NCBI GenBank assembly: GCA_017627765.1 | Contig: JAGAGD010000088.1 | Location: forward strand, 1-45,577 | Source of the DNA: Prevotella sp. | GTDB taxonomy: Bacteria > Bacteroidota > Bacteroidia > Bacteroidales > Bacteroidaceae | DNA: 45,577 nt | Reading direction: 5' to 3' | Shown here: positions 1-45,577 of the stretch, piece after piece | How the letters are laid out: the number at the start of each line of letters is the position of its first letter | Position numbering within the stretch: position 1 is the first letter of the stretch | Notes under the pieces: model-generated | Database searches by the model: none | What the model was told of the DNA's origin: nothing | Seen by the model: only the letters and a program-made list of their open reading frames with translations | Program-made: the position numbers and the translations under genes

Positions 1-1009
1 ATACGAGAAGAAACACGAGTTTAACGTTGGTGTTGACCTCGGTTTCATACAGAACCGCTTAAACTTAGTTGCTGACTTCTATTGGCGTGACAACTTTGAC
101 CTGATGGGTTACCTCAATACTCAGGGTGCTGGTGGTCAGATCCGTAAGTTTGCTAACGTTGCATCTATGCGTTCTCATGGTGTTGAGGCAACTATCTCTA
201 GTCACAATATCATGTCAAAGGATTTCAACTGGCATACTGACTTGACATTTGCTTACAGCAAAACAACTATTACTGAGCTCCTTTCTCAGTCACGTGTTAT
301 TGACCTCGTTTCTGGTAGCGGTTTCGCTCGTGTTGGTTATGCACACCGTTCATTGTTCTCTATTCCTTTTGTAGGTCTAAACGATGAAGGTATCCCACAG
401 ATTATCAATGAAGATGGTGATGTTACTACAACAAAAATTAATTTTCAGGAATTTGATAAACTCGGTTTCTTAAAGTATGAAGGTCCATCAGAGCCAACTG
501 TAACAGGTGGTTTGAACAATATGCTCCAATGGAAGAACTGGCGTTTGAACATCTTCATTACTTATTCTTTCGGAAACAAGCTCCGTCTTGACCCTGTATT
601 CTCTTCCGGATATTCAGATCAGACAGCTATGCCTAAGGAATTCAAGAACCGTTGGGTAACTCCAGGTGATGAGAAACTGACAGATATACCTGCTATTGCA
701 TCTGTTAGGCAGTATTATAACGATTCTCAACTTGGTTATGCATACAATGCATATAATTATTCAACAGCTCGTGTAGCTGATGGCGGATTTATTCGTATGA
801 AGGATATTTCTCTCACATACGATTTCAACCCATCACTCATTCGCAAGATTGGTCTTGGCTCTGCTTCTCTCAAGCTTGATGCTACAAACCTCTTCTTGAT
901 CTACTCTGATAGTAAACTCAATGGACAGGATCCTGAATTCGTAAATGCAGGTGGTGTGGCTTCTCCACTTTCAAAGCAGTTTACTCTAACAGTTCGTTTG
1001 GGACTCTAA
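1..1009 (+). CDS. SusC/RagA-type TonB-dependent outer membrane receptor, C-terminal part (5' end outside window)
   Basis: This is the last ~335 residues of a SusC-like outer membrane barrel; the frame is open from base 2 and the stop is at 1007-1009, so the first methionine in the window (104) is internal. SusC proteins form the TonB-driven channel under a SusD lid and import oligomers too large for porins. The visible part has alternating hydrophobic/polar strands, the family-typical stretch around W-R-D-N-F-D and N-R-W-x-x-P-G-D, and a barrel-closing end (Q-F-T-L-T-V-R-L-G-L) with a terminal hydrophobic residue. The SusD-like gene starts 42 bp downstream, as is usual. The N-terminal plug and the carboxypeptidase-like domain are not in the window, so substrate class cannot be judged from this gene alone. 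Family call is secure; substrate is inferred from neighbours. Confidence 0.93.
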   Translation, partial: YEKKHEFNVGVDLGFIQNRLNLVADFYWRDNFDLMGYLNTQGAGGQIRKFANVASMRSHGVEATISSHNIMSKDFNWHTDLTFAYSKTTITELLSQSRVIDLVSGSGFARVGYAHRSLFSIPFVGLNDEGIPQIINEDGDVTTTKINFQEFDKLGFLKYEGPSEPTVTGGLNNMLQWKNWRLNIFITYSFGNKLRLDPVFSSGYSDQTAMPKEFKNRWVTPGDEKLTDIPAIASVRQYYNDSQLGYAYNAYNYSTARVADGGFIRMKDISLTYDFNPSLIRKIGLGSASLKLDATNLFLIYSDSKLNGQDPEFVNAGGVASPLSKQFTLTVRLGL

Positions 1010-1051
1010 TTTAATTATAATTTAAATTTGTATATTATATAAAGATATATT

Positions 1052-2827
1052 ATGAAATCAATTAAATCTATAGCACTTTTGCTCTTTGTCGCATTAGGCT
1101 TTACTGCTTGTAGCGACAGTTTTCTGGATAAGAATCCAGATGAGCGTATTTTAATTGATAATGAGACGAAGGTGGTCAAGCTTCTTACTTCTGCTTATCC
1201 TACAGGCAACTATCAGTGGATTGGTGAGTTGTTGAGTGATAATATTATAGATAACACAGCACCGCACATGCCTTCTAAAGCTAATTTGAAGCAGATTGAG
1301 TCACACTATAACTTCCCTATGAGAGATAGCTGGGATGAGCAATTATTTAAGTTTGAACCTGCTTCTAAGGCAACTTACAATGATTGGGACTCTCCAGGTA
1401 CATTGTGGAGTAGCTATTACAATTCAATTGCTACTGTTAATCATGCGCTTCAGGCTATTGATCAGATTGCTGAGAAAAATAAAGCAATAAAGGCAACAGG
1501 AGCAGATCCTAATACAGGTCTGACCCCAACACTTAGAGCTGCTAAAGCTGAAGCACAAATTCTTCGTGCTTATTGCCATTTCATGCTTGCAAATATTTTC
1601 ACACAAGGTTATCTTGACGCAAGTAGCAATGCTCAAAATGTAGGTGTGCCTTATGTTACAGAAGTTGAAGATGTTGTATTGAAAGACTATGACCGTGAGA
1701 CTGTTGAAAAGACATACTCTAAAATTCAAAAAGATTTGGAAGAGGCTTTGCCAAACATCAATGATCAGCTTTATACTAAGCCTAAATGGCACTTTAATCT
1801 TAATGCCGCACATGCTTTTGCAGCGCGATTCTATCTTTACACAAGACAGTGGCAGAAGGTTGTAGCACATGCAAATGCGGTTCTTGGAGTTGATCCTGCT
1901 GATTCTAAGCGTTATACACTTAATTACTCTTCTTTCACAAAGGAACTATCTTCTCTGTCTGATTTTGCCAAAGTATGGCAATCACCAAATGAAGCAAATA
2001 ATTTAATGCTTCTTAGTACTTATTCTATTTTAAGTCGTAGAGTATTTGGATATCGTTTCTCTTGTGCTGGCCCTGCAGCACGCGATGCATTCTTATATCG
2101 CTCTGGTAATCCATTATGGAGTGGGTACTATATACCAGCTTTCTCTGCAGCAAGTTTCAATGTTGCATCTGCAAGCTCTCAAGATTATGGTATAACTACT
2201 TCAAAGATTGGTGAAGAGTTTGAGTATTCTGATAAAATTGCTGGTATTGGATATCCTCATCAGATATTACGCCCATTCACCGGAAATATTTTGCTTTTGG
2301 AACGTGCAGAAGCAAAGTTGATGCTTGGAGACTATGATGGATGTGCAGCTGATTTGGCTGCATATTGGAATAACGGAATTGATAGTTTTGATGATGAACA
2401 AAAAAAGAATTACGTTGAGACTAACTACTTGAGAAGATTTACTCCAGAAGTGTTAACCTCGTATTATAAAGGTGCCATGAAAGATAATGACAACTTATTT
2501 GATAATTGGGATTTCACATCTACAAATGTAAGTAGTGACTATGTAATTCCTGCTGAAGCAGTACCATACATGAATTGTATTAACGAGTTCCGTCGTTATG
2601 AGACCGTTCTTGAAGGATTCCGTTTCTTTGACAACAAGCGTTGGGGCATGGTTATCAAGCATGTTGTTGGTCCAAGTAAGCAGGTTTATACACTTGAAGG
2701 CAAAGACCCACGTCGTGCTATAGAAGTTCCATGGGAATCTCTTTCTGCAGGAATGGTAAGTTCTCTTAAAACTACCCCGTCTAATAATATTGTTGAACAG
2801 GACAATAATTCATTAATAGTTAAATAA
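1052..2827 (+). CDS. SusD/RagB-family nutrient-binding surface lipoprotein
   Basis: A 591-residue lipoprotein that should sit as a lid on the upstream SusC barrel and capture substrate at the cell surface. The signal peptide ends in a lipobox with C20 (G-F-T-A-C-S-D). Sequence marks of the family are the N-terminal F-L-D-K-N-P-D-E motif just after the lipobox, the helical region with A-x-A-x-I-L-R-A-Y-C-H-F (a TPR-like helix seen in SusD proteins), and the C-terminal F-R-F-F-D-N-K-R-W-G block that most SusD proteins have before the end. Length is normal. It follows SusC by 42 bp and precedes the peptidase gene by 17 bp, so the set is one operon. Family call is firm; ligand unknown, with peptides favoured because a metallopeptidase and no glycosidase is encoded next to it. 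Confidence 0.95.
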   Translation: MKSIKSIALLLFVALGFTACSDSFLDKNPDERILIDNETKVVKLLTSAYPTGNYQWIGELLSDNIIDNTAPHMPSKANLKQIESHYNFPMRDSWDEQLFKFEPASKATYNDWDSPGTLWSSYYNSIATVNHALQAIDQIAEKNKAIKATGADPNTGLTPTLRAAKAEAQILRAYCHFMLANIFTQGYLDASSNAQNVGVPYVTEVEDVVLKDYDRETVEKTYSKIQKDLEEALPNINDQLYTKPKWHFNLNAAHAFAARFYLYTRQWQKVVAHANAVLGVDPADSKRYTLNYSSFTKELSSLSDFAKVWQSPNEANNLMLLSTYSILSRRVFGYRFSCAGPAARDAFLYRSGNPLWSGYYIPAFSAASFNVASASSQDYGITTSKIGEEFEYSDKIAGIGYPHQILRPFTGNILLLERAEAKLMLGDYDGCAADLAAYWNNGIDSFDDEQKKNYVETNYLRRFTPEVLTSYYKGAMKDNDNLFDNWDFTSTNVSSDYVIPAEAVPYMNCINEFRRYETVLEGFRFFDNKRWGMVIKHVVGPSKQVYTLEGKDPRRAIEVPWESLSAGMVSSLKTTPSNNIVEQDNNSLIVK

Positions 2828-2844
2828 GAAAGGAGAGTTTAATA

Positions 2845-4107
2845 ATGAAAAAACAATTTAAATTTTGGATGATTGTTCTTCCTCTCGTTCTAAGTGCAGG
2901 TTTGACATCTTGTTCTGATGATGACTTCACCCAAACAATTTTTGATACAACTGAGTATCCATTAGATAGAACATCTTATACTTTCCCCTTGGATACTTTC
3001 TTAAAGGTTAGTTATCTTGAACCTTATAATATGAGTTTCAAATACAGAATGGAGGATATAGGTTCTGATCTCCAAAAGAATCTTGTTCCTGCTTCTTATG
3101 ATGCAAGTGTACATTTGGCTGTATTGTCAAAGTACCTTTGGTATGATGTTTATGCTAAGTACGGTGGTGAAAGATTTTTAAAAGAAAATTCTCCTCGAAT
3201 CATTCATGTCATTGGCTCAAAGAGCTACAACCCATCACAGGGTACAGAAACTCTTGGTGTAGCCGAGGGTGGTTTGAAGATTACATTATACAATGCTAAT
3301 AATTTGCCAAAGATGCTCTATGATCCTTATATGAATGGAAGAGAACTTTCTGACGTTGATCGTATAGAATTGATGAATAAGTATTTCTTTAAGACGATGC
3401 ATCATGAGTTCGGTCATATCCTTGACCAGACACATTTACATCCACTATCATTTAATACTATTTCTACTGGTTCTTATAACTCTACTGGTTGGAGTGATAC
3501 TCACGACTCTATTGCAGCTGGACGTGGCTTTGTAACACCTTATGCTTCTATGAATACAAGCGAGGACTGGGTTGAAACCCTTGCAAACTACATTACTCGT
3601 GATTCGGTTAGCTGGGCAACTCTTCTTCAGTCTGCATCATATGAGTGGGAAGAAATAGATTATGACAAAAGCCAATGGGAAGATAAGATAAAGCCTAATT
3701 GTAATTATGATACTATTGGTTATAAAAAAAATGCAGACAATGGCGAGGTAAAAATTGTACGCCGTGTTTGTAAGAGAAATGGCGATGATACACAATCTGT
3801 GATTCTTGATGAAAATGGTAAAGTACAGTGGATACACAATTCTACAATTTTTGGAGATCAAGTTATTATGACTAAATTGGGACTTGTTCGAGAATGGATG
3901 CAGAAATATTATAGTATCAACATTGATGACTTGCGTCGTGAAGTTCAATTGCGTCAGTTCAAGACTAATGCTGATGGAACTTTTGTTAAGGACCGTTGGG
4001 GTAAGTTTGTCAATCGTCTAACATCACCTGTGGATGGTAGTTCACAGACCCTTATTGAACAGCTTTTGGAACAAGTGTATAAGTTTAAGGAATTACAAAC
4101 AAAATAA
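2845..4107 (+). CDS. putative zinc metallopeptidase lipoprotein (Peptidase_Mx1 type)
   Basis: A 420-residue lipoprotein with lipobox C23 followed by S-D-D-D, an acidic patch that in Bacteroidota often directs lipoproteins to the outer face of the outer membrane. The catalytic motif H187-E-F-G-H191 (HExxH) lies in the middle, followed by further histidines at 197 and 199. The sequence around it matches the Bacteroidota 'putative zinc-binding metallopeptidase' family (Peptidase_Mx1), which is regularly encoded beside SusC/SusD pairs. The C-terminal third (from about residue 300) is rich in charged residues and has a Y-x-I-N-I-D-D-L-R-R-E segment of unknown role. Operon position (17 bp after SusD, 17 bp before the DUF4302 gene) suggests that it trims or binds protein substrate at the surface for the SusC/D importer. 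Activity is inferred from the motif only. Confidence 0.85.
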   Translation: MKKQFKFWMIVLPLVLSAGLTSCSDDDFTQTIFDTTEYPLDRTSYTFPLDTFLKVSYLEPYNMSFKYRMEDIGSDLQKNLVPASYDASVHLAVLSKYLWYDVYAKYGGERFLKENSPRIIHVIGSKSYNPSQGTETLGVAEGGLKITLYNANNLPKMLYDPYMNGRELSDVDRIELMNKYFFKTMHHEFGHILDQTHLHPLSFNTISTGSYNSTGWSDTHDSIAAGRGFVTPYASMNTSEDWVETLANYITRDSVSWATLLQSASYEWEEIDYDKSQWEDKIKPNCNYDTIGYKKNADNGEVKIVRRVCKRNGDDTQSVILDENGKVQWIHNSTIFGDQVIMTKLGLVREWMQKYYSINIDDLRREVQLRQFKTNADGTFVKDRWGKFVNRLTSPVDGSSQTLIEQLLEQVYKFKELQTK

Positions 4108-4124
4108 TTAGAAAATAGATCACT

Positions 4125-5492
4125 ATGAAAAAAATATTTTCAATTGCTCTACTGATGGTAACAGCTTTATCTTTCACTGGTTGTGTCCAAGAAGAGGATG
4201 ACATTTTTGATCAGTCAGCCGCTGAAAGATTAAATGCTGCAAGCACTCTTTATTCAAAGCGTCTTATGGCTAAACCTAATGGCTGGGCAATACAGCTTTA
4301 TCCAACAAACGACAATGAAGCTCCTTATGGTAATGGCTATCTTGTTCTCTGTCGTTTCCATGATGACTATTCTGTTGATGTTGCAATGCGTAATGAACTT
4401 ACTGGAGGATTATTCAAGGAAGCTACTTCTGTTTGGCAAGTTATAACTGATAACGGTCCTGTTTTGTCTTTCAATACTTATAATGAAGTCTTACATGCAT
4501 TTACAAATCCAGAGGATATACCAACTACAGGTACACCTGAAGAACCAAAGAATGAAACTGGTGTAGGTATAGGTGGAGATTATGAATTTATTATCGTAGA
4601 TGCGCCTGAAGATGCTTCATATATGATGTTGAAAGGTAAGAAGCGTGGAACTTATAATCTTCTGACTCCTATGGAAGATAATGTTGACTATGAGTCATAC
4701 CTAAAAGATGTATCTGACTTCCAAAATGCTATGTTCCCAAGCAACTCGCCAACTTTCGATGTTGTTTACTTTGGAGATGATATTTATAAGATGGAAGATG
4801 CTAATGATGGTATTCCTAATATCTATCCATACGATGGTGACCGTGTTGTTGATGAAAGTTTTAATCCATTCCTTGTTACTAAGCGTGGAGATGACTATTA
4901 TCTTCGTTTCCGTGACGAAATCTCTATTCGAAATACTGAAGATAAGGTACAAGATTTCCGTTATGATGCAGCTAAAGATATATTTGTAAGTGTAGCAGGT
5001 GATCAATATTACATTGATGGAGATAAGCCTGTACGTTTCTTTAACTCGACATTGGATACAAATGAGTTTTCTGCCTTACAGTGGAAATGGACTCGTTCTT
5101 CAGAGCTTTCTGCAGAAATGAAATCAGTTTTAGATAATATTGATTCCCAACTTCGCGCTTTTAAGTATTCATTCCGTGAGAATGTTTTGAAAGTTGATAA
5201 TGGACGTTTAATACTTCAACTTGGTTATAAGTCTCCAAACAGTACCGATGTTCAATACATTGATTGTTATATGGCAAGTAAACCTACTGAAGATGGTGTT
5301 GAGTTGAAATTTGAGGGTGTTGATAACGAAATGAAAAAAATGTATGATGCAGTACCTGCTTTTTCTGATTTGATTTCACAACTTTCTCAGCAGTTTGTTG
5401 TAACAGCTGCTACAACAAAATTCAATCTACGTAGTGTTAAGTTGACTTCAAAAGCAAACCCAGATCTGTGGTTTGTTCTTAATCTTAAGTAA
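4125..5492 (+). CDS. DUF4302-type surface lipoprotein
   Basis: A 455-residue lipoprotein with lipobox C20 (S-F-T-G-C-V-Q-E-E-D-D); the acidic residues after the cysteine suggest surface exposure. The N-terminal part (F-D-Q-S-A-A-E-R, then a G-W-x-x-x-x-Y stretch and a G-Y-L-V-L-C-R-F strand) is what I recall for DUF4302, a Bacteroidota family found with SusCD pairs and Peptidase_Mx1 genes. No catalytic motif is visible. It starts 17 bp after the peptidase gene and belongs to the same operon, so it is probably an accessory lipoprotein of the SusCD complex that binds substrate or stabilises the complex. The DUF assignment is from memory of the family pattern, not from a search. Role is inference. 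Confidence 0.75.
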   Translation: MKKIFSIALLMVTALSFTGCVQEEDDIFDQSAAERLNAASTLYSKRLMAKPNGWAIQLYPTNDNEAPYGNGYLVLCRFHDDYSVDVAMRNELTGGLFKEATSVWQVITDNGPVLSFNTYNEVLHAFTNPEDIPTTGTPEEPKNETGVGIGGDYEFIIVDAPEDASYMMLKGKKRGTYNLLTPMEDNVDYESYLKDVSDFQNAMFPSNSPTFDVVYFGDDIYKMEDANDGIPNIYPYDGDRVVDESFNPFLVTKRGDDYYLRFRDEISIRNTEDKVQDFRYDAAKDIFVSVAGDQYYIDGDKPVRFFNSTLDTNEFSALQWKWTRSSELSAEMKSVLDNIDSQLRAFKYSFRENVLKVDNGRLILQLGYKSPNSTDVQYIDCYMASKPTEDGVELKFEGVDNEMKKMYDAVPAFSDLISQLSQQFVVTAATTKFNLRSVKLTSKANPDLWFVLNLK

Positions 5493-5583
5493 ACTTTTAA
5501 TAGTTATGGTGAGTCAATAATAGGAATATTTTGGCTCATCGTAACTTCTTAATGTAAAACAATTTTTTTAATTTTTTATACGT

Positions 5584-7365
5584 ATGAAAAAAACTTTATT
5601 CTTTTCATTAGCACTTTGCTTTGCAGCAAGTAGCTATGCACAAGTCGAGCGTGTTCAGAATGAACAAGTTGCAAACGTATTACCAACAAACAATAGCATT
5701 CGTTATGAAATTGCTAAAGGTAATCAAGCAAATGGACCATTGAAGTCACCATCTGATGGCTTCTATTATTCTCATCCGGATGGTATGTATTTTGTCGGTT
5801 TTGGTATTGATCGTAGAGGCTATTATCCAACTTATACAGTAATACCACCTTCAAAAAAAATCCAGTTTGTTGATATGTCTAACAAGACTGGAAATGCTTG
5901 GTCACTTGAATGGTTTGATTCACAATCAGGTCAATTCCTTCAAAGTGATGATTTAACTCCACTTCTTTCAGGAAATACTCTTACTTGGTCACAAGAGCCA
6001 GGCTTGGCTTACGTTACCCCAACAATGAAAAACAGTGATAATCAGTATACACTTGGAGAGTATTCATTATACCTACTTCATAAACAAGGAGGACCTGGGT
6101 ATCGCCCACGCATGTTAACATCTCCTTTTATAAATTGGATTTCAGCAGCTGACGACCATGAAGCTTATGAATATCAAGGTCAGATTTATTCTAATAATGC
6201 TGGTTGGGGCTTCCTTGACACTGATAATATGTATGGTACTGGTGGAACTACCGAAACAGATGATGAAGGTGTTGAACATCATCTTACAAGTGTTGGTACT
6301 TTCTTGGTTTTCTCAAAACCAATGTCTGATTTGTATGTTCAGAGTGTAAGAGCCGATGGTTATTCTTTCTCTCAGCAGCCTCTTAAGAATAATGCAACTT
6401 TGACAGCTTATATTACAGATGTAACACTTGATGAAAAAGGTAACAAAGTGCCTGGAGAAAATATTCTTTATACTCTTACAGCAACATCTAAGGATATATA
6501 TGGTTTTGAAGAGAGTTTAAAGCGAAATAGTAAAGATGTTTACGATGGTTCTGTTGTCTTCACTATGAAAGAGAAAAATCCTTTTGGAGTTGAGGAAACT
6601 GCGCCATTTACTTTGAATGATGAATTTGCTGTAATGATTGTTGGCTTTGACAATCCAGATGTTGATTTTGGTATCAATGGTTTCAGACTCGGTGAAAACA
6701 ATGCACATGTATCTGTATCTCCTGTAATTATGCAAGAAGGCGAGCAAGTTTATTATTTTACCTATTCACAGCGTATGGCAGCTAAAATCTATCTTGAGGC
6801 ATTCTATGACTTAGTTGATGTTGCTTCAGATAATTTCTTTGAAGGTCAGGGCGCTGATGAACATGTTAATGTATTAGAAGCACCTGCTGAAGGTGGTGAT
6901 TTTGCTACTGCTGGTACTGGTCGTGTAAAAGCTGCTATTGTGCAAGTTGCTATGCCTTGGTATGTTTTAGATGAAGATCAAAATCCAACTTCTGACATGA
7001 ACTATTCAATGGATTTACCAGACTGGATTCAATTTGAGAGTGCTGAACCAGCTTATGATTTATTTGAGCAACAAGATCAATCTAATCCAGATAATCATGG
7101 CTATTATTTCTTGACATTCAGTGCACAGCCCCTTCCTGCGGGAGTTGAGGGACGCAATGCTGCTGTTCAAATTGAAGGTCACGGAATTAATGGTACTTAT
7201 GCACTCGAATTCATGCAAGGTAATACTGAAAGACCTAATGCAATTGAAAATACTATTAGCAATAATGTCGATAGCAAGAGTATTTATAATCTTTCAGGTC
7301 AGAGAGTTGATAAAAACTACAAGGGTATTGTTATTAAGAATGGTAGGAAAGAAATTCAGAAATAA
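5584..7365 (+). CDS. secreted protein of unknown function with C-terminal sorting-like tail
   Basis: A 593-residue exported protein I do not recognise by name. It has a signal peptide ending at S-S-Y-A-Q (cleavage after residue 19 or so), no lipobox, and a beta-rich body with many aromatic residues. The last ~35 residues (I-Y-N-L-S-G-Q-R-V then K-G-I-V-I-K-N-G-R-K) are the short tail found on many Prevotella secreted proteins and resemble type IX secretion sorting signals. It starts 91 bp after the DUF4302 gene and is followed by a terminator at about 7392, so it is likely the last gene of the SusCD operon. It may be a surface adhesin or substrate-binding protein for that system; nothing in the sequence shows an enzyme active site. 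Confidence 0.8.
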   Translation: MKKTLFFSLALCFAASSYAQVERVQNEQVANVLPTNNSIRYEIAKGNQANGPLKSPSDGFYYSHPDGMYFVGFGIDRRGYYPTYTVIPPSKKIQFVDMSNKTGNAWSLEWFDSQSGQFLQSDDLTPLLSGNTLTWSQEPGLAYVTPTMKNSDNQYTLGEYSLYLLHKQGGPGYRPRMLTSPFINWISAADDHEAYEYQGQIYSNNAGWGFLDTDNMYGTGGTTETDDEGVEHHLTSVGTFLVFSKPMSDLYVQSVRADGYSFSQQPLKNNATLTAYITDVTLDEKGNKVPGENILYTLTATSKDIYGFEESLKRNSKDVYDGSVVFTMKEKNPFGVEETAPFTLNDEFAVMIVGFDNPDVDFGINGFRLGENNAHVSVSPVIMQEGEQVYYFTYSQRMAAKIYLEAFYDLVDVASDNFFEGQGADEHVNVLEAPAEGGDFATAGTGRVKAAIVQVAMPWYVLDEDQNPTSDMNYSMDLPDWIQFESAEPAYDLFEQQDQSNPDNHGYYFLTFSAQPLPAGVEGRNAAVQIEGHGINGTYALEFMQGNTERPNAIENTISNNVDSKSIYNLSGQRVDKNYKGIVIKNGRKEIQK

Positions 7366-7391
7366 ATCATTTTAGATAATCTTGAGAATTT

Positions 7392-7421
7392 GAGGATGTA
7401 CGTTAGTGCATCCTCTCTTTT
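7392..7421 (+). terminator. probable intrinsic terminator of the SusCD operon
   Basis: A 9-bp stem (GAGGATGTA with TGCATCCTC, one G-T pair) closes a 6-nt loop and is followed by a T-rich run. It lies 27 bp after the stop of the last operon gene. Confidence 0.7.
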
Positions 7422-7860
7422 ATCTTATCCCATTGATATGTTTAGTTTGGTTATTGACAATTTTTACTGTCCACTTAACATGTAAAAGTGCCTATCCTTG
7501 TTGATTTTCTTGTTTGAAAGCTCCACTTGACAAGTTTAACTGCTGTTCGCTAAAAAAGTTTTATGGAAAGTTAATAGGTCATCATGTTGCCATATTTGCC
7601 TTTTTGATCTTCATTTTACAGTTTTATTTCCCCCTAAAGGTATTTTTTTACATAAAATATATCGGCTGCTTGAGGAATTAATGTTTTTGAAAGCACTATA
7701 AGAATTTTAGCGGACGCTAATAAAAACACCATGATTCATAGCTTACACGTCAGACAAAGTCCCGCTTTTATTGCGTTCAGACGCTGAAAGAGTCCAAAGG
7801 AAGGCAAGTGGCTAAATCGTAAATATGGGAGGTAAAAATAGGTTTAGCTACAGTAATAGT
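7422..7860. other. gene-free stretch between the SusCD operon and the IS982 remnant
   Basis: About 440 bp with stops in all the frames I read and no RNA gene or clear promoter. The base composition is mixed, with AT-rich runs and a few GC-richer patches (around 7755-7805). It may be decayed sequence around an insertion hotspot, but I see nothing that can be named. Confidence 0.5.
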
Positions 7861-8795
7861 ACCTGAGTTCGACGTAAGACTTATGCAATAATTCTGCTTT
7901 TGTCAATTATTTCAATATTCATTGCAGGTTTCTTTGGCAGCAGGTTGTATGCAAATGAGTCTTGCAAGTAGATTGGTTACGAAGTTGTCAAAACTGCGGT
8001 GTCTGGTGTGCTCTATCTGGCATACATTCTTCAGTTCGTTGTTTACGGTCTCAATGATTGTGCGTTTTCTGAGAATCAGTTTGTCATGTAGGTTCATCAG
8101 TGAGTTTTTCATGTTCTTCTTGATTTTAGTGACGAGGTTCAGGTCATCAACAAACAGCATCTCAAAGAGTTCCTGGCTGATGTATCCCCTGTCGGCAAAT
8201 AGTTTTCCGAAGAGCTTGTGTGTGAATCGCTTGTTCTTGAGCGGTGTTCTGTCGTCCATGTACTTGCCCTTGGCAGCCCATCCCTTCATGGTCTTGTGCA
8301 TGTGCATGCGCTTGATATGGCAGGACACGAGCGACGTGGAGTCGATGATGGATATGCCTGTGCATTTGCCCAGGGCACATGTCTGCAGGAACAGCAGAAG
8401 GTGAAGTCCCACCTGCGCCTGACGCTCCACGAAGCGGTTATATGAGAGGGTATGCGGAAATTCATTCCTCATGTGCTGGCAGACATAGCCAAGATAGAAG
8501 GACTTCATCACGGAAACGGTGTGTATGGAACAGTATCAGTATGGTCATTATCTCGCTGTCAGACATGCGGCTCGGACGGTTGCGATGGCGCTTGTCTGGC
8601 ACTTTTAGGGTATGTTTTTTCAGCTCTGGGGCAAAATATTTGCAGAATTCGTCGAGAATACAGAAAATTTCTATTAAATTTGCAGTCGTCATGGGAATGG
8701 GTATTTGTTTGTAACTGTTTGATTATCACCTATAAAAGGTATAAATGTCCTATTTCCATAACCTTTTAAAAACTTTTCTTACGTCGAACTCACGT
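7861..8795 (-). mobile_element. degenerate IS982-family insertion sequence
   Basis: Terminal inverted repeats bound a transposase relic: left end ACCTGAGTTCGACGTAAG at 7861-7878, right end (reverse complement of 8778-8795) identical except one base. The element is about 935 bp, slightly shorter than usual for the family (about 1 kb), in line with an internal deletion in the transposase. Flanks share only an imperfect 8-mer (AGTAATAG at 7852 versus AATAATAG at 8797), so a clean target duplication is not evident. The transposase reads from the minus strand and is broken. Confidence 0.85.
7881..8692 (-). pseudogene. IS982-family transposase, frameshifted and internally deleted
   Basis: Two overlapping minus-strand reading frames (8692-8462 and 8511-7912) together give one IS982-type transposase. 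The first frame holds the N-terminal region (L-K-V-P-D-K-R-H-R-N-R-P); it shifts near 8507, where the normal F-R-D-x-K-S-F-Y-L-G-Y would run through. The second frame carries the I-D-S-T-S-L, A-D-R-G-Y-I-S and R-K-R-T-I-I-E blocks that contain the DDE residues. Between K-G-K and D-D-R-T (about 8255) some 30 residues usual in this family are absent. A second shift near 7953-7955 (one extra A on the plus strand) replaces the normal L-I-A-Y-x-L-L-P-K-K-P end; removing it restores the frame to a stop at 7881-7883. The transposase is almost certainly inactive. A programmed frameshift is unlikely because there are two shifts and a deletion. Confidence 0.85.
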
Positions 8796-8858
8796 TAATA
8801 ATAGATTTCACTAAAACAACGCAAGTTCTAGTAGAACGAACTCATGTCGTTTATATGT

Positions 8859-8897
8859 TAATCGGGAGATTAAGCATTTTGCTTATCTCCCGATTAA
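8859..8897. terminator. strong hairpin, probable terminator after the M6 protease gene
   Basis: A long near-perfect stem (TTAATCGGGAGAT with ATCTCCCGATTAA, plus AAGC/GCTT around a short AT loop) lies 37 bp past the protease stop on the minus strand. It has no clean T-run on that strand, so it may also work as an mRNA-stabilising hairpin. Confidence 0.55.
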
Positions 8898-8933
8898 TGA
8901 ATTGTCATAAGTAATATTTATTGTTACTTTCTT

Positions 8934-10688
8934 TTATTGAATTGCAATTTTTTGACTTTTATCTTTGCTCTTTACGATGTATAAGCCCTTAGGTAATGTG
9001 TTAATATCTATGTTATTACCTAATTTTACACCATTGAGATTATAAAGTTCTGTTGTATTATCATCATTACCAATTGAGTTTATTTTACTTATTGCTCCAT
9101 CATTGAAAACAAATGAGATTGTTTTCGATGATGTGGTGTATGTGATATCACTAACTTTCACATGAAGAAGTTTTGTACCATCAGTGTTGGCATTATATAG
9201 TGTAGCTGCAGGTTTAGAGTCATCAGAGAAAAGATTTGAATTTTCTCCACCCATAATGTTCTTATATGGATATAAATCGTTTCTCGTAGTACTTGAATTT
9301 GCAATATTGTCAGCAGGAACAACAGCCATACATGGAGTATCTCCAACATTCACAGAGTTGTCTTTCCATCGGCTTGGAATATAGTTAACATGATAAATAA
9401 GCAAACCTTTGCCAGGTAAGCCTCTATCCCAAGATGATATGTTGTTACGATGTTCCATAATGTAATATTCATTGCGGTTGCCAGGATTATACATTACGTA
9501 AGCCTCTCCACCATCAGTAATTGGTTTCATTCCTTCAACTTTGATAGGATCGGTAAGTTCTGTTAAATCCATCCAGCCACAGAAGTTACGCTCGTAGGCA
9601 GTATAAGCTGCAGGCTTCCAACTGTCACCATTGTAACTTCCACTACACATAAGGTCATAAGGTCCCATAGCGTAGTTCGCATTTTGGTTACCACTGTTTT
9701 CTGTTATGTCATAAAAATCTGGTAATCCTAAACAGTGAGTAAACTCATGACAGAAAGTACCAATACCACTGAGTGTATTATATGTTAACTCATTGCTGCA
9801 TGCGTATGTATTAATTCTTACTCCATCAAGATAGAATGCTGTTAGAGGACCTGAACCGATATATGATTCGTGTGGCCATATTGTATACGATGGACCACCT
9901 GTTGCCTCTCCTTCACCAGCATAAAGCATAAAAACTTGATCTACATTTCCATCACCATCCCAGTCATAATCTTTAAAGTCTACTTCAGCATCTGCAGAAT
10001 TGCAGGCAAATTTCAAAAGTTCAACAATACGTCCATGTTGGTCTCCTCCATATGAATTCTCTCCATAGTATTTAACGCTTTTTGGAGCTTTGTAAGGTCC
10101 AACAACATCGAATGTCAAATCGAATTTACCATTGCTCTGATCTGTAAAATAATCGTGAACACTACCAATAGACTTGCTATTATATTTATATCCTGGTGTA
10201 TTTGCTATATTGTTATATAAATCTTTTGCATTCTCATCTTTAAAATCAAGATCGTTAAATGAAACAAGGATTATAATACCCTTTTTTGACCCTTCATATA
10301 CACCATTAGCTTCTCCAATGGCACGGTGTGGACGAAGGTGTTGCATATTTGGTGCAGCTTTCCACATGCGGTTTATATCTTCTTCATTTCCGAATTGTGC
10401 GATTGCTTGGCTCTCCTGAAAAGAACGCATTTCTGCATCATGAGCTAGCATGTCAGTTTTCTGCAGATAGTTGCCAATTGCATTAGCATAATAATAGTTG
10501 CCGTTTTCTTCAATAACAGGCACGCCGTCAGTTGTCTGATAGCAGTGGAAGTTCTCATCACCAACCAGCATCAGCGTGACCTTTGTACCATCACTCTGAC
10601 TTACTGTTCTCCATTCTCTTTTAGCTGGAATGGCACTCATTGTTAGCGTAGCTGCCAGCATGAGTGTTGACAAAATTAACTTTTTCAT
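8934..10688 (-). CDS. secreted M6-family metalloprotease with C-terminal sorting-like tail
   Basis: A 584-residue exported zinc protease. The signal peptide ends near T-M-S-A (residue 18-19), then a propeptide-like region to about residue 120. The catalytic domain contains H314-E-F-T-H318-x-x-G-x-x-D324, the extended HExxHxxGxxD metzincin-like motif typical of the M6 (InhA-type) domain, and a preceding D-Y-D-W-D-G-D-G acidic loop that is probably a calcium site (about residue 243-250). The end (E-L-Y-N-L-N-G-V then K-G-L-Y-I-V-K-S) looks like a type IX secretion sorting tail. It is monocistronic: own promoter at 10740-10770, hairpin downstream. The likely role is extracellular protein degradation, which could supply peptides to importers such as the SusCD system at the start of the window; that link is inference. 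Confidence 0.9.
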   Translation of the reverse strand: MKKLILSTLMLAATLTMSAIPAKREWRTVSQSDGTKVTLMLVGDENFHCYQTTDGVPVIEENGNYYYANAIGNYLQKTDMLAHDAEMRSFQESQAIAQFGNEEDINRMWKAAPNMQHLRPHRAIGEANGVYEGSKKGIIILVSFNDLDFKDENAKDLYNNIANTPGYKYNSKSIGSVHDYFTDQSNGKFDLTFDVVGPYKAPKSVKYYGENSYGGDQHGRIVELLKFACNSADAEVDFKDYDWDGDGNVDQVFMLYAGEGEATGGPSYTIWPHESYIGSGPLTAFYLDGVRINTYACSNELTYNTLSGIGTFCHEFTHCLGLPDFYDITENSGNQNANYAMGPYDLMCSGSYNGDSWKPAAYTAYERNFCGWMDLTELTDPIKVEGMKPITDGGEAYVMYNPGNRNEYYIMEHRNNISSWDRGLPGKGLLIYHVNYIPSRWKDNSVNVGDTPCMAVVPADNIANSSTTRNDLYPYKNIMGGENSNLFSDDSKPAATLYNANTDGTKLLHVKVSDITYTTSSKTISFVFNDGAISKINSIGNDDNTTELYNLNGVKLGNNIDINTLPKGLYIVKSKDKSQKIAIQ

Positions 10689-10739
10689 TTCTAATTGTTT
10701 TTATTCTTTTTTTGTTAATATTTTTACAAATTACACCTG

Positions 10740-10770
10740 CAAAGTTATATTTTTATTGTTTAATATCAAA
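10740..10770 (-). promoter_or_regulatory. Bacteroidota-type promoter for the M6 protease gene
   Basis: On the minus strand TAACTTTG (10747-10740) is preceded by TTTG (10770-10767) with 19 bp between, matching the -7/-33 consensus of the phylum. The start codon is about 50 bp downstream. Confidence 0.75.
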
Positions 10771-10824
10771 AATAATTATAATATTTTAAATATAAAAGGT
10801 GTAATGAGTCTATTTCGTGATCTT

Positions 10825-11577
10825 TTAAATTTCGATGTTGAGTTCAACAGGGCAATGGTCTGAGCCAAATATCTCTGTGTGTATATTGGCTCCCGTTATT
10901 GCAGTTTTAACACGTTCTGATGTGAGGAAGTAGTCAATACGCCAACCTGCGTTCTTCTCTCTTGCCTTGAATCTATACGACCACCAAGAGTACACGATTT
11001 CCTCAGGGTGCAAGTCTCTGAATGTGTCTATATATCCGCAGGAGAGTAGTTCTGTGAATTTCTCACGTTCCTCATCCGTAAAACCAGCATTACGCCTGTT
11101 AGACTTTGGATTTTTCAGGTCTATCTCCTCATGTGCAACATTCATGTCTCCACAGACAATCACAGGTTTCTTTTTATCCAGATCATTAAGATATTTGCGG
11201 AAATCATCATCCCAAGTCATTCGGTAGTCAAGTCTTCTTAGTCCGTCTTGAGAATTAGGTGTGTAGACAGTGATGAGGTAGAATTTTTCCATTTCGAGTG
11301 TAATAACCCTGCCTTCGTGGTCATGTTCGTCTATTCCTAGTCCGTAACTTACGCTTACAGGATGATGCTTTGTGAAAATGGCAGTTCCAGAATATCCCTT
11401 TTTGTCGGCATAGTTCCAGTATGACTCATATCCATCAAAACTAATGTCAAGCTGTCCTTCTTGCATCTTTGTTTCCTGTAGACAAAAAAAATCAGCATCA
11501 AGTTTTTTGAATATTTCCTCAAACCCTTTGCCCACACAGGCTCTGAGTCCATTAACATTCCATGAAATCAGTTTCAT
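10825..11577 (-). CDS. xth: exodeoxyribonuclease III (AP endonuclease family)
   Basis: A 250-residue cytoplasmic DNA repair enzyme of the ExoIII/AP endonuclease family that nicks abasic sites and has 3'-5' exonuclease and 3'-phosphatase activity. Family blocks are complete and in order: S-W-N-V-N-G-L-R at the N-terminus, L-Q-E-T-K with the metal-binding E35, the G-D-M-N-V-A-H-E block, W-R-I-D-Y-F-L, and the C-terminal G-S-D-H-C-P-V with the catalytic Asp-His pair. Length is normal. The upstream lipoprotein gene ends 14 bp before this start, so the two are probably cotranscribed, although a functional link is not obvious. The call is firm; the symbol may also be given as xthA or exoA. Confidence 0.96.
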   Translation of the reverse strand: MKLISWNVNGLRACVGKGFEEIFKKLDADFFCLQETKMQEGQLDISFDGYESYWNYADKKGYSGTAIFTKHHPVSVSYGLGIDEHDHEGRVITLEMEKFYLITVYTPNSQDGLRRLDYRMTWDDDFRKYLNDLDKKKPVIVCGDMNVAHEEIDLKNPKSNRRNAGFTDEEREKFTELLSCGYIDTFRDLHPEEIVYSWWSYRFKAREKNAGWRIDYFLTSERVKTAITGANIHTEIFGSDHCPVELNIEI

Positions 11578-11591
11578 ATATCTTAGTTTAT

Positions 11592-12233
11592 TTATCTTCC
11601 AATCTGTTCGCCGCTAAATGCTAACAGAGTATTCATCTTGTAACTAAAATTCTTGTAGTTTAAGTCTCCGAGCAAGATATTACCTGACATAATTCCTTTG
11701 TAGTGAACAGCAATAGGATTGTATACATTGCTCATGTCCGACAGCGATTCAACAAACGTAACAGTAACATCGTCACCATTAAGTTTGAAAGTCATTTTGT
11801 TGTCTTTAGGAACAAAGATGTATCTGAAATAATACATGTTGTAATATTCCCTATAATCCTTTTCAAAAGAGCAATAGTTGAAAACTAAAGGCTGTGTAGG
11901 AGCTTTTTCAAGCAATTCTTTTAAGTTTGCATTGTTAACATAGTTTGCCAAAATGCTTACAGGAAAATCATTGATGGTTATTGTCAGTTTAGTTGTGTCA
12001 GTAACCCATACGATATAAGTAGAGTCGCTTTTTTGTTTTTCAGTGTTCACGAAATACAGTTTTCCTTCCCACTTTCCGCTAAGAGTTTGGTTTCTCACAA
12101 CCATTTCCTGCTTTGTCAATGTGATAGTGTCAGAAATCTTCTTGTTGTTGTCGTCATCTAGGCAGGATGTAAACATAATGGCTGAGACCATTATTACTGC
12201 CATAAGTAATAGAATGTTTTTTGTCTTTTTCAT
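11592..12233 (-). CDS. small lipoprotein, DUF4840-like
   Basis: A 213-residue lipoprotein with lipobox C24 followed by L-D-D-D, an acidic patch typical of surface-exposed lipoproteins in this phylum. The body reads L-S-G-K-W-E-G-K-L-Y-F-V-N, then L-T-I-T-I-N-D-F-P-V, a pattern I associate with the Bacteroidota family DUF4840; that assignment is from memory and only moderately sure. No enzymatic motif is visible, and the protein is beta-rich. It lies 14 bp upstream of exonuclease III in the same direction and about 95 bp downstream of folE, so transcription may be with exonuclease III or from its own promoter in 12234-12326. Confidence 0.7.
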   Translation of the reverse strand: MKKTKNILLLMAVIMVSAIMFTSCLDDDNNKKISDTITLTKQEMVVRNQTLSGKWEGKLYFVNTEKQKSDSTYIVWVTDTTKLTITINDFPVSILANYVNNANLKELLEKAPTQPLVFNYCSFEKDYREYYNMYYFRYIFVPKDNKMTFKLNGDDVTVTFVESLSDMSNVYNPIAVHYKGIMSGNILLGDLNYKNFSYKMNTLLAFSGEQIGR

Positions 12234-12326
12234 GATCTTCTTTTTTTTATATTGATTCTTTATTTTGACTACCTTAATTCATTTAGATGAGATTAAGTCG
12301 TTGTTGTCTGGAAGATAAATATTTAC

Positions 12327-12920
12327 TTAAATTCGTTTTGACTCGCCTCGCAATAGGTTCATGAATTCTTCGCGAGTCTTTGCCTGATTGAAAGCTCCGC
12401 TAAAATCACTTGTAGTTGTGATAGCATTTTGCTTTTCCACGCCACGCATCTGCATGCACATGTGCTTTGCCTCTATCACGACCATTACTCCCATAGGATG
12501 CAGTGTGTCCTCAATGCAGTCTTTTATTTCTTGTGTCAGGCGTTCCTGCACTTGCAGGCGATGGCTGAATATATCGACAACTCTTGCTATTTTGCTCAGA
12601 CCTGTTATATAGCCGTTTGGTATATATGCTACATGAACCTTACCGTAGAATGGTAGCATGTGGTGTTCACACATTGAGAAGAAATCAATGTCTTTCACAA
12701 TAACCATCTGGTTATATTTTTCTTCAAACAGTGCATCTGTCAGCACCTTGTGTGGGTCTTGAGTATATCCTCTTGTGAGAATCTGCATTGCTTTAGCTAC
12801 GCGCATAGGAGTTTTCAGGAGTCCGTCGCGCTGAGTATTCTCACCTAAAAGTGTAATAATCTTTTCGTAATGGCCAGCTATTTCTTCGAGGCCACTACGA
12901 AATTCGTTTTCTGGATTCAT
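12327..12920 (-). CDS. folE: GTP cyclohydrolase I
   Basis: A 197-residue cytoplasmic enzyme that opens GTP to 7,8-dihydroneopterin triphosphate, first step of folate (and queuosine-type) biosynthesis. The zinc site is visible: C84-E-H-H87 in [11 protein letters not shown] and the later C in H-M-C-M-Q-M-R-G. The substrate-binding G-L-S-K-I-A-R-V-V and R-L-Q-V-Q-E-R-L-T blocks are intact. Length matches the bacterial type I enzyme. It is the most downstream gene of the DUF1599-DoxX-tpiA-SPOR-folE series, separated from the SPOR gene by 95 bp that contain an imperfect hairpin (12960-13001), so it may be only partly cotranscribed. Confidence is very high. Confidence 0.97.
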
Positions 12921-12959
12921 ATTATATTTTAAATGTTTCTAACCTATAAAATGTTTATA

Positions 12960-13001
12960 AGCATGACATGCTGATAGTTTATTATATCAGTATGCCATGC
13001 T
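12960..13001 (-). terminator. imperfect hairpin between the SPOR gene and folE
   Basis: AGCATGACATGCTGATA and TATCAGTATGCCATGCT form an imperfect stem directly downstream of the SPOR stop. The following minus-strand sequence is only moderately T-rich, so termination may be partial. Confidence 0.4.
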
Positions 13002-13015
13002 CATTTCTGATGTTA

Positions 13016-13741
13016 TTACTGTACGGTAATTTTACCTTTAACGATACAAGCCTGACTATATCCGAGAGCTTTAATCTGCTTTAGCACTTTGTTAGCCTCG
13101 TTGTATGTTCTGAAATTACCTACACGGCATTTCCAACTTGGCGAATAGAAGTGGACATAGACAGGAAGGTCGGGGAATTTAGCCTTAACCTTGTTGCTTG
13201 CTTCCTGTGCCTTTTGCCTATCTTGGCGTGAACTGCCACCAGAGTAGACCTGAACTCTATAGCCTGTAATCTTCTGCGCATTGCGCATTACCTTTTTACG
13301 AGTGTCAATAGTTCTTGTCTCACTTTCCGACTCAGTCGGTGTTGAGGTGTGTCTTACCACGTCACGCTTTGTCTCATGCGAAGGTTCGTCATTCTTTTTC
13401 TCGTTGCTTCTCTCCTTGTAGGCAATAGTGCTGTCTGTCTTGTGGATAGTAGGCTCAGCCTTTTTCTCCGTTTTATTCTCTTCTTGTTTTTTCGGGGTCA
13501 CATCCTGTTTCGTTGGGAGTGTTTCCTGTTTCTTTGGAGTAATGTCTTGCTTTTTAGGCGCAACAGGTGTAACCTCCACCGTAGACTTGCCATTTACAAG
13601 GTTGTCGATTTCCTTACTGTGTTTTACGGTAATCTTGCCTTTGCCTTGCTCGTCTTTCTGGAGATGTTCAACAATTGACTGTGCTTTCACTGTAGTGCAG
13701 CATAGGAATATAGCAAACAGTGTAGCAATGTATTGTCTCAT
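13016..13741 (-). CDS. SPOR-domain protein with a repetitive charged linker
   Basis: A 241-residue exported protein with a signal peptide (cleavage near K-A-Q, residue 21) and a C-terminal SPOR domain (about 163-238: Y-R-V-Q-V-Y-S-G-G to the end, with F-P-D-L-P-V-Y-V and C-R-V-G-N-F-R-T-Y). SPOR domains bind peptidoglycan stripped of stem peptides, often at the division septum. Between them is a low-complexity linker (about 55-135) with degenerate repeats of the form T-P-K-K-Q-D/E, rich in K, E, Q and T, probably an extended tether. It starts 24 bp after tpiA, within a series conserved in this phylum. The linker repeats could vary in number between strains. Envelope location is inferred from signal peptide and domain. 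Confidence 0.9.
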   Translation of the reverse strand: MRQYIATLFAIFLCCTTVKAQSIVEHLQKDEQGKGKITVKHSKEIDNLVNGKSTVEVTPVAPKKQDITPKKQETLPTKQDVTPKKQEENKTEKKAEPTIHKTDSTIAYKERSNEKKNDEPSHETKRDVVRHTSTPTESESETRTIDTRKKVMRNAQKITGYRVQVYSGGSSRQDRQKAQEASNKVKAKFPDLPVYVHFYSPSWKCRVGNFRTYNEANKVLKQIKALGYSQACIVKGKITVQ

Positions 13742-13765
13742 AATAATGTTGTTAGTTATTACTTC

Positions 13766-14524
13766 TTATTTCCAAGCATCAATGATGCCCTTGAAGTCAG
13801 CAGCCTTGAGCGATGCTCCTCCGATAAGTCCGCCGTCGATATCAGGCTTAGCGAACAGTTCGGGTGCATTACTTGCCTTGCAGCTACCGCCATAAAGTAT
13901 TGTTGTGTCGTCAGCAACAGAGTCGTTGTAGCGTTCAGCAATTATCTTGCGGATGTAAGCATGTATTTCTTCTGCCTGTTCAGATGTTGCAGTCTTGCCA
14001 GTTCCAATAGCCCAGATTGGTTCATAAGCGATGATGATTTTTCGAAAATCCTCTTCGCTCAGGTTGAAAACGCTTCCTTCCAATTCTGCCTTAACTACTT
14101 CGTTCTGCTTGTTAGCCTCACGTTCTTCGAGAGATTCGCCAATGCAGAAGATAACCTTGAGGTCGTTCTTCAGTGCGAGCAATACTTTCTCGCGAAGGGT
14201 CTCTGGAGTTTCATTGTAGTACTGACGGCGTTCAGAGTGTCCGAGTATAACATAGCGTGCACCTGTAGACTTAACCATCTCGGCAGAAACCTCACCAGTG
14301 AAAGCACCTTTCTCCTTGTCGGCACAGTTTTCAGCACCGAGTTCCAGCACGTCTTGGTTGATTTTCTCTGCAATTGTTGCAAGATGAATGAAAGGTGTAC
14401 AGATTATTACTCCGCAGTTAGCCTTTTCTTTACTAAGGATGTCGTTCAGTTCTGTAGCTAATGCTACACCTTCTTGCAGGTTCATGTTCATTTTCCAGTT
14501 ACCTGCTACAATTTTTTTTCTCAT
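13766..14524 (-). CDS. tpiA: triosephosphate isomerase
   Basis: A 252-residue cytoplasmic glycolytic enzyme interconverting dihydroxyacetone phosphate and glyceraldehyde 3-phosphate. Catalytic residues are all present: K11 in G-N-W-K-M-N, H96 in L-G-H-S-E-R-R, and E168 in [11 protein letters not shown]. The phosphate-binding loop near the C-terminus (L-Y-G-G-S-C) is intact. Length is standard. It sits 16 bp after the DoxX-like gene and 24 bp before the SPOR gene, so it is inside an operon with envelope and unknown-function genes, an arrangement I recall from Bacteroides (around BT_3929). Confidence is very high. Confidence 0.98.
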
Positions 14525-14540
14525 ATTGATTTTCGTTTTT

Positions 14541-15869
14541 TTATGTATTTTCGTTATTTTCTTGTTTTTGTTTCTTCATTTTTCTTTTCCACTCCTTTAT
14601 TCTTGTTGCCCTTTTCAAGTATCGGCTCCATGCCCAGATGCGGTCAGCAATAGTCAATATGAATAGTGGAATAATAAACCACAATATAGATAATATAGCA
14701 CGTCGGGTGTACGATTGCTTAATTGTACGTTCCTGATTTGCTTTTTTTGTGAGAGCCTCAAGTTCTTCGTCCTTAGGAAGAAAGTTGTTGCTCCATTTCC
14801 CTATTATCTGTCCGTCTTTCAGCAAAAGCAATCCTGGATTGCTCCTTGTTACAGTTTTCAGGGTCGTGTGGTCTGCAAAGAAGAAATTATATTCCGCACC
14901 GGTTTTCTCCCTCCAGATATCTTGGGCTTCCTTGTCGCTTGCCGTCAGACAGTAGAAAGGATATTTATTGTCGATGCTGTATTCATATATTCTCTCAATG
15001 TCGCCAAAACTTCCATCGTTGGCACTTGCAAGGTCTGGTGCAATAAGCAGGAAAGTAAATCCATCGCTCTTTACAGTTTTTTCTGTTATGTCGTCACCAG
15101 TGTTAGGGTCTTCAACACTGAAGTCGTGCATTGGAGGAACATATCCTTTACTCGTTTGTACTGTCTTGCTGTCGACGAATGTCCATGTAGAGTCTGGATA
15201 GTTGTCTATTGTAAACTCCTTCACTTTGCCGTCTTTCTCCATCAGGAACGTTGTTTCGAACTGCGGCTGCTCTTCTCCTTCTGGTATTTCCATGTCCTGA
15301 CGGAAGTCTGCACCTATTCGGTATGGTCTGAAGTCGAACAAAGGCAGGTCATAAATGCACCATGAACTTATCAGAATGATGAAAATCACAGTATAGTTTT
15401 CAACAATCCATTGCGATTCCTTTGTTATGAATCTTACAATCTTGTCTTTCCAGACAGCAACTATAACAGCGCAACTTAGCAATACTATGTTCTTTAGCAG
15501 TGTCTGTCCGTTGCTGAGCACTATTGCATCGCCGAAACAACCGCAGTCTTTCACTGGGTTCTTTATGAAAATCCACACCGTTATGACTGTCATTATCACC
15601 ATAAATAGCAGTGTAGTGCGTGTTGTCAGACGTTTATGTATTCCAAACAGAAGAAATATTCCGAGCGAAAACTCAATTGTGGATAGCGCAACGGCACAGC
15701 CTATGAGAATCCACATTGGCACGGAAGTAACGTCAACAGGAGTAGCAGCAAAATAGTCTTGCAGTTTATAGACTGTGCCCATAGGGTCTATAGCCTTTAC
15801 AAATCCTGAGAAAATAAAGACCAGAGCCAGCAAGATGCGGCAAGTGTTTACTGCTGTCTGCTTTAGCAT
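14541..15869 (-). CDS. DoxX/MauE-like membrane protein with C-terminal thioredoxin-like region (BT_3928 type)
   Basis: A 442-residue inner-membrane protein. Residues 1-150 hold about four hydrophobic helices of DoxX/MauE type with the K-D-C-G-C-F-G-D motif after the third, which in MauE-like proteins is linked to thiol chemistry. A further helix at about 165-180 is followed by a soluble, probably periplasmic region (190-385) that includes a thioredoxin-like fold pattern ([21 protein letters not shown]) but no C-x-x-C. A final helix (about 395-415) precedes a strongly basic tail. It begins 8 bp downstream of the DUF1599 gene. Domain reading is mine; function is unknown, perhaps redox or quinone related. 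The match to a named Bacteroides family is from memory. Confidence 0.8.
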
Positions 15870-15877
15870 TGCTATAT

Positions 15878-16429
15878 CTATTTGTCGTATGTCTTTATTG
15901 CACCAAACACCGCATAGTTTATTATGTCCATGTAGTTGGCGTCTATACCTTCAGAGACAAGAGCATTCCCATTGATATCTTCAAGCTCCTTAACGCGCTG
16001 AATCTTCGTAAGAATGAAGTCTGTATAGCTGCTGACACGCATTGAGCGCCAAGCCTCGTCGTAGTCGTGGTTCTTTTTCAGCATTAGTTGCAACGCTTCA
16101 TTTGCAAACCTGTCATATAGGTTGATGGCTTCATCGTTAGAGATGTCTACAGTGTCGGTGAATCCCTTTTCAAGTTGAATTAGTCCAATTATACCATAGT
16201 TTATCAGCGCTATGAATTCCGGTCTTATTCCTTCGTCTATCTTAGAGCAGTGCTTTATCTCAATAGAGCGAATGCGTTTTGCTTTGATAAACAACTGGTC
16301 GGTGAGTGATTGAGGTCGCAGGATGCGCCACGATGCACTATAGTCATGCAGCTTTTTTACAAAGAGAGTGCGGCACTCAGCCATCACATCCTTAAATTCT
16401 TGCTCTGTATTTGGTTTTTCGCTATTCAT
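15878..16429 (-). CDS. DUF1599 protein (tandem nucleotide-modification-associated domain)
   Basis: A 183-residue protein if started at the ATG at 16429 (M-N-S-E-K-P-N); an in-frame ATG at 16450 would add seven residues but lies upstream of a -7-like box, so I prefer the shorter form. It contains two related segments, each with a K-x-x-D-Y-x-x-x-W-R motif: K-L-H-D-Y-S-A-S-W-R near residue 27 and K-N-H-D-Y-D-E-A-W-R near 125. This double pattern is characteristic of DUF1599, a family annotated as associated with nucleotide modification. The biochemical role is not known to me. It is the first gene of the series with DoxX, tpiA and SPOR (8 bp to the next gene). Confidence 0.85.
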   Translation of the reverse strand: MNSEKPNTEQEFKDVMAECRTLFVKKLHDYSASWRILRPQSLTDQLFIKAKRIRSIEIKHCSKIDEGIRPEFIALINYGIIGLIQLEKGFTDTVDISNDEAINLYDRFANEALQLMLKKNHDYDEAWRSMRVSSYTDFILTKIQRVKELEDINGNALVSEGIDANYMDIINYAVFGAIKTYDK

Positions 16430-16437
16430 AATCGGTG

Positions 16438-16445
16438 CAAAAATA
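16438..16445 (-). promoter_or_regulatory. -7-like box at the start of the DUF1599-DoxX-tpiA-SPOR series
   Basis: Minus-strand TATTTTTG followed by CACC fits the phylum's -7 element. Transcription would begin only about 4 bases before the ATG at 16429, giving a nearly leaderless message; the -33 element is not convincing. Confidence 0.45.
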
Positions 16446-16450
16446 CTCAT

Positions 16451-16843
16451 TTCTAACGATATGACAAAATAAAATCACAAAATAGGGAGGTTTACACAAT
16501 TGTAATTAGACGAATTATTGTTAAATAATGCTTTTTTCTTTTATTGCTTCATCAAAATGTTGCTTTTCTGGTTATGTTTTCTTTGCTGGGTATAGGTTTT
16601 ATACGGGAGTGATATGATTGCTAATTAGATAGTGAAAAATCGGAAAATCTGAGTAATCCGAATGCTCAGAACGTTATGAAAAATCTTGACAAATTAGTGG
16701 AAATCACATTTTGATAGCATTGCTTTTTGAAGAAAAATATTTGATTAAAGCAAATGACAATGGGCTTTTCTTTGCACATTTCCAAGTTAAATCGTACCTT
16801 TGCAGCCGCAAACTATATTGCGATTGTCAAAAGAAAGAAACCT
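16451..16843. other. divergent intergenic region between the DUF1599 and nucleotidyltransferase genes
   Basis: About 390 AT-rich bases. The left edge abuts the minus-strand -7-like box, and the right end has the promoter of the nucleotidyltransferase gene. I see no gene in the middle part (16460-16760). Confidence 0.6.
16771..16802 (+). promoter_or_regulatory. Bacteroidota-type promoter for the nucleotidyltransferase gene
   Basis: TTTG (16771-16774) and TACCTTTG (16795-16802) are 20 bp apart, a near-ideal -33/-7 pair. Transcription would start near 16808, which rules out the in-frame ATG at 16754 and supports the start at 16844. Confidence 0.8.
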
Positions 16844-18355
16844 ATGAAACTATATTCAGACTCCGAGTTAGCTGAAATTCTTGATAAGAAAATATTCCAC
16901 ACCATTTCTGATGTTGCCGACGATATGGGGCTTGAGTGCTATGTCGTTGGGGGGTATGTGCGTGATATTTTTCTTGAAAGACATTCTAAGGATATTGATG
17001 TTGTCGTAGTAGGCAGTGGCATAGCAATAGCTACTGAACTGAAAAAACGGCTTGGCAACAAGGCACATCTCTCTGTTTTTCGCAATTTTGGAACTGCACA
17101 GGTCAAGGTTAAGACTCATTCGAAGGGCAATAAAGATAATAAACCAGACGGTTTTATGGAAATAGAGTTTGTGGGAGCCCGTCGTGAAAGTTATAATCGC
17201 AATTCAAGAAAACCTATTGTCGAAGACGGAACACTTGAAGACGACCAGAATCGTCGTGATTTTACAATAAATGCAATGGCTATATGTCTGAATAAGAAAC
17301 GTTTTGGCGAACTTGTTGACCCTTTCAACGGGCTTTACGACCTTGAAGACCACATAATTGCTACTCCTCTCGACCCAGACATTACTTTCTCCGATGACCC
17401 CTTGCGCATGATGCGTTGCGTAAGGTTTGCAACTCAGCTGAATTTCCAGATTGAGGATGAAACCTTTGATGCGCTCTCTCGTAATGCCGAGCGACTGAAG
17501 ATAATCAGCGGTGAGCGTATCGTAGACGAACTCAACAAGATAATTCTCTCGCCAATGCCGAGTAGAGGCTTTGTTGATTTGTATCGTTGTGGTCTTCTTC
17601 AGCTGATTATGCCTGAGTTGTGCGCACTTGATAATGTGGAGACACGTAACGGCAGATCACATAAGAATAACTTCTATCATACACTCGAAGTGCTCGACAA
17701 TGTTGCTTGCGCCATTGACAGGCGTGCTGCTGCTGGCGATGATAGTTTTGCCGATGGCAAATTGTGGTTGCGATGGGCTGCTCTGCTTCACGATATAGGC
17801 AAGCCTCGCAGCAAGCGTTGGGATAATCATCAGGGATGGACTTTCCATAATCATAACTATCTGGGCGCTAAGATGATACCTGAAATGTTCCGCCGAATGA
17901 AGATGCCGCTTGATGCTAAGATGAAGTATGTCCAGAAACTCGTAGACTTGCACATGCGACCTATTGTGATTGCTGACGAAGACGTAACTGATAGTGCTGT
18001 GCGCAGGCTCCTTAACGATGCAGGCGAAGACATTGACGACTTAATGCTGCTTTGCGAGGCGGATGTGACAAGCAAGAACTCTGTTAGAAAAGCTCGTTTC
18101 ATGGAGAATTTCAGGACTGTTAGGGAGAAACTTACCGACCTTCGTGAGAAAGACTATAAGCGTTTGCTCCAGCCAGTCATTGATGGAAATGAGATTATGC
18201 AGATGTTCAACCTTAAGCCGTCGCAGGAAGTGGGAGTGCTGAAGCAGACCTTAAAAGATGCTGTCCTCGACAATAAGGTTGCAAATGAGCGCGAACCACT
18301 GATGCAGCTCCTGCTTGAGAAAGCCAAAAAGATGGGGCTTACTCCTTGTGAGTAA
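16844..18355 (+). CDS. CCA tRNA nucleotidyltransferase / poly(A) polymerase family protein with HD domain
   Basis: A 503-residue cytoplasmic enzyme of class II nucleotidyltransferase type that adds or repairs the 3' CCA end of tRNAs. The head has Y-V-V-G-G-Y-V-R-D followed by K-D-I-D-V-V, giving the catalytic Asp pair, and the conserved R-R-D-F-T-I-N-A-M-A block (about residue 140). The neck R-x-x-R-x-x-x-Q analogue is R-M-M-R-C-V-R-F-A-T-Q. A C-terminal HD domain carries L-L-H-D-I-G-K-P, H-N-H and H-M-R-P, giving the metal-dependent phosphohydrolase signature often fused in this family. The ATG at 16844 was chosen over 16754 because a strong promoter lies between them. Neighbours are unrelated; the gene is probably monocistronic. 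Whether it adds CCA or only A/CC cannot be told by eye. Confidence 0.92.
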   Translation: MKLYSDSELAEILDKKIFHTISDVADDMGLECYVVGGYVRDIFLERHSKDIDVVVVGSGIAIATELKKRLGNKAHLSVFRNFGTAQVKVKTHSKGNKDNKPDGFMEIEFVGARRESYNRNSRKPIVEDGTLEDDQNRRDFTINAMAICLNKKRFGELVDPFNGLYDLEDHIIATPLDPDITFSDDPLRMMRCVRFATQLNFQIEDETFDALSRNAERLKIISGERIVDELNKIILSPMPSRGFVDLYRCGLLQLIMPELCALDNVETRNGRSHKNNFYHTLEVLDNVACAIDRRAAAGDDSFADGKLWLRWAALLHDIGKPRSKRWDNHQGWTFHNHNYLGAKMIPEMFRRMKMPLDAKMKYVQKLVDLHMRPIVIADEDVTDSAVRRLLNDAGEDIDDLMLLCEADVTSKNSVRKARFMENFRTVREKLTDLREKDYKRLLQPVIDGNEIMQMFNLKPSQEVGVLKQTLKDAVLDNKVANEREPLMQLLLEKAKKMGLTPCE

Positions 18356-18751
18356 TCTCTTCCTGTGTGTTTGTGAATATTGGTGTAGTTGACTCTCAAA
18401 AACTCCATTCGCAGTTGTTGTTTCCATAGGTTTGTCCTATTTGTTCAGAAACAACTTTTTTGTACATGTTTTTTGTTTAGGAATGTTCGGAAACGCTTCT
18501 TTTTAATGTCCTAACTGCAATATTCTTTGTCCTATTATACATTATAGATGTGAATAAGTAATAATATTTGAAAAATAATTGTTAAACGGCTGCTTTTTTC
18601 TTCTTTATTTTTCAATAATCTTATTACTTTTGCATTTCAAAAATAAAGTAGATTTACACATTTTATTCTTTGTTGTTCTAAGAGATATTTACTTTTAATT
18701 TTATGGTTTTAAAACAACGCAAATTAAGGAAAATATAATTAAAATACGATT
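18356..18751. other. intergenic region upstream of the RND efflux operon
   Basis: About 395 bp without a gene. It is AT-rich in the second half and carries a probable promoter at 18625-18632. No adjacent regulator gene is encoded, and I see no clear operator palindrome. Confidence 0.6.
18625..18632 (+). promoter_or_regulatory. -7 box of the probable efflux operon promoter
   Basis: TACTTTTG followed by CA fits the Bacteroidota -7 consensus; the -33 region around 18601-18606 is T-rich but weak. It would give a leader of roughly 115 nt. Confidence 0.6.
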
Positions 18752-19942
18752 ATGAAGATTAATAAGTTTTTATTGGCTGCGGCTACTATCGCTCTGATTG
18801 TATCATGTGGAAAGAAAGGAAACATGCAAATGGGCGACGATGAATATCCCGTTGCTACCGTTGAAATGTCTACTTCAGACATGCAGACAACCTATCCAGC
18901 AGTAATTAAAGGTGTTCAAGACGTAGAGATTCGTCCGAAAATATCAGGTTTTATCACTCAGGTTTGTGTTCGTGAAGGACAGAACGTGAGTGCAGGTCAG
19001 TTGCTTTTTGTAATCGACAATGCAACATATCAGGCTGCTGTACGTCAGGCTCAGGCTGCTGTTAATACAGCACAGGCGCAAGTAAATACTGCTAAACTTA
19101 CTTATGACAATACAAAGCAGCTTCACGACAACAATGTTGTAGGTGCTTATGAACTTCAAACAGCCAAGAACTCTTATGAGAGTGCACGTGCTCAGTTGGC
19201 ACAGGCTCAAGCTTCTTTAGCATCGGCTAAGGAAACTCTTGATTTCTGCTATGTTAAGAGTCCTACATCGGGTGTAGTAGGAAGCCTTCCTTTCAAGGTT
19301 GGAACATTGGCAAGCGCGCAGAGCGCACAGCCTCTAACCACCGTTTCTAACATATCTTCAATGGAGGTTTATTTCTCTATGACAGAAAAAGATGTGCTCG
19401 AAATGACAAAGACATCAGGAAGTGTTCAGCAGGCTATTGCATCAATACCAGAGTTGAAACTCCAACTTGCCGACGGTACAGTATACAACCAGCCTGGACA
19501 CGTTACAAAGATGAGTGGAGTGATTGACGCTGCTACTGGTTCTGTTTCTATGATAGCACGATTCCCTAACCCACAGCACTTGCTGAAGAGTGGCGGTTCT
19601 GGCTCTATCATTATTCCTTCTCACAACACTAATGCTATTATCATCCCTCAGAGTGTTGTAATGGAGGTTCAAGACAAACTTTTCGTTTATGTTGTTGGAA
19701 AAGACAACAAGGTTAAATACACAGAGATTACCGTTGCCCCTCAAAACGACGGAAATCACTATGTTGTGACATCAGGTCTTAAGACTGGCGACAAGTATGT
19801 GACAAACGGAATTACTAAACTTTCTGACGGTATGGAGATTAAACCAATCTCTCAAGACCAGTATCAGAAGAAAATTGCTGACGCTCAGAAGAAAGGCGCA
19901 CAGCAGGGAACAGCCAAAGGATTCATTGACGCAATGAAATAA
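18752..19942 (+). CDS. RND efflux periplasmic adaptor (membrane fusion) lipoprotein
   Basis: A 396-residue lipoprotein (lipobox C19, I-V-S-C-G-K-K) that links the inner-membrane pump to the outer-membrane channel. Order of parts: a first barrel-sandwich half with the lipoyl-like I-R-P-K-I-S-G-F-I (about 55-63), an alpha-hairpin rich in A-Q-A-x-V-N-T-A repeats (about 95-160), the second lipoyl half (S-P-T-S-G-V-V-G), a beta-barrel region, and a C-terminal membrane-proximal domain. No acidic patch follows the cysteine, in keeping with retention on the inner membrane. It is the first gene of a three-gene operon, 17 bp before the pump. This is the AcrA/MexA class; substrates cannot be read from sequence. 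Confidence 0.95.
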   Translation: MKINKFLLAAATIALIVSCGKKGNMQMGDDEYPVATVEMSTSDMQTTYPAVIKGVQDVEIRPKISGFITQVCVREGQNVSAGQLLFVIDNATYQAAVRQAQAAVNTAQAQVNTAKLTYDNTKQLHDNNVVGAYELQTAKNSYESARAQLAQAQASLASAKETLDFCYVKSPTSGVVGSLPFKVGTLASAQSAQPLTTVSNISSMEVYFSMTEKDVLEMTKTSGSVQQAIASIPELKLQLADGTVYNQPGHVTKMSGVIDAATGSVSMIARFPNPQHLLKSGGSGSIIIPSHNTNAIIIPQSVVMEVQDKLFVYVVGKDNKVKYTEITVAPQNDGNHYVVTSGLKTGDKYVTNGITKLSDGMEIKPISQDQYQKKIADAQKKGAQQGTAKGFIDAMK

Positions 19943-19959
19943 TTTACTCAAAAACGATT

Positions 19960-22900
19960 ATGACTTTTACTAATTTTATAAAGCGTCCGGTTCTCTCGAC
20001 GGTGATTTCTATACTTATCGTTATCTTGGGATTTATCGGACTGGCTACACTGCCTATTGAGCAGTATCCAAATATTGCGCCTCCTACTGTTATGGTGATG
20101 ACGCAATACACTGGTGCTGATGCGGAAACAGTGAAAAACTCTGTGCTGGCTCCGCTTGAAGAAAGCATCAACGGTGTGGAAGGTATGGACTATATGACCT
20201 CTTCTGCAACCAATCAAGGTTCGGCTAGCATTACTGTTATGTTCCGTCAGGGAGCTAATGCCGACATGAGTGCCGTTAACGTTCAGAACCGTGTGTCTCA
20301 GGCTCAGGCTCTTCTTCCTGCCGAAGTTACTCGTGTAGGTGTCACAGTCATGAAGCGACAGACCTCACAGGTTATCATGTATACATTGACTTCAGATGGA
20401 CGATATGATGATGAGTTCCTGACAAACTACGCCAACATCAATATCATTCCTGCACTGAAGCGTATTGAAGGTGTGGGTGACGTTCAGAGCCCAGGTATGA
20501 AAACCTATTCTATGCGTATATGGTTGAAACCTGAGGTGATGAAGCAGTACAACCTTATTCCTACAGATATCAGTGGTGTTCTTGCTGAACAGAACATTGA
20601 GGCTGCACCAGGTTCATTCGGAGAACAGTCTAATGTTGCTTACGAGTACACTATGCGATATACTGGCCGTTTGAAGACTGCCGAGGAATTCGGAAACATT
20701 ATCATAAGCACAACTTCTGACGGACAGACTCTTAAACTGAAAGATGTTGCAAAAATCGAATTAGGTGGTCTGCAATACTCTGTTGCCATGAAGAACAACA
20801 ATCTGCCTTCTGTCATGGGTATGGTTCAGCAGATTGCTGGCTCAAATGCTAACGAGATTGCTAAGAACGTTAAGAAAGAGCTGGAGGAGCAAGCAAAGAA
20901 CTTCCCTCCAGGTATGACTTACAAGATTAACTACGACGTAACCGAGTTCCTTTATGCAAGTATAGAAGAGGTTGTATTCACCCTCATCCTTACACTCGTG
21001 TTGGTGTTCTTGGTTGTTTATATCTTCTTGCAAGACTTCCGCTCAACACTTATTCCGTTGATTGCCGTACCTGTATCACTTATTGGTACATTCTTCTTCC
21101 TGCGTGTCTTCGGATTCTCAATCAACTTGCTTGTTCTTTCGGCGTTGCTTCTGGCTATTGCCATTGTGGTCGACGATGCTATTATTGTCGTCGAGGCTGT
21201 CCATGCCAAGTTGGATCAAGGATATAAGAGTGCGCTGACTGCATCAATTGATGCCATGAACGAAATCTCTGGTGCTATCATCTCTATCACCCTTGTCATG
21301 GCGTCAGTGTTTATTCCTGTGTCATTCATTGGAGGAACGAGTGGAACGTTCTATCGAGAATTCGGTATAACGATGGCTGTTGCTATCTTCATTTCGGCAC
21401 TTAACGCGCTGACTCTTTCACCTGCTCTTTGTGCTATTTTCTTGAAGCCAAAAGACGAGCATGGCAATGCACGCAAGATGTCGATGATTGACCGCTTCCA
21501 TGCTTCTTTCAATGCTTCTTATGAGAAGATTCTCGGAAAATATAAGAATAGTGTTGAGAAGGTAGTACGCAAGCCAAAACTCATTATCTTGGTTGTTATA
21601 CTCGGAATTGCAGCACTTGTTCTTACAATGTCTACTACAAAGACAGGTCTTGTTCCTGATGAAGATACAGGTACATTGTTCTGTACAGTCTCAATGCCAC
21701 CTGCAACTTCTGTTGAGCGGACTAAGGAAGTTATAGCCCAAGTAGATTCAATGTTGGCTGCAAACCCTGCAATCCAGAGCCGCGAGCAGATTCAAGGTTA
21801 TAACTTTATTGCAGGTCAAGGTTCCGACCAAGCTACATTCATTATTAAACTGAAACCATTTGAAGAGCGTACATCAGGACTGTGGTATAAGATTTCAGGT
21901 TTGTGGCAAGGCGATGGTATTATGCGTTTCTTTGTCAACCCTCGTGAGAATACATCTGTCTTAGGTATGATTTACAAGCAGACTGCGCAGATTAAGGATG
22001 CACAAATCATTGCCTTTGCTCCTCCTATGATTGCTGGTTTCTCTGCAAACAACGGTATCTCACTCGTTATGCAAGACAAGACAGGTGGTTCGCTCGATAA
22101 ATTCTTCCAAGTTACTAAAGACTATCTTGCAGAACTTAACAAGCGTCCTGAAATACAGATGGCTATGACCTCATATAACCCTAACTATCCTCAGTACATG
22201 ATTAACGTAGATGTTGCTAAGTGTAAGCAGGCTGGCATTAGTCCTTCTACTGTACTTACAACACTTCAGGGTTATTATGGCGGACTCTATGCTTCTAACT
22301 TCAATGCTTACGGTAAGCTATATCGTGTTATGATTCAAGGTGATCCGGAAACACGAATGACCCCAGAAAGCATGAATAGCATTTTCGTGCGTACACCAGG
22401 GGGCATGGCGCCTGTTAATGAGTTCTGTACACTTAAGCGTGTATATGGTCCTTCTAACATCAACCGATTCAACCTCTTTACTGCGATTAACGTAACGGCA
22501 ACTGTTGCCGAAGGTTATTCCACAGGTGAGGCTATCAAGGCTGTGCAGGAAGTTGCAGCAACATCTCTGCCACAAGGTTATGACTATGACTACTCTGGTC
22601 TGACACGTGAGGAGGCAAAGACAAACAACTCTACTGTGATCATCTTCGTACTTTGTCTGATGTTTATCTATCTGATTTTGTCTGCACAGTATGAGAGTTA
22701 TATTCTGCCTTTGGCTGTAATCTTGTCTGTTTCGTTTGGTTTAGCAGGTGCATTCGGCTTTACCCAGCTCTTTGGCCATGCAAACGATATCTATATGCAG
22801 ATTTCATTGATTATGCTTATCGGTCTGTTGGCTAAGAACGCCATCCTTATTGTGCAGTTCGCATTGGAGCGTCGCCAACTCGGTATGGCTATCAGCTGGT

Positions 22901-23220
22901 CGGCAGTGCTCGGCTCTGCAGCCCGTCTTCGTCCTATTCTTATGACTTCTTTGGCTATGATTATCGGTCTGTTGCCTATGATGTTCGCATCAGGTGTAGG
23001 CAAGAACGGTAACCAGACACTTGGTGCTGCAGCTGTGGGAGGTATGTTGATTGGTACGCTTTGCCAGATTTTCGTAGTTCCTACACTCTTCGTTATCTTC
23101 CAGTCATTGCAGGAGCGATTCAGCCCAATGAAGTTTGAAGATGAAGAGACTGAAGGAGTAGCAGAAGAATTAGAGCAGTATGCTCATGGTGGACCTGTAG
23201 AATATGAATTGGAGGAGTAA
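19960..23220 (+). CDS. RND multidrug efflux pump, hydrophobe/amphiphile (AcrB/MexB) class
   Basis: A 1086-residue inner-membrane proton antiporter that exports drugs, bile salts or similar amphiphiles. It has the N-terminal helix with F-I-x-R-P-V-L-S-T-V, the large periplasmic porter domains, and twelve predicted helices in two halves. The proton-relay aspartates are present as D405-D406 in A-I-V-V-D-D-A-I (AcrB D407/D408). The second half contains the G-L-L-A-K-N-A-I-L-I-V-Q-F-A family motif with the relay lysine. Length is slightly above AcrB (1049) because of an acidic C-terminal tail. It is cotranscribed with the adaptor (17 bp upstream) and the outer-membrane channel (4 bp downstream). 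Class is firm. Confidence 0.97.
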   Translation: MTFTNFIKRPVLSTVISILIVILGFIGLATLPIEQYPNIAPPTVMVMTQYTGADAETVKNSVLAPLEESINGVEGMDYMTSSATNQGSASITVMFRQGANADMSAVNVQNRVSQAQALLPAEVTRVGVTVMKRQTSQVIMYTLTSDGRYDDEFLTNYANINIIPALKRIEGVGDVQSPGMKTYSMRIWLKPEVMKQYNLIPTDISGVLAEQNIEAAPGSFGEQSNVAYEYTMRYTGRLKTAEEFGNIIISTTSDGQTLKLKDVAKIELGGLQYSVAMKNNNLPSVMGMVQQIAGSNANEIAKNVKKELEEQAKNFPPGMTYKINYDVTEFLYASIEEVVFTLILTLVLVFLVVYIFLQDFRSTLIPLIAVPVSLIGTFFFLRVFGFSINLLVLSALLLAIAIVVDDAIIVVEAVHAKLDQGYKSALTASIDAMNEISGAIISITLVMASVFIPVSFIGGTSGTFYREFGITMAVAIFISALNALTLSPALCAIFLKPKDEHGNARKMSMIDRFHASFNASYEKILGKYKNSVEKVVRKPKLIILVVILGIAALVLTMSTTKTGLVPDEDTGTLFCTVSMPPATSVERTKEVIAQVDSMLAANPAIQSREQIQGYNFIAGQGSDQATFIIKLKPFEERTSGLWYKISGLWQGDGIMRFFVNPRENTSVLGMIYKQTAQIKDAQIIAFAPPMIAGFSANNGISLVMQDKTGGSLDKFFQVTKDYLAELNKRPEIQMAMTSYNPNYPQYMINVDVAKCKQAGISPSTVLTTLQGYYGGLYASNFNAYGKLYRVMIQGDPETRMTPESMNSIFVRTPGGMAPVNEFCTLKRVYGPSNINRFNLFTAINVTATVAEGYSTGEAIKAVQEVAATSLPQGYDYDYSGLTREEAKTNNSTVIIFVLCLMFIYLILSAQYESYILPLAVILSVSFGLAGAFGFTQLFGHANDIYMQISLIMLIGLLAKNAILIVQFALERRQLGMAISWSAVLGSAARLRPILMTSLAMIIGLLPMMFASGVGKNGNQTLGAAAVGGMLIGTLCQIFVVPTLFVIFQSLQERFSPMKFEDEETEGVAEELEQYAHGGPVEYELEE

Positions 23221-23224
23221 TAAT

Positions 23225-24613
23225 ATGAAGATAAAGAATATATTTTTAATAGGTGCAGTCGCTGTAACCTTTACAGCATGTAAGAGTCTTTATGGCACTT
23301 ATGAACGTCCAGATGTGAATACATCGGGTTTGGTTCGCGATGTTGTTTCAACTTCCGACACGCTTGCTGTAGCTGATACAACAAGTTTTGGAAACCTTGA
23401 GTGGCGTTCTGTTTTCACCGATCCTCAGTTGCAACAGCTCATTGAAACAGCTTTGCAGAACAATCCCGACTTGCTTAATGCAGCTCTCAACGTGCAGATG
23501 GCTGAGGCTCAGTTGAAAGCATCAAAACTGGCTTTCCTTCCTCAGTTCACATTTGCTCCTAATGGAACAATAGCTTCTTGGGATGGTAATTCTCCAACAA
23601 AGACTTATCAGTTGCCAATTCAGGCAAGTTGGAATGTCGATTTGTTTGGCAACCTCCTCTCTCAGAAGCGTTCAGCTCAGGTTGCTCTTATTGCGACAAA
23701 AGACTATCAGACTGTAGTTAAGTGCAATATCATCTCTGGTGTTGCCAATATGTACTACACGCTTCTCATGCTTGACCGTCAGATGGAGTTGTTAGACGAC
23801 ATGACTACATTGACAAAAGACACATGGGACTTGATGCAGTTGCAGATGAATTTAGGCCGTGCACGCTCAACTAGTGTGCAGAGTGCTGAGGCTAACTACT
23901 ATTCTGTTCAGACACAGGCAGTAGACATGAAGCGTCAGATTCGCGAAGTTGAAAACTCGCTTTCATTGCTTCTCGGTCAGCCTGCACAGACCATTGCTCG
24001 TGGCAAGCTGGCAGACCAGAGTCTCCCTTCAGAGTTTTCTACAGGCATCGGCATTCAACTGCTTGCAAACAGAGCCGATGTTCATGCAGCTGAGATGCAG
24101 CTTGCCCAGTGCTTCTATGGCGTAGAGACAGCTCGTTCTCGTTTCTATCCAAGTCTTACCATCAGTCCTTCTGGAGTATTTACCAACAGTGGCGGAATGG
24201 GAATTGTCAATCCAGGCAAGTGGCTTCTTTCTGCTGTAGGTAGTCTTGTGCAGCCAATCTTCATGCGTGGTCAGCTCACAGCAGGTCTGCGTGTAGCAGA
24301 AGCACAGTATCAGCAGGCTTACAACACATGGCAGAACGCTGTGCTTTCTGCAGGAAGTGAAGTCTCAAATGCACTTGTGCAGTACAATTCAAGCGATGAA
24401 AAGAGTCGTTTAGAGGCTCATCAGATAGAGGTGTTAGAGAAGAATGTAGCCGACACCAAATTGCTTTTCAGCAGTTCTGGCAGTTCTTATCTTGAGATAA
24501 TCACAGCCCAACAGGCTCTTCTCAATGCCCAGTTGTCGAAAGTTGCCGACGACTTTGCCAAGATGCAGGCTGTCGTGAATCTTTATCAAGCTCTCGGAGG
24601 TGGTGCTAAGTAG
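23225..24613 (+). CDS. TolC/OprM-type efflux outer membrane lipoprotein (NodT family)
   Basis: A 462-residue outer membrane channel protein completing the RND system. I start it at 23225, which gives a clean lipobox (T-F-T-A-C-K-S, C19); an in-frame ATG at 23204 would overlap the pump gene and place extra polar residues before the signal peptide. The body shows the two OEP repeats with long coiled-coil hairpins (L-N-A-A-L-N-V-Q-M-A-E-A-Q-L and a similar A-D-V-H-A-A-E-M-Q-L-A-Q), and the N-R-A-D-V motif that opens the second repeat. It is separated by 4 bp from the pump stop. The acyltransferase gene follows after 47 bp and may be transcribed with it. Confidence 0.95.
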   Translation: MKIKNIFLIGAVAVTFTACKSLYGTYERPDVNTSGLVRDVVSTSDTLAVADTTSFGNLEWRSVFTDPQLQQLIETALQNNPDLLNAALNVQMAEAQLKASKLAFLPQFTFAPNGTIASWDGNSPTKTYQLPIQASWNVDLFGNLLSQKRSAQVALIATKDYQTVVKCNIISGVANMYYTLLMLDRQMELLDDMTTLTKDTWDLMQLQMNLGRARSTSVQSAEANYYSVQTQAVDMKRQIREVENSLSLLLGQPAQTIARGKLADQSLPSEFSTGIGIQLLANRADVHAAEMQLAQCFYGVETARSRFYPSLTISPSGVFTNSGGMGIVNPGKWLLSAVGSLVQPIFMRGQLTAGLRVAEAQYQQAYNTWQNAVLSAGSEVSNALVQYNSSDEKSRLEAHQIEVLEKNVADTKLLFSSSGSSYLEIITAQQALLNAQLSKVADDFAKMQAVVNLYQALGGGAK

Positions 24614-24660
24614 TATTGTGTTTAAAGTTTTAAGTATTCAAGTTTATAGCATTTATAGTT

Positions 24661-25440
24661 ATGATAAACGATATAAGTCCAAAAGCTGAGATTGATCCAA
24701 GAGCGAAAATAGGAAAGAACTGTAAGATATTCCCTTTTGTCTACATCGAAGGCGATGTGGAAATAGGCGATAACTGCATTATTTTCCCATTCGTAAGCAT
24801 AATGAACGGAACTAGAATGGGTGGACGCAACAAGATTCATCAGGGTTCTGTCATCGGTGCTTTGCCTCAAGACTTCAATTTCAGAGGCGAGAAGTCTGAA
24901 TGTATTATTGGTGAAAACAATATAATAAGAGAGAATGTTGTAATAAACCGTGCAACCCATCACGGAGGCAAAACCGTTATTGGCAATGACAATGTGCTGA
25001 TGGAAGGTGCCCATATTTCTCATGATACAAAGATGGGAGACAGTTGTGTTGTTGGCTATGGTACTAAGATAGCAGGCGACTGTGAGATAGGCAATGGCGT
25101 CATTTTCTCATCGAGTGTAATTGAGAATGCAAGAACAAGAGTTGGCGACCGTGCTATGATTCAGGCAGGTGCGACCTTCTCTAAGGATATTCCTCCATAC
25201 ATCATCGCCACAGACAACGCCCTTTATGGCGGCGTAAATACCGTGATGTGTGAATCAGACGGTATGTCCGAAAAGGTTGTCAAGCATATTGGCAATGCCT
25301 ATCGTCTTATATTCCATGGTCAGACAAGTCTGTTTGACTCTCTCAATCAAGTGCGCGACCAGGTGCCAGACGGAGAAGAAGTAAGAAAGATTATCGAGTT
25401 CATCAGTGCAACTAAAAAGGGACTGATTGGAAAGAAATAA
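24661..25440 (+). CDS. lpxA: LpxA-family acyl-ACP--UDP-N-acetylglucosamine O-acyltransferase
   Basis: A 259-residue left-handed beta-helix acyltransferase. Hexapeptide repeats run from about residue 5 to 190 (I-D-P-R-A-K-I-G-K-N, V-E-I-G-D-N, and so on). The catalytic histidine of LpxA is kept in G-A-H-I-S-H-D-T, and A-L-P-Q-D-F-N-F plus N-R-A-T match the LpxA substrate region. The C-terminal helical part has the N-A-Y-R-L-I-F block. LpxA starts lipid A synthesis by O-acylating UDP-GlcNAc. In Bacteroidota the main lpxA is usually next to lpxC-fabZ and lpxD; here the gene follows an RND efflux operon, so this may be a second paralogue with a different acyl or sugar preference. Family is firm, exact substrate less so. 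Confidence 0.85.
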   Translation: MINDISPKAEIDPRAKIGKNCKIFPFVYIEGDVEIGDNCIIFPFVSIMNGTRMGGRNKIHQGSVIGALPQDFNFRGEKSECIIGENNIIRENVVINRATHHGGKTVIGNDNVLMEGAHISHDTKMGDSCVVGYGTKIAGDCEIGNGVIFSSSVIENARTRVGDRAMIQAGATFSKDIPPYIIATDNALYGGVNTVMCESDGMSEKVVKHIGNAYRLIFHGQTSLFDSLNQVRDQVPDGEEVRKIIEFISATKKGLIGKK

Positions 25441-25467
25441 CATCGGTAGTCTAATTTAGATTATATC

Positions 25468-25511
25468 AAAACAAAAAGTGAGAGTCTATAAAGACCCTCA
25501 CTTTTTGTTTA
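25468..25511. terminator. bidirectional intrinsic terminator
   Basis: AACAAAAAGTGAG pairs with CTCACTTTTTGTT, giving an A-run before and a T-run after the GC core on either strand. It serves the convergent lpxA and TonB-receptor genes. Confidence 0.85.
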
Positions 25512-25531
25512 TAATAATAATTAATCAGAGA

Positions 25532-27937
25532 TTACAGTTTTATGCTTACTCCTGCATACCAAGTTGCGCCATAGACAGGAGCATACATAAATGCAGCATC
25601 GTCAGTATGTTTTTCATCTTGTATATAGCTGAAAATATTTTTACCGCCAGCGTAGAGAGTAAGAGTGTTTCCAAGCTGTTTAGCCACACGGCAGTTGAAA
25701 AGCATAAACGTTGGAGTCTGCTTTATCTTTGAGTTTGCCTCTTCTTCTGCGTTGTAGTCAATATACATTTTTCCTTGCAGCGAACTTGTAACAGAGAAAG
25801 TCCATGAACCAGGAGTGTAGTCAAGACTCAAGTCGCCAGTCATTTTCGGGAAGCGTGAGATGTATTTGCTGTCTTGTGCATATTTTGTGTCCTTCCAGTC
25901 ATCGCGAATGTGCTTATATTTCCCCTGATTAAAAGTCCAGTTTACTCCTGCTCTGAGGTTGCGGACAATCTTTATCTTTGTTCCGAGTTCAATACCCTGG
26001 ACATAAGCATCGTCAACATTTTCCCACTGATAAGTATATCCGAGTTTCTTCACTTTGTCGTCGGCTTTTGCAAACTCAATCTTGTCGCTGAGGTTTGTTC
26101 TGAAAAGATTCAGACTTACCTGAACATCCTTTCCGTAGTAGTCGGCAGAGAGGTTGAAGCTAACAGATTTCTCGCCGTTCAGTTCTGAAGACTTCCATAC
26201 GCGAGGCGAACCGCTACACAGGTGCAGGTCTTCTGAGAATCCGTAAGGCGCACGGAAGCCTGTTCCGAAGTTGGCACGCAAAACCAGTTTCGGGTCAATG
26301 TCGTATTTAATTGCAAGTCGTGGAGCAAACATAGTCTTATTGAACTTAGTCTTAGGGAATGTTCCGTCAAACACCTTTTGGCTTGATTCATATTCCTCTC
26401 CTGAGCTGTGAGTGTCGAGACGAACACCAGGCACGATAGTCAGTCCTGGCAGAAGATTGCTCCATTCGTCTTGAATGAAGAATCCAACTTCGTTGGCATG
26501 CTTCTTTCCAAGTGATGTGTAAGCAGTTCCGTAATACTCTTTGTTGTCCTCGTCGTCAATGCAGTATAGACCAGTTTCGCGCAGTCTTGTGAATGAACCC
26601 TGAGCACCGAGCAGCAGAGTATGGTTGCCAAGTGAGGTGGTAAAACTCATAGAAGGAGTGAATGTGTTTTCCCTTGCCATGTAAGGACGCATCATTTCCA
26701 CATCAGGACTTTCGTCGTTGTGCGAACTCTTATAACTTCCCAAGAAAGTGTCGTTGGTAGCATTGCGCTTGTGGTGAACGTATGCTGCAGCAAGATTGAA
26801 AGTAGAGTTGCTTCCAATAGGCAGGGTGTAATTTAAGTCAGCCGACAGCCTGTTGGTCTTTATGTTCTCAGTGCCTTCAGTAAATGGATTCAGATAAACA
26901 TCGTTAGTCAGTGTTCCTCCTGCGCGGAACTCGTCCATAGCCTTACCGCGAATGACGAGTTTATCGTTTTGTGCAAACGGGCTGAAGAAGTAGATACCCA
27001 CTCCCACGTTATTAAGCTGGCTCTTCACTCGGTCGGAAACTCCGTCTTTGTGTTTCACCTCGTCGCGGTTCATCCCGTCTTGTGTCTTGTCTACAGCATC
27101 CATCTCTAGTCGCTGTGCAAACACGTTCAGTCCAATCTTGTTTCTTCTCATGCCTGCAGATGCACTATAGCTCTTGTGTCCCCAACTGCCAAACTGCACG
27201 TCGGCAGAAACGGTAGGCTCGTAGGTTGGTTCCTTCGTTATGATGTTGATAGCACCTGCAACAGCACTGCTTCCATAGAGGGCAGAACCTGCACCTTTCA
27301 CAATCTCCAGACGATCGATGTCGTTGGTTCCAAGTTGTTGCAGTCCGTAGACTCCAGCCAGACCAGAATAGATAGGTTCGCCATCAATTAGCACCTGAGT
27401 GTGTTCTGCTCCCAAGCCTTGCATTCTCACCATCGAGAAGTTGCACGCCTGACATTGCTGCTCAACTCTTATTCCAGGCACACCTTCGAGAGCCTCGAAC
27501 AGGTTGAGCGCATTCTTTTTTGCAATGGCTTGCGATGTCAGCACCTCCGTTCTGATAGGCACATTTTTCAGGTAGTGCTGCGTGCGTGTGCCCGTAACCA
27601 CCACCTGGCTCAGTTCAAGCATGTCCTCTTCGAGTATGAAATAGGCTTCAGTACCCTTGCTTCTTTCCATCATCACTTCCATTTCCTGCTCTTGATAGCC
27701 CTCATGGCTCGCAACGATAATCTGCTTTCCAACAGGAATGTCGCTCAATTTGAAGTGACCTGTATTGTCGCATTTTGTCATCAGGTTTGTACCTTTCACT
27801 CTGATTGTGGCATGAGCAATATGCTTGCCTGTCTCTTTGCTTTTCACGTCTCCGAAAAGCATTGCATCGGTTTTCTGTGCAAATACACTTATTGCACAAA
27901 CTAGACTGAATAAGATTAGTGTCAATGTTTTTTTCAT
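25532..27937 (-). CDS. TonB-dependent outer membrane receptor with N-terminal carboxypeptidase-like domain
   Basis: An 801-residue outer membrane transporter. Parts: signal peptide ending at V-F-A-Q (residue 21), a CarboxypepD_reg-like beta-sandwich (about 25-100, with G-K-H-I-A-H-A-T-I-R-V-K-G), the TonB plug (about 110-235, with Q-V-V-V-T-G-T-R and N-D-I-D-R-L-E-I-V-K-G-A-G-S-A-L-Y-G), and a beta-barrel ending in a C-terminal strand W-Y-A-G-V-S-I-K-L. It is the BtuB/FepA/CirA type, not SusC type, and no SusD follows. The plug carries a C162-x-x-C165 pair before N-F-x-x-x-R-M-Q-G-L. Substrate is unknown: metal chelate, haem or cobalamin are possible for this class. It is transcribed alone, convergent with lpxA. 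Confidence 0.92.
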   Translation of the reverse strand: MKKTLTLILFSLVCAISVFAQKTDAMLFGDVKSKETGKHIAHATIRVKGTNLMTKCDNTGHFKLSDIPVGKQIIVASHEGYQEQEMEVMMERSKGTEAYFILEEDMLELSQVVVTGTRTQHYLKNVPIRTEVLTSQAIAKKNALNLFEALEGVPGIRVEQQCQACNFSMVRMQGLGAEHTQVLIDGEPIYSGLAGVYGLQQLGTNDIDRLEIVKGAGSALYGSSAVAGAINIITKEPTYEPTVSADVQFGSWGHKSYSASAGMRRNKIGLNVFAQRLEMDAVDKTQDGMNRDEVKHKDGVSDRVKSQLNNVGVGIYFFSPFAQNDKLVIRGKAMDEFRAGGTLTNDVYLNPFTEGTENIKTNRLSADLNYTLPIGSNSTFNLAAAYVHHKRNATNDTFLGSYKSSHNDESPDVEMMRPYMARENTFTPSMSFTTSLGNHTLLLGAQGSFTRLRETGLYCIDDEDNKEYYGTAYTSLGKKHANEVGFFIQDEWSNLLPGLTIVPGVRLDTHSSGEEYESSQKVFDGTFPKTKFNKTMFAPRLAIKYDIDPKLVLRANFGTGFRAPYGFSEDLHLCSGSPRVWKSSELNGEKSVSFNLSADYYGKDVQVSLNLFRTNLSDKIEFAKADDKVKKLGYTYQWENVDDAYVQGIELGTKIKIVRNLRAGVNWTFNQGKYKHIRDDWKDTKYAQDSKYISRFPKMTGDLSLDYTPGSWTFSVTSSLQGKMYIDYNAEEEANSKIKQTPTFMLFNCRVAKQLGNTLTLYAGGKNIFSYIQDEKHTDDAAFMYAPVYGATWYAGVSIKL

Positions 27938-28084
27938 ATATTACTACTTTTGTTTTGTGTTATTAATTTAAGTTTCTGATGTCCACTTTTTCTTTTTTTA
28001 TATTTTGGTTTTATGTCTGTTTTTTTCTCTTATACCCAAGAAACAGCTAACTTCTAGAACTTCAGTTATTTAATAATCAGGCTG

Positions 28085-28115
28085 CAAAACTATGAAGAAA
28101 AACCTATTTGCACAA
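28085..28115 (-). promoter_or_regulatory. promoter of the TonB-dependent receptor gene
   Basis: Minus-strand TAGTTTTG (28092-28085) has a TTG (28115-28113) 20 bp upstream. The leader would be about 140 nt. I see no Fur-like or riboswitch structure that I can assert in the leader. Confidence 0.55.
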
Positions 28116-28393
28116 TACTAATATATTATGAATTTATTTCCAACTGTATGTGCTTTTAATCATTAGTATTCGTGGTTACCGCTTTTTCCGTATGATTCTT
28201 ATTCTGCATTCTTTATTAGCTTTCAATCTGAAAGCACAAATTCGGCACCTTTTTTTTGACTAAAAAAACTGTCAACCAAAACTTTCAATCTAGAGAAAGA
28301 TTTTATGCTTGGCACGATGCGGAATGTGAAAAACTGTTTATTAGTTAATCAATCGGCTTAAACTATGTAAACAAGCACAAGGAATGAAAAAGT
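28116..28393. other. intergenic region without a gene, left of repeat element A
   Basis: AT-rich sequence between the receptor promoter and the repeat element. It contains a perfect 15-bp dyad CTTTCAATCTGAAAG at 28220-28234, the reverse complement of a dyad inside the repeat element (28724-28738). No coding sequence is supported. Confidence 0.5.
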
Positions 28394-28503
28394 GAAAGGT
28401 GTCCTTTCGCGATGCGAAACGTGGCATATCGCACTGCGATATGTGGCATATTGCAGTGTCAAAGGTGCCCTTTCACACTGCGAAAGATGCCCTTTGACTT
28501 TTT
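28394..28503 (+). repeat. five tandem 22-bp dyad units (copy A)
   Basis: Units start at 28394, 28416, 28438, 28460 and 28482, with exact 22-bp spacing. Each is a 15-bp dyad-like core (unit 1 GAAAGGTGTCCTTTC, unit 3 GATATGTGGCATATT, unit 5 GAAAGATGCCCTTTG) and a 7-bp spacer that varies around GCACTGC (GCGATGC, GCACTGC, GCAGTGT, ACACTGC). Substitutions in one arm are partly mirrored in the other. Confidence 0.9.
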
Positions 28504-28734
28504 TAACAGTTATGAGTTTTACGACGAAACGTATAATGTCTTGATATTGAACAATTTACTAAAAACAGCAAGAAATCGCAAAATACTCGCATATTTTGCA
28601 ACTTCTTTTTGCTTGGTCGAAAATTTTTAAGTTATGAAGGGGGTTGTTAATCAATTTTTTACCCAACTCGCCTCAATTTTTTGCAAGTTTATCTCTCAGG
28701 GAAATGTGGAGACCGAAAACTGCTTTCAGATTGA

Positions 28735-28770
28735 AAGAACTTTAACGGGAACGTTAACGTTAACTTTAAC
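28735..28770 (+). repeat. hexamer array NNNAAC (copy A)
   Basis: Six contiguous hexamers: AAGAAC, TTTAAC, GGGAAC, GTTAAC, GTTAAC, TTTAAC. Read on the other strand they are GTT-NNN units like the arrays at 30061-30147 and 45188-45235. Confidence 0.85.
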
Positions 28771-28784
28771 TGTCAACTAAAACA

Positions 28785-28848
28785 ACTATGCATTATGCAC
28801 TACGAACTATGCACCGTCAAAGACTATGCATTATGCACTACGAACTAT
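28785..28848. repeat. 26-bp direct repeat, two copies
   Basis: A perfect 26-bp sequence (beginning ACTATGCATTATGCAC) occurs at 28785-28810 and 28823-28848, 38 bp apart. It directly follows repeat element A and precedes the promoter at 28911. Confidence 0.85.
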
Positions 28849-28910
28849 ACTAAGCTTGTCAACTTGATGACTAATCTGTCAATATTATCTGAATTTTCGT
28901 ATAACTTTTG

Positions 28911-28918
28911 TAACTTTG
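28911..28918 (+). promoter_or_regulatory. -7 box for the unknown gene at 28964
   Basis: TAACTTTG followed by CAG fits the Bacteroidota -7 consensus; the -33 region is T-rich. The ATG is 45 bp downstream. Confidence 0.65.
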
Positions 28919-28963
28919 CAGACCACTTATTTGATGGTATGATAATTGTTAGGAAATAAGAAC

Positions 28964-29494
28964 ATGGAACAAACATTTGAAAAAGGAATAAGAAAAGACC
29001 TCCATCAGTATCTGCTGAGTAGGGGAGAGGTTGACGAAAGACTGCCTGAGTGTCCTGATGTGGAAGGTAAATGGGAGAATATAGCTCAGGCTTATGCCAT
29101 TGACGGAATAAGAGAGTTCAACGAATACCCTACGGTATCGCTCGGATGGATGATGTATATAGGTATGGCTGTTGCGCGGTTTTGGGATGCTGAATGGGAG
29201 ATTTACTCAAAGGTGGAAAACCTCTATGCCTATATGCGCGACAAGCGTGGCTACGACAGCATGGACGAATACATCCGACAGGATGTGTTGCTGCTCGGAG
29301 GAGAAGACTATGAAGCGATTGAAAAACTTACTGGCGAGTGTGCAGCGCGAGTATATAGCTCGCTACGGCATCAGCATATTGAGCCAGGAACGAAGGAAGC
29401 ATTTAATGCCTATATTGTCTGTCTGCATCAACTCTATTTGATGGGGGCTGCCGTACAACTGAACCGCATGGGCTATCACATGACGAAAATGTAG
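28964..29494 (+). CDS. conserved cytoplasmic protein of unknown function
   Basis: A 176-residue protein without signal peptide or membrane segment. I start it at the ATG at 28964; an upstream in-frame TTG at 28946 is a poor alternative. The sequence is largely helical, rich in acidic and aromatic residues, with a distinctive Y-P-T-V-S-L-G-W-M-M-Y-I-G-M-A-V-A block (about 47-63) and W-E-I-Y-S-K-V-E-N-L-Y. I have an impression of similar unnamed proteins in Bacteroides but cannot name a family. Neighbours (NUDIX hydrolase, convergent) do not reveal its role. Upstream lie a promoter, a 26-bp direct repeat and repeat element A. Coding is supported by the codon pattern and the promoter. Confidence 0.8.
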   Translation: MEQTFEKGIRKDLHQYLLSRGEVDERLPECPDVEGKWENIAQAYAIDGIREFNEYPTVSLGWMMYIGMAVARFWDAEWEIYSKVENLYAYMRDKRGYDSMDEYIRQDVLLLGGEDYEAIEKLTGECAARVYSSLRHQHIEPGTKEAFNAYIVCLHQLYLMGAAVQLNRMGYHMTKM

Positions 29495-29586
29495 ATGCAG
29501 TCGTAACGGACAGCACCTTCAAGATAATATTTTCATGTCTTTATATCTTTTGTGCCAGACCCTTGCTGCAAGGCATTTTGCTAAAC

Positions 29587-30021
29587 TTAGAAGAGGAATT
29601 TAGCTCTCTTAATGGCTTCTTTTATAATGTCAGAGTGGTCGAATGCTAACTCTGGAAGTCTTTTTATATCGTGCCATTCGGCTTTAGAAGCATCGTCGCC
29701 ACCTGCAACCTCAACGGCTTTGTCGATTACTGCAAAGAACGCTATTGTAACAACACGTTCTCGCGGGTCTCTGTCCACACGCGAGAATGCACCTATCTGA
29801 TTCAGTTTGTTAAGTCGCAGTCCTGTTTCTTCCTCCAGTTCGCGGACAACAGCCTCTTCGGCTGTTTCGTCTATATTCATGAAACCGCCAGGAAATGCCC
29901 AACAACCCTTGCAAGGCTCGTTCTTTCTCTCTATCAGCAGGACTTTCGTTCTGCCTTCTTCTCTAGCAAAGACGATAGCATCTACTGTTAGTGCTGGGTG
30001 TGGATATTTATATGTATACAT
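29587..30021 (-). CDS. NUDIX hydrolase
   Basis: A 144-residue cytoplasmic pyrophosphohydrolase. The Nudix box is complete: G-G-F-M-N-I-D-E-T-A-E-E-A followed by R-E-L-E-E-E-T-G-L. The N-terminus (Y-K-Y-P-H-P-A-L-T-V-D-A-I-V-F) resembles the ADP-ribose pyrophosphatase/NrtR-like N-terminal Nudix type, but no DNA-binding extension is present, so it is an enzyme, not a regulator. I chose the ATG at 30021 (M-Y-T-Y-K-Y-P) over that at 30039. The substrate is unknown; ADP-sugars or oxidised nucleotides are possible. Upstream is an unusual leader with a hexamer array and two tandem promoter-like repeats. Confidence 0.9.
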   Translation of the reverse strand: MYTYKYPHPALTVDAIVFAREEGRTKVLLIERKNEPCKGCWAFPGGFMNIDETAEEAVVRELEEETGLRLNKLNQIGAFSRVDRDPRERVVTIAFFAVIDKAVEVAGGDDASKAEWHDIKRLPELAFDHSDIIKEAIKRAKFLF

Positions 30022-30060
30022 GAGTAAACAAGTTGACAAGCTTAATATAGTTCAGTTTTT

Positions 30061-30147
30061 GTTAAAGTTAAAGTTCTCATAACTTAACACTCTAAAATAG
30101 TTCCCGTTATCGTTAGCGTTAACGTTAAAGTTCCCGTTCCTGTTATT
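30061..30147 (-). repeat. hexamer array GTTNNN upstream of the NUDIX gene
   Basis: Plus-strand hexamers GTTAAA, GTTAAA, GTTCTC (30061-30078), a 21-bp gap, then eight contiguous units GTTCCC, GTTATC, GTTAGC, GTTAAC, GTTAAA, GTTCCC, GTTCCT, GTTATT (30100-30147). The same hexamers occur in repeat elements A and B, but here without the 22-bp dyad array. Confidence 0.85.
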
Positions 30148-30187
30148 ATGACTCATAACCTTAATCATGCTAAATGCTTTCTTGGTG

Positions 30188-30349
30188 CAAAGTTACGGAA
30201 AAACGAGCGAAATGTAAAAGAGAAACTTGTTTTTCTTTTCATTTCCGAGTGCTGAGTAAGTTCGGTGCAGCCAAAGTTACGGAAAAACGAGCGAAATGTA
30301 AAAGATAAACTTGCTTTTCTTCTTATTTCCGAGTGCTGAGTAGGTTCGT
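30188..30349 (-). repeat. 84-bp-period tandem repeat carrying duplicated -7 boxes
   Basis: Copies at 30188-30265 and 30272-30349 are nearly identical over ~78 bp. Each contains, on the minus strand, TAACTTTG at its downstream end (30195-30188 and 30279-30272), with a T-run about 20 bp upstream. They may act as two tandem promoters for the NUDIX gene. No protein is supported here despite a 65-codon open frame, which only mirrors the repeat. Confidence 0.8.
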
Positions 30350-30400
30350 GTATAGTTATCAAAAAAATGGATATATCAGAAATTGTTAGTCTTTATGTTA

Positions 30401-30429
30401 TTGTCTTTCAAAAAAAACTCTTACATTTG
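30401..30429 (+). promoter_or_regulatory. promoter of the thymidine kinase operon
   Basis: TTG (30401-30403) and TACATTTG (30422-30429) followed by CAG, 18 bp apart. Start codon about 77 bp downstream. Confidence 0.65.
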
Positions 30430-30505
30430 CAGCACATTATTAAGTTTAAGCAACGACAGTAACATTTTACGGTTTATGCTTTGAGAACTAAAAACTAATT
30501 GACAG

Positions 30506-31099
30506 ATGAACAACCAGAATATAGGGGAATTTCAGCGACCAGGCAGAATAGAAGTAGTGTGCGGATCAATGTTTTCGGGAAAGACCGAGGAACTAATAAG
30601 ACGCATGAAGCGCGCTAAGTTTGCAAGGCAGAATGTGGAAATTTACAAACCTGCTATAGATACACGCTATTCAGAAGAAGATGTTGTGAGCCACGACCGC
30701 CATTCCATCACGTGTACGCCTGTTGACTCTTCTTCCTCAATTCTTCTTCTTTCTTCCGAAGTTGAAGTTGTAGGCATAGACGAAGCGCAGTTCTTCGACG
30801 ATGGACTTGTTGACGTCTGCAATGAATTGGCAAATAGAGGTGTGCGTGTCATAGTGGCAGGACTCGACATGGACTTCAAAGGAATCCCTTTCGGACCGAT
30901 GCCAGCACTATGTGCCATTGCCGACGAAGTGACCAAAGTGCACGCCATCTGTGTTCGCTGCGGATCATTAGCCTATGTTAGCCACAGGCTCGTAAATAAC
31001 GACCGCCGCGTACTGCTTGGCGAGGTTGATGAGTATGAGCCGCTCTGTCGCGACTGCTATCAGAAAGCATTGCGCGAAGCAGAAGAAAACAACAAGTAA
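30506..31099 (+). CDS. tdk: thymidine kinase
   Basis: A 197-residue type II (TK1-like) thymidine kinase, phosphorylating thymidine to dTMP in pyrimidine salvage. The P-loop [11 protein letters not shown] is near residue 21, the Walker-B-like [10 protein letters not shown] near 88-97 with the catalytic Glu, and the zinc-binding C-V-R-C (about 151-154) and C-R-D-C (about 185-188) pairs are complete. The lasso region ([10 protein letters not shown]) is present. The next gene starts 21 bp downstream, so the two are one operon. Two nucleobase permeases follow within 5 kb. Confidence 0.97.
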
Positions 31100-31120
31100 C
31101 AATAAATACCTATATAATAT

Positions 31121-32239
31121 ATGATAGAACAAAAAATTACATTCGATAGTTTTATACGTTGGCTGGTGACTGCGCTCATCATTGGAGGCGTGCTATATTT
31201 CATAAACTATCTAAGCAGCGTATTGCTTCCGTTTGCCATAGGATGGCTTTTTGCATATTTGCTCTATCCTTTAGTATGTTTCGTTCAGTATAAGATGCGA
31301 GTGAAATATCGCTTTCCGTCTATTGTCATAACGCTTATATTCGTTATTGTTGTTATAGGCGGAGTGGTTTATCTCATCATCCCGCCATTCATAGAAGAGT
31401 TTAACAAACTTGGATTGGTTATCAACAAGTATGTGAATGAAACAACCCATGTTTCTGATATTCCTTCAGCCATACAGCAGTGGATAAGCAACAACCAGAA
31501 CGAGATAGAGAAGTTCTTCAAGAGCAAAGACTTCTCCGATGCAATAAAGACTGCAATGCCAAAGGTGTTTTCGTTCTTAGGTCAGACGGCAAGCATCATC
31601 ATAAGCATCATTGCTTCGGCAATCACATTGCTTTATATGTTCTTCATACTCATGGACTATGAATATCTGACAGAAAACTGGATAAGGATTTTCCCGAAGA
31701 AAAGTCGCCCGTTTTGGAACGAGTTGATGGGAGACGTAAAGCGCGAGCTTAACAACTATATTCGAGGTCAAGGACTTGTCGCTCTTACTATGGGAGTGCT
31801 TTTCTGCATAGGCTTTTCAATCATCGGTTTCCCTATGGCAATCGGTTTGGGAATACTCATCGGAATAATGGACCTTGTGCCATATCTGCATACGCTTGCA
31901 CTCATACCGACTGCATTCCTCGCACTGCTTAAGGCTGCTGACACGGGTCAGAACTTCTGGATAATATTCGGAATGGCCGTTGCCGTCTTCTGCATAGTTC
32001 AGGTAATAATAGATATGTTCGTAACACCGAAGATCATGGGAAAAGCAATGAATCTGAACCCAGCCATTCTGCTTCTTTCTCTGTCGGTATGGGGAGCACT
32101 GTTAGGTTTCATCGGACTTATCATTGCCCTGCCGCTTACCACCATTCTGATAGCATATTACCAACGCTATATTACAAAAGAAACCGTCGTGAATGCCGAC
32201 CTGCCTCATGTGGAAATGGAAGAGCAAGATCGCGAATAA
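31121..32239 (+). CDS. AI-2E/PerM-family membrane transporter
   Basis: A 372-residue inner-membrane protein with about eight hydrophobic segments arranged as in the AI-2E (PerM/YdiK) family: two or three helices at the N-terminus (20-90), a polar extracytoplasmic stretch (90-145), then helices from 155 to the C-terminal region including G-L-G-I-L-I-G-I-M-D-L-V-P-Y-L and P-K-I-M-G-K-A-M-N-L-N-P. These two blocks are family signatures. Members export autoinducer-2, ions or unknown solutes; this one cannot be assigned. It is cotranscribed with thymidine kinase (21 bp) and ends before the tRNA promoter. Confidence 0.9.
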   Translation: MIEQKITFDSFIRWLVTALIIGGVLYFINYLSSVLLPFAIGWLFAYLLYPLVCFVQYKMRVKYRFPSIVITLIFVIVVIGGVVYLIIPPFIEEFNKLGLVINKYVNETTHVSDIPSAIQQWISNNQNEIEKFFKSKDFSDAIKTAMPKVFSFLGQTASIIISIIASAITLLYMFFILMDYEYLTENWIRIFPKKSRPFWNELMGDVKRELNNYIRGQGLVALTMGVLFCIGFSIIGFPMAIGLGILIGIMDLVPYLHTLALIPTAFLALLKAADTGQNFWIIFGMAVAVFCIVQVIIDMFVTPKIMGKAMNLNPAILLLSLSVWGALLGFIGLIIALPLTTILIAYYQRYITKETVVNADLPHVEMEEQDRE

Positions 32240-32314
32240 AGCAACAATATAACCAAAGGGTAATACTGTTTTTAACGAATATTGCATAAAAACACAAGAA
32301 AAGTGCAAAAAAAT

Positions 32315-32345
32315 TTTGTGGTGTAAAAAAATAGTCTTACCTTTG
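32315..32345 (+). promoter_or_regulatory. promoter of tRNA-Lys
   Basis: TTTG (32315-32318) and TACCTTTG (32338-32345) are 19 bp apart, an ideal match. The tRNA begins 23 bp after the -7 box. Confidence 0.85.
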
Positions 32346-32367
32346 CACCGCTTTAATAAACAACGGA

Positions 32368-32440
32368 GATCCGCTAGCTCAGTTGGTAGAGCACAACACT
32401 TTTAATGTTGGGGTCTTGGGTTCGAGCCCCAAGCGGATCA
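32368..32440 (+). tRNA. tRNA-Lys (anticodon UUU)
   Basis: A complete 73-nt cloverleaf. The acceptor stem GATCCGC pairs with GCGGATC, the D arm has GCTC/GAGC with AGTTGGTA, the anticodon stem CAACA/TGTTG encloses CTTTTAA, and the T arm TTGGG/CCCAA holds TTCGAGC. The discriminator is A. CCA is not encoded, so it depends on a CCA-adding enzyme such as the one at 16844. Confidence 0.98.
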
Positions 32441-32453
32441 CAATCTAAAGCCC

Positions 32454-32489
32454 AATCCCCTGAAACTCATGAGTTTCAGGGGATTTTTG
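32454..32489 (+). terminator. intrinsic terminator of tRNA-Lys
   Basis: A perfect stem (ATCCCCTGAAACTC with GAGTTTCAGGGGAT) directly followed by TTTTTGTTTTT, 14 bp after the tRNA end. Confidence 0.92.
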
Positions 32490-32811
32490 TTTTTGGCATA
32501 TAGCCGTTTTTCCCTTTTTTTATGTGTTTTTTTATCAAATGTTTCCACCACTTGCTTAAAAGGTGTAAACACTTATCACAAAAAGGAAAGATTGCTTTGA
32601 AAAATATGTTTTTATAAATTAAAATTTAAAATAATTAAGAGTTATTTCTTTTTACTTAATATTTTACATTAACTTTGCAGAGAATTGAAAATTTAGGACC
32701 ATAGCGATTAAGTCTTGAGTTTTGAATATTCAGAATATTATGAGTCTGAAATTGATTAATCAAACTGGATGTATAGGCAGGATTTTTTAATTTTTAAAAG
32801 TTAGTGATATT
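32490..32811. other. intergenic region upstream of the NCS2 permease gene
   Basis: About 320 AT-rich bases with a -7-like box (TAACTTTG, 32670-32677) and a leader of about 130 nt before the permease ATG. I looked for a purine-riboswitch-like three-way junction in the leader and cannot support one by eye. Confidence 0.55.
32670..32677 (+). promoter_or_regulatory. -7 box for the NCS2 permease gene
   Basis: TAACTTTG followed by CAG; the -33 position is a T-run. Fits the phylum consensus. Confidence 0.65.
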
Positions 32812-34137
32812 ATGAAGAGTACAAAACAGTTGTTTCTAAAAGCGTTGGGATTTGACGAGAAACGTCATTCCATCAGAACAGAGTTGTTGGCAGGATTGAC
32901 TACATTCTTGACAATGAGTTATATTCTGGCTGTTAATCCATTGATTTTAGGTGAGACGGGCATGGATAAAGGGGCTGTGTTCTCAGCCACAGTCATTGCT
33001 GCGGCTGCGGCTACTATTGTGATGGCTTTCTATGCTAAGATGCCTTTTGCTCTGGCTTCGGGCATGGGTCTTAATGCTTTTTTTGCCTATACGCTGGTAA
33101 TTGCTATGGGCTACACCTGGCAGGAGGCTATTGCTGCTGTTCTGCTTGAAGGTATTATCTTCATCTTGCTTACTATTTTCAAAGTGAGAGAAGCAATAGT
33201 CAATGCTATTCCGCTCAATCTGCGTTATGCAATTTCCGCAGGTATAGGATTATTCATTGCCTATATCGGGCTGAAGAATGGAGGCATAATCGTTAGCAGT
33301 GAGGCTACAGTTACTACGCTTGGCACTTGGAATGCTACTTCGCTTTTGGCAATGGCAGGTGTGCTGATTGGTGCTGTGCTGATGGCTCTGAAGGTTCGTG
33401 GTGCGCTTTTCTATACTATTATAGGTATGACAATAATTGGTATTCCTATCGGCGTTACTCATATTCCAGAAGGATTCTCACTCGTAAGTCTGCCTTCTTC
33501 AATAGAGCCTGTTGCACTGAAGTTTGATTTCGGCAGATTCATTTCTTTAGACGTTGAATACTATATTGTTGTGTTCACACTGCTTTTCATGGACTTGTTT
33601 GATACTCTAGGTACACTTATCGGTGCTTCTACAAGTGCTGGTATGGCTGACAAGAACGGTCGTATTCATGGACTAAACAAGGCATTGATGGCTGATGCTG
33701 TCGGAACAACAGTTGGTGCGCTTGTCGGAACTTCAACAGTTACAACATACGTGGAAAGTACAACAGGTATTGCTGCTGGCGGTCGTACAGGTCTCACATC
33801 ATTCACAGTTGCTGCTCTCTTCTTTGTAGCACTGTTTTTCTCTCCACTCTTCCTTGTCATTCCTTCAGCAGCAACAACGAGTGCTCTCGTCATAGTGGGA
33901 GTGCTTATGACTCAGACTATCATGAAGATTGACTTCAATGATATAACTGAAGCTGTGCCTAGTTTCATCACTATTGTTATGATGCCTTTCACGGCAAGCA
34001 TTTCTGAAGGTATCGTATTGGGAATGTTGTCGTATGTTTTAATCAAGGTTTGTGCAGGTAAGGGCAAGAACCTGTCTGTTGTCATGTATATTCTTGCAGC
34101 CTTCTTTGTCATGAAGTATATTGCACCTATGCTATAA
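32812..34137 (+). CDS. NCS2-family purine permease (AzgA/PbuG-like)
   Basis: A 441-residue inner-membrane transporter with 12-14 predicted helices, of the AzgA-like branch of NCS2 that takes up adenine, guanine or hypoxanthine by proton symport. Marks are R-T-E-L-L-A-G-L-T-T-F-L-T-M-S-Y-I at the N-terminus, A-L-A-S-G-M-G-L-N-A-F-F-A-Y near residue 82, F-L/M-D-L-F-D-T-L-G-T-L-I-G near 260, and G-T-S-T-V-T-T-Y-V-E-S-T-T-G-I-A-A-G-G-R near 305, all standard in this branch. Length is normal. It has its own promoter, and the DUF5020 and uracil permease genes follow in the same direction after 72 bp. Confidence 0.95.
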   Translation: MKSTKQLFLKALGFDEKRHSIRTELLAGLTTFLTMSYILAVNPLILGETGMDKGAVFSATVIAAAAATIVMAFYAKMPFALASGMGLNAFFAYTLVIAMGYTWQEAIAAVLLEGIIFILLTIFKVREAIVNAIPLNLRYAISAGIGLFIAYIGLKNGGIIVSSEATVTTLGTWNATSLLAMAGVLIGAVLMALKVRGALFYTIIGMTIIGIPIGVTHIPEGFSLVSLPSSIEPVALKFDFGRFISLDVEYYIVVFTLLFMDLFDTLGTLIGASTSAGMADKNGRIHGLNKALMADAVGTTVGALVGTSTVTTYVESTTGIAAGGRTGLTSFTVAALFFVALFFSPLFLVIPSAATTSALVIVGVLMTQTIMKIDFNDITEAVPSFITIVMMPFTASISEGIVLGMLSYVLIKVCAGKGKNLSVVMYILAAFFVMKYIAPML

Positions 34138-34209
34138 TTCAGGATTTGCAAGCGTTCAACTTCTGAAGATTAAAAGTGAAATTCATAACTAAACGCAAAC
34201 AATATTATT

Positions 34210-34944
34210 ATGAAAAAGAATTTATTTTTAATGTTATTCGCCTTTTTTGGCTTAGCTGCAACAGCTCAGAACGTGCAGTTGCATTACGATCTTGGTAAAG
34301 CAATGTATGATGACTTAGACGGTCGTCCTACTGTTACAACAACATTCGAGATGTTTAAACCCGACAAGTGGGGCTCAACATTTATGTTTACCGATATCGA
34401 CTACTATAAGGACGGTGTTGCTGGCGCATATTGGGAAATCTCTCGCGAATTTGCTTTGTCAAAAAACAAGCAGTGGGCTGCCCACGTTGAATACGACGGA
34501 GGTGCAACATCAATTAAGCATACGGCTATTGCCTCTCGTTTCCAGCATGCTTTCCTTGTAGGTGCTGCATGGAACTGGGCAAGCAAGGACTTCAGCAAGA
34601 CACTCTCATTGCAGGCTATGTATAAGTATTACTTCAAGGGAATGGGACGCGGTGCGTTCAACGGTTTCCAGCTGACAGGCGTTTGGGGCGATACTTTTGC
34701 AAATGGACTATGCACCTTTTCTGGATTTGTTGATTTATGGTATGACAAAGATGTAAACGGAAAACTCATCTTGTTGAGCGAGCCACAGTTCTGGTTCAAT
34801 CTCAATACTCTGAAAGGTATGAAAGATGTAAATCTGAGTGTTGGAACAGAGGTTGAGATAAGCAATAACTTCGTGTTCAACAACGTTGGCGCTAATAATA
34901 AGTTTTACGTAATTCCTACACTGGCATGCAAATGGACGTTCTAA
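34210..34944 (+). CDS. DUF5020 outer membrane protein (Tsx-like channel candidate)
   Basis: A 244-residue exported protein with signal peptide ending at A-T-A-Q (residue 20) and amphipathic beta strands throughout, ending in an aromatic residue (C-K-W-T-F), which is typical of small outer-membrane barrels. The sequence (L-H-Y-D-L-G, T-T-F-E-M-F-K-P-D-K-W-G-S-T-F, D-I-D-Y) fits DUF5020, a Bacteroidota family that resembles the nucleoside channel Tsx; this is recalled, not searched. Its end overlaps the start of the uracil permease gene by 19 bp, which implies translational coupling. With purine and uracil permeases on either side, a role as outer-membrane pore for nucleosides or nucleobases is a reasonable inference. 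Confidence 0.85.
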   Translation: MKKNLFLMLFAFFGLAATAQNVQLHYDLGKAMYDDLDGRPTVTTTFEMFKPDKWGSTFMFTDIDYYKDGVAGAYWEISREFALSKNKQWAAHVEYDGGATSIKHTAIASRFQHAFLVGAAWNWASKDFSKTLSLQAMYKYYFKGMGRGAFNGFQLTGVWGDTFANGLCTFSGFVDLWYDKDVNGKLILLSEPQFWFNLNTLKGMKDVNLSVGTEVEISNNFVFNNVGANNKFYVIPTLACKWTF

Positions 34945-36131
34945 ACCCCACCCGTAAAACCATAGTCGGCATACAGTTTCTGTTTGTTGCTTTTGGGTCT
35001 ACGGTGTTGGTCCCATTGCTTGTTGGACTTGACCCAGCCACAGCCCTTTTTACAGCAGGTGTCGGTACACTCATTTTCCATCTTGTCACTCGCCGTCAGG
35101 TGCCAATATTTCTTGGTTCTAGTTTTGCTTTCATTGCCCCAATCATATCTGCATCAAAGCAGTGGGGCATGCCTGGAACACTTGCCGGTATTACTGGAGT
35201 AGCCCTCGTCTATTTCATTATGTCGGCGCTTATCAAGTGGCAGGGGCGTAAGCTGCTCGATCGTCTTTTCCCTCCTGTGGTTATTGGTCCTGTGATAATA
35301 CTCATCGGACTGTCACTATCTGGAGCTGCTGTAGACATGGCAAAGAACAACTGGCTCTTGGCTTTCATATCTTTGGCAACAGCCATCGTAGTGCTGACCT
35401 TTGGAAAAGGACTCATTAAGCTCGTGCCAGTAGTCTGCGGAATAATAGTAGGCTATATCGTTGCAGTGTGCATGGGTCTCGTCGATTTCACCGCAGTGCG
35501 TGAAGCGTCGTGGTTTGCTCTGCCTCAGTCAATCCAGCATTTCCATCTGCCTCAGTTTGCATGGGAACCATTTGTGTTTATGATTCCCGTTGCCATCGCA
35601 CCTGTTATTGAGCATATTGGCGATGTCTATGTTGTAAGCGAGGTGGCTGGCAAAGACTTTGTGAAGTCGCCAGGACTCCATCGCACAATGCTTGGCGACG
35701 GCTTGGCTTGCCTGTTTGCATCGTTCTTCGGAGGTCCTCCTGTAACAACTTATAGCGAGGTTACTGGTGCAATGCAGATTACGCGTGTCAGTCATCCGCA
35801 AGTAATCAGAATAGCAGCCCTCACAGCAATAATATTCTCTGTCATTGGAAAACTCAGTGCTGTGCTTCAGTCTATTCCTTCGGCAGTATTAGGTGGAATC
35901 ATGCTCCTCCTGTTTGGTACCATTGCCAGCGTTGGAGTGCAGAATCTTATAAATAATAAGGTAGACCTGAACAAGACACGCAACATCATTATCGTGAGCG
36001 TAACGCTTACTATGGGTATTGGCGGTGCTATTCTTCATTTTGGAAATTTCTCTATGAGTGGAATTGGTTTGTCAGCCATCATTGGTGTTTTGCTCAACCT
36101 ATTGTTGCCTAAAGAGAAAACAACTGATTAG
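34926..36131 (+). CDS. uracil-xanthine permease (NCS2 family, UraA-like)
   Basis: A 401-residue inner-membrane proton symporter with about 12-14 helices. Family blocks: Q-F-L-F-V-A-F-G-S-T-V-L-V-P at the N-terminus, F-L-G-S-S-F-A-F-I-A-P-I near residue 62, P-P-V-V-I-G-P-V-I, and the F-V/P-I-A-P-V-I-E-H-I-G-D motif near 225-237 with the substrate-binding Glu, followed by G-G-P-P-V-T-T-Y-S-E. These match UraA more than the AzgA branch. The start ATG at 34926 lies inside the DUF5020 gene; an alternative ATG at 34932 would change the protein by two residues only. A strong terminator follows at 36171. Uracil is the likely main substrate. Confidence 0.94.
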   Translation: MQMDVLNPTRKTIVGIQFLFVAFGSTVLVPLLVGLDPATALFTAGVGTLIFHLVTRRQVPIFLGSSFAFIAPIISASKQWGMPGTLAGITGVALVYFIMSALIKWQGRKLLDRLFPPVVIGPVIILIGLSLSGAAVDMAKNNWLLAFISLATAIVVLTFGKGLIKLVPVVCGIIVGYIVAVCMGLVDFTAVREASWFALPQSIQHFHLPQFAWEPFVFMIPVAIAPVIEHIGDVYVVSEVAGKDFVKSPGLHRTMLGDGLACLFASFFGGPPVTTYSEVTGAMQITRVSHPQVIRIAALTAIIFSVIGKLSAVLQSIPSAVLGGIMLLLFGTIASVGVQNLINNKVDLNKTRNIIIVSVTLTMGIGGAILHFGNFSMSGIGLSAIIGVLLNLLLPKEKTTD

Positions 36132-36170
36132 ATATCCTTTCTTTCTCTCTTTTTGTGAGGAACCGATCAT

Positions 36171-36212
36171 AAAATAACACGCTGCACTTTTTGATGTGCA
36201 GCGTGTTATTTT
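36171..36212. terminator. bidirectional intrinsic terminator
   Basis: A 17-bp perfect stem (AAAATAACACGCTGCAC with its complement) around an 8-nt loop, with A- and T-runs at the ends. It separates the convergent permease and CotH-like genes. Confidence 0.9.
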
Positions 36213-36281
36213 ATCTATATTTTAATAGTCTTTCTGTCAATAATGTCTAGTTGTGTAAAGATAGTTTTGCGTATAGACACC

Positions 36282-37916
36282 TTACTTCAAGAAAATCTTC
36301 CTTGTATGTCCGTCTTTATACTTGATGATGTTTAGTCCTTTTTTCAGTTTAGGAATCTGCTGACCTTGTGCGTTGTAGATGGCTGCCAGTTCGGTTTCTT
36401 CTTCTCTTGGCACTACAATTACGTCGGCAGGGTCGTAGGCTAACTGCTTGTCCATCCATGCTATTCGCTCTGATAGCCATTGTCTTAGGTTGTTTATTTC
36501 TTTCTCATAGGTGTCTATACTCCACCAGTTTGGCACTGGCCAAATATATTCTCCCCATCGCTGCCATGCGCTGTAGTTGCGTTGTTGAGCTCCTTCGGCG
36601 TTGAGCATGTTTACAAGTGAGTCTATGGTAGCTTCTATATGCTCGTCGCTATAATTCTCTTGGCGATACTGAGCCCATCGCGATTTGAGCATATTGGCAT
36701 AGTTGTGGTCTTCCATGAGCCTTGCCCACCAGAACGGTACTTTCGTGTTGTCGTTATAGTCGATGTAAGTGTTTTTGTAAATCCAGAAGTCAGTTCTTTC
36801 TCCTCCGTAGTAGTCGGCATTGCCAAAGGCTATGTTGAAGTCCCATAATGCAGTCTTAAAGCGCGGGTCTACGGAGTCGCGATGCTTATATATGCTGGTA
36901 CTGAGGCGGTAGCCATCAATGTTGCCCGACACCTCTTGCGACAGTTGTTGGTCTATGAATGAGAGTTCGTCAATATATTTCCTGTAACCATTGTCTGGGT
37001 CGGCAAAGTTATCGGCAGCGAGGGCATCTTCCATTTTGTCAATCTGGCGCTGAATATATTCGAGTTGTGCTTCGTGTTCAGGCACCATATCGTCGTATTC
37101 GGGATATTTATATTGAAAATAGACGTTGTTGTTGTTCAAGTATTCGTTGCCTTCTTCATCTCTTGTGTGATATTTGGATGTGTAGACATGGTCTTCATCA
37201 TTTCTGTCAATCTCAAGATGATAGCCTCCTGTCAGTTCGTCGCCATCATCGCCAGGTTTGTCTAAGTTGAGTCGGTGCTTTCCGTGCCTTACCCTTTCTG
37301 CCATAACGTAAACACCGTAGTAGACCCCATCGAGTATCAGTTCACAATGGCGTGCCTGCGGAGTATATTCAAAGTATGGGCGTGCAAGCTGGAACATCAG
37401 CACATCGCGAATCATGCTTCGGTCGGCAAATGGGGCAAGCATTACCCAGTCGTTGTCTTTAGGCATCCCCATTATTTTGACTTTCTGTTTCTCTCCGTCA
37501 ACATCTTCAGTCAGTAGGGTCTTTATGCTATAAGGTTTCTTGTCGGAACTATTGAAAGAAGAATTGCCTCTGTATTTTATTCCAATCCATCCTTCATAGT
37601 CAACCTGCTGGTTGGGATGGGCGATGGTGTCGCCATAGTTTATGCCGTCATCGTTGCTTATTATCTTCATGCGAGCAGCTATTCTATAGTAACGCTCAAT
37701 GGTTTGTGGATAGTCGTCTCCGCATTTTGTGTCAATAAAAACTATAGGAAGGTTTGTCCTATTGATTTTAACCTTAGTATTGTCTGGTGGATAGTTTTCA
37801 TAGTATTGTGCATTAATGCCTGTCGAATATAAAAAGGCAAATAGCATGGCAGCTATTCGGAGGAAACAAGCTCCCCAATAGCAATATTCATAATTTCCTT
37901 TACAGTTTATTTTCAT
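36282..37916 (-). CDS. secreted CotH-kinase-like protein with C-terminal sorting-like tail
   Basis: A 544-residue exported protein. A signal peptide ends near G-I-N-A-Q (residue 37; a later ATG, M24, is also possible). The CotH domain is shown by Y-R-G-N-S-S (115-120) with K-K-P-Y-S-I-K (126-132), P-K-D-N-D-W-V-M-L-A-P-F-A-D-R-S (152-167), Y-G-V-Y-V-M-A-E-R, and the W358-D-F-N-I-A-F-G-N metal-binding-type block. CotH proteins in spore formers are protein kinases of the spore coat; the secreted Bacteroidota relatives have unknown targets and may phosphorylate or bind extracellular proteins. The last ~35 residues (A-I-Y-N-A-Q-G-Q-Q then I-I-K-Y-K-D-G) look like a type IX sorting tail. It lies 93 bp after the duplicated lipoprotein gene, with a terminator between. 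Confidence 0.9.
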   Translation of the reverse strand: MKINCKGNYEYCYWGACFLRIAAMLFAFLYSTGINAQYYENYPPDNTKVKINRTNLPIVFIDTKCGDDYPQTIERYYRIAARMKIISNDDGINYGDTIAHPNQQVDYEGWIGIKYRGNSSFNSSDKKPYSIKTLLTEDVDGEKQKVKIMGMPKDNDWVMLAPFADRSMIRDVLMFQLARPYFEYTPQARHCELILDGVYYGVYVMAERVRHGKHRLNLDKPGDDGDELTGGYHLEIDRNDEDHVYTSKYHTRDEEGNEYLNNNNVYFQYKYPEYDDMVPEHEAQLEYIQRQIDKMEDALAADNFADPDNGYRKYIDELSFIDQQLSQEVSGNIDGYRLSTSIYKHRDSVDPRFKTALWDFNIAFGNADYYGGERTDFWIYKNTYIDYNDNTKVPFWWARLMEDHNYANMLKSRWAQYRQENYSDEHIEATIDSLVNMLNAEGAQQRNYSAWQRWGEYIWPVPNWWSIDTYEKEINNLRQWLSERIAWMDKQLAYDPADVIVVPREEETELAAIYNAQGQQIPKLKKGLNIIKYKDGHTRKIFLK

Positions 37917-37945
37917 AGAGAAGTGTATTTAAGATGTGGAGGGTT

Positions 37946-37981
37946 GTAAAAAAGGATACCCTTATTTAAAAAAGGTATCCT
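37946..37981 (-). terminator. intrinsic terminator after the duplicated lipoprotein gene
   Basis: On the minus strand AGGATACC and GGTATCCT form an 8-bp stem followed by a run of six T. It lies 29 bp beyond the stop. Confidence 0.8.
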
Positions 37982-38009
37982 CAGTTATGTATGCCTATAA
38001 TTGGAAAAA

Positions 38010-39158
38010 TCAGTTTAATGGTTGGTCTAGTTTTCCTTCTGCATTAAGTTTCATGTCGTTGTTCTCTTTGTAGAGAGAATAGAATAACTCGGTATAAAGC
38101 TTTTGCGAAAGCAATTTGCTTACTACTTCTTCTGCTGTGTAAGTCATTCCGTTTATTCCCTCAGAATTTGTTGAAGTCAGTTTGTCCTCATTAGTTGTAC
38201 CGCCTGAAGTGATAATAACGCATGGCGATGTTATGTCGAGTGAGAAGTCATATTTGTTGCGGTCTTTCTCGCTTTTCTTGTTCTCGTTCTCTACTACAGC
38301 GTCAAGAACAGATTTGTCGCGAAACAACCATCTTGCACGCAAACCAATCTTTGCACCAATAGCTCTAAAGTAGTATGTGTCTTGATAGAGATGATAATCT
38401 GTCAGGACCTGACGATGGAACTCACCTTTGTCGTTGTAATAGCTTATCTCCAAGTCGGCTAAGTCGCTAATAACCTTGCGGTCTGCTATTTTAACGCTAT
38501 AAGTAACGTCGTATGCAATATTGCAAAGTGGGAAAGCACCCTCTTGCATGATTAGAAAATCGTTTTGTTTGCTTATTACTTCCCAGTAGAATTCAGTCTG
38601 CAAATTGTTTCTAATCAATCCTTCTACTATAGCCGCAGCAGTATATGACCTGTTGGTTATGCCTATTTCACGTTTCGATTTGAACATAGACTCAATCTTT
38701 GTGTCGTCGGTTTTGGTTGCAATGTATGGCGAAGTAATGTCAATACTGAAGTTGTATGTGTTGCGCTGGTCGGCAGGTTTCTCGTTTTCTCGCTCAACAA
38801 GTTTATCGAGTTGTGCCTTGTCGTGGAATAACCAGCGAGCCTTCAGACCTATTTTTGAACCTAAATGCTGCTCGAAGAAATATTTCTTACTCCAGTTGTC
38901 GCTGTTGATAGTGTCAATATGAAGTTCACCTTCAGGGTCGAAATACTGAATCTCAAGGTCGGCTATGTCGCTCAGCACCTTCGGGTCTGTTACTTTTACG
39001 GTATATGTTACGTCATAAGACTTATTTATCATTGACATCGGAGGTGTAGGGTTGTTTTTGTCTATATCGTCATCGCCACATGAAACGAAGCCGAATAAAA
39101 CTATTACAGACAAAATAAGAAGACAGGAACGAGTTAAAAGAAAGTCAGCTTTTTTCAT
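38010..39158 (-). CDS. lipoprotein with an internal tandem duplication, function unknown
   Basis: A 382-residue lipoprotein with lipobox C27 followed by G-D-D-D, suggesting surface exposure. It consists of two homologous halves of about 165 residues: Y-D-V-T-Y-T-V-K-V (from ~46) against Y-D-V-T-Y-S-V-K-I (from ~217), each followed by D-L-E-I-x-Y, G-x-K-I-G-L-K/R-A-R-W-L-F, N-x-Y-x-F-S-I/L-D-I-T-S-P, and a T-Y/S-Y-T-A helix near the end of the unit. I do not recognise the domain. It looks like a beta-sandwich followed by a helix. It has its own promoter (39193-39200) and terminator, so it is a one-gene unit, divergent from the nitroreductase gene. Confidence 0.85.
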   Translation of the reverse strand: MKKADFLLTRSCLLILSVIVLFGFVSCGDDDIDKNNPTPPMSMINKSYDVTYTVKVTDPKVLSDIADLEIQYFDPEGELHIDTINSDNWSKKYFFEQHLGSKIGLKARWLFHDKAQLDKLVERENEKPADQRNTYNFSIDITSPYIATKTDDTKIESMFKSKREIGITNRSYTAAAIVEGLIRNNLQTEFYWEVISKQNDFLIMQEGAFPLCNIAYDVTYSVKIADRKVISDLADLEISYYNDKGEFHRQVLTDYHLYQDTYYFRAIGAKIGLRARWLFRDKSVLDAVVENENKKSEKDRNKYDFSLDITSPCVIITSGGTTNEDKLTSTNSEGINGMTYTAEEVVSKLLSQKLYTELFYSLYKENNDMKLNAEGKLDQPLN

Positions 39159-39192
39159 GATGTTTATTTTTAATTATGCTTATAATTTGGCG

Positions 39193-39200
39193 CAAAAATA
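39193..39200 (-). promoter_or_regulatory. -7 box for the duplicated lipoprotein gene
   Basis: Minus-strand TATTTTTG followed by CG, 35 bp before the start codon. The opposite-strand promoter for the nitroreductase lies about 45 bp away. Confidence 0.6.
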
Positions 39201-39243
39201 CATAATTTTCAGATATAATGATAAATTGTTATCATTTTTTTAT

Positions 39244-39251
39244 TACTTTTG
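39244..39251 (+). promoter_or_regulatory. -7 box for the nitroreductase gene
   Basis: TACTTTTG followed by CC. Transcription from here would start near 39257, so the in-frame ATG at 39218 cannot be the start used. Confidence 0.6.
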
Positions 39252-39325
39252 CCAACAATTATGATAGTAATGCCTTAAATGAAACGATTATAAAGGCTAT
39301 TGCTAATAATTATGTAATCTTAAAA

Positions 39326-40072
39326 ATGAGAAACATGGATAGCATTAGGACTCGAAAGACTATACGCCGATATCAGAAAAAAGATATTGACGAAACACTT
39401 CTCAACCAGTTGCTCGAAGATGCCTGCCGCACGCAGACGATGGGAAATCTGCAGCTCTATAGCGTTATTGTTACGCGTGATGAAAAGATGAAGAAGCGTC
39501 TTGCGCCTGCACATTTCAATCAGCCAATGGTTACTGAGGCTCCTGTTGTTCTGACTATATGTGCTGATTTCAGACGAACCACCGACTGGTGTAATCAGCG
39601 CAATGCTTTGCCAGGATATGACAATTTCCTCTCTTTCATAAATGCTGCTTCTGATGCGCTGCTATATACGCAGACATTCTGTAATCTGGCAGAAGAGGCT
39701 GGGCTTGGTATCTGCTATCTTGGCACAACTGTCTATATGCCACAGGCTATTATTGAAACTCTTGAACTCCCAAAACTCGTAATGCCTGTTGCTACACTCA
39801 CTGTAGGCTGGCCTGACGAGGACCCGCAACAGACAGACCGTCTGCCTCTAAAAGGTATTATCCACGATGAAGTCTATCGCCAATATACGCCTTCACAGAT
39901 TGATGAGATATATGGTTACAAAGAAGAACTCCCCGAAAACAAGGAGTTTGTTCGTATAAACGAAAAGGAGACTTTAGCACAAGTTTTCACTGACTGCCGT
40001 TATACGCGCAGAGACAATGAGTCCATGTCTGAAGGACTGCTGAAAACTCTTAAGCAACAAGGTTTTTTATAG
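39326..40072 (+). CDS. nitroreductase-family flavoprotein
   Basis: A 248-residue cytoplasmic FMN-dependent oxidoreductase using NAD(P)H. The N-terminus has I-R-T-R-K-T-I-R-R-Y, the phosphate-binding arginine region for FMN; further on are C-R-T-Q-T-M-G-N-L-Q-L-Y-S (the FMN-contacting C/A-P-S-x-x-N equivalent), D-A-L-L-Y-T-Q-T-F-C-N-L-A-E-E-A-G-L-G-I-C-Y-L-G, and a C-terminal extension as in NfsA/Frp-type enzymes (L-T-V-G-W-P-D-E). I place the start at 39326 or 39335 (M-R-N-M-D-S-I); the longer form from 39218 begins upstream of the promoter box. The physiological substrate is unknown. The SIMPL gene follows after 94 bp. Confidence 0.9.
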   Translation: MRNMDSIRTRKTIRRYQKKDIDETLLNQLLEDACRTQTMGNLQLYSVIVTRDEKMKKRLAPAHFNQPMVTEAPVVLTICADFRRTTDWCNQRNALPGYDNFLSFINAASDALLYTQTFCNLAEEAGLGICYLGTTVYMPQAIIETLELPKLVMPVATLTVGWPDEDPQQTDRLPLKGIIHDEVYRQYTPSQIDEIYGYKEELPENKEFVRINEKETLAQVFTDCRYTRRDNESMSEGLLKTLKQQGFL

Positions 40073-40166
40073 TGCATAGTGCATTGTTGTTTCGGATTAA
40101 GGGATAACGATTAATTATTTTTCCTTGTCAATTAATAAACTCATAAACTAAAAAACTTAAACAGTA

Positions 40167-40871
40167 ATGAAAAACAATCAGATTAAAGCAGCGGCACTTA
40201 TTGCCATTGGTATCATTGTGTTGGGAATTTGCATCAAGTCGGGACTTGATAATTTCTCAGGAAAAGACCGAAAGGTTACGGTTAAGGGACTATCTGAAAA
40301 GGAAGTTGAGGCTGATAAGGTTACATGGCCTATCCAGACAAAGGAGATTGGAAATAATCTTCCAGAACTTTATACGAAGATTAACAATACTAATTCTGCC
40401 ATTAAGCGTTTTCTTTTGGCTAATGGAATTAAGGAGAATGAGATAAACGTCAATGCTCCTACCGTTATCGACTTGTCGGCTGAACGCTATAATACTCAGC
40501 CTGTTCCACAACGTTATAATATAACTTCAACTATTATTGTAACGTCAAATCAGGTTAAACTCGTGCGCAGCATCATTGCTAAGCAAGGTGAACTGTTGCA
40601 GCAGGGTATAGCCATTGTCGATGGTGGTTATGAAATGCCTATCAAGTATGACTATGTTGCATTCAAGAAAATGAAGCCAGAGATGATGGAGGAGGCTATT
40701 GCTAATGCAGAGCAGACCGCACAACAGTTTGCGAAGAATTCTCATAGCAAGATAGACAAGATTATCTCTGCCGATCAAGGACAGTTCTCTATCGACAACC
40801 GCGACGAAAATACTCCATATATTAAGAAGGTAAGAGTAGTTTCTACGGTTACTTATTCTTTGAAGAATTAA
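40167..40871 (+). CDS. SIMPL-domain (DUF541) envelope protein
   Basis: A 234-residue protein with a single N-terminal hydrophobic helix (about 8-27) acting as signal anchor or uncleaved signal, then a SIMPL domain: K-V-T-V-K-G-L-S-E-K-E-V-E-A-D at the start, a helix with S-A-I-K-R-F-L-L-A-N-G-I (paired with D/N-E-I-N-V), and N-A-E-Q-T-A-Q-Q-F-A-K towards the end. Family members (BP26/OMP28, SIMPL) are periplasmic or membrane-attached; their function is not well defined. Length is usual. It is in the same direction as the nitroreductase but with a 94-bp gap, so cotranscription is uncertain. Confidence 0.9.
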   Translation: MKNNQIKAAALIAIGIIVLGICIKSGLDNFSGKDRKVTVKGLSEKEVEADKVTWPIQTKEIGNNLPELYTKINNTNSAIKRFLLANGIKENEINVNAPTVIDLSAERYNTQPVPQRYNITSTIIVTSNQVKLVRSIIAKQGELLQQGIAIVDGGYEMPIKYDYVAFKKMKPEMMEEAIANAEQTAQQFAKNSHSKIDKIISADQGQFSIDNRDENTPYIKKVRVVSTVTYSLKN

Positions 40872-40901
40872 TCGTTGTTTAGGTAATATTGTAGGAGTTA
40901 G

Positions 40902-40945
40902 AGGAGTTAGGTGAACGAGAAACTAATTTCTTTAACTCCTTTTTT
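40902..40945. terminator. probable intrinsic terminator between the SIMPL and rmuC genes
   Basis: AGGAGTTA and TAACTCCT pair, followed by TTTTT on the plus strand. A second AGGAGTTA at 40893 allows an alternative pairing. Confidence 0.6.
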
Positions 40946-40980
40946 GTTGACTTAATTCCTTTAACCACCTATTATTATTT

Positions 40981-42324
40981 TTAGTTTAATTCCTTAATAT
41001 TTTCAGGTATTTCTTTTTTGGGATTGACTCCAAGTTGCTTCATGTTCTCAAGTCTTTTTATCACGTTTCCTTTGCCAGAGCTTAATTGGTTGCGGGCTTG
41101 CTCGAAGTGTGTACGCAGATTTTCAATGTCTTTATCCATCTTTACGAAAGTCTCTGCATAAGAAACAAACTTGTCGTAGAGGTCGCTCGACTGCCGCATT
41201 ATTTCCTCTACGTTTTTGTTCATGCGATAGTTCTGCCACATAGTGTGAGTCAGTTGTAGTGTCATGAGCAAGTTAGCAGGACTGATAATGATAATTTTCT
41301 TCTTGTAAGCATATTGAAGTATGCCAGGGTCTGTCTTTATTGCAGCGGCATAACCGCTTTCATAGGGTATGAACATCAGTACATAGCCAATGCTGTTGGG
41401 TACAATCTTTTCATAGTTCTTGTCAGTGAGTTCATCAATATGCTTTTTCACCGATGCTATATGCTCTTTCAGATGTTTCTCTCTTTCATCGTCGTTGCTG
41501 GTATTCAGTGCCTCTTGATACGCTGTTAGCGAAACTTTTGAGTCAATGATTATGCTTTCATCATTCGGAAACAAAACAACGGCATCTGGTCGCATTATTT
41601 TTCCTTCATTGTCTTTATATGTTGGCTGAATTAAGTATTGGTCGTCTTTTTTCAGACCGCAATTCTCTAATGTGCGTTCTAAAATCATTTCGCCCCAGTC
41701 GCCTTGCAGCTTTGAGTCGCCTTTCAGAGCCTGCGTCAGGTGTTCTGCACCTTGTCCGATGCGCTCAGTCTGCTCTTTCAGTTCGCGTACAGTCCGTTCC
41801 TGCACGTTATGCAGTTGTTTCATGGCTTCTTCGAAAGCAGTTTTTATCTCAGCCTTGTTTGCAGTATTGTCTCGGTTGCTGTCGTTTACTGCTTTCGAGA
41901 ATTCGTCCATCTTCTCTTTCAGCGGTTCGATGATTTTGTCAAGTCGCTCTTTGTCTGCATTGTTCAGTTCCTGTCGGGTATTTTTCATCATGTTCTCTGC
42001 CATGAGTTTCATTTCCTCTTGCAGTAGTTTGTTCTTTTGTTCGGTTTGCTTTTCTATTTCATTGCGCAGTTTTTCTGCGTGTTGCAGTTCTTCCTCAAGT
42101 TTTGTTTCAGCTACGGCACGCATACGGTCGCTTTCCGATTTCTCTTCGGTTAGTTTCTCTATTTTCCTGTTTAATTCGGCTGCAATCATTTTTTCTGATT
42201 GCGTGTGTTCTACTGACAGTTGGTGACGCAGTTCGCTTAGTTTCCTGATGCTATCTTGTTTCATCATAAGGAATGTTATGACGAATCCAATGATGATACC
42301 TATTATAATATATAATGCAATCAC
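40981..42324 (-). CDS. rmuC: DNA recombination protein RmuC
   Basis: A 447-residue protein: an N-terminal membrane helix (about 2-20), a long coiled coil (about 25-200, rich in E, K, L and R), and the RmuC domain of PD-(D/E)XK nuclease type (about 205-395). The domain has G-D-W-G-E-M-I-L-E, R-P-D-A-V-V-L-F and I-I-I-D-S-K-V-S-L, giving the D-x(n)-D-x-K metal site, and the G-Y-V-L-M-F-I-P block. RmuC limits inversions at short inverted repeats in E. coli, a possible link to the inverted repeats in this window that I only note. It is transcribed separately from MurF-Alr, 81 bp after its stop. Confidence 0.94.
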   Translation of the reverse strand: MIALYIIIGIIIGFVITFLMMKQDSIRKLSELRHQLSVEHTQSEKMIAAELNRKIEKLTEEKSESDRMRAVAETKLEEELQHAEKLRNEIEKQTEQKNKLLQEEMKLMAENMMKNTRQELNNADKERLDKIIEPLKEKMDEFSKAVNDSNRDNTANKAEIKTAFEEAMKQLHNVQERTVRELKEQTERIGQGAEHLTQALKGDSKLQGDWGEMILERTLENCGLKKDDQYLIQPTYKDNEGKIMRPDAVVLFPNDESIIIDSKVSLTAYQEALNTSNDDEREKHLKEHIASVKKHIDELTDKNYEKIVPNSIGYVLMFIPYESGYAAAIKTDPGILQYAYKKKIIIISPANLLMTLQLTHTMWQNYRMNKNVEEIMRQSSDLYDKFVSYAETFVKMDKDIENLRTHFEQARNQLSSGKGNVIKRLENMKQLGVNPKKEIPENIKELN

Positions 42325-42353
42325 GATTGTTGAGGTTTTTTTTATTTGGAGTT

Positions 42354-42397
42354 AAGGAGTTGGCAGAGACAAACCAATATTTCTCTGCTAACTCCTT
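42354..42397 (-). terminator. hairpin between the murF-alr and rmuC genes
   Basis: A 16-bp near-perfect stem (AAGGAGTTGGCAGAGA with TCTCTGCTAACTCCTT) just after the MurF-Alr stop. The T-run on the minus strand is weak, so efficiency is uncertain. Confidence 0.6.
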
Positions 42398-42405
42398 CTT
42401 TGTTT

Positions 42406-44916
42406 TTATGTGTGATAATAAACGCGCTTAACGCGGTTGCTCACTCCTGTCAGAATCTCGTATGGAATAGTATCTGTTGCGTCAGAGAGAACAGTTACTG
42501 GCAGGTTGTTGCCAAATATCTCTACGGTGTCACCCTCGTGGCAGTCTATTCCTGTTACGTCAATCATTGCCACATCCATGCAGATGTTGCCTACGTATGG
42601 AGCAGGTTTGCCGTTGACTAAGCAATAGCATTTGCCGCGACCGAGATGTCGGTTTAGTCCGTCGGCATAGCCTATTGGTATTGCTGCTATCACGCTATCG
42701 CGATTTAGTGTTCCTCTGCGGCTGTATCCAACAGTGTCTGTAGCCTTAACTGTCCTCATCTGAAGTATTGTTGTTTTCAGTGTACTGACGTTACTTAGCA
42801 GACGGTTGCCGCGTGGAGATATGCCATAGAGTCCGAGGCCAAGCCGGCACATATCCATCTGTCGTTCAGGAAAATGCTCTATGCCTGCCGAGTTGCAGAT
42901 GTGGCGCAGAATCTTATGGCTAAAGACTGATTGCAACCTGCTGCTTCCCTTTAAGAACAATTCATATTGGCTTGCCGAGAAATCGTCAAACTGGTCGTCG
43001 TCGGAACCTACGAAGTGTGAGAACACAGAGCGTGGAGTTACTGCGTGCTGCCGTTTCAGAGTGCTAATCAGTTCTTCAATGTCGTCAACAGGATGGAAAC
43101 CGAGTCGGTGCATTCCTGTATCCAGTTTCACATGGACAGGATATCCGCTTATTCCTTCGCGCTCGGCAGCCTCTATCAGAGCCTTGAGCAGTCTGAATGA
43201 ATAAACCTCTGGCTCAAGTCCGTAGTCGAAAAGTGTCTTGAAAGAGCTCATCTCAGGATTCATCACCATGATGTTGGCTGTTATTCCGTTGCGCCTCAGC
43301 GTAACACCTTCGTCGGCAACAGCCACAGCAAGATAGTCAACCTGATGGTCTTGCAGGGTCTTTGCCACTTCCGTTGCACCTGCACCGTAGGCATCTGCCT
43401 TAATCATGCAGACAAGTTTTGTTGAAGGATTTAAGAAAGAACGATAGTAGTTAAGGTTTTCAACTATAGCGTCGAGGTTTACTTCGAGAATCGTTTCGTG
43501 AACCTTCTTTACCAGTAAGTCTGTCAGTCGTTCAAAACCGAAGCGGCGTGCGCCTTTCAGCAGTACCACCTCGTCGCGTATCTGTCTTATCTCCTTGCTG
43601 CGTGCAAAAGCCTCGCTGGTAGCAAAGAAGTGCTTGTTCTGAGTAGAGAACAGGTGAGAATAAGCAGATATGTGCGGACCTATTCCTATGATTTTCTCAA
43701 CATTTTTCAGTTCTATAAGTTGAGCAACCTCACCGTAGAGGTCCTCGTCGGTCATTCCGCTTTGTTCTATGTCGCTTATTATCAGAGTGCGCTTCCTTCC
43801 GTTGTGGTCAGGTCGTCGGCTCATGAAGTCAAGTGCTATTTCGAGCGAATGAATATCTGAGTTGTAGGCATCGTTGATGAGAGTGCAACCATGCTGTCCT
43901 TCTTTCACTTCCAGCCGCATTGCCACTGGTTCAAGATGTGCCATTTCTCTAATGACAGTCTCGGTGTTGGCACCCCATAGCAGTGTGAAGCACAATGCTC
44001 CAACAGAGTTTTCTACTGAAGCATTGTCGATGAAAGGCAGGGTATAGCTCAGTTCCTCGCCTTTGTATCTGAATGACACCGTAGTAGAGTCGGGATGTTT
44101 CTCCACATTCATAACATAGAGTGTTGCCTTTTCGTTCTTCTGCGACCATGAGAACAACTTGCATTTGCATTGCTCTTTTACGGCAGTATTCACCGTGTCG
44201 TTGTCTTCGCAGTAGATAAGAGTGTCTACATTCTTGAAAAGTTTCAGTTTCTCTATCACCTTTTCGCGCTTTGTAGAGAAGTTTTCCTGATGTGCAACTC
44301 CCACATGAGTCAGCAGGCCTATGTTTGGCTGAATCATCTGTTCCAGTCGTTCCATCTCGCCTTTCTGGCTTATGCCTGCCTCAAAGACAGCCAGTTTTGT
44401 GCGCTCATCTATGTTCCATAGCGACAGAGGCACGCCTATCTGCGAATTGTAGCTTCGAGGTGAGCGTGTCGTTGCAACATCTTTCGACAGCAACTGGTAA
44501 ATCCATTCTTTCACAATAGTCTTGCCGTTGCTGCCCGTAATAGCCAAAACGGGAATGTTGAATGCTTCTCTGTGCTGTCGTGCTATCTGCCCCAGAGCCT
44601 TCAGCGTATTGTCAACAACGAGAAAGTTGGCATCTGAGTATTTCAGTTCTTGGTTATTTGAGTTCTTTATTCCCTGCTTTTCCGATATCCAACTGTCAGG
44701 CAGGGCAGAAACGACAAAGTTTCTCACTCCGCGTTGATACAAGTTGTCAATATATCTATGTCCGTCGTTGCGGTCAGTCTTCAGCGCAAAAAAGAGAGTC
44801 TCTTCTGGAAAACTCAGTGAACGGCTGTCTGTCAGCAGGCGGCTTATCCTTGCTTCAGTAGTGCCAAAGCGTTTAGCCCCAGCCATTTCAGCCAATTTCT
44901 CAATAGAATAGTCCAT
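42406..44916 (-). CDS. bifunctional UDP-MurNAc-tripeptide:D-Ala-D-Ala ligase / alanine racemase
   Basis: An 836-residue fusion of two consecutive peptidoglycan-precursor enzymes, an arrangement common in Bacteroidota. Residues 1 to about 455 are MurF-like: an N-terminal UDP-binding domain, the ATP loop A-I-T-G-S-N-G-K-T (about 126-134), the H-x-G-V-A-H-x-E-N-F block, and a C-terminal ligase domain with I-N-D-A-Y-N-S. From about 463 (H-E-T-I-L-E-V-N-L-D-A-I) the alanine racemase follows, with the PLP lysine K506 in M-I-K-A-D-A-Y-G-A-G and the second-base tyrosine region V-G-Y-S-R-R-G-T. Racemase supplies D-Ala; MurF adds the D-Ala-D-Ala dipeptide. Cytoplasmic. It has its own promoter and lies downstream of repeat element B. 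Confidence is very high. Confidence 0.96.
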   Translation of the reverse strand: MDYSIEKLAEMAGAKRFGTTEARISRLLTDSRSLSFPEETLFFALKTDRNDGHRYIDNLYQRGVRNFVVSALPDSWISEKQGIKNSNNQELKYSDANFLVVDNTLKALGQIARQHREAFNIPVLAITGSNGKTIVKEWIYQLLSKDVATTRSPRSYNSQIGVPLSLWNIDERTKLAVFEAGISQKGEMERLEQMIQPNIGLLTHVGVAHQENFSTKREKVIEKLKLFKNVDTLIYCEDNDTVNTAVKEQCKCKLFSWSQKNEKATLYVMNVEKHPDSTTVSFRYKGEELSYTLPFIDNASVENSVGALCFTLLWGANTETVIREMAHLEPVAMRLEVKEGQHGCTLINDAYNSDIHSLEIALDFMSRRPDHNGRKRTLIISDIEQSGMTDEDLYGEVAQLIELKNVEKIIGIGPHISAYSHLFSTQNKHFFATSEAFARSKEIRQIRDEVVLLKGARRFGFERLTDLLVKKVHETILEVNLDAIVENLNYYRSFLNPSTKLVCMIKADAYGAGATEVAKTLQDHQVDYLAVAVADEGVTLRRNGITANIMVMNPEMSSFKTLFDYGLEPEVYSFRLLKALIEAAEREGISGYPVHVKLDTGMHRLGFHPVDDIEELISTLKRQHAVTPRSVFSHFVGSDDDQFDDFSASQYELFLKGSSRLQSVFSHKILRHICNSAGIEHFPERQMDMCRLGLGLYGISPRGNRLLSNVSTLKTTILQMRTVKATDTVGYSRRGTLNRDSVIAAIPIGYADGLNRHLGRGKCYCLVNGKPAPYVGNICMDVAMIDVTGIDCHEGDTVEIFGNNLPVTVLSDATDTIPYEILTGVSNRVKRVYYHT

Positions 44917-44995
44917 GCTTGTTGCTCGATTTTTTAGAAAGTTTATTTTTTATGTAGGCATCATGCCCAAATGGCAGATGCTTATTCTTATGCCG

Positions 44996-45003
44996 CAAAA
45001 TTA
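44996..45003 (-). promoter_or_regulatory. -7 box for the murF-alr gene
   Basis: Minus-strand TAATTTTG followed by CGG, about 80 bp before the start codon. The -33 region is AT-rich but has no perfect TTTG at the right spacing. Confidence 0.55.
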
Positions 45004-45187
45004 CTCTTTTTATTTCAATCATAGCCTAAAAGACTCATTATTTTTTTATTACTTTTATGGTTTCATGATTTTTTTAGTTTTAAACTGTTGTTGTTCAAGT
45101 AGACAAGCCTAATTAGATGAAAGATTAAGGATAATGATTAATGACCAGTCAAAGTCCTCAACACTCATAAATCATAACTTATAACTA

Positions 45188-45235
45188 GTTAAAGTTAAAG
45201 TTCCCGTTCCCGTTAACGTTCCCGTTATCGTTCTT
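45188..45235 (-). repeat. hexamer array GTTNNN (copy B)
   Basis: Eight contiguous hexamers on the plus strand: GTTAAA, GTTAAA, GTTCCC, GTTCCC, GTTAAC, GTTCCC, GTTATC, GTTCTT. The polarity towards the downstream gene is the same as in copy A. Confidence 0.85.
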
Positions 45236-45467
45236 CCAATCTGAAAGCAGTTTTCCGTTTCTTTCCTTTACCGAGCGAAAAACTTGCAATTTTCGGAGCC
45301 GAGTTGGGTAAAAAATTGATTAACTAAACCTGCACATAACTTAAAAATTTACGACCGAGCAAAAAGAAGCTGCAAAATATGCGAGTATTTTGCGGTTTCT
45401 TGTCGTTTTTAGTAAATCGTTCAATATCAAGGCATTATACGTTTCGCCTCAGAACTCATAAGTGTTA

Positions 45468-45577
45468 AAAAAGTCAAAGGGCATCTTTCGCAGTGTGAAA
45501 GGGCACCTTTGGCACTGCAATATGCCACATATCGCACTGCGATATGCCACGTTTCGCATCGCGAAAGGACACCTTTC
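45468..45577 (-). repeat. five tandem 22-bp dyad units (copy B)
   Basis: Unit boundaries at 45468, 45490, 45512, 45534 and 45556 are the exact mirror of copy A. Only isolated bases differ, for instance GCAGTGC instead of GCACTGC in one spacer (read in the orientation of copy A). Unit 1 ends at the last base of the window. Confidence 0.9.

Follow-up and report, generated by a model that had tools for sequence, protein, structure and literature searches.

A multicopy palindrome-array element in the intergenic spacers of a Prevotella genome, with related array designs in other members of the genus

A non-coding repeat with a modal length of 528 bp is present in 95-129 copies in the 2.48 Mb genome of this Prevotella. 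It has sharp palindromic ends and a central array that is its best-conserved part. The array design is found elsewhere in the genus, compensatory changes occur in the stems of one relative, and copies keep a minimum distance from each other. The reading that we favor, with confidence and doubt in about equal measure, is that of a non-autonomous, REP/BIME/MITE-like element specific to this species, with a hairpin array that functions as a dispersed site on the chromosome.

Anatomy and copy number of the element

The window, that is, the whole stretch of 45,577 nucleotides that was analyzed, contains two copies in opposite orientation. The inverted pair reported in the preliminary description is real, with arms at 28394-28636 and 45335-45577 (243 nt, 94%) and a second stretch at 28646-28797 and 45173-45324 (152 nt, 74%). 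The unit had been given as about 380 bp starting at 28394, but alignment of the flanks of many copies (35 left sides and 71 right sides) shows that copy A begins upstream of that position. The features are as follows:

28220-28737, plus strand: copy A, whole element, 518 bp, delimited by aligning the flanks of 12 and 13 copies
28220-28245, plus strand: left end, an imperfect terminal palindrome CTTTCAATCTGAAAG... that resembles the inverted right end
28220-28383, plus strand: leader, mean pairwise identity 0.80 (27 spanning copies)
28384-28508, no strand: near-invariant core, made of an A-tract, a five-box array of 22-bp period and a T-tract
28395, 28417, 28439, 28461 and 28483 (span 28395-28495), no strand: five palindromic boxes of 13 bp with 9-bp spacers, read from the sequence
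28509-28737, plus strand: tail, identity 0.84 for 28521-28640 and 0.65 for 28641-28738
28570-28607, no strand: another inverted repeat, within the tail, with 17 pairs formed on the minus strand and then a T-rich stretch
28720-28737, plus strand: right end CTGCTTTCAGATTGAAAG, from flank alignments
28738-28770, plus strand: NNNAAC hexamer array, flank rather than element, adjoining 27 of the 71 right ends and 2 of the 35 left ends
45233-45577, minus strand: copy B, array and tail, its leader lying beyond the contig and window end

Both ends were located in 18 of 27 two-sided copies, which measure 518-540 bp. They are imperfect inverted palindromes, CTTACAAACTGTAAC... on the left and ...CAGATTGAAAG on the right (the latter CTTTCAATCTGAAAG when inverted), so the earlier view that the element lacks IS-like ends was wrong or incomplete. 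Past the right end identity drops to 0.34, and the hexamer array, once counted as fixed architecture, lies outside this sharp boundary. The left-end pattern has 66 matches in the genome at up to 2 mismatches (control 0). Six matches with no adjacent leader hit were examined and proved to be three copies at contig ends, two solitary ends and one probable chance match; this set leaves out at least two others, on C60 and C120, both at contig ends.

Pairwise identity is highest, at 0.94, in 28384-28520, and the 22-bp period of the boxes was also reported by a tandem repeat finder. Whichever strand is folded, the array forms a single long hairpin (28390-28505, folded as RNA, has z -6.3 on the plus strand and -7.4 on the minus strand). 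The A-tract immediately precedes box 1 in 46 of the 48 own copies that have this stretch, while the T-tract belongs to the search marker and its presence in 79 of 79 marker copies is by construction. The inverted repeat at 28570-28607 is probably the 15-bp dyad noted previously. The non-coding status of copy A was upheld, given that no ORF of at least 90 aa overlaps 28220-28737; across the genome, an ORF of 103-147 aa overlaps 4 of 79 copies. In the window only a tRNA-Lys reached the Rfam gathering threshold, and membership of the element in a known RNA family was rejected.

The sequence had been seen as a pair. A genome-wide search with the marker gives 79 sites, 76 of them free of mismatches, and one with the leader gives 95, each against a control of 0. 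This copy number excludes a local duplication confined to these two sites as the origin of the pair. On their leader side, 44 of the 79 marker copies have a contig edge no more than 400 nt away, a practical difficulty that the element would explain. Copy B is among these copies, being truncated just before its array by the contig end, which is also the window end (G000:C57:1-45577). The assembly, 88% complete, is broken at the element and may lack very short contigs.

The whole element was not seen in relatives: among 199 other genomes of the genus, 20 give short partial matches only, with 3 candidates scored per genome. None of 50,697 phage records or 72,556 plasmid records matched 28221-28740, and the idea of phage or plasmid cargo was rejected. 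The 19-base marker matches viral contigs 6 times, at one site each, and genome contigs 27 times, none of the latter titled Prevotella, in a search from which records close to the own genome may be missing. A mobile element would fit the sharp boundaries, the many copies within one species and the lack of the whole element in the relatives searched.

Related arrays in the genus

The array design is matched at least once in 53 of 299 genus genomes, the own genome included, with a single match in 17 of the 53; at least 10 matches occur in 25 of the 299, and the maximum is 258 in one genome (5 control hits in all). The design returns in versions that differ from species to species.

In the relative G078, compensatory changes link box 1 with box 2 (z 4.0) and box 3 with box 4 (z 5.5) in 67 four-box arrays (0 of 3000 shuffles each), indicating that hairpins are maintained. 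Boxes 1 and 4 are weakly complementary (z 1.8, P 0.04; z 2.7 when one kind of wobble is allowed). Boxes 2-3, 1-3 and 2-4 have no compensation in the 67 arrays, and there is no excess identity between boxes. An earlier test on 21 arrays had given P values of 0.036 (1-2), 0.013 (3-4) and 0.03 (2-4), the last of these signals being gone at 67 arrays. Inside single palindromes of G078 the two arms show no covariation (53 hits from the 100 of 258 matches listed, one hit being taken from most overlapping pairs). This speaks against an RNA hairpin inside a single box and, taken by itself, would point to recognition of the DNA as a duplex.

In a second relative, G084, one complementary pair of boxes is kept in 34 of 36 elements despite changed box order and orientation. 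A strand polarity suspected for these arrays was not upheld, the strands being mixed. An array site is shared between L033 (G028) and L039 (G044), with 82% identity over 3 kb, which means that not every array moves quickly. The arrays of G078 have no homogeneous leader or tail, yet they are regularly spaced. Gene-linked sites in common with G078 were not found: 12 of 104 neighboring proteins match in 387 kb of G078, at 26-91% identity and hence not all as orthologues, and none lies within 400 bp of an array, compared with 27% of 267 ORFs.

Spacing, gene context and competing explanations

Copies avoid each other in the own genome and in G078, while those of G084 are placed nearly at random. 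Gaps between 44 G078 arrays called at a low threshold have a CV of 0.37, where arrays placed at random in intergenic DNA would give 0.83-0.84; at a higher threshold, 41 arrays give 0.45 against a simulated 0.83, the array-calling matrix having been trained on the same sequence to which it was applied. A second G078 set of 51 arrays, from 20 windows picked around known hits, has 5 gaps below 3.5 kb versus 13.9 simulated. The density in G078 is one array per ~9 kb. In the own genome the smallest of 52 measured gaps is 7.8 kb, set against an exponential null and not against intergenic placement. The CV for G084 is 0.75. The preliminary description had left the choice between a mobile, a regulatory and a chromosome-organizing repeat; this framing is partly supported, given that the ends and copy number fit a mobile element and the spacing agrees with a constraint at the level of the chromosome or with target immunity. 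Even spacing in a mobile-looking repeat is unusual, and leads to two testable hypotheses, target immunity of a putative transposition system or a role in chromosome structure.

Under the favored reading, an enzyme supplied in trans and acting on the palindromic ends or hairpins would have copied the element around the chromosome. The hairpin array would be the part under constraint, a dispersed chromosomal site comparable to BIMEs, and may act as DNA (cruciform, single-strand hairpin or protein-bound dyads) and not as a gene terminator. Either target immunity or a selection for dispersed sites would account for the spacing. No target-site duplication was seen in the 18 two-ended copies (mean match 1.17 versus 1.33 in shuffled flanks), and no partner transposase was found in a search that covered the Y1 family only. 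The own genome, 88% complete, has no Y1 (IS200-like) transposase among the 14 of 33 candidates scored, and an IS200/RAYT partner is thus not supported. Of the 11 genomes richest in array hits, five carry Y1 (G065, G053, G004, G317 and G297) and six do not (own, G078, G084, G060, G125 and G012), with a background of 155 in 299. The missing target-site duplication and partner transposase count against the favored reading, as do the near-random spacing in G084, the non-covarying arms in G078, the site shared by G028 and G044, the 24 of 92 G078 arrays that ORF calling did not assign to a spacer, and the 4 of 79 own copies with an overlapping ORF.

The strongest competitor, which we hold to be clearly less probable, is a MITE that is purely selfish and does nothing for the cell, its spacing due to transposase target immunity and its array conservation due to recent spread and conversion between copies. 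It accommodates the sharp ends with inverted terminal palindromes, the smallest gap of 7.8 kb, the fact that neither the whole element in relatives nor its marker in other Prevotella records was seen, and the lack of any sign of sites common with G078 (12 neighboring genes with a match). Against it stand the uneven conservation, which peaks in the array, the regular spacing of G078 arrays that have no homogeneous leader or tail, and again the missing target-site duplication and transposase. A bolder proposal, which we regard as speculative, is a chromosome-wide system of near-evenly spaced hairpin arrays in Prevotella genomes, bound by a putative protein, that would partition or anchor the nucleoid, with a different array sequence kept in each species and the 528-bp element re-seeding sites in this one. 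The nucleoid proteins of the phylum are poorly known. If the favored reading is right, intergenic hairpin arrays of a class hitherto without a name would lie at non-random distances along the chromosomes in part of the genus Prevotella.

The box compensation could instead come from quasipalindrome template switching or small inversions and not from selection, the arrays being relics. Either process could yield reordered boxes with a retained complementary pair, as in the 34 of 36 otherwise alike G084 elements. Nonetheless, the pairing is specific to boxes 1-2 and 3-4 and nil for 2-3, and the regular spacing is left unexplained, which makes this explanation unlikely.

A little less probable still is that the array is a bidirectional transcription terminator, or an mRNA-stabilizing hairpin, between A-tract and T-tract. 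The hairpin on both strands and the A-tract ahead of box 1 would suit it, as would two terminator-like matches in copy A (28408-28394 and 28607-28570, both on the minus strand; 0.6 expected from shuffles). However, mapping of the copies relative to genes, called by a crude in-house ORF rule, shows no preference for gene ends. In 25 of 34 own copies the gene on the left is directed away, as is the one on the right in 40 of 70; of 25 flanking pairs, 10 are divergent and 4 convergent. Placement in G078 likewise shows no preference for gene ends and no avoidance of divergent spacers (20 of 68 placed arrays versus 53 of 209 spacers), and none of 44 G078 arrays is followed within 15 nt by five consecutive T. 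Finally, that unrelated intergenic repeats accreted side by side without forming a unit is scarcely credible, since two ends common to 18 copies and the alignment of 35 left and 71 right sides outweigh the other repeat adjoining the left end in several copies and the two solitary left ends.

Comparison with known systems

REP, BIME and REPIN sequences are high-copy intergenic palindromes with paired hairpins; REP/REPIN carry a GTAG or CGTC tag at the foot and are served by RAYT, a transposase of Y1 type, while BIMEs are bound by gyrase, Pol I or IHF. The Prevotella element is likewise high-copy, intergenic and made of hairpin-forming palindromes, but its boxes are phased at 22 bp within a larger element with its own ends, and no RAYT-type transposase accompanies it among the candidates scored. 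Paired hairpins are seen through the compensation in G078, while the own array folds as one long hairpin and not as a pair.

The general traits of MITEs are present, namely no coding capacity, a length below ~1 kb, high copy number and terminal inverted repeats, here imperfect. As in prokaryotic MITEs, going by the available sections of the source, the element is short, non-coding and intergenic with inverted ends; it differs in having no target-site duplication in 18 copies, no parent element found and its best conservation at the center instead of at the termini (PMC10969869).

No description of this repeat was found in the literature searched, which leaves its absence unproven. The earlier statement that no described family has this structure holds only in part, given that BrickBuilt of Porphyromonas gingivalis, a MITE that encloses a minisatellite, is clearly analogous in architecture although its ends differ (PMC4596501, available sections). 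BrickBuilt has 19 copies in ATCC 33277 versus 95-129 here, IS5-like ends GAGACCTTTGCA (Table 2) versus CTTACAAACTG, and 1 to 22.8 array units versus five boxes; the same sections of PMC4596501 do not report the spacing bias and hairpin compensation that are both seen in the G078 arrays. Common to the two elements, as far as those sections describe BrickBuilt, are a non-coding tandem array set between a leader and a tail, with a period of 23 nt in BrickBuilt and 22 bp in Prevotella, inverted-repeat ends, intergenic location, a limited host range and no uniform target-site duplication (PMC4596501).

Copies, ends and conservation of the element

Self-comparison of the window confirmed the inverted pair reported in the preliminary description, whose arms measure 243 nt (94%) and 152 nt (74%). 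Alignment of the copies with their flanks places the start of the element 174 bp upstream of the one first proposed, which is not borne out. The window is one entire contig (G000:C57:1-45577), and copy B reaches its end just before the array. Repeats noted in the window are the following:

28220-28737 (+), copy A, with leader, five-box array and tail
45233-45577 (-), copy B, cut by the contig end
28842-28885 and 30010-30053, 44-bp inverted repeat right of copy A, 82% complementary, arms 1.1 kb apart
30188-30348, two 77-bp copies in tandem, 94% identical at a spacing of 84, that start with CAAAGTTACGG

In the genome to which the window belongs, a 377-base query gave a strong match in all 40 candidates scored, out of 257. 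The 20-base core marker has 79 sites (76 without mismatch) and the leader pattern, with up to three mismatches, has 95, the controls giving 0 in both cases. Leader and marker occur together at 45 places, the leader alone at 50 and the marker alone at 34. Because many of the single-sided places come from one copy split between contig ends, the genome-wide count that had been called for is given as a range, and the true copy number is between 95 and 129. A contig edge lies within 400 nt of 44 of the 79 marker copies on the leader side and of 8 on the tail side and, therefore, the repeat limits the assembly.

Both ends were identified in 18 of the 27 copies that are long enough on both sides, with a length of 518-540 bp (modal 528). 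In the other 9, an end, usually the right one, could not be recognised. Each end forms an imperfect palindrome, and the two are alike in inverted orientation; no target duplication was found in the 18 two-ended copies (mean match 1.17 versus 1.33 for shuffled sequence). Mean pairwise identity among the 27 spanning copies is 0.80 in the leader, 0.94 in the array and its edges, 0.84 and 0.65 in the tail and 0.34 in the right flank. Of the 71 right ends and 35 left ends, only 27 and 2, respectively, have a hexamer array beside them, and such arrays do not belong to the fixed architecture in which they had been included.

In several copies (L248, L251 and L252; own-genome copies L100, L126 and L129), the left end of the element is immediately preceded by another intergenic repeat, whose final stretch resembles CTTAGGGGAGCAATT. 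Solitary left ends, with approximately 26 bp of the element followed by unrelated sequence, are seen at L249 (G000:C99 near 898) and L250 (G000:C100 near 902).

Occurrence in relatives and spacing

In the search of relatives proposed earlier, 20 of 199 other genomes of the genus gave matches to the element, all short and partial (three candidates scored per genome). A second search gave matches in 5 of 60 relatives, own genome included. Of 299 genus genomes, 53 (the own one among them) have at least one match to the array motif with up to two mismatches; 17 have a single match and 25 have ten or more, and the reversed control gave 5 matches in all. Counting both strands, there are 266 matches in the own genome, 258 in G078, 208 in G065 and 194 in G053.

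Array versions vary between genomes. Those of G078 are mostly four-box arrays with little common flank, while the G084 version (contigs of 1.97 and 0.71 Mb) is a homogeneous element of approximately 190 bp, found at 46 places in 400 kb. It has 12 matching sites on two Prevotella nigrescens records, and in each record the best of these overlaps no annotated feature. For an efflux protein of the window, the best plasmid-collection match among those listed is also from a Prevotella (64.7%). The two results back the assignment to this genus. One array occupies the same place in two species (L033 in G028, L039 in G044; 82% over 3 kb) and, therefore, some sites persist between species. Genome G059 has its own interspersed repeat (L036, L055) of approximately 640 bp, 83% identical between two copies, which has the motif GGTCGAAAATTTTTAAGTT in common with the tail of the present element.

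In 387 kb of G078, the gaps between 44 arrays range from 3.9 to 20 kb with a CV of 0.37, versus mean CVs of 0.84 (per spacer) and 0.83 (per base) for random placement in called spacers, for which the lowest values in 5000 runs were 0.53 and 0.51. No gap is below 3.5 kb, versus about 11 expected. A stricter array call agrees (CV 0.45 versus 0.83), as does a second set of windows picked around known matches (5 gaps below 3.5 kb versus 13.9). The 52 gaps of the own genome range from 7.8 to 63 kb (CV 0.57), where an exponential null predicts 17 below 7.5 kb. In G084, the CV is 0.75 and gaps go down to 1.4 kb; even spacing is therefore not universal. Target immunity or selection may be the source of the spacing.

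The hairpin and its neighbouring genes

The array of copy A consists of five 13-bp boxes in 22-bp steps, with an A-tract on one side and a T-tract on the other; on both strands it folds into a single long hairpin, with z scores of -6.3 and -7.4. Complementarity between the variable box centres was assessed in 67 G078 arrays with four boxes: it exceeds shuffles for boxes 1-2 (z 4.0) and 3-4 (z 5.5), with 0 of 3000 shuffles in each case, is weak for boxes 1-4 (z 1.8, P 0.04) and does not exceed shuffles for boxes 2-3, 1-3 and 2-4. There is no excess identity between boxes. No covariation of the Y-R arms inside one palindrome was found in 53 G078 matches. Of 36 full G084 elements, 34 retain one pair of complementary boxes within the first three despite reordering (a-b-a' in 19, a-a'-b in 9, b'-a'-b in 5, and three others). 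Selection is the simplest reading of this complementarity, which could also be restored by template switching. Otherwise alike G084 elements (L221-L240) differ in box order and orientation, as if by small inversions or template switches.

With ORFs of at least 90 aa taken as neighbours, 25 of 34 left genes and 40 of 70 right genes of the own copies are directed outwards from the element; the 25 pairs with both genes visible comprise 10 divergent, 11 co-directional and 4 convergent ones. An ORF of 103-147 aa overlaps the element in 4 of 79 copies, and one right neighbour overlaps its approximate end by 7 bases. The hairpin of the own element, standing between an A-tract and a T-tract, could terminate transcription, but a role as gene terminator in general is opposed by G078, where placement is orientation-neutral (20 arrays in divergent and 9 in convergent spacers, 20 and 19 in co-directional ones, and 24 left unplaced) and T-runs follow 0 of 44 arrays.

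Proposed dispersal and relation to known repeats

The data fit an element that would be dispersed by an enzyme supplied in trans and whose constrained part would be the hairpin array. The search for a Y1 transposase in the own genome was negative for the 14 candidates scored out of 33, and the Y1 family showed no association with arrays across genus genomes. In working principle, we take REP/BIME elements to be the nearest. The nearest described architecture is BrickBuilt of P. gingivalis, which differs from the present element in its ends and copy number (PMC4596501). The element is classed as neither BrickBuilt nor REP/BIME, and is a variant within bacterial interspersed palindromic repeats in general.
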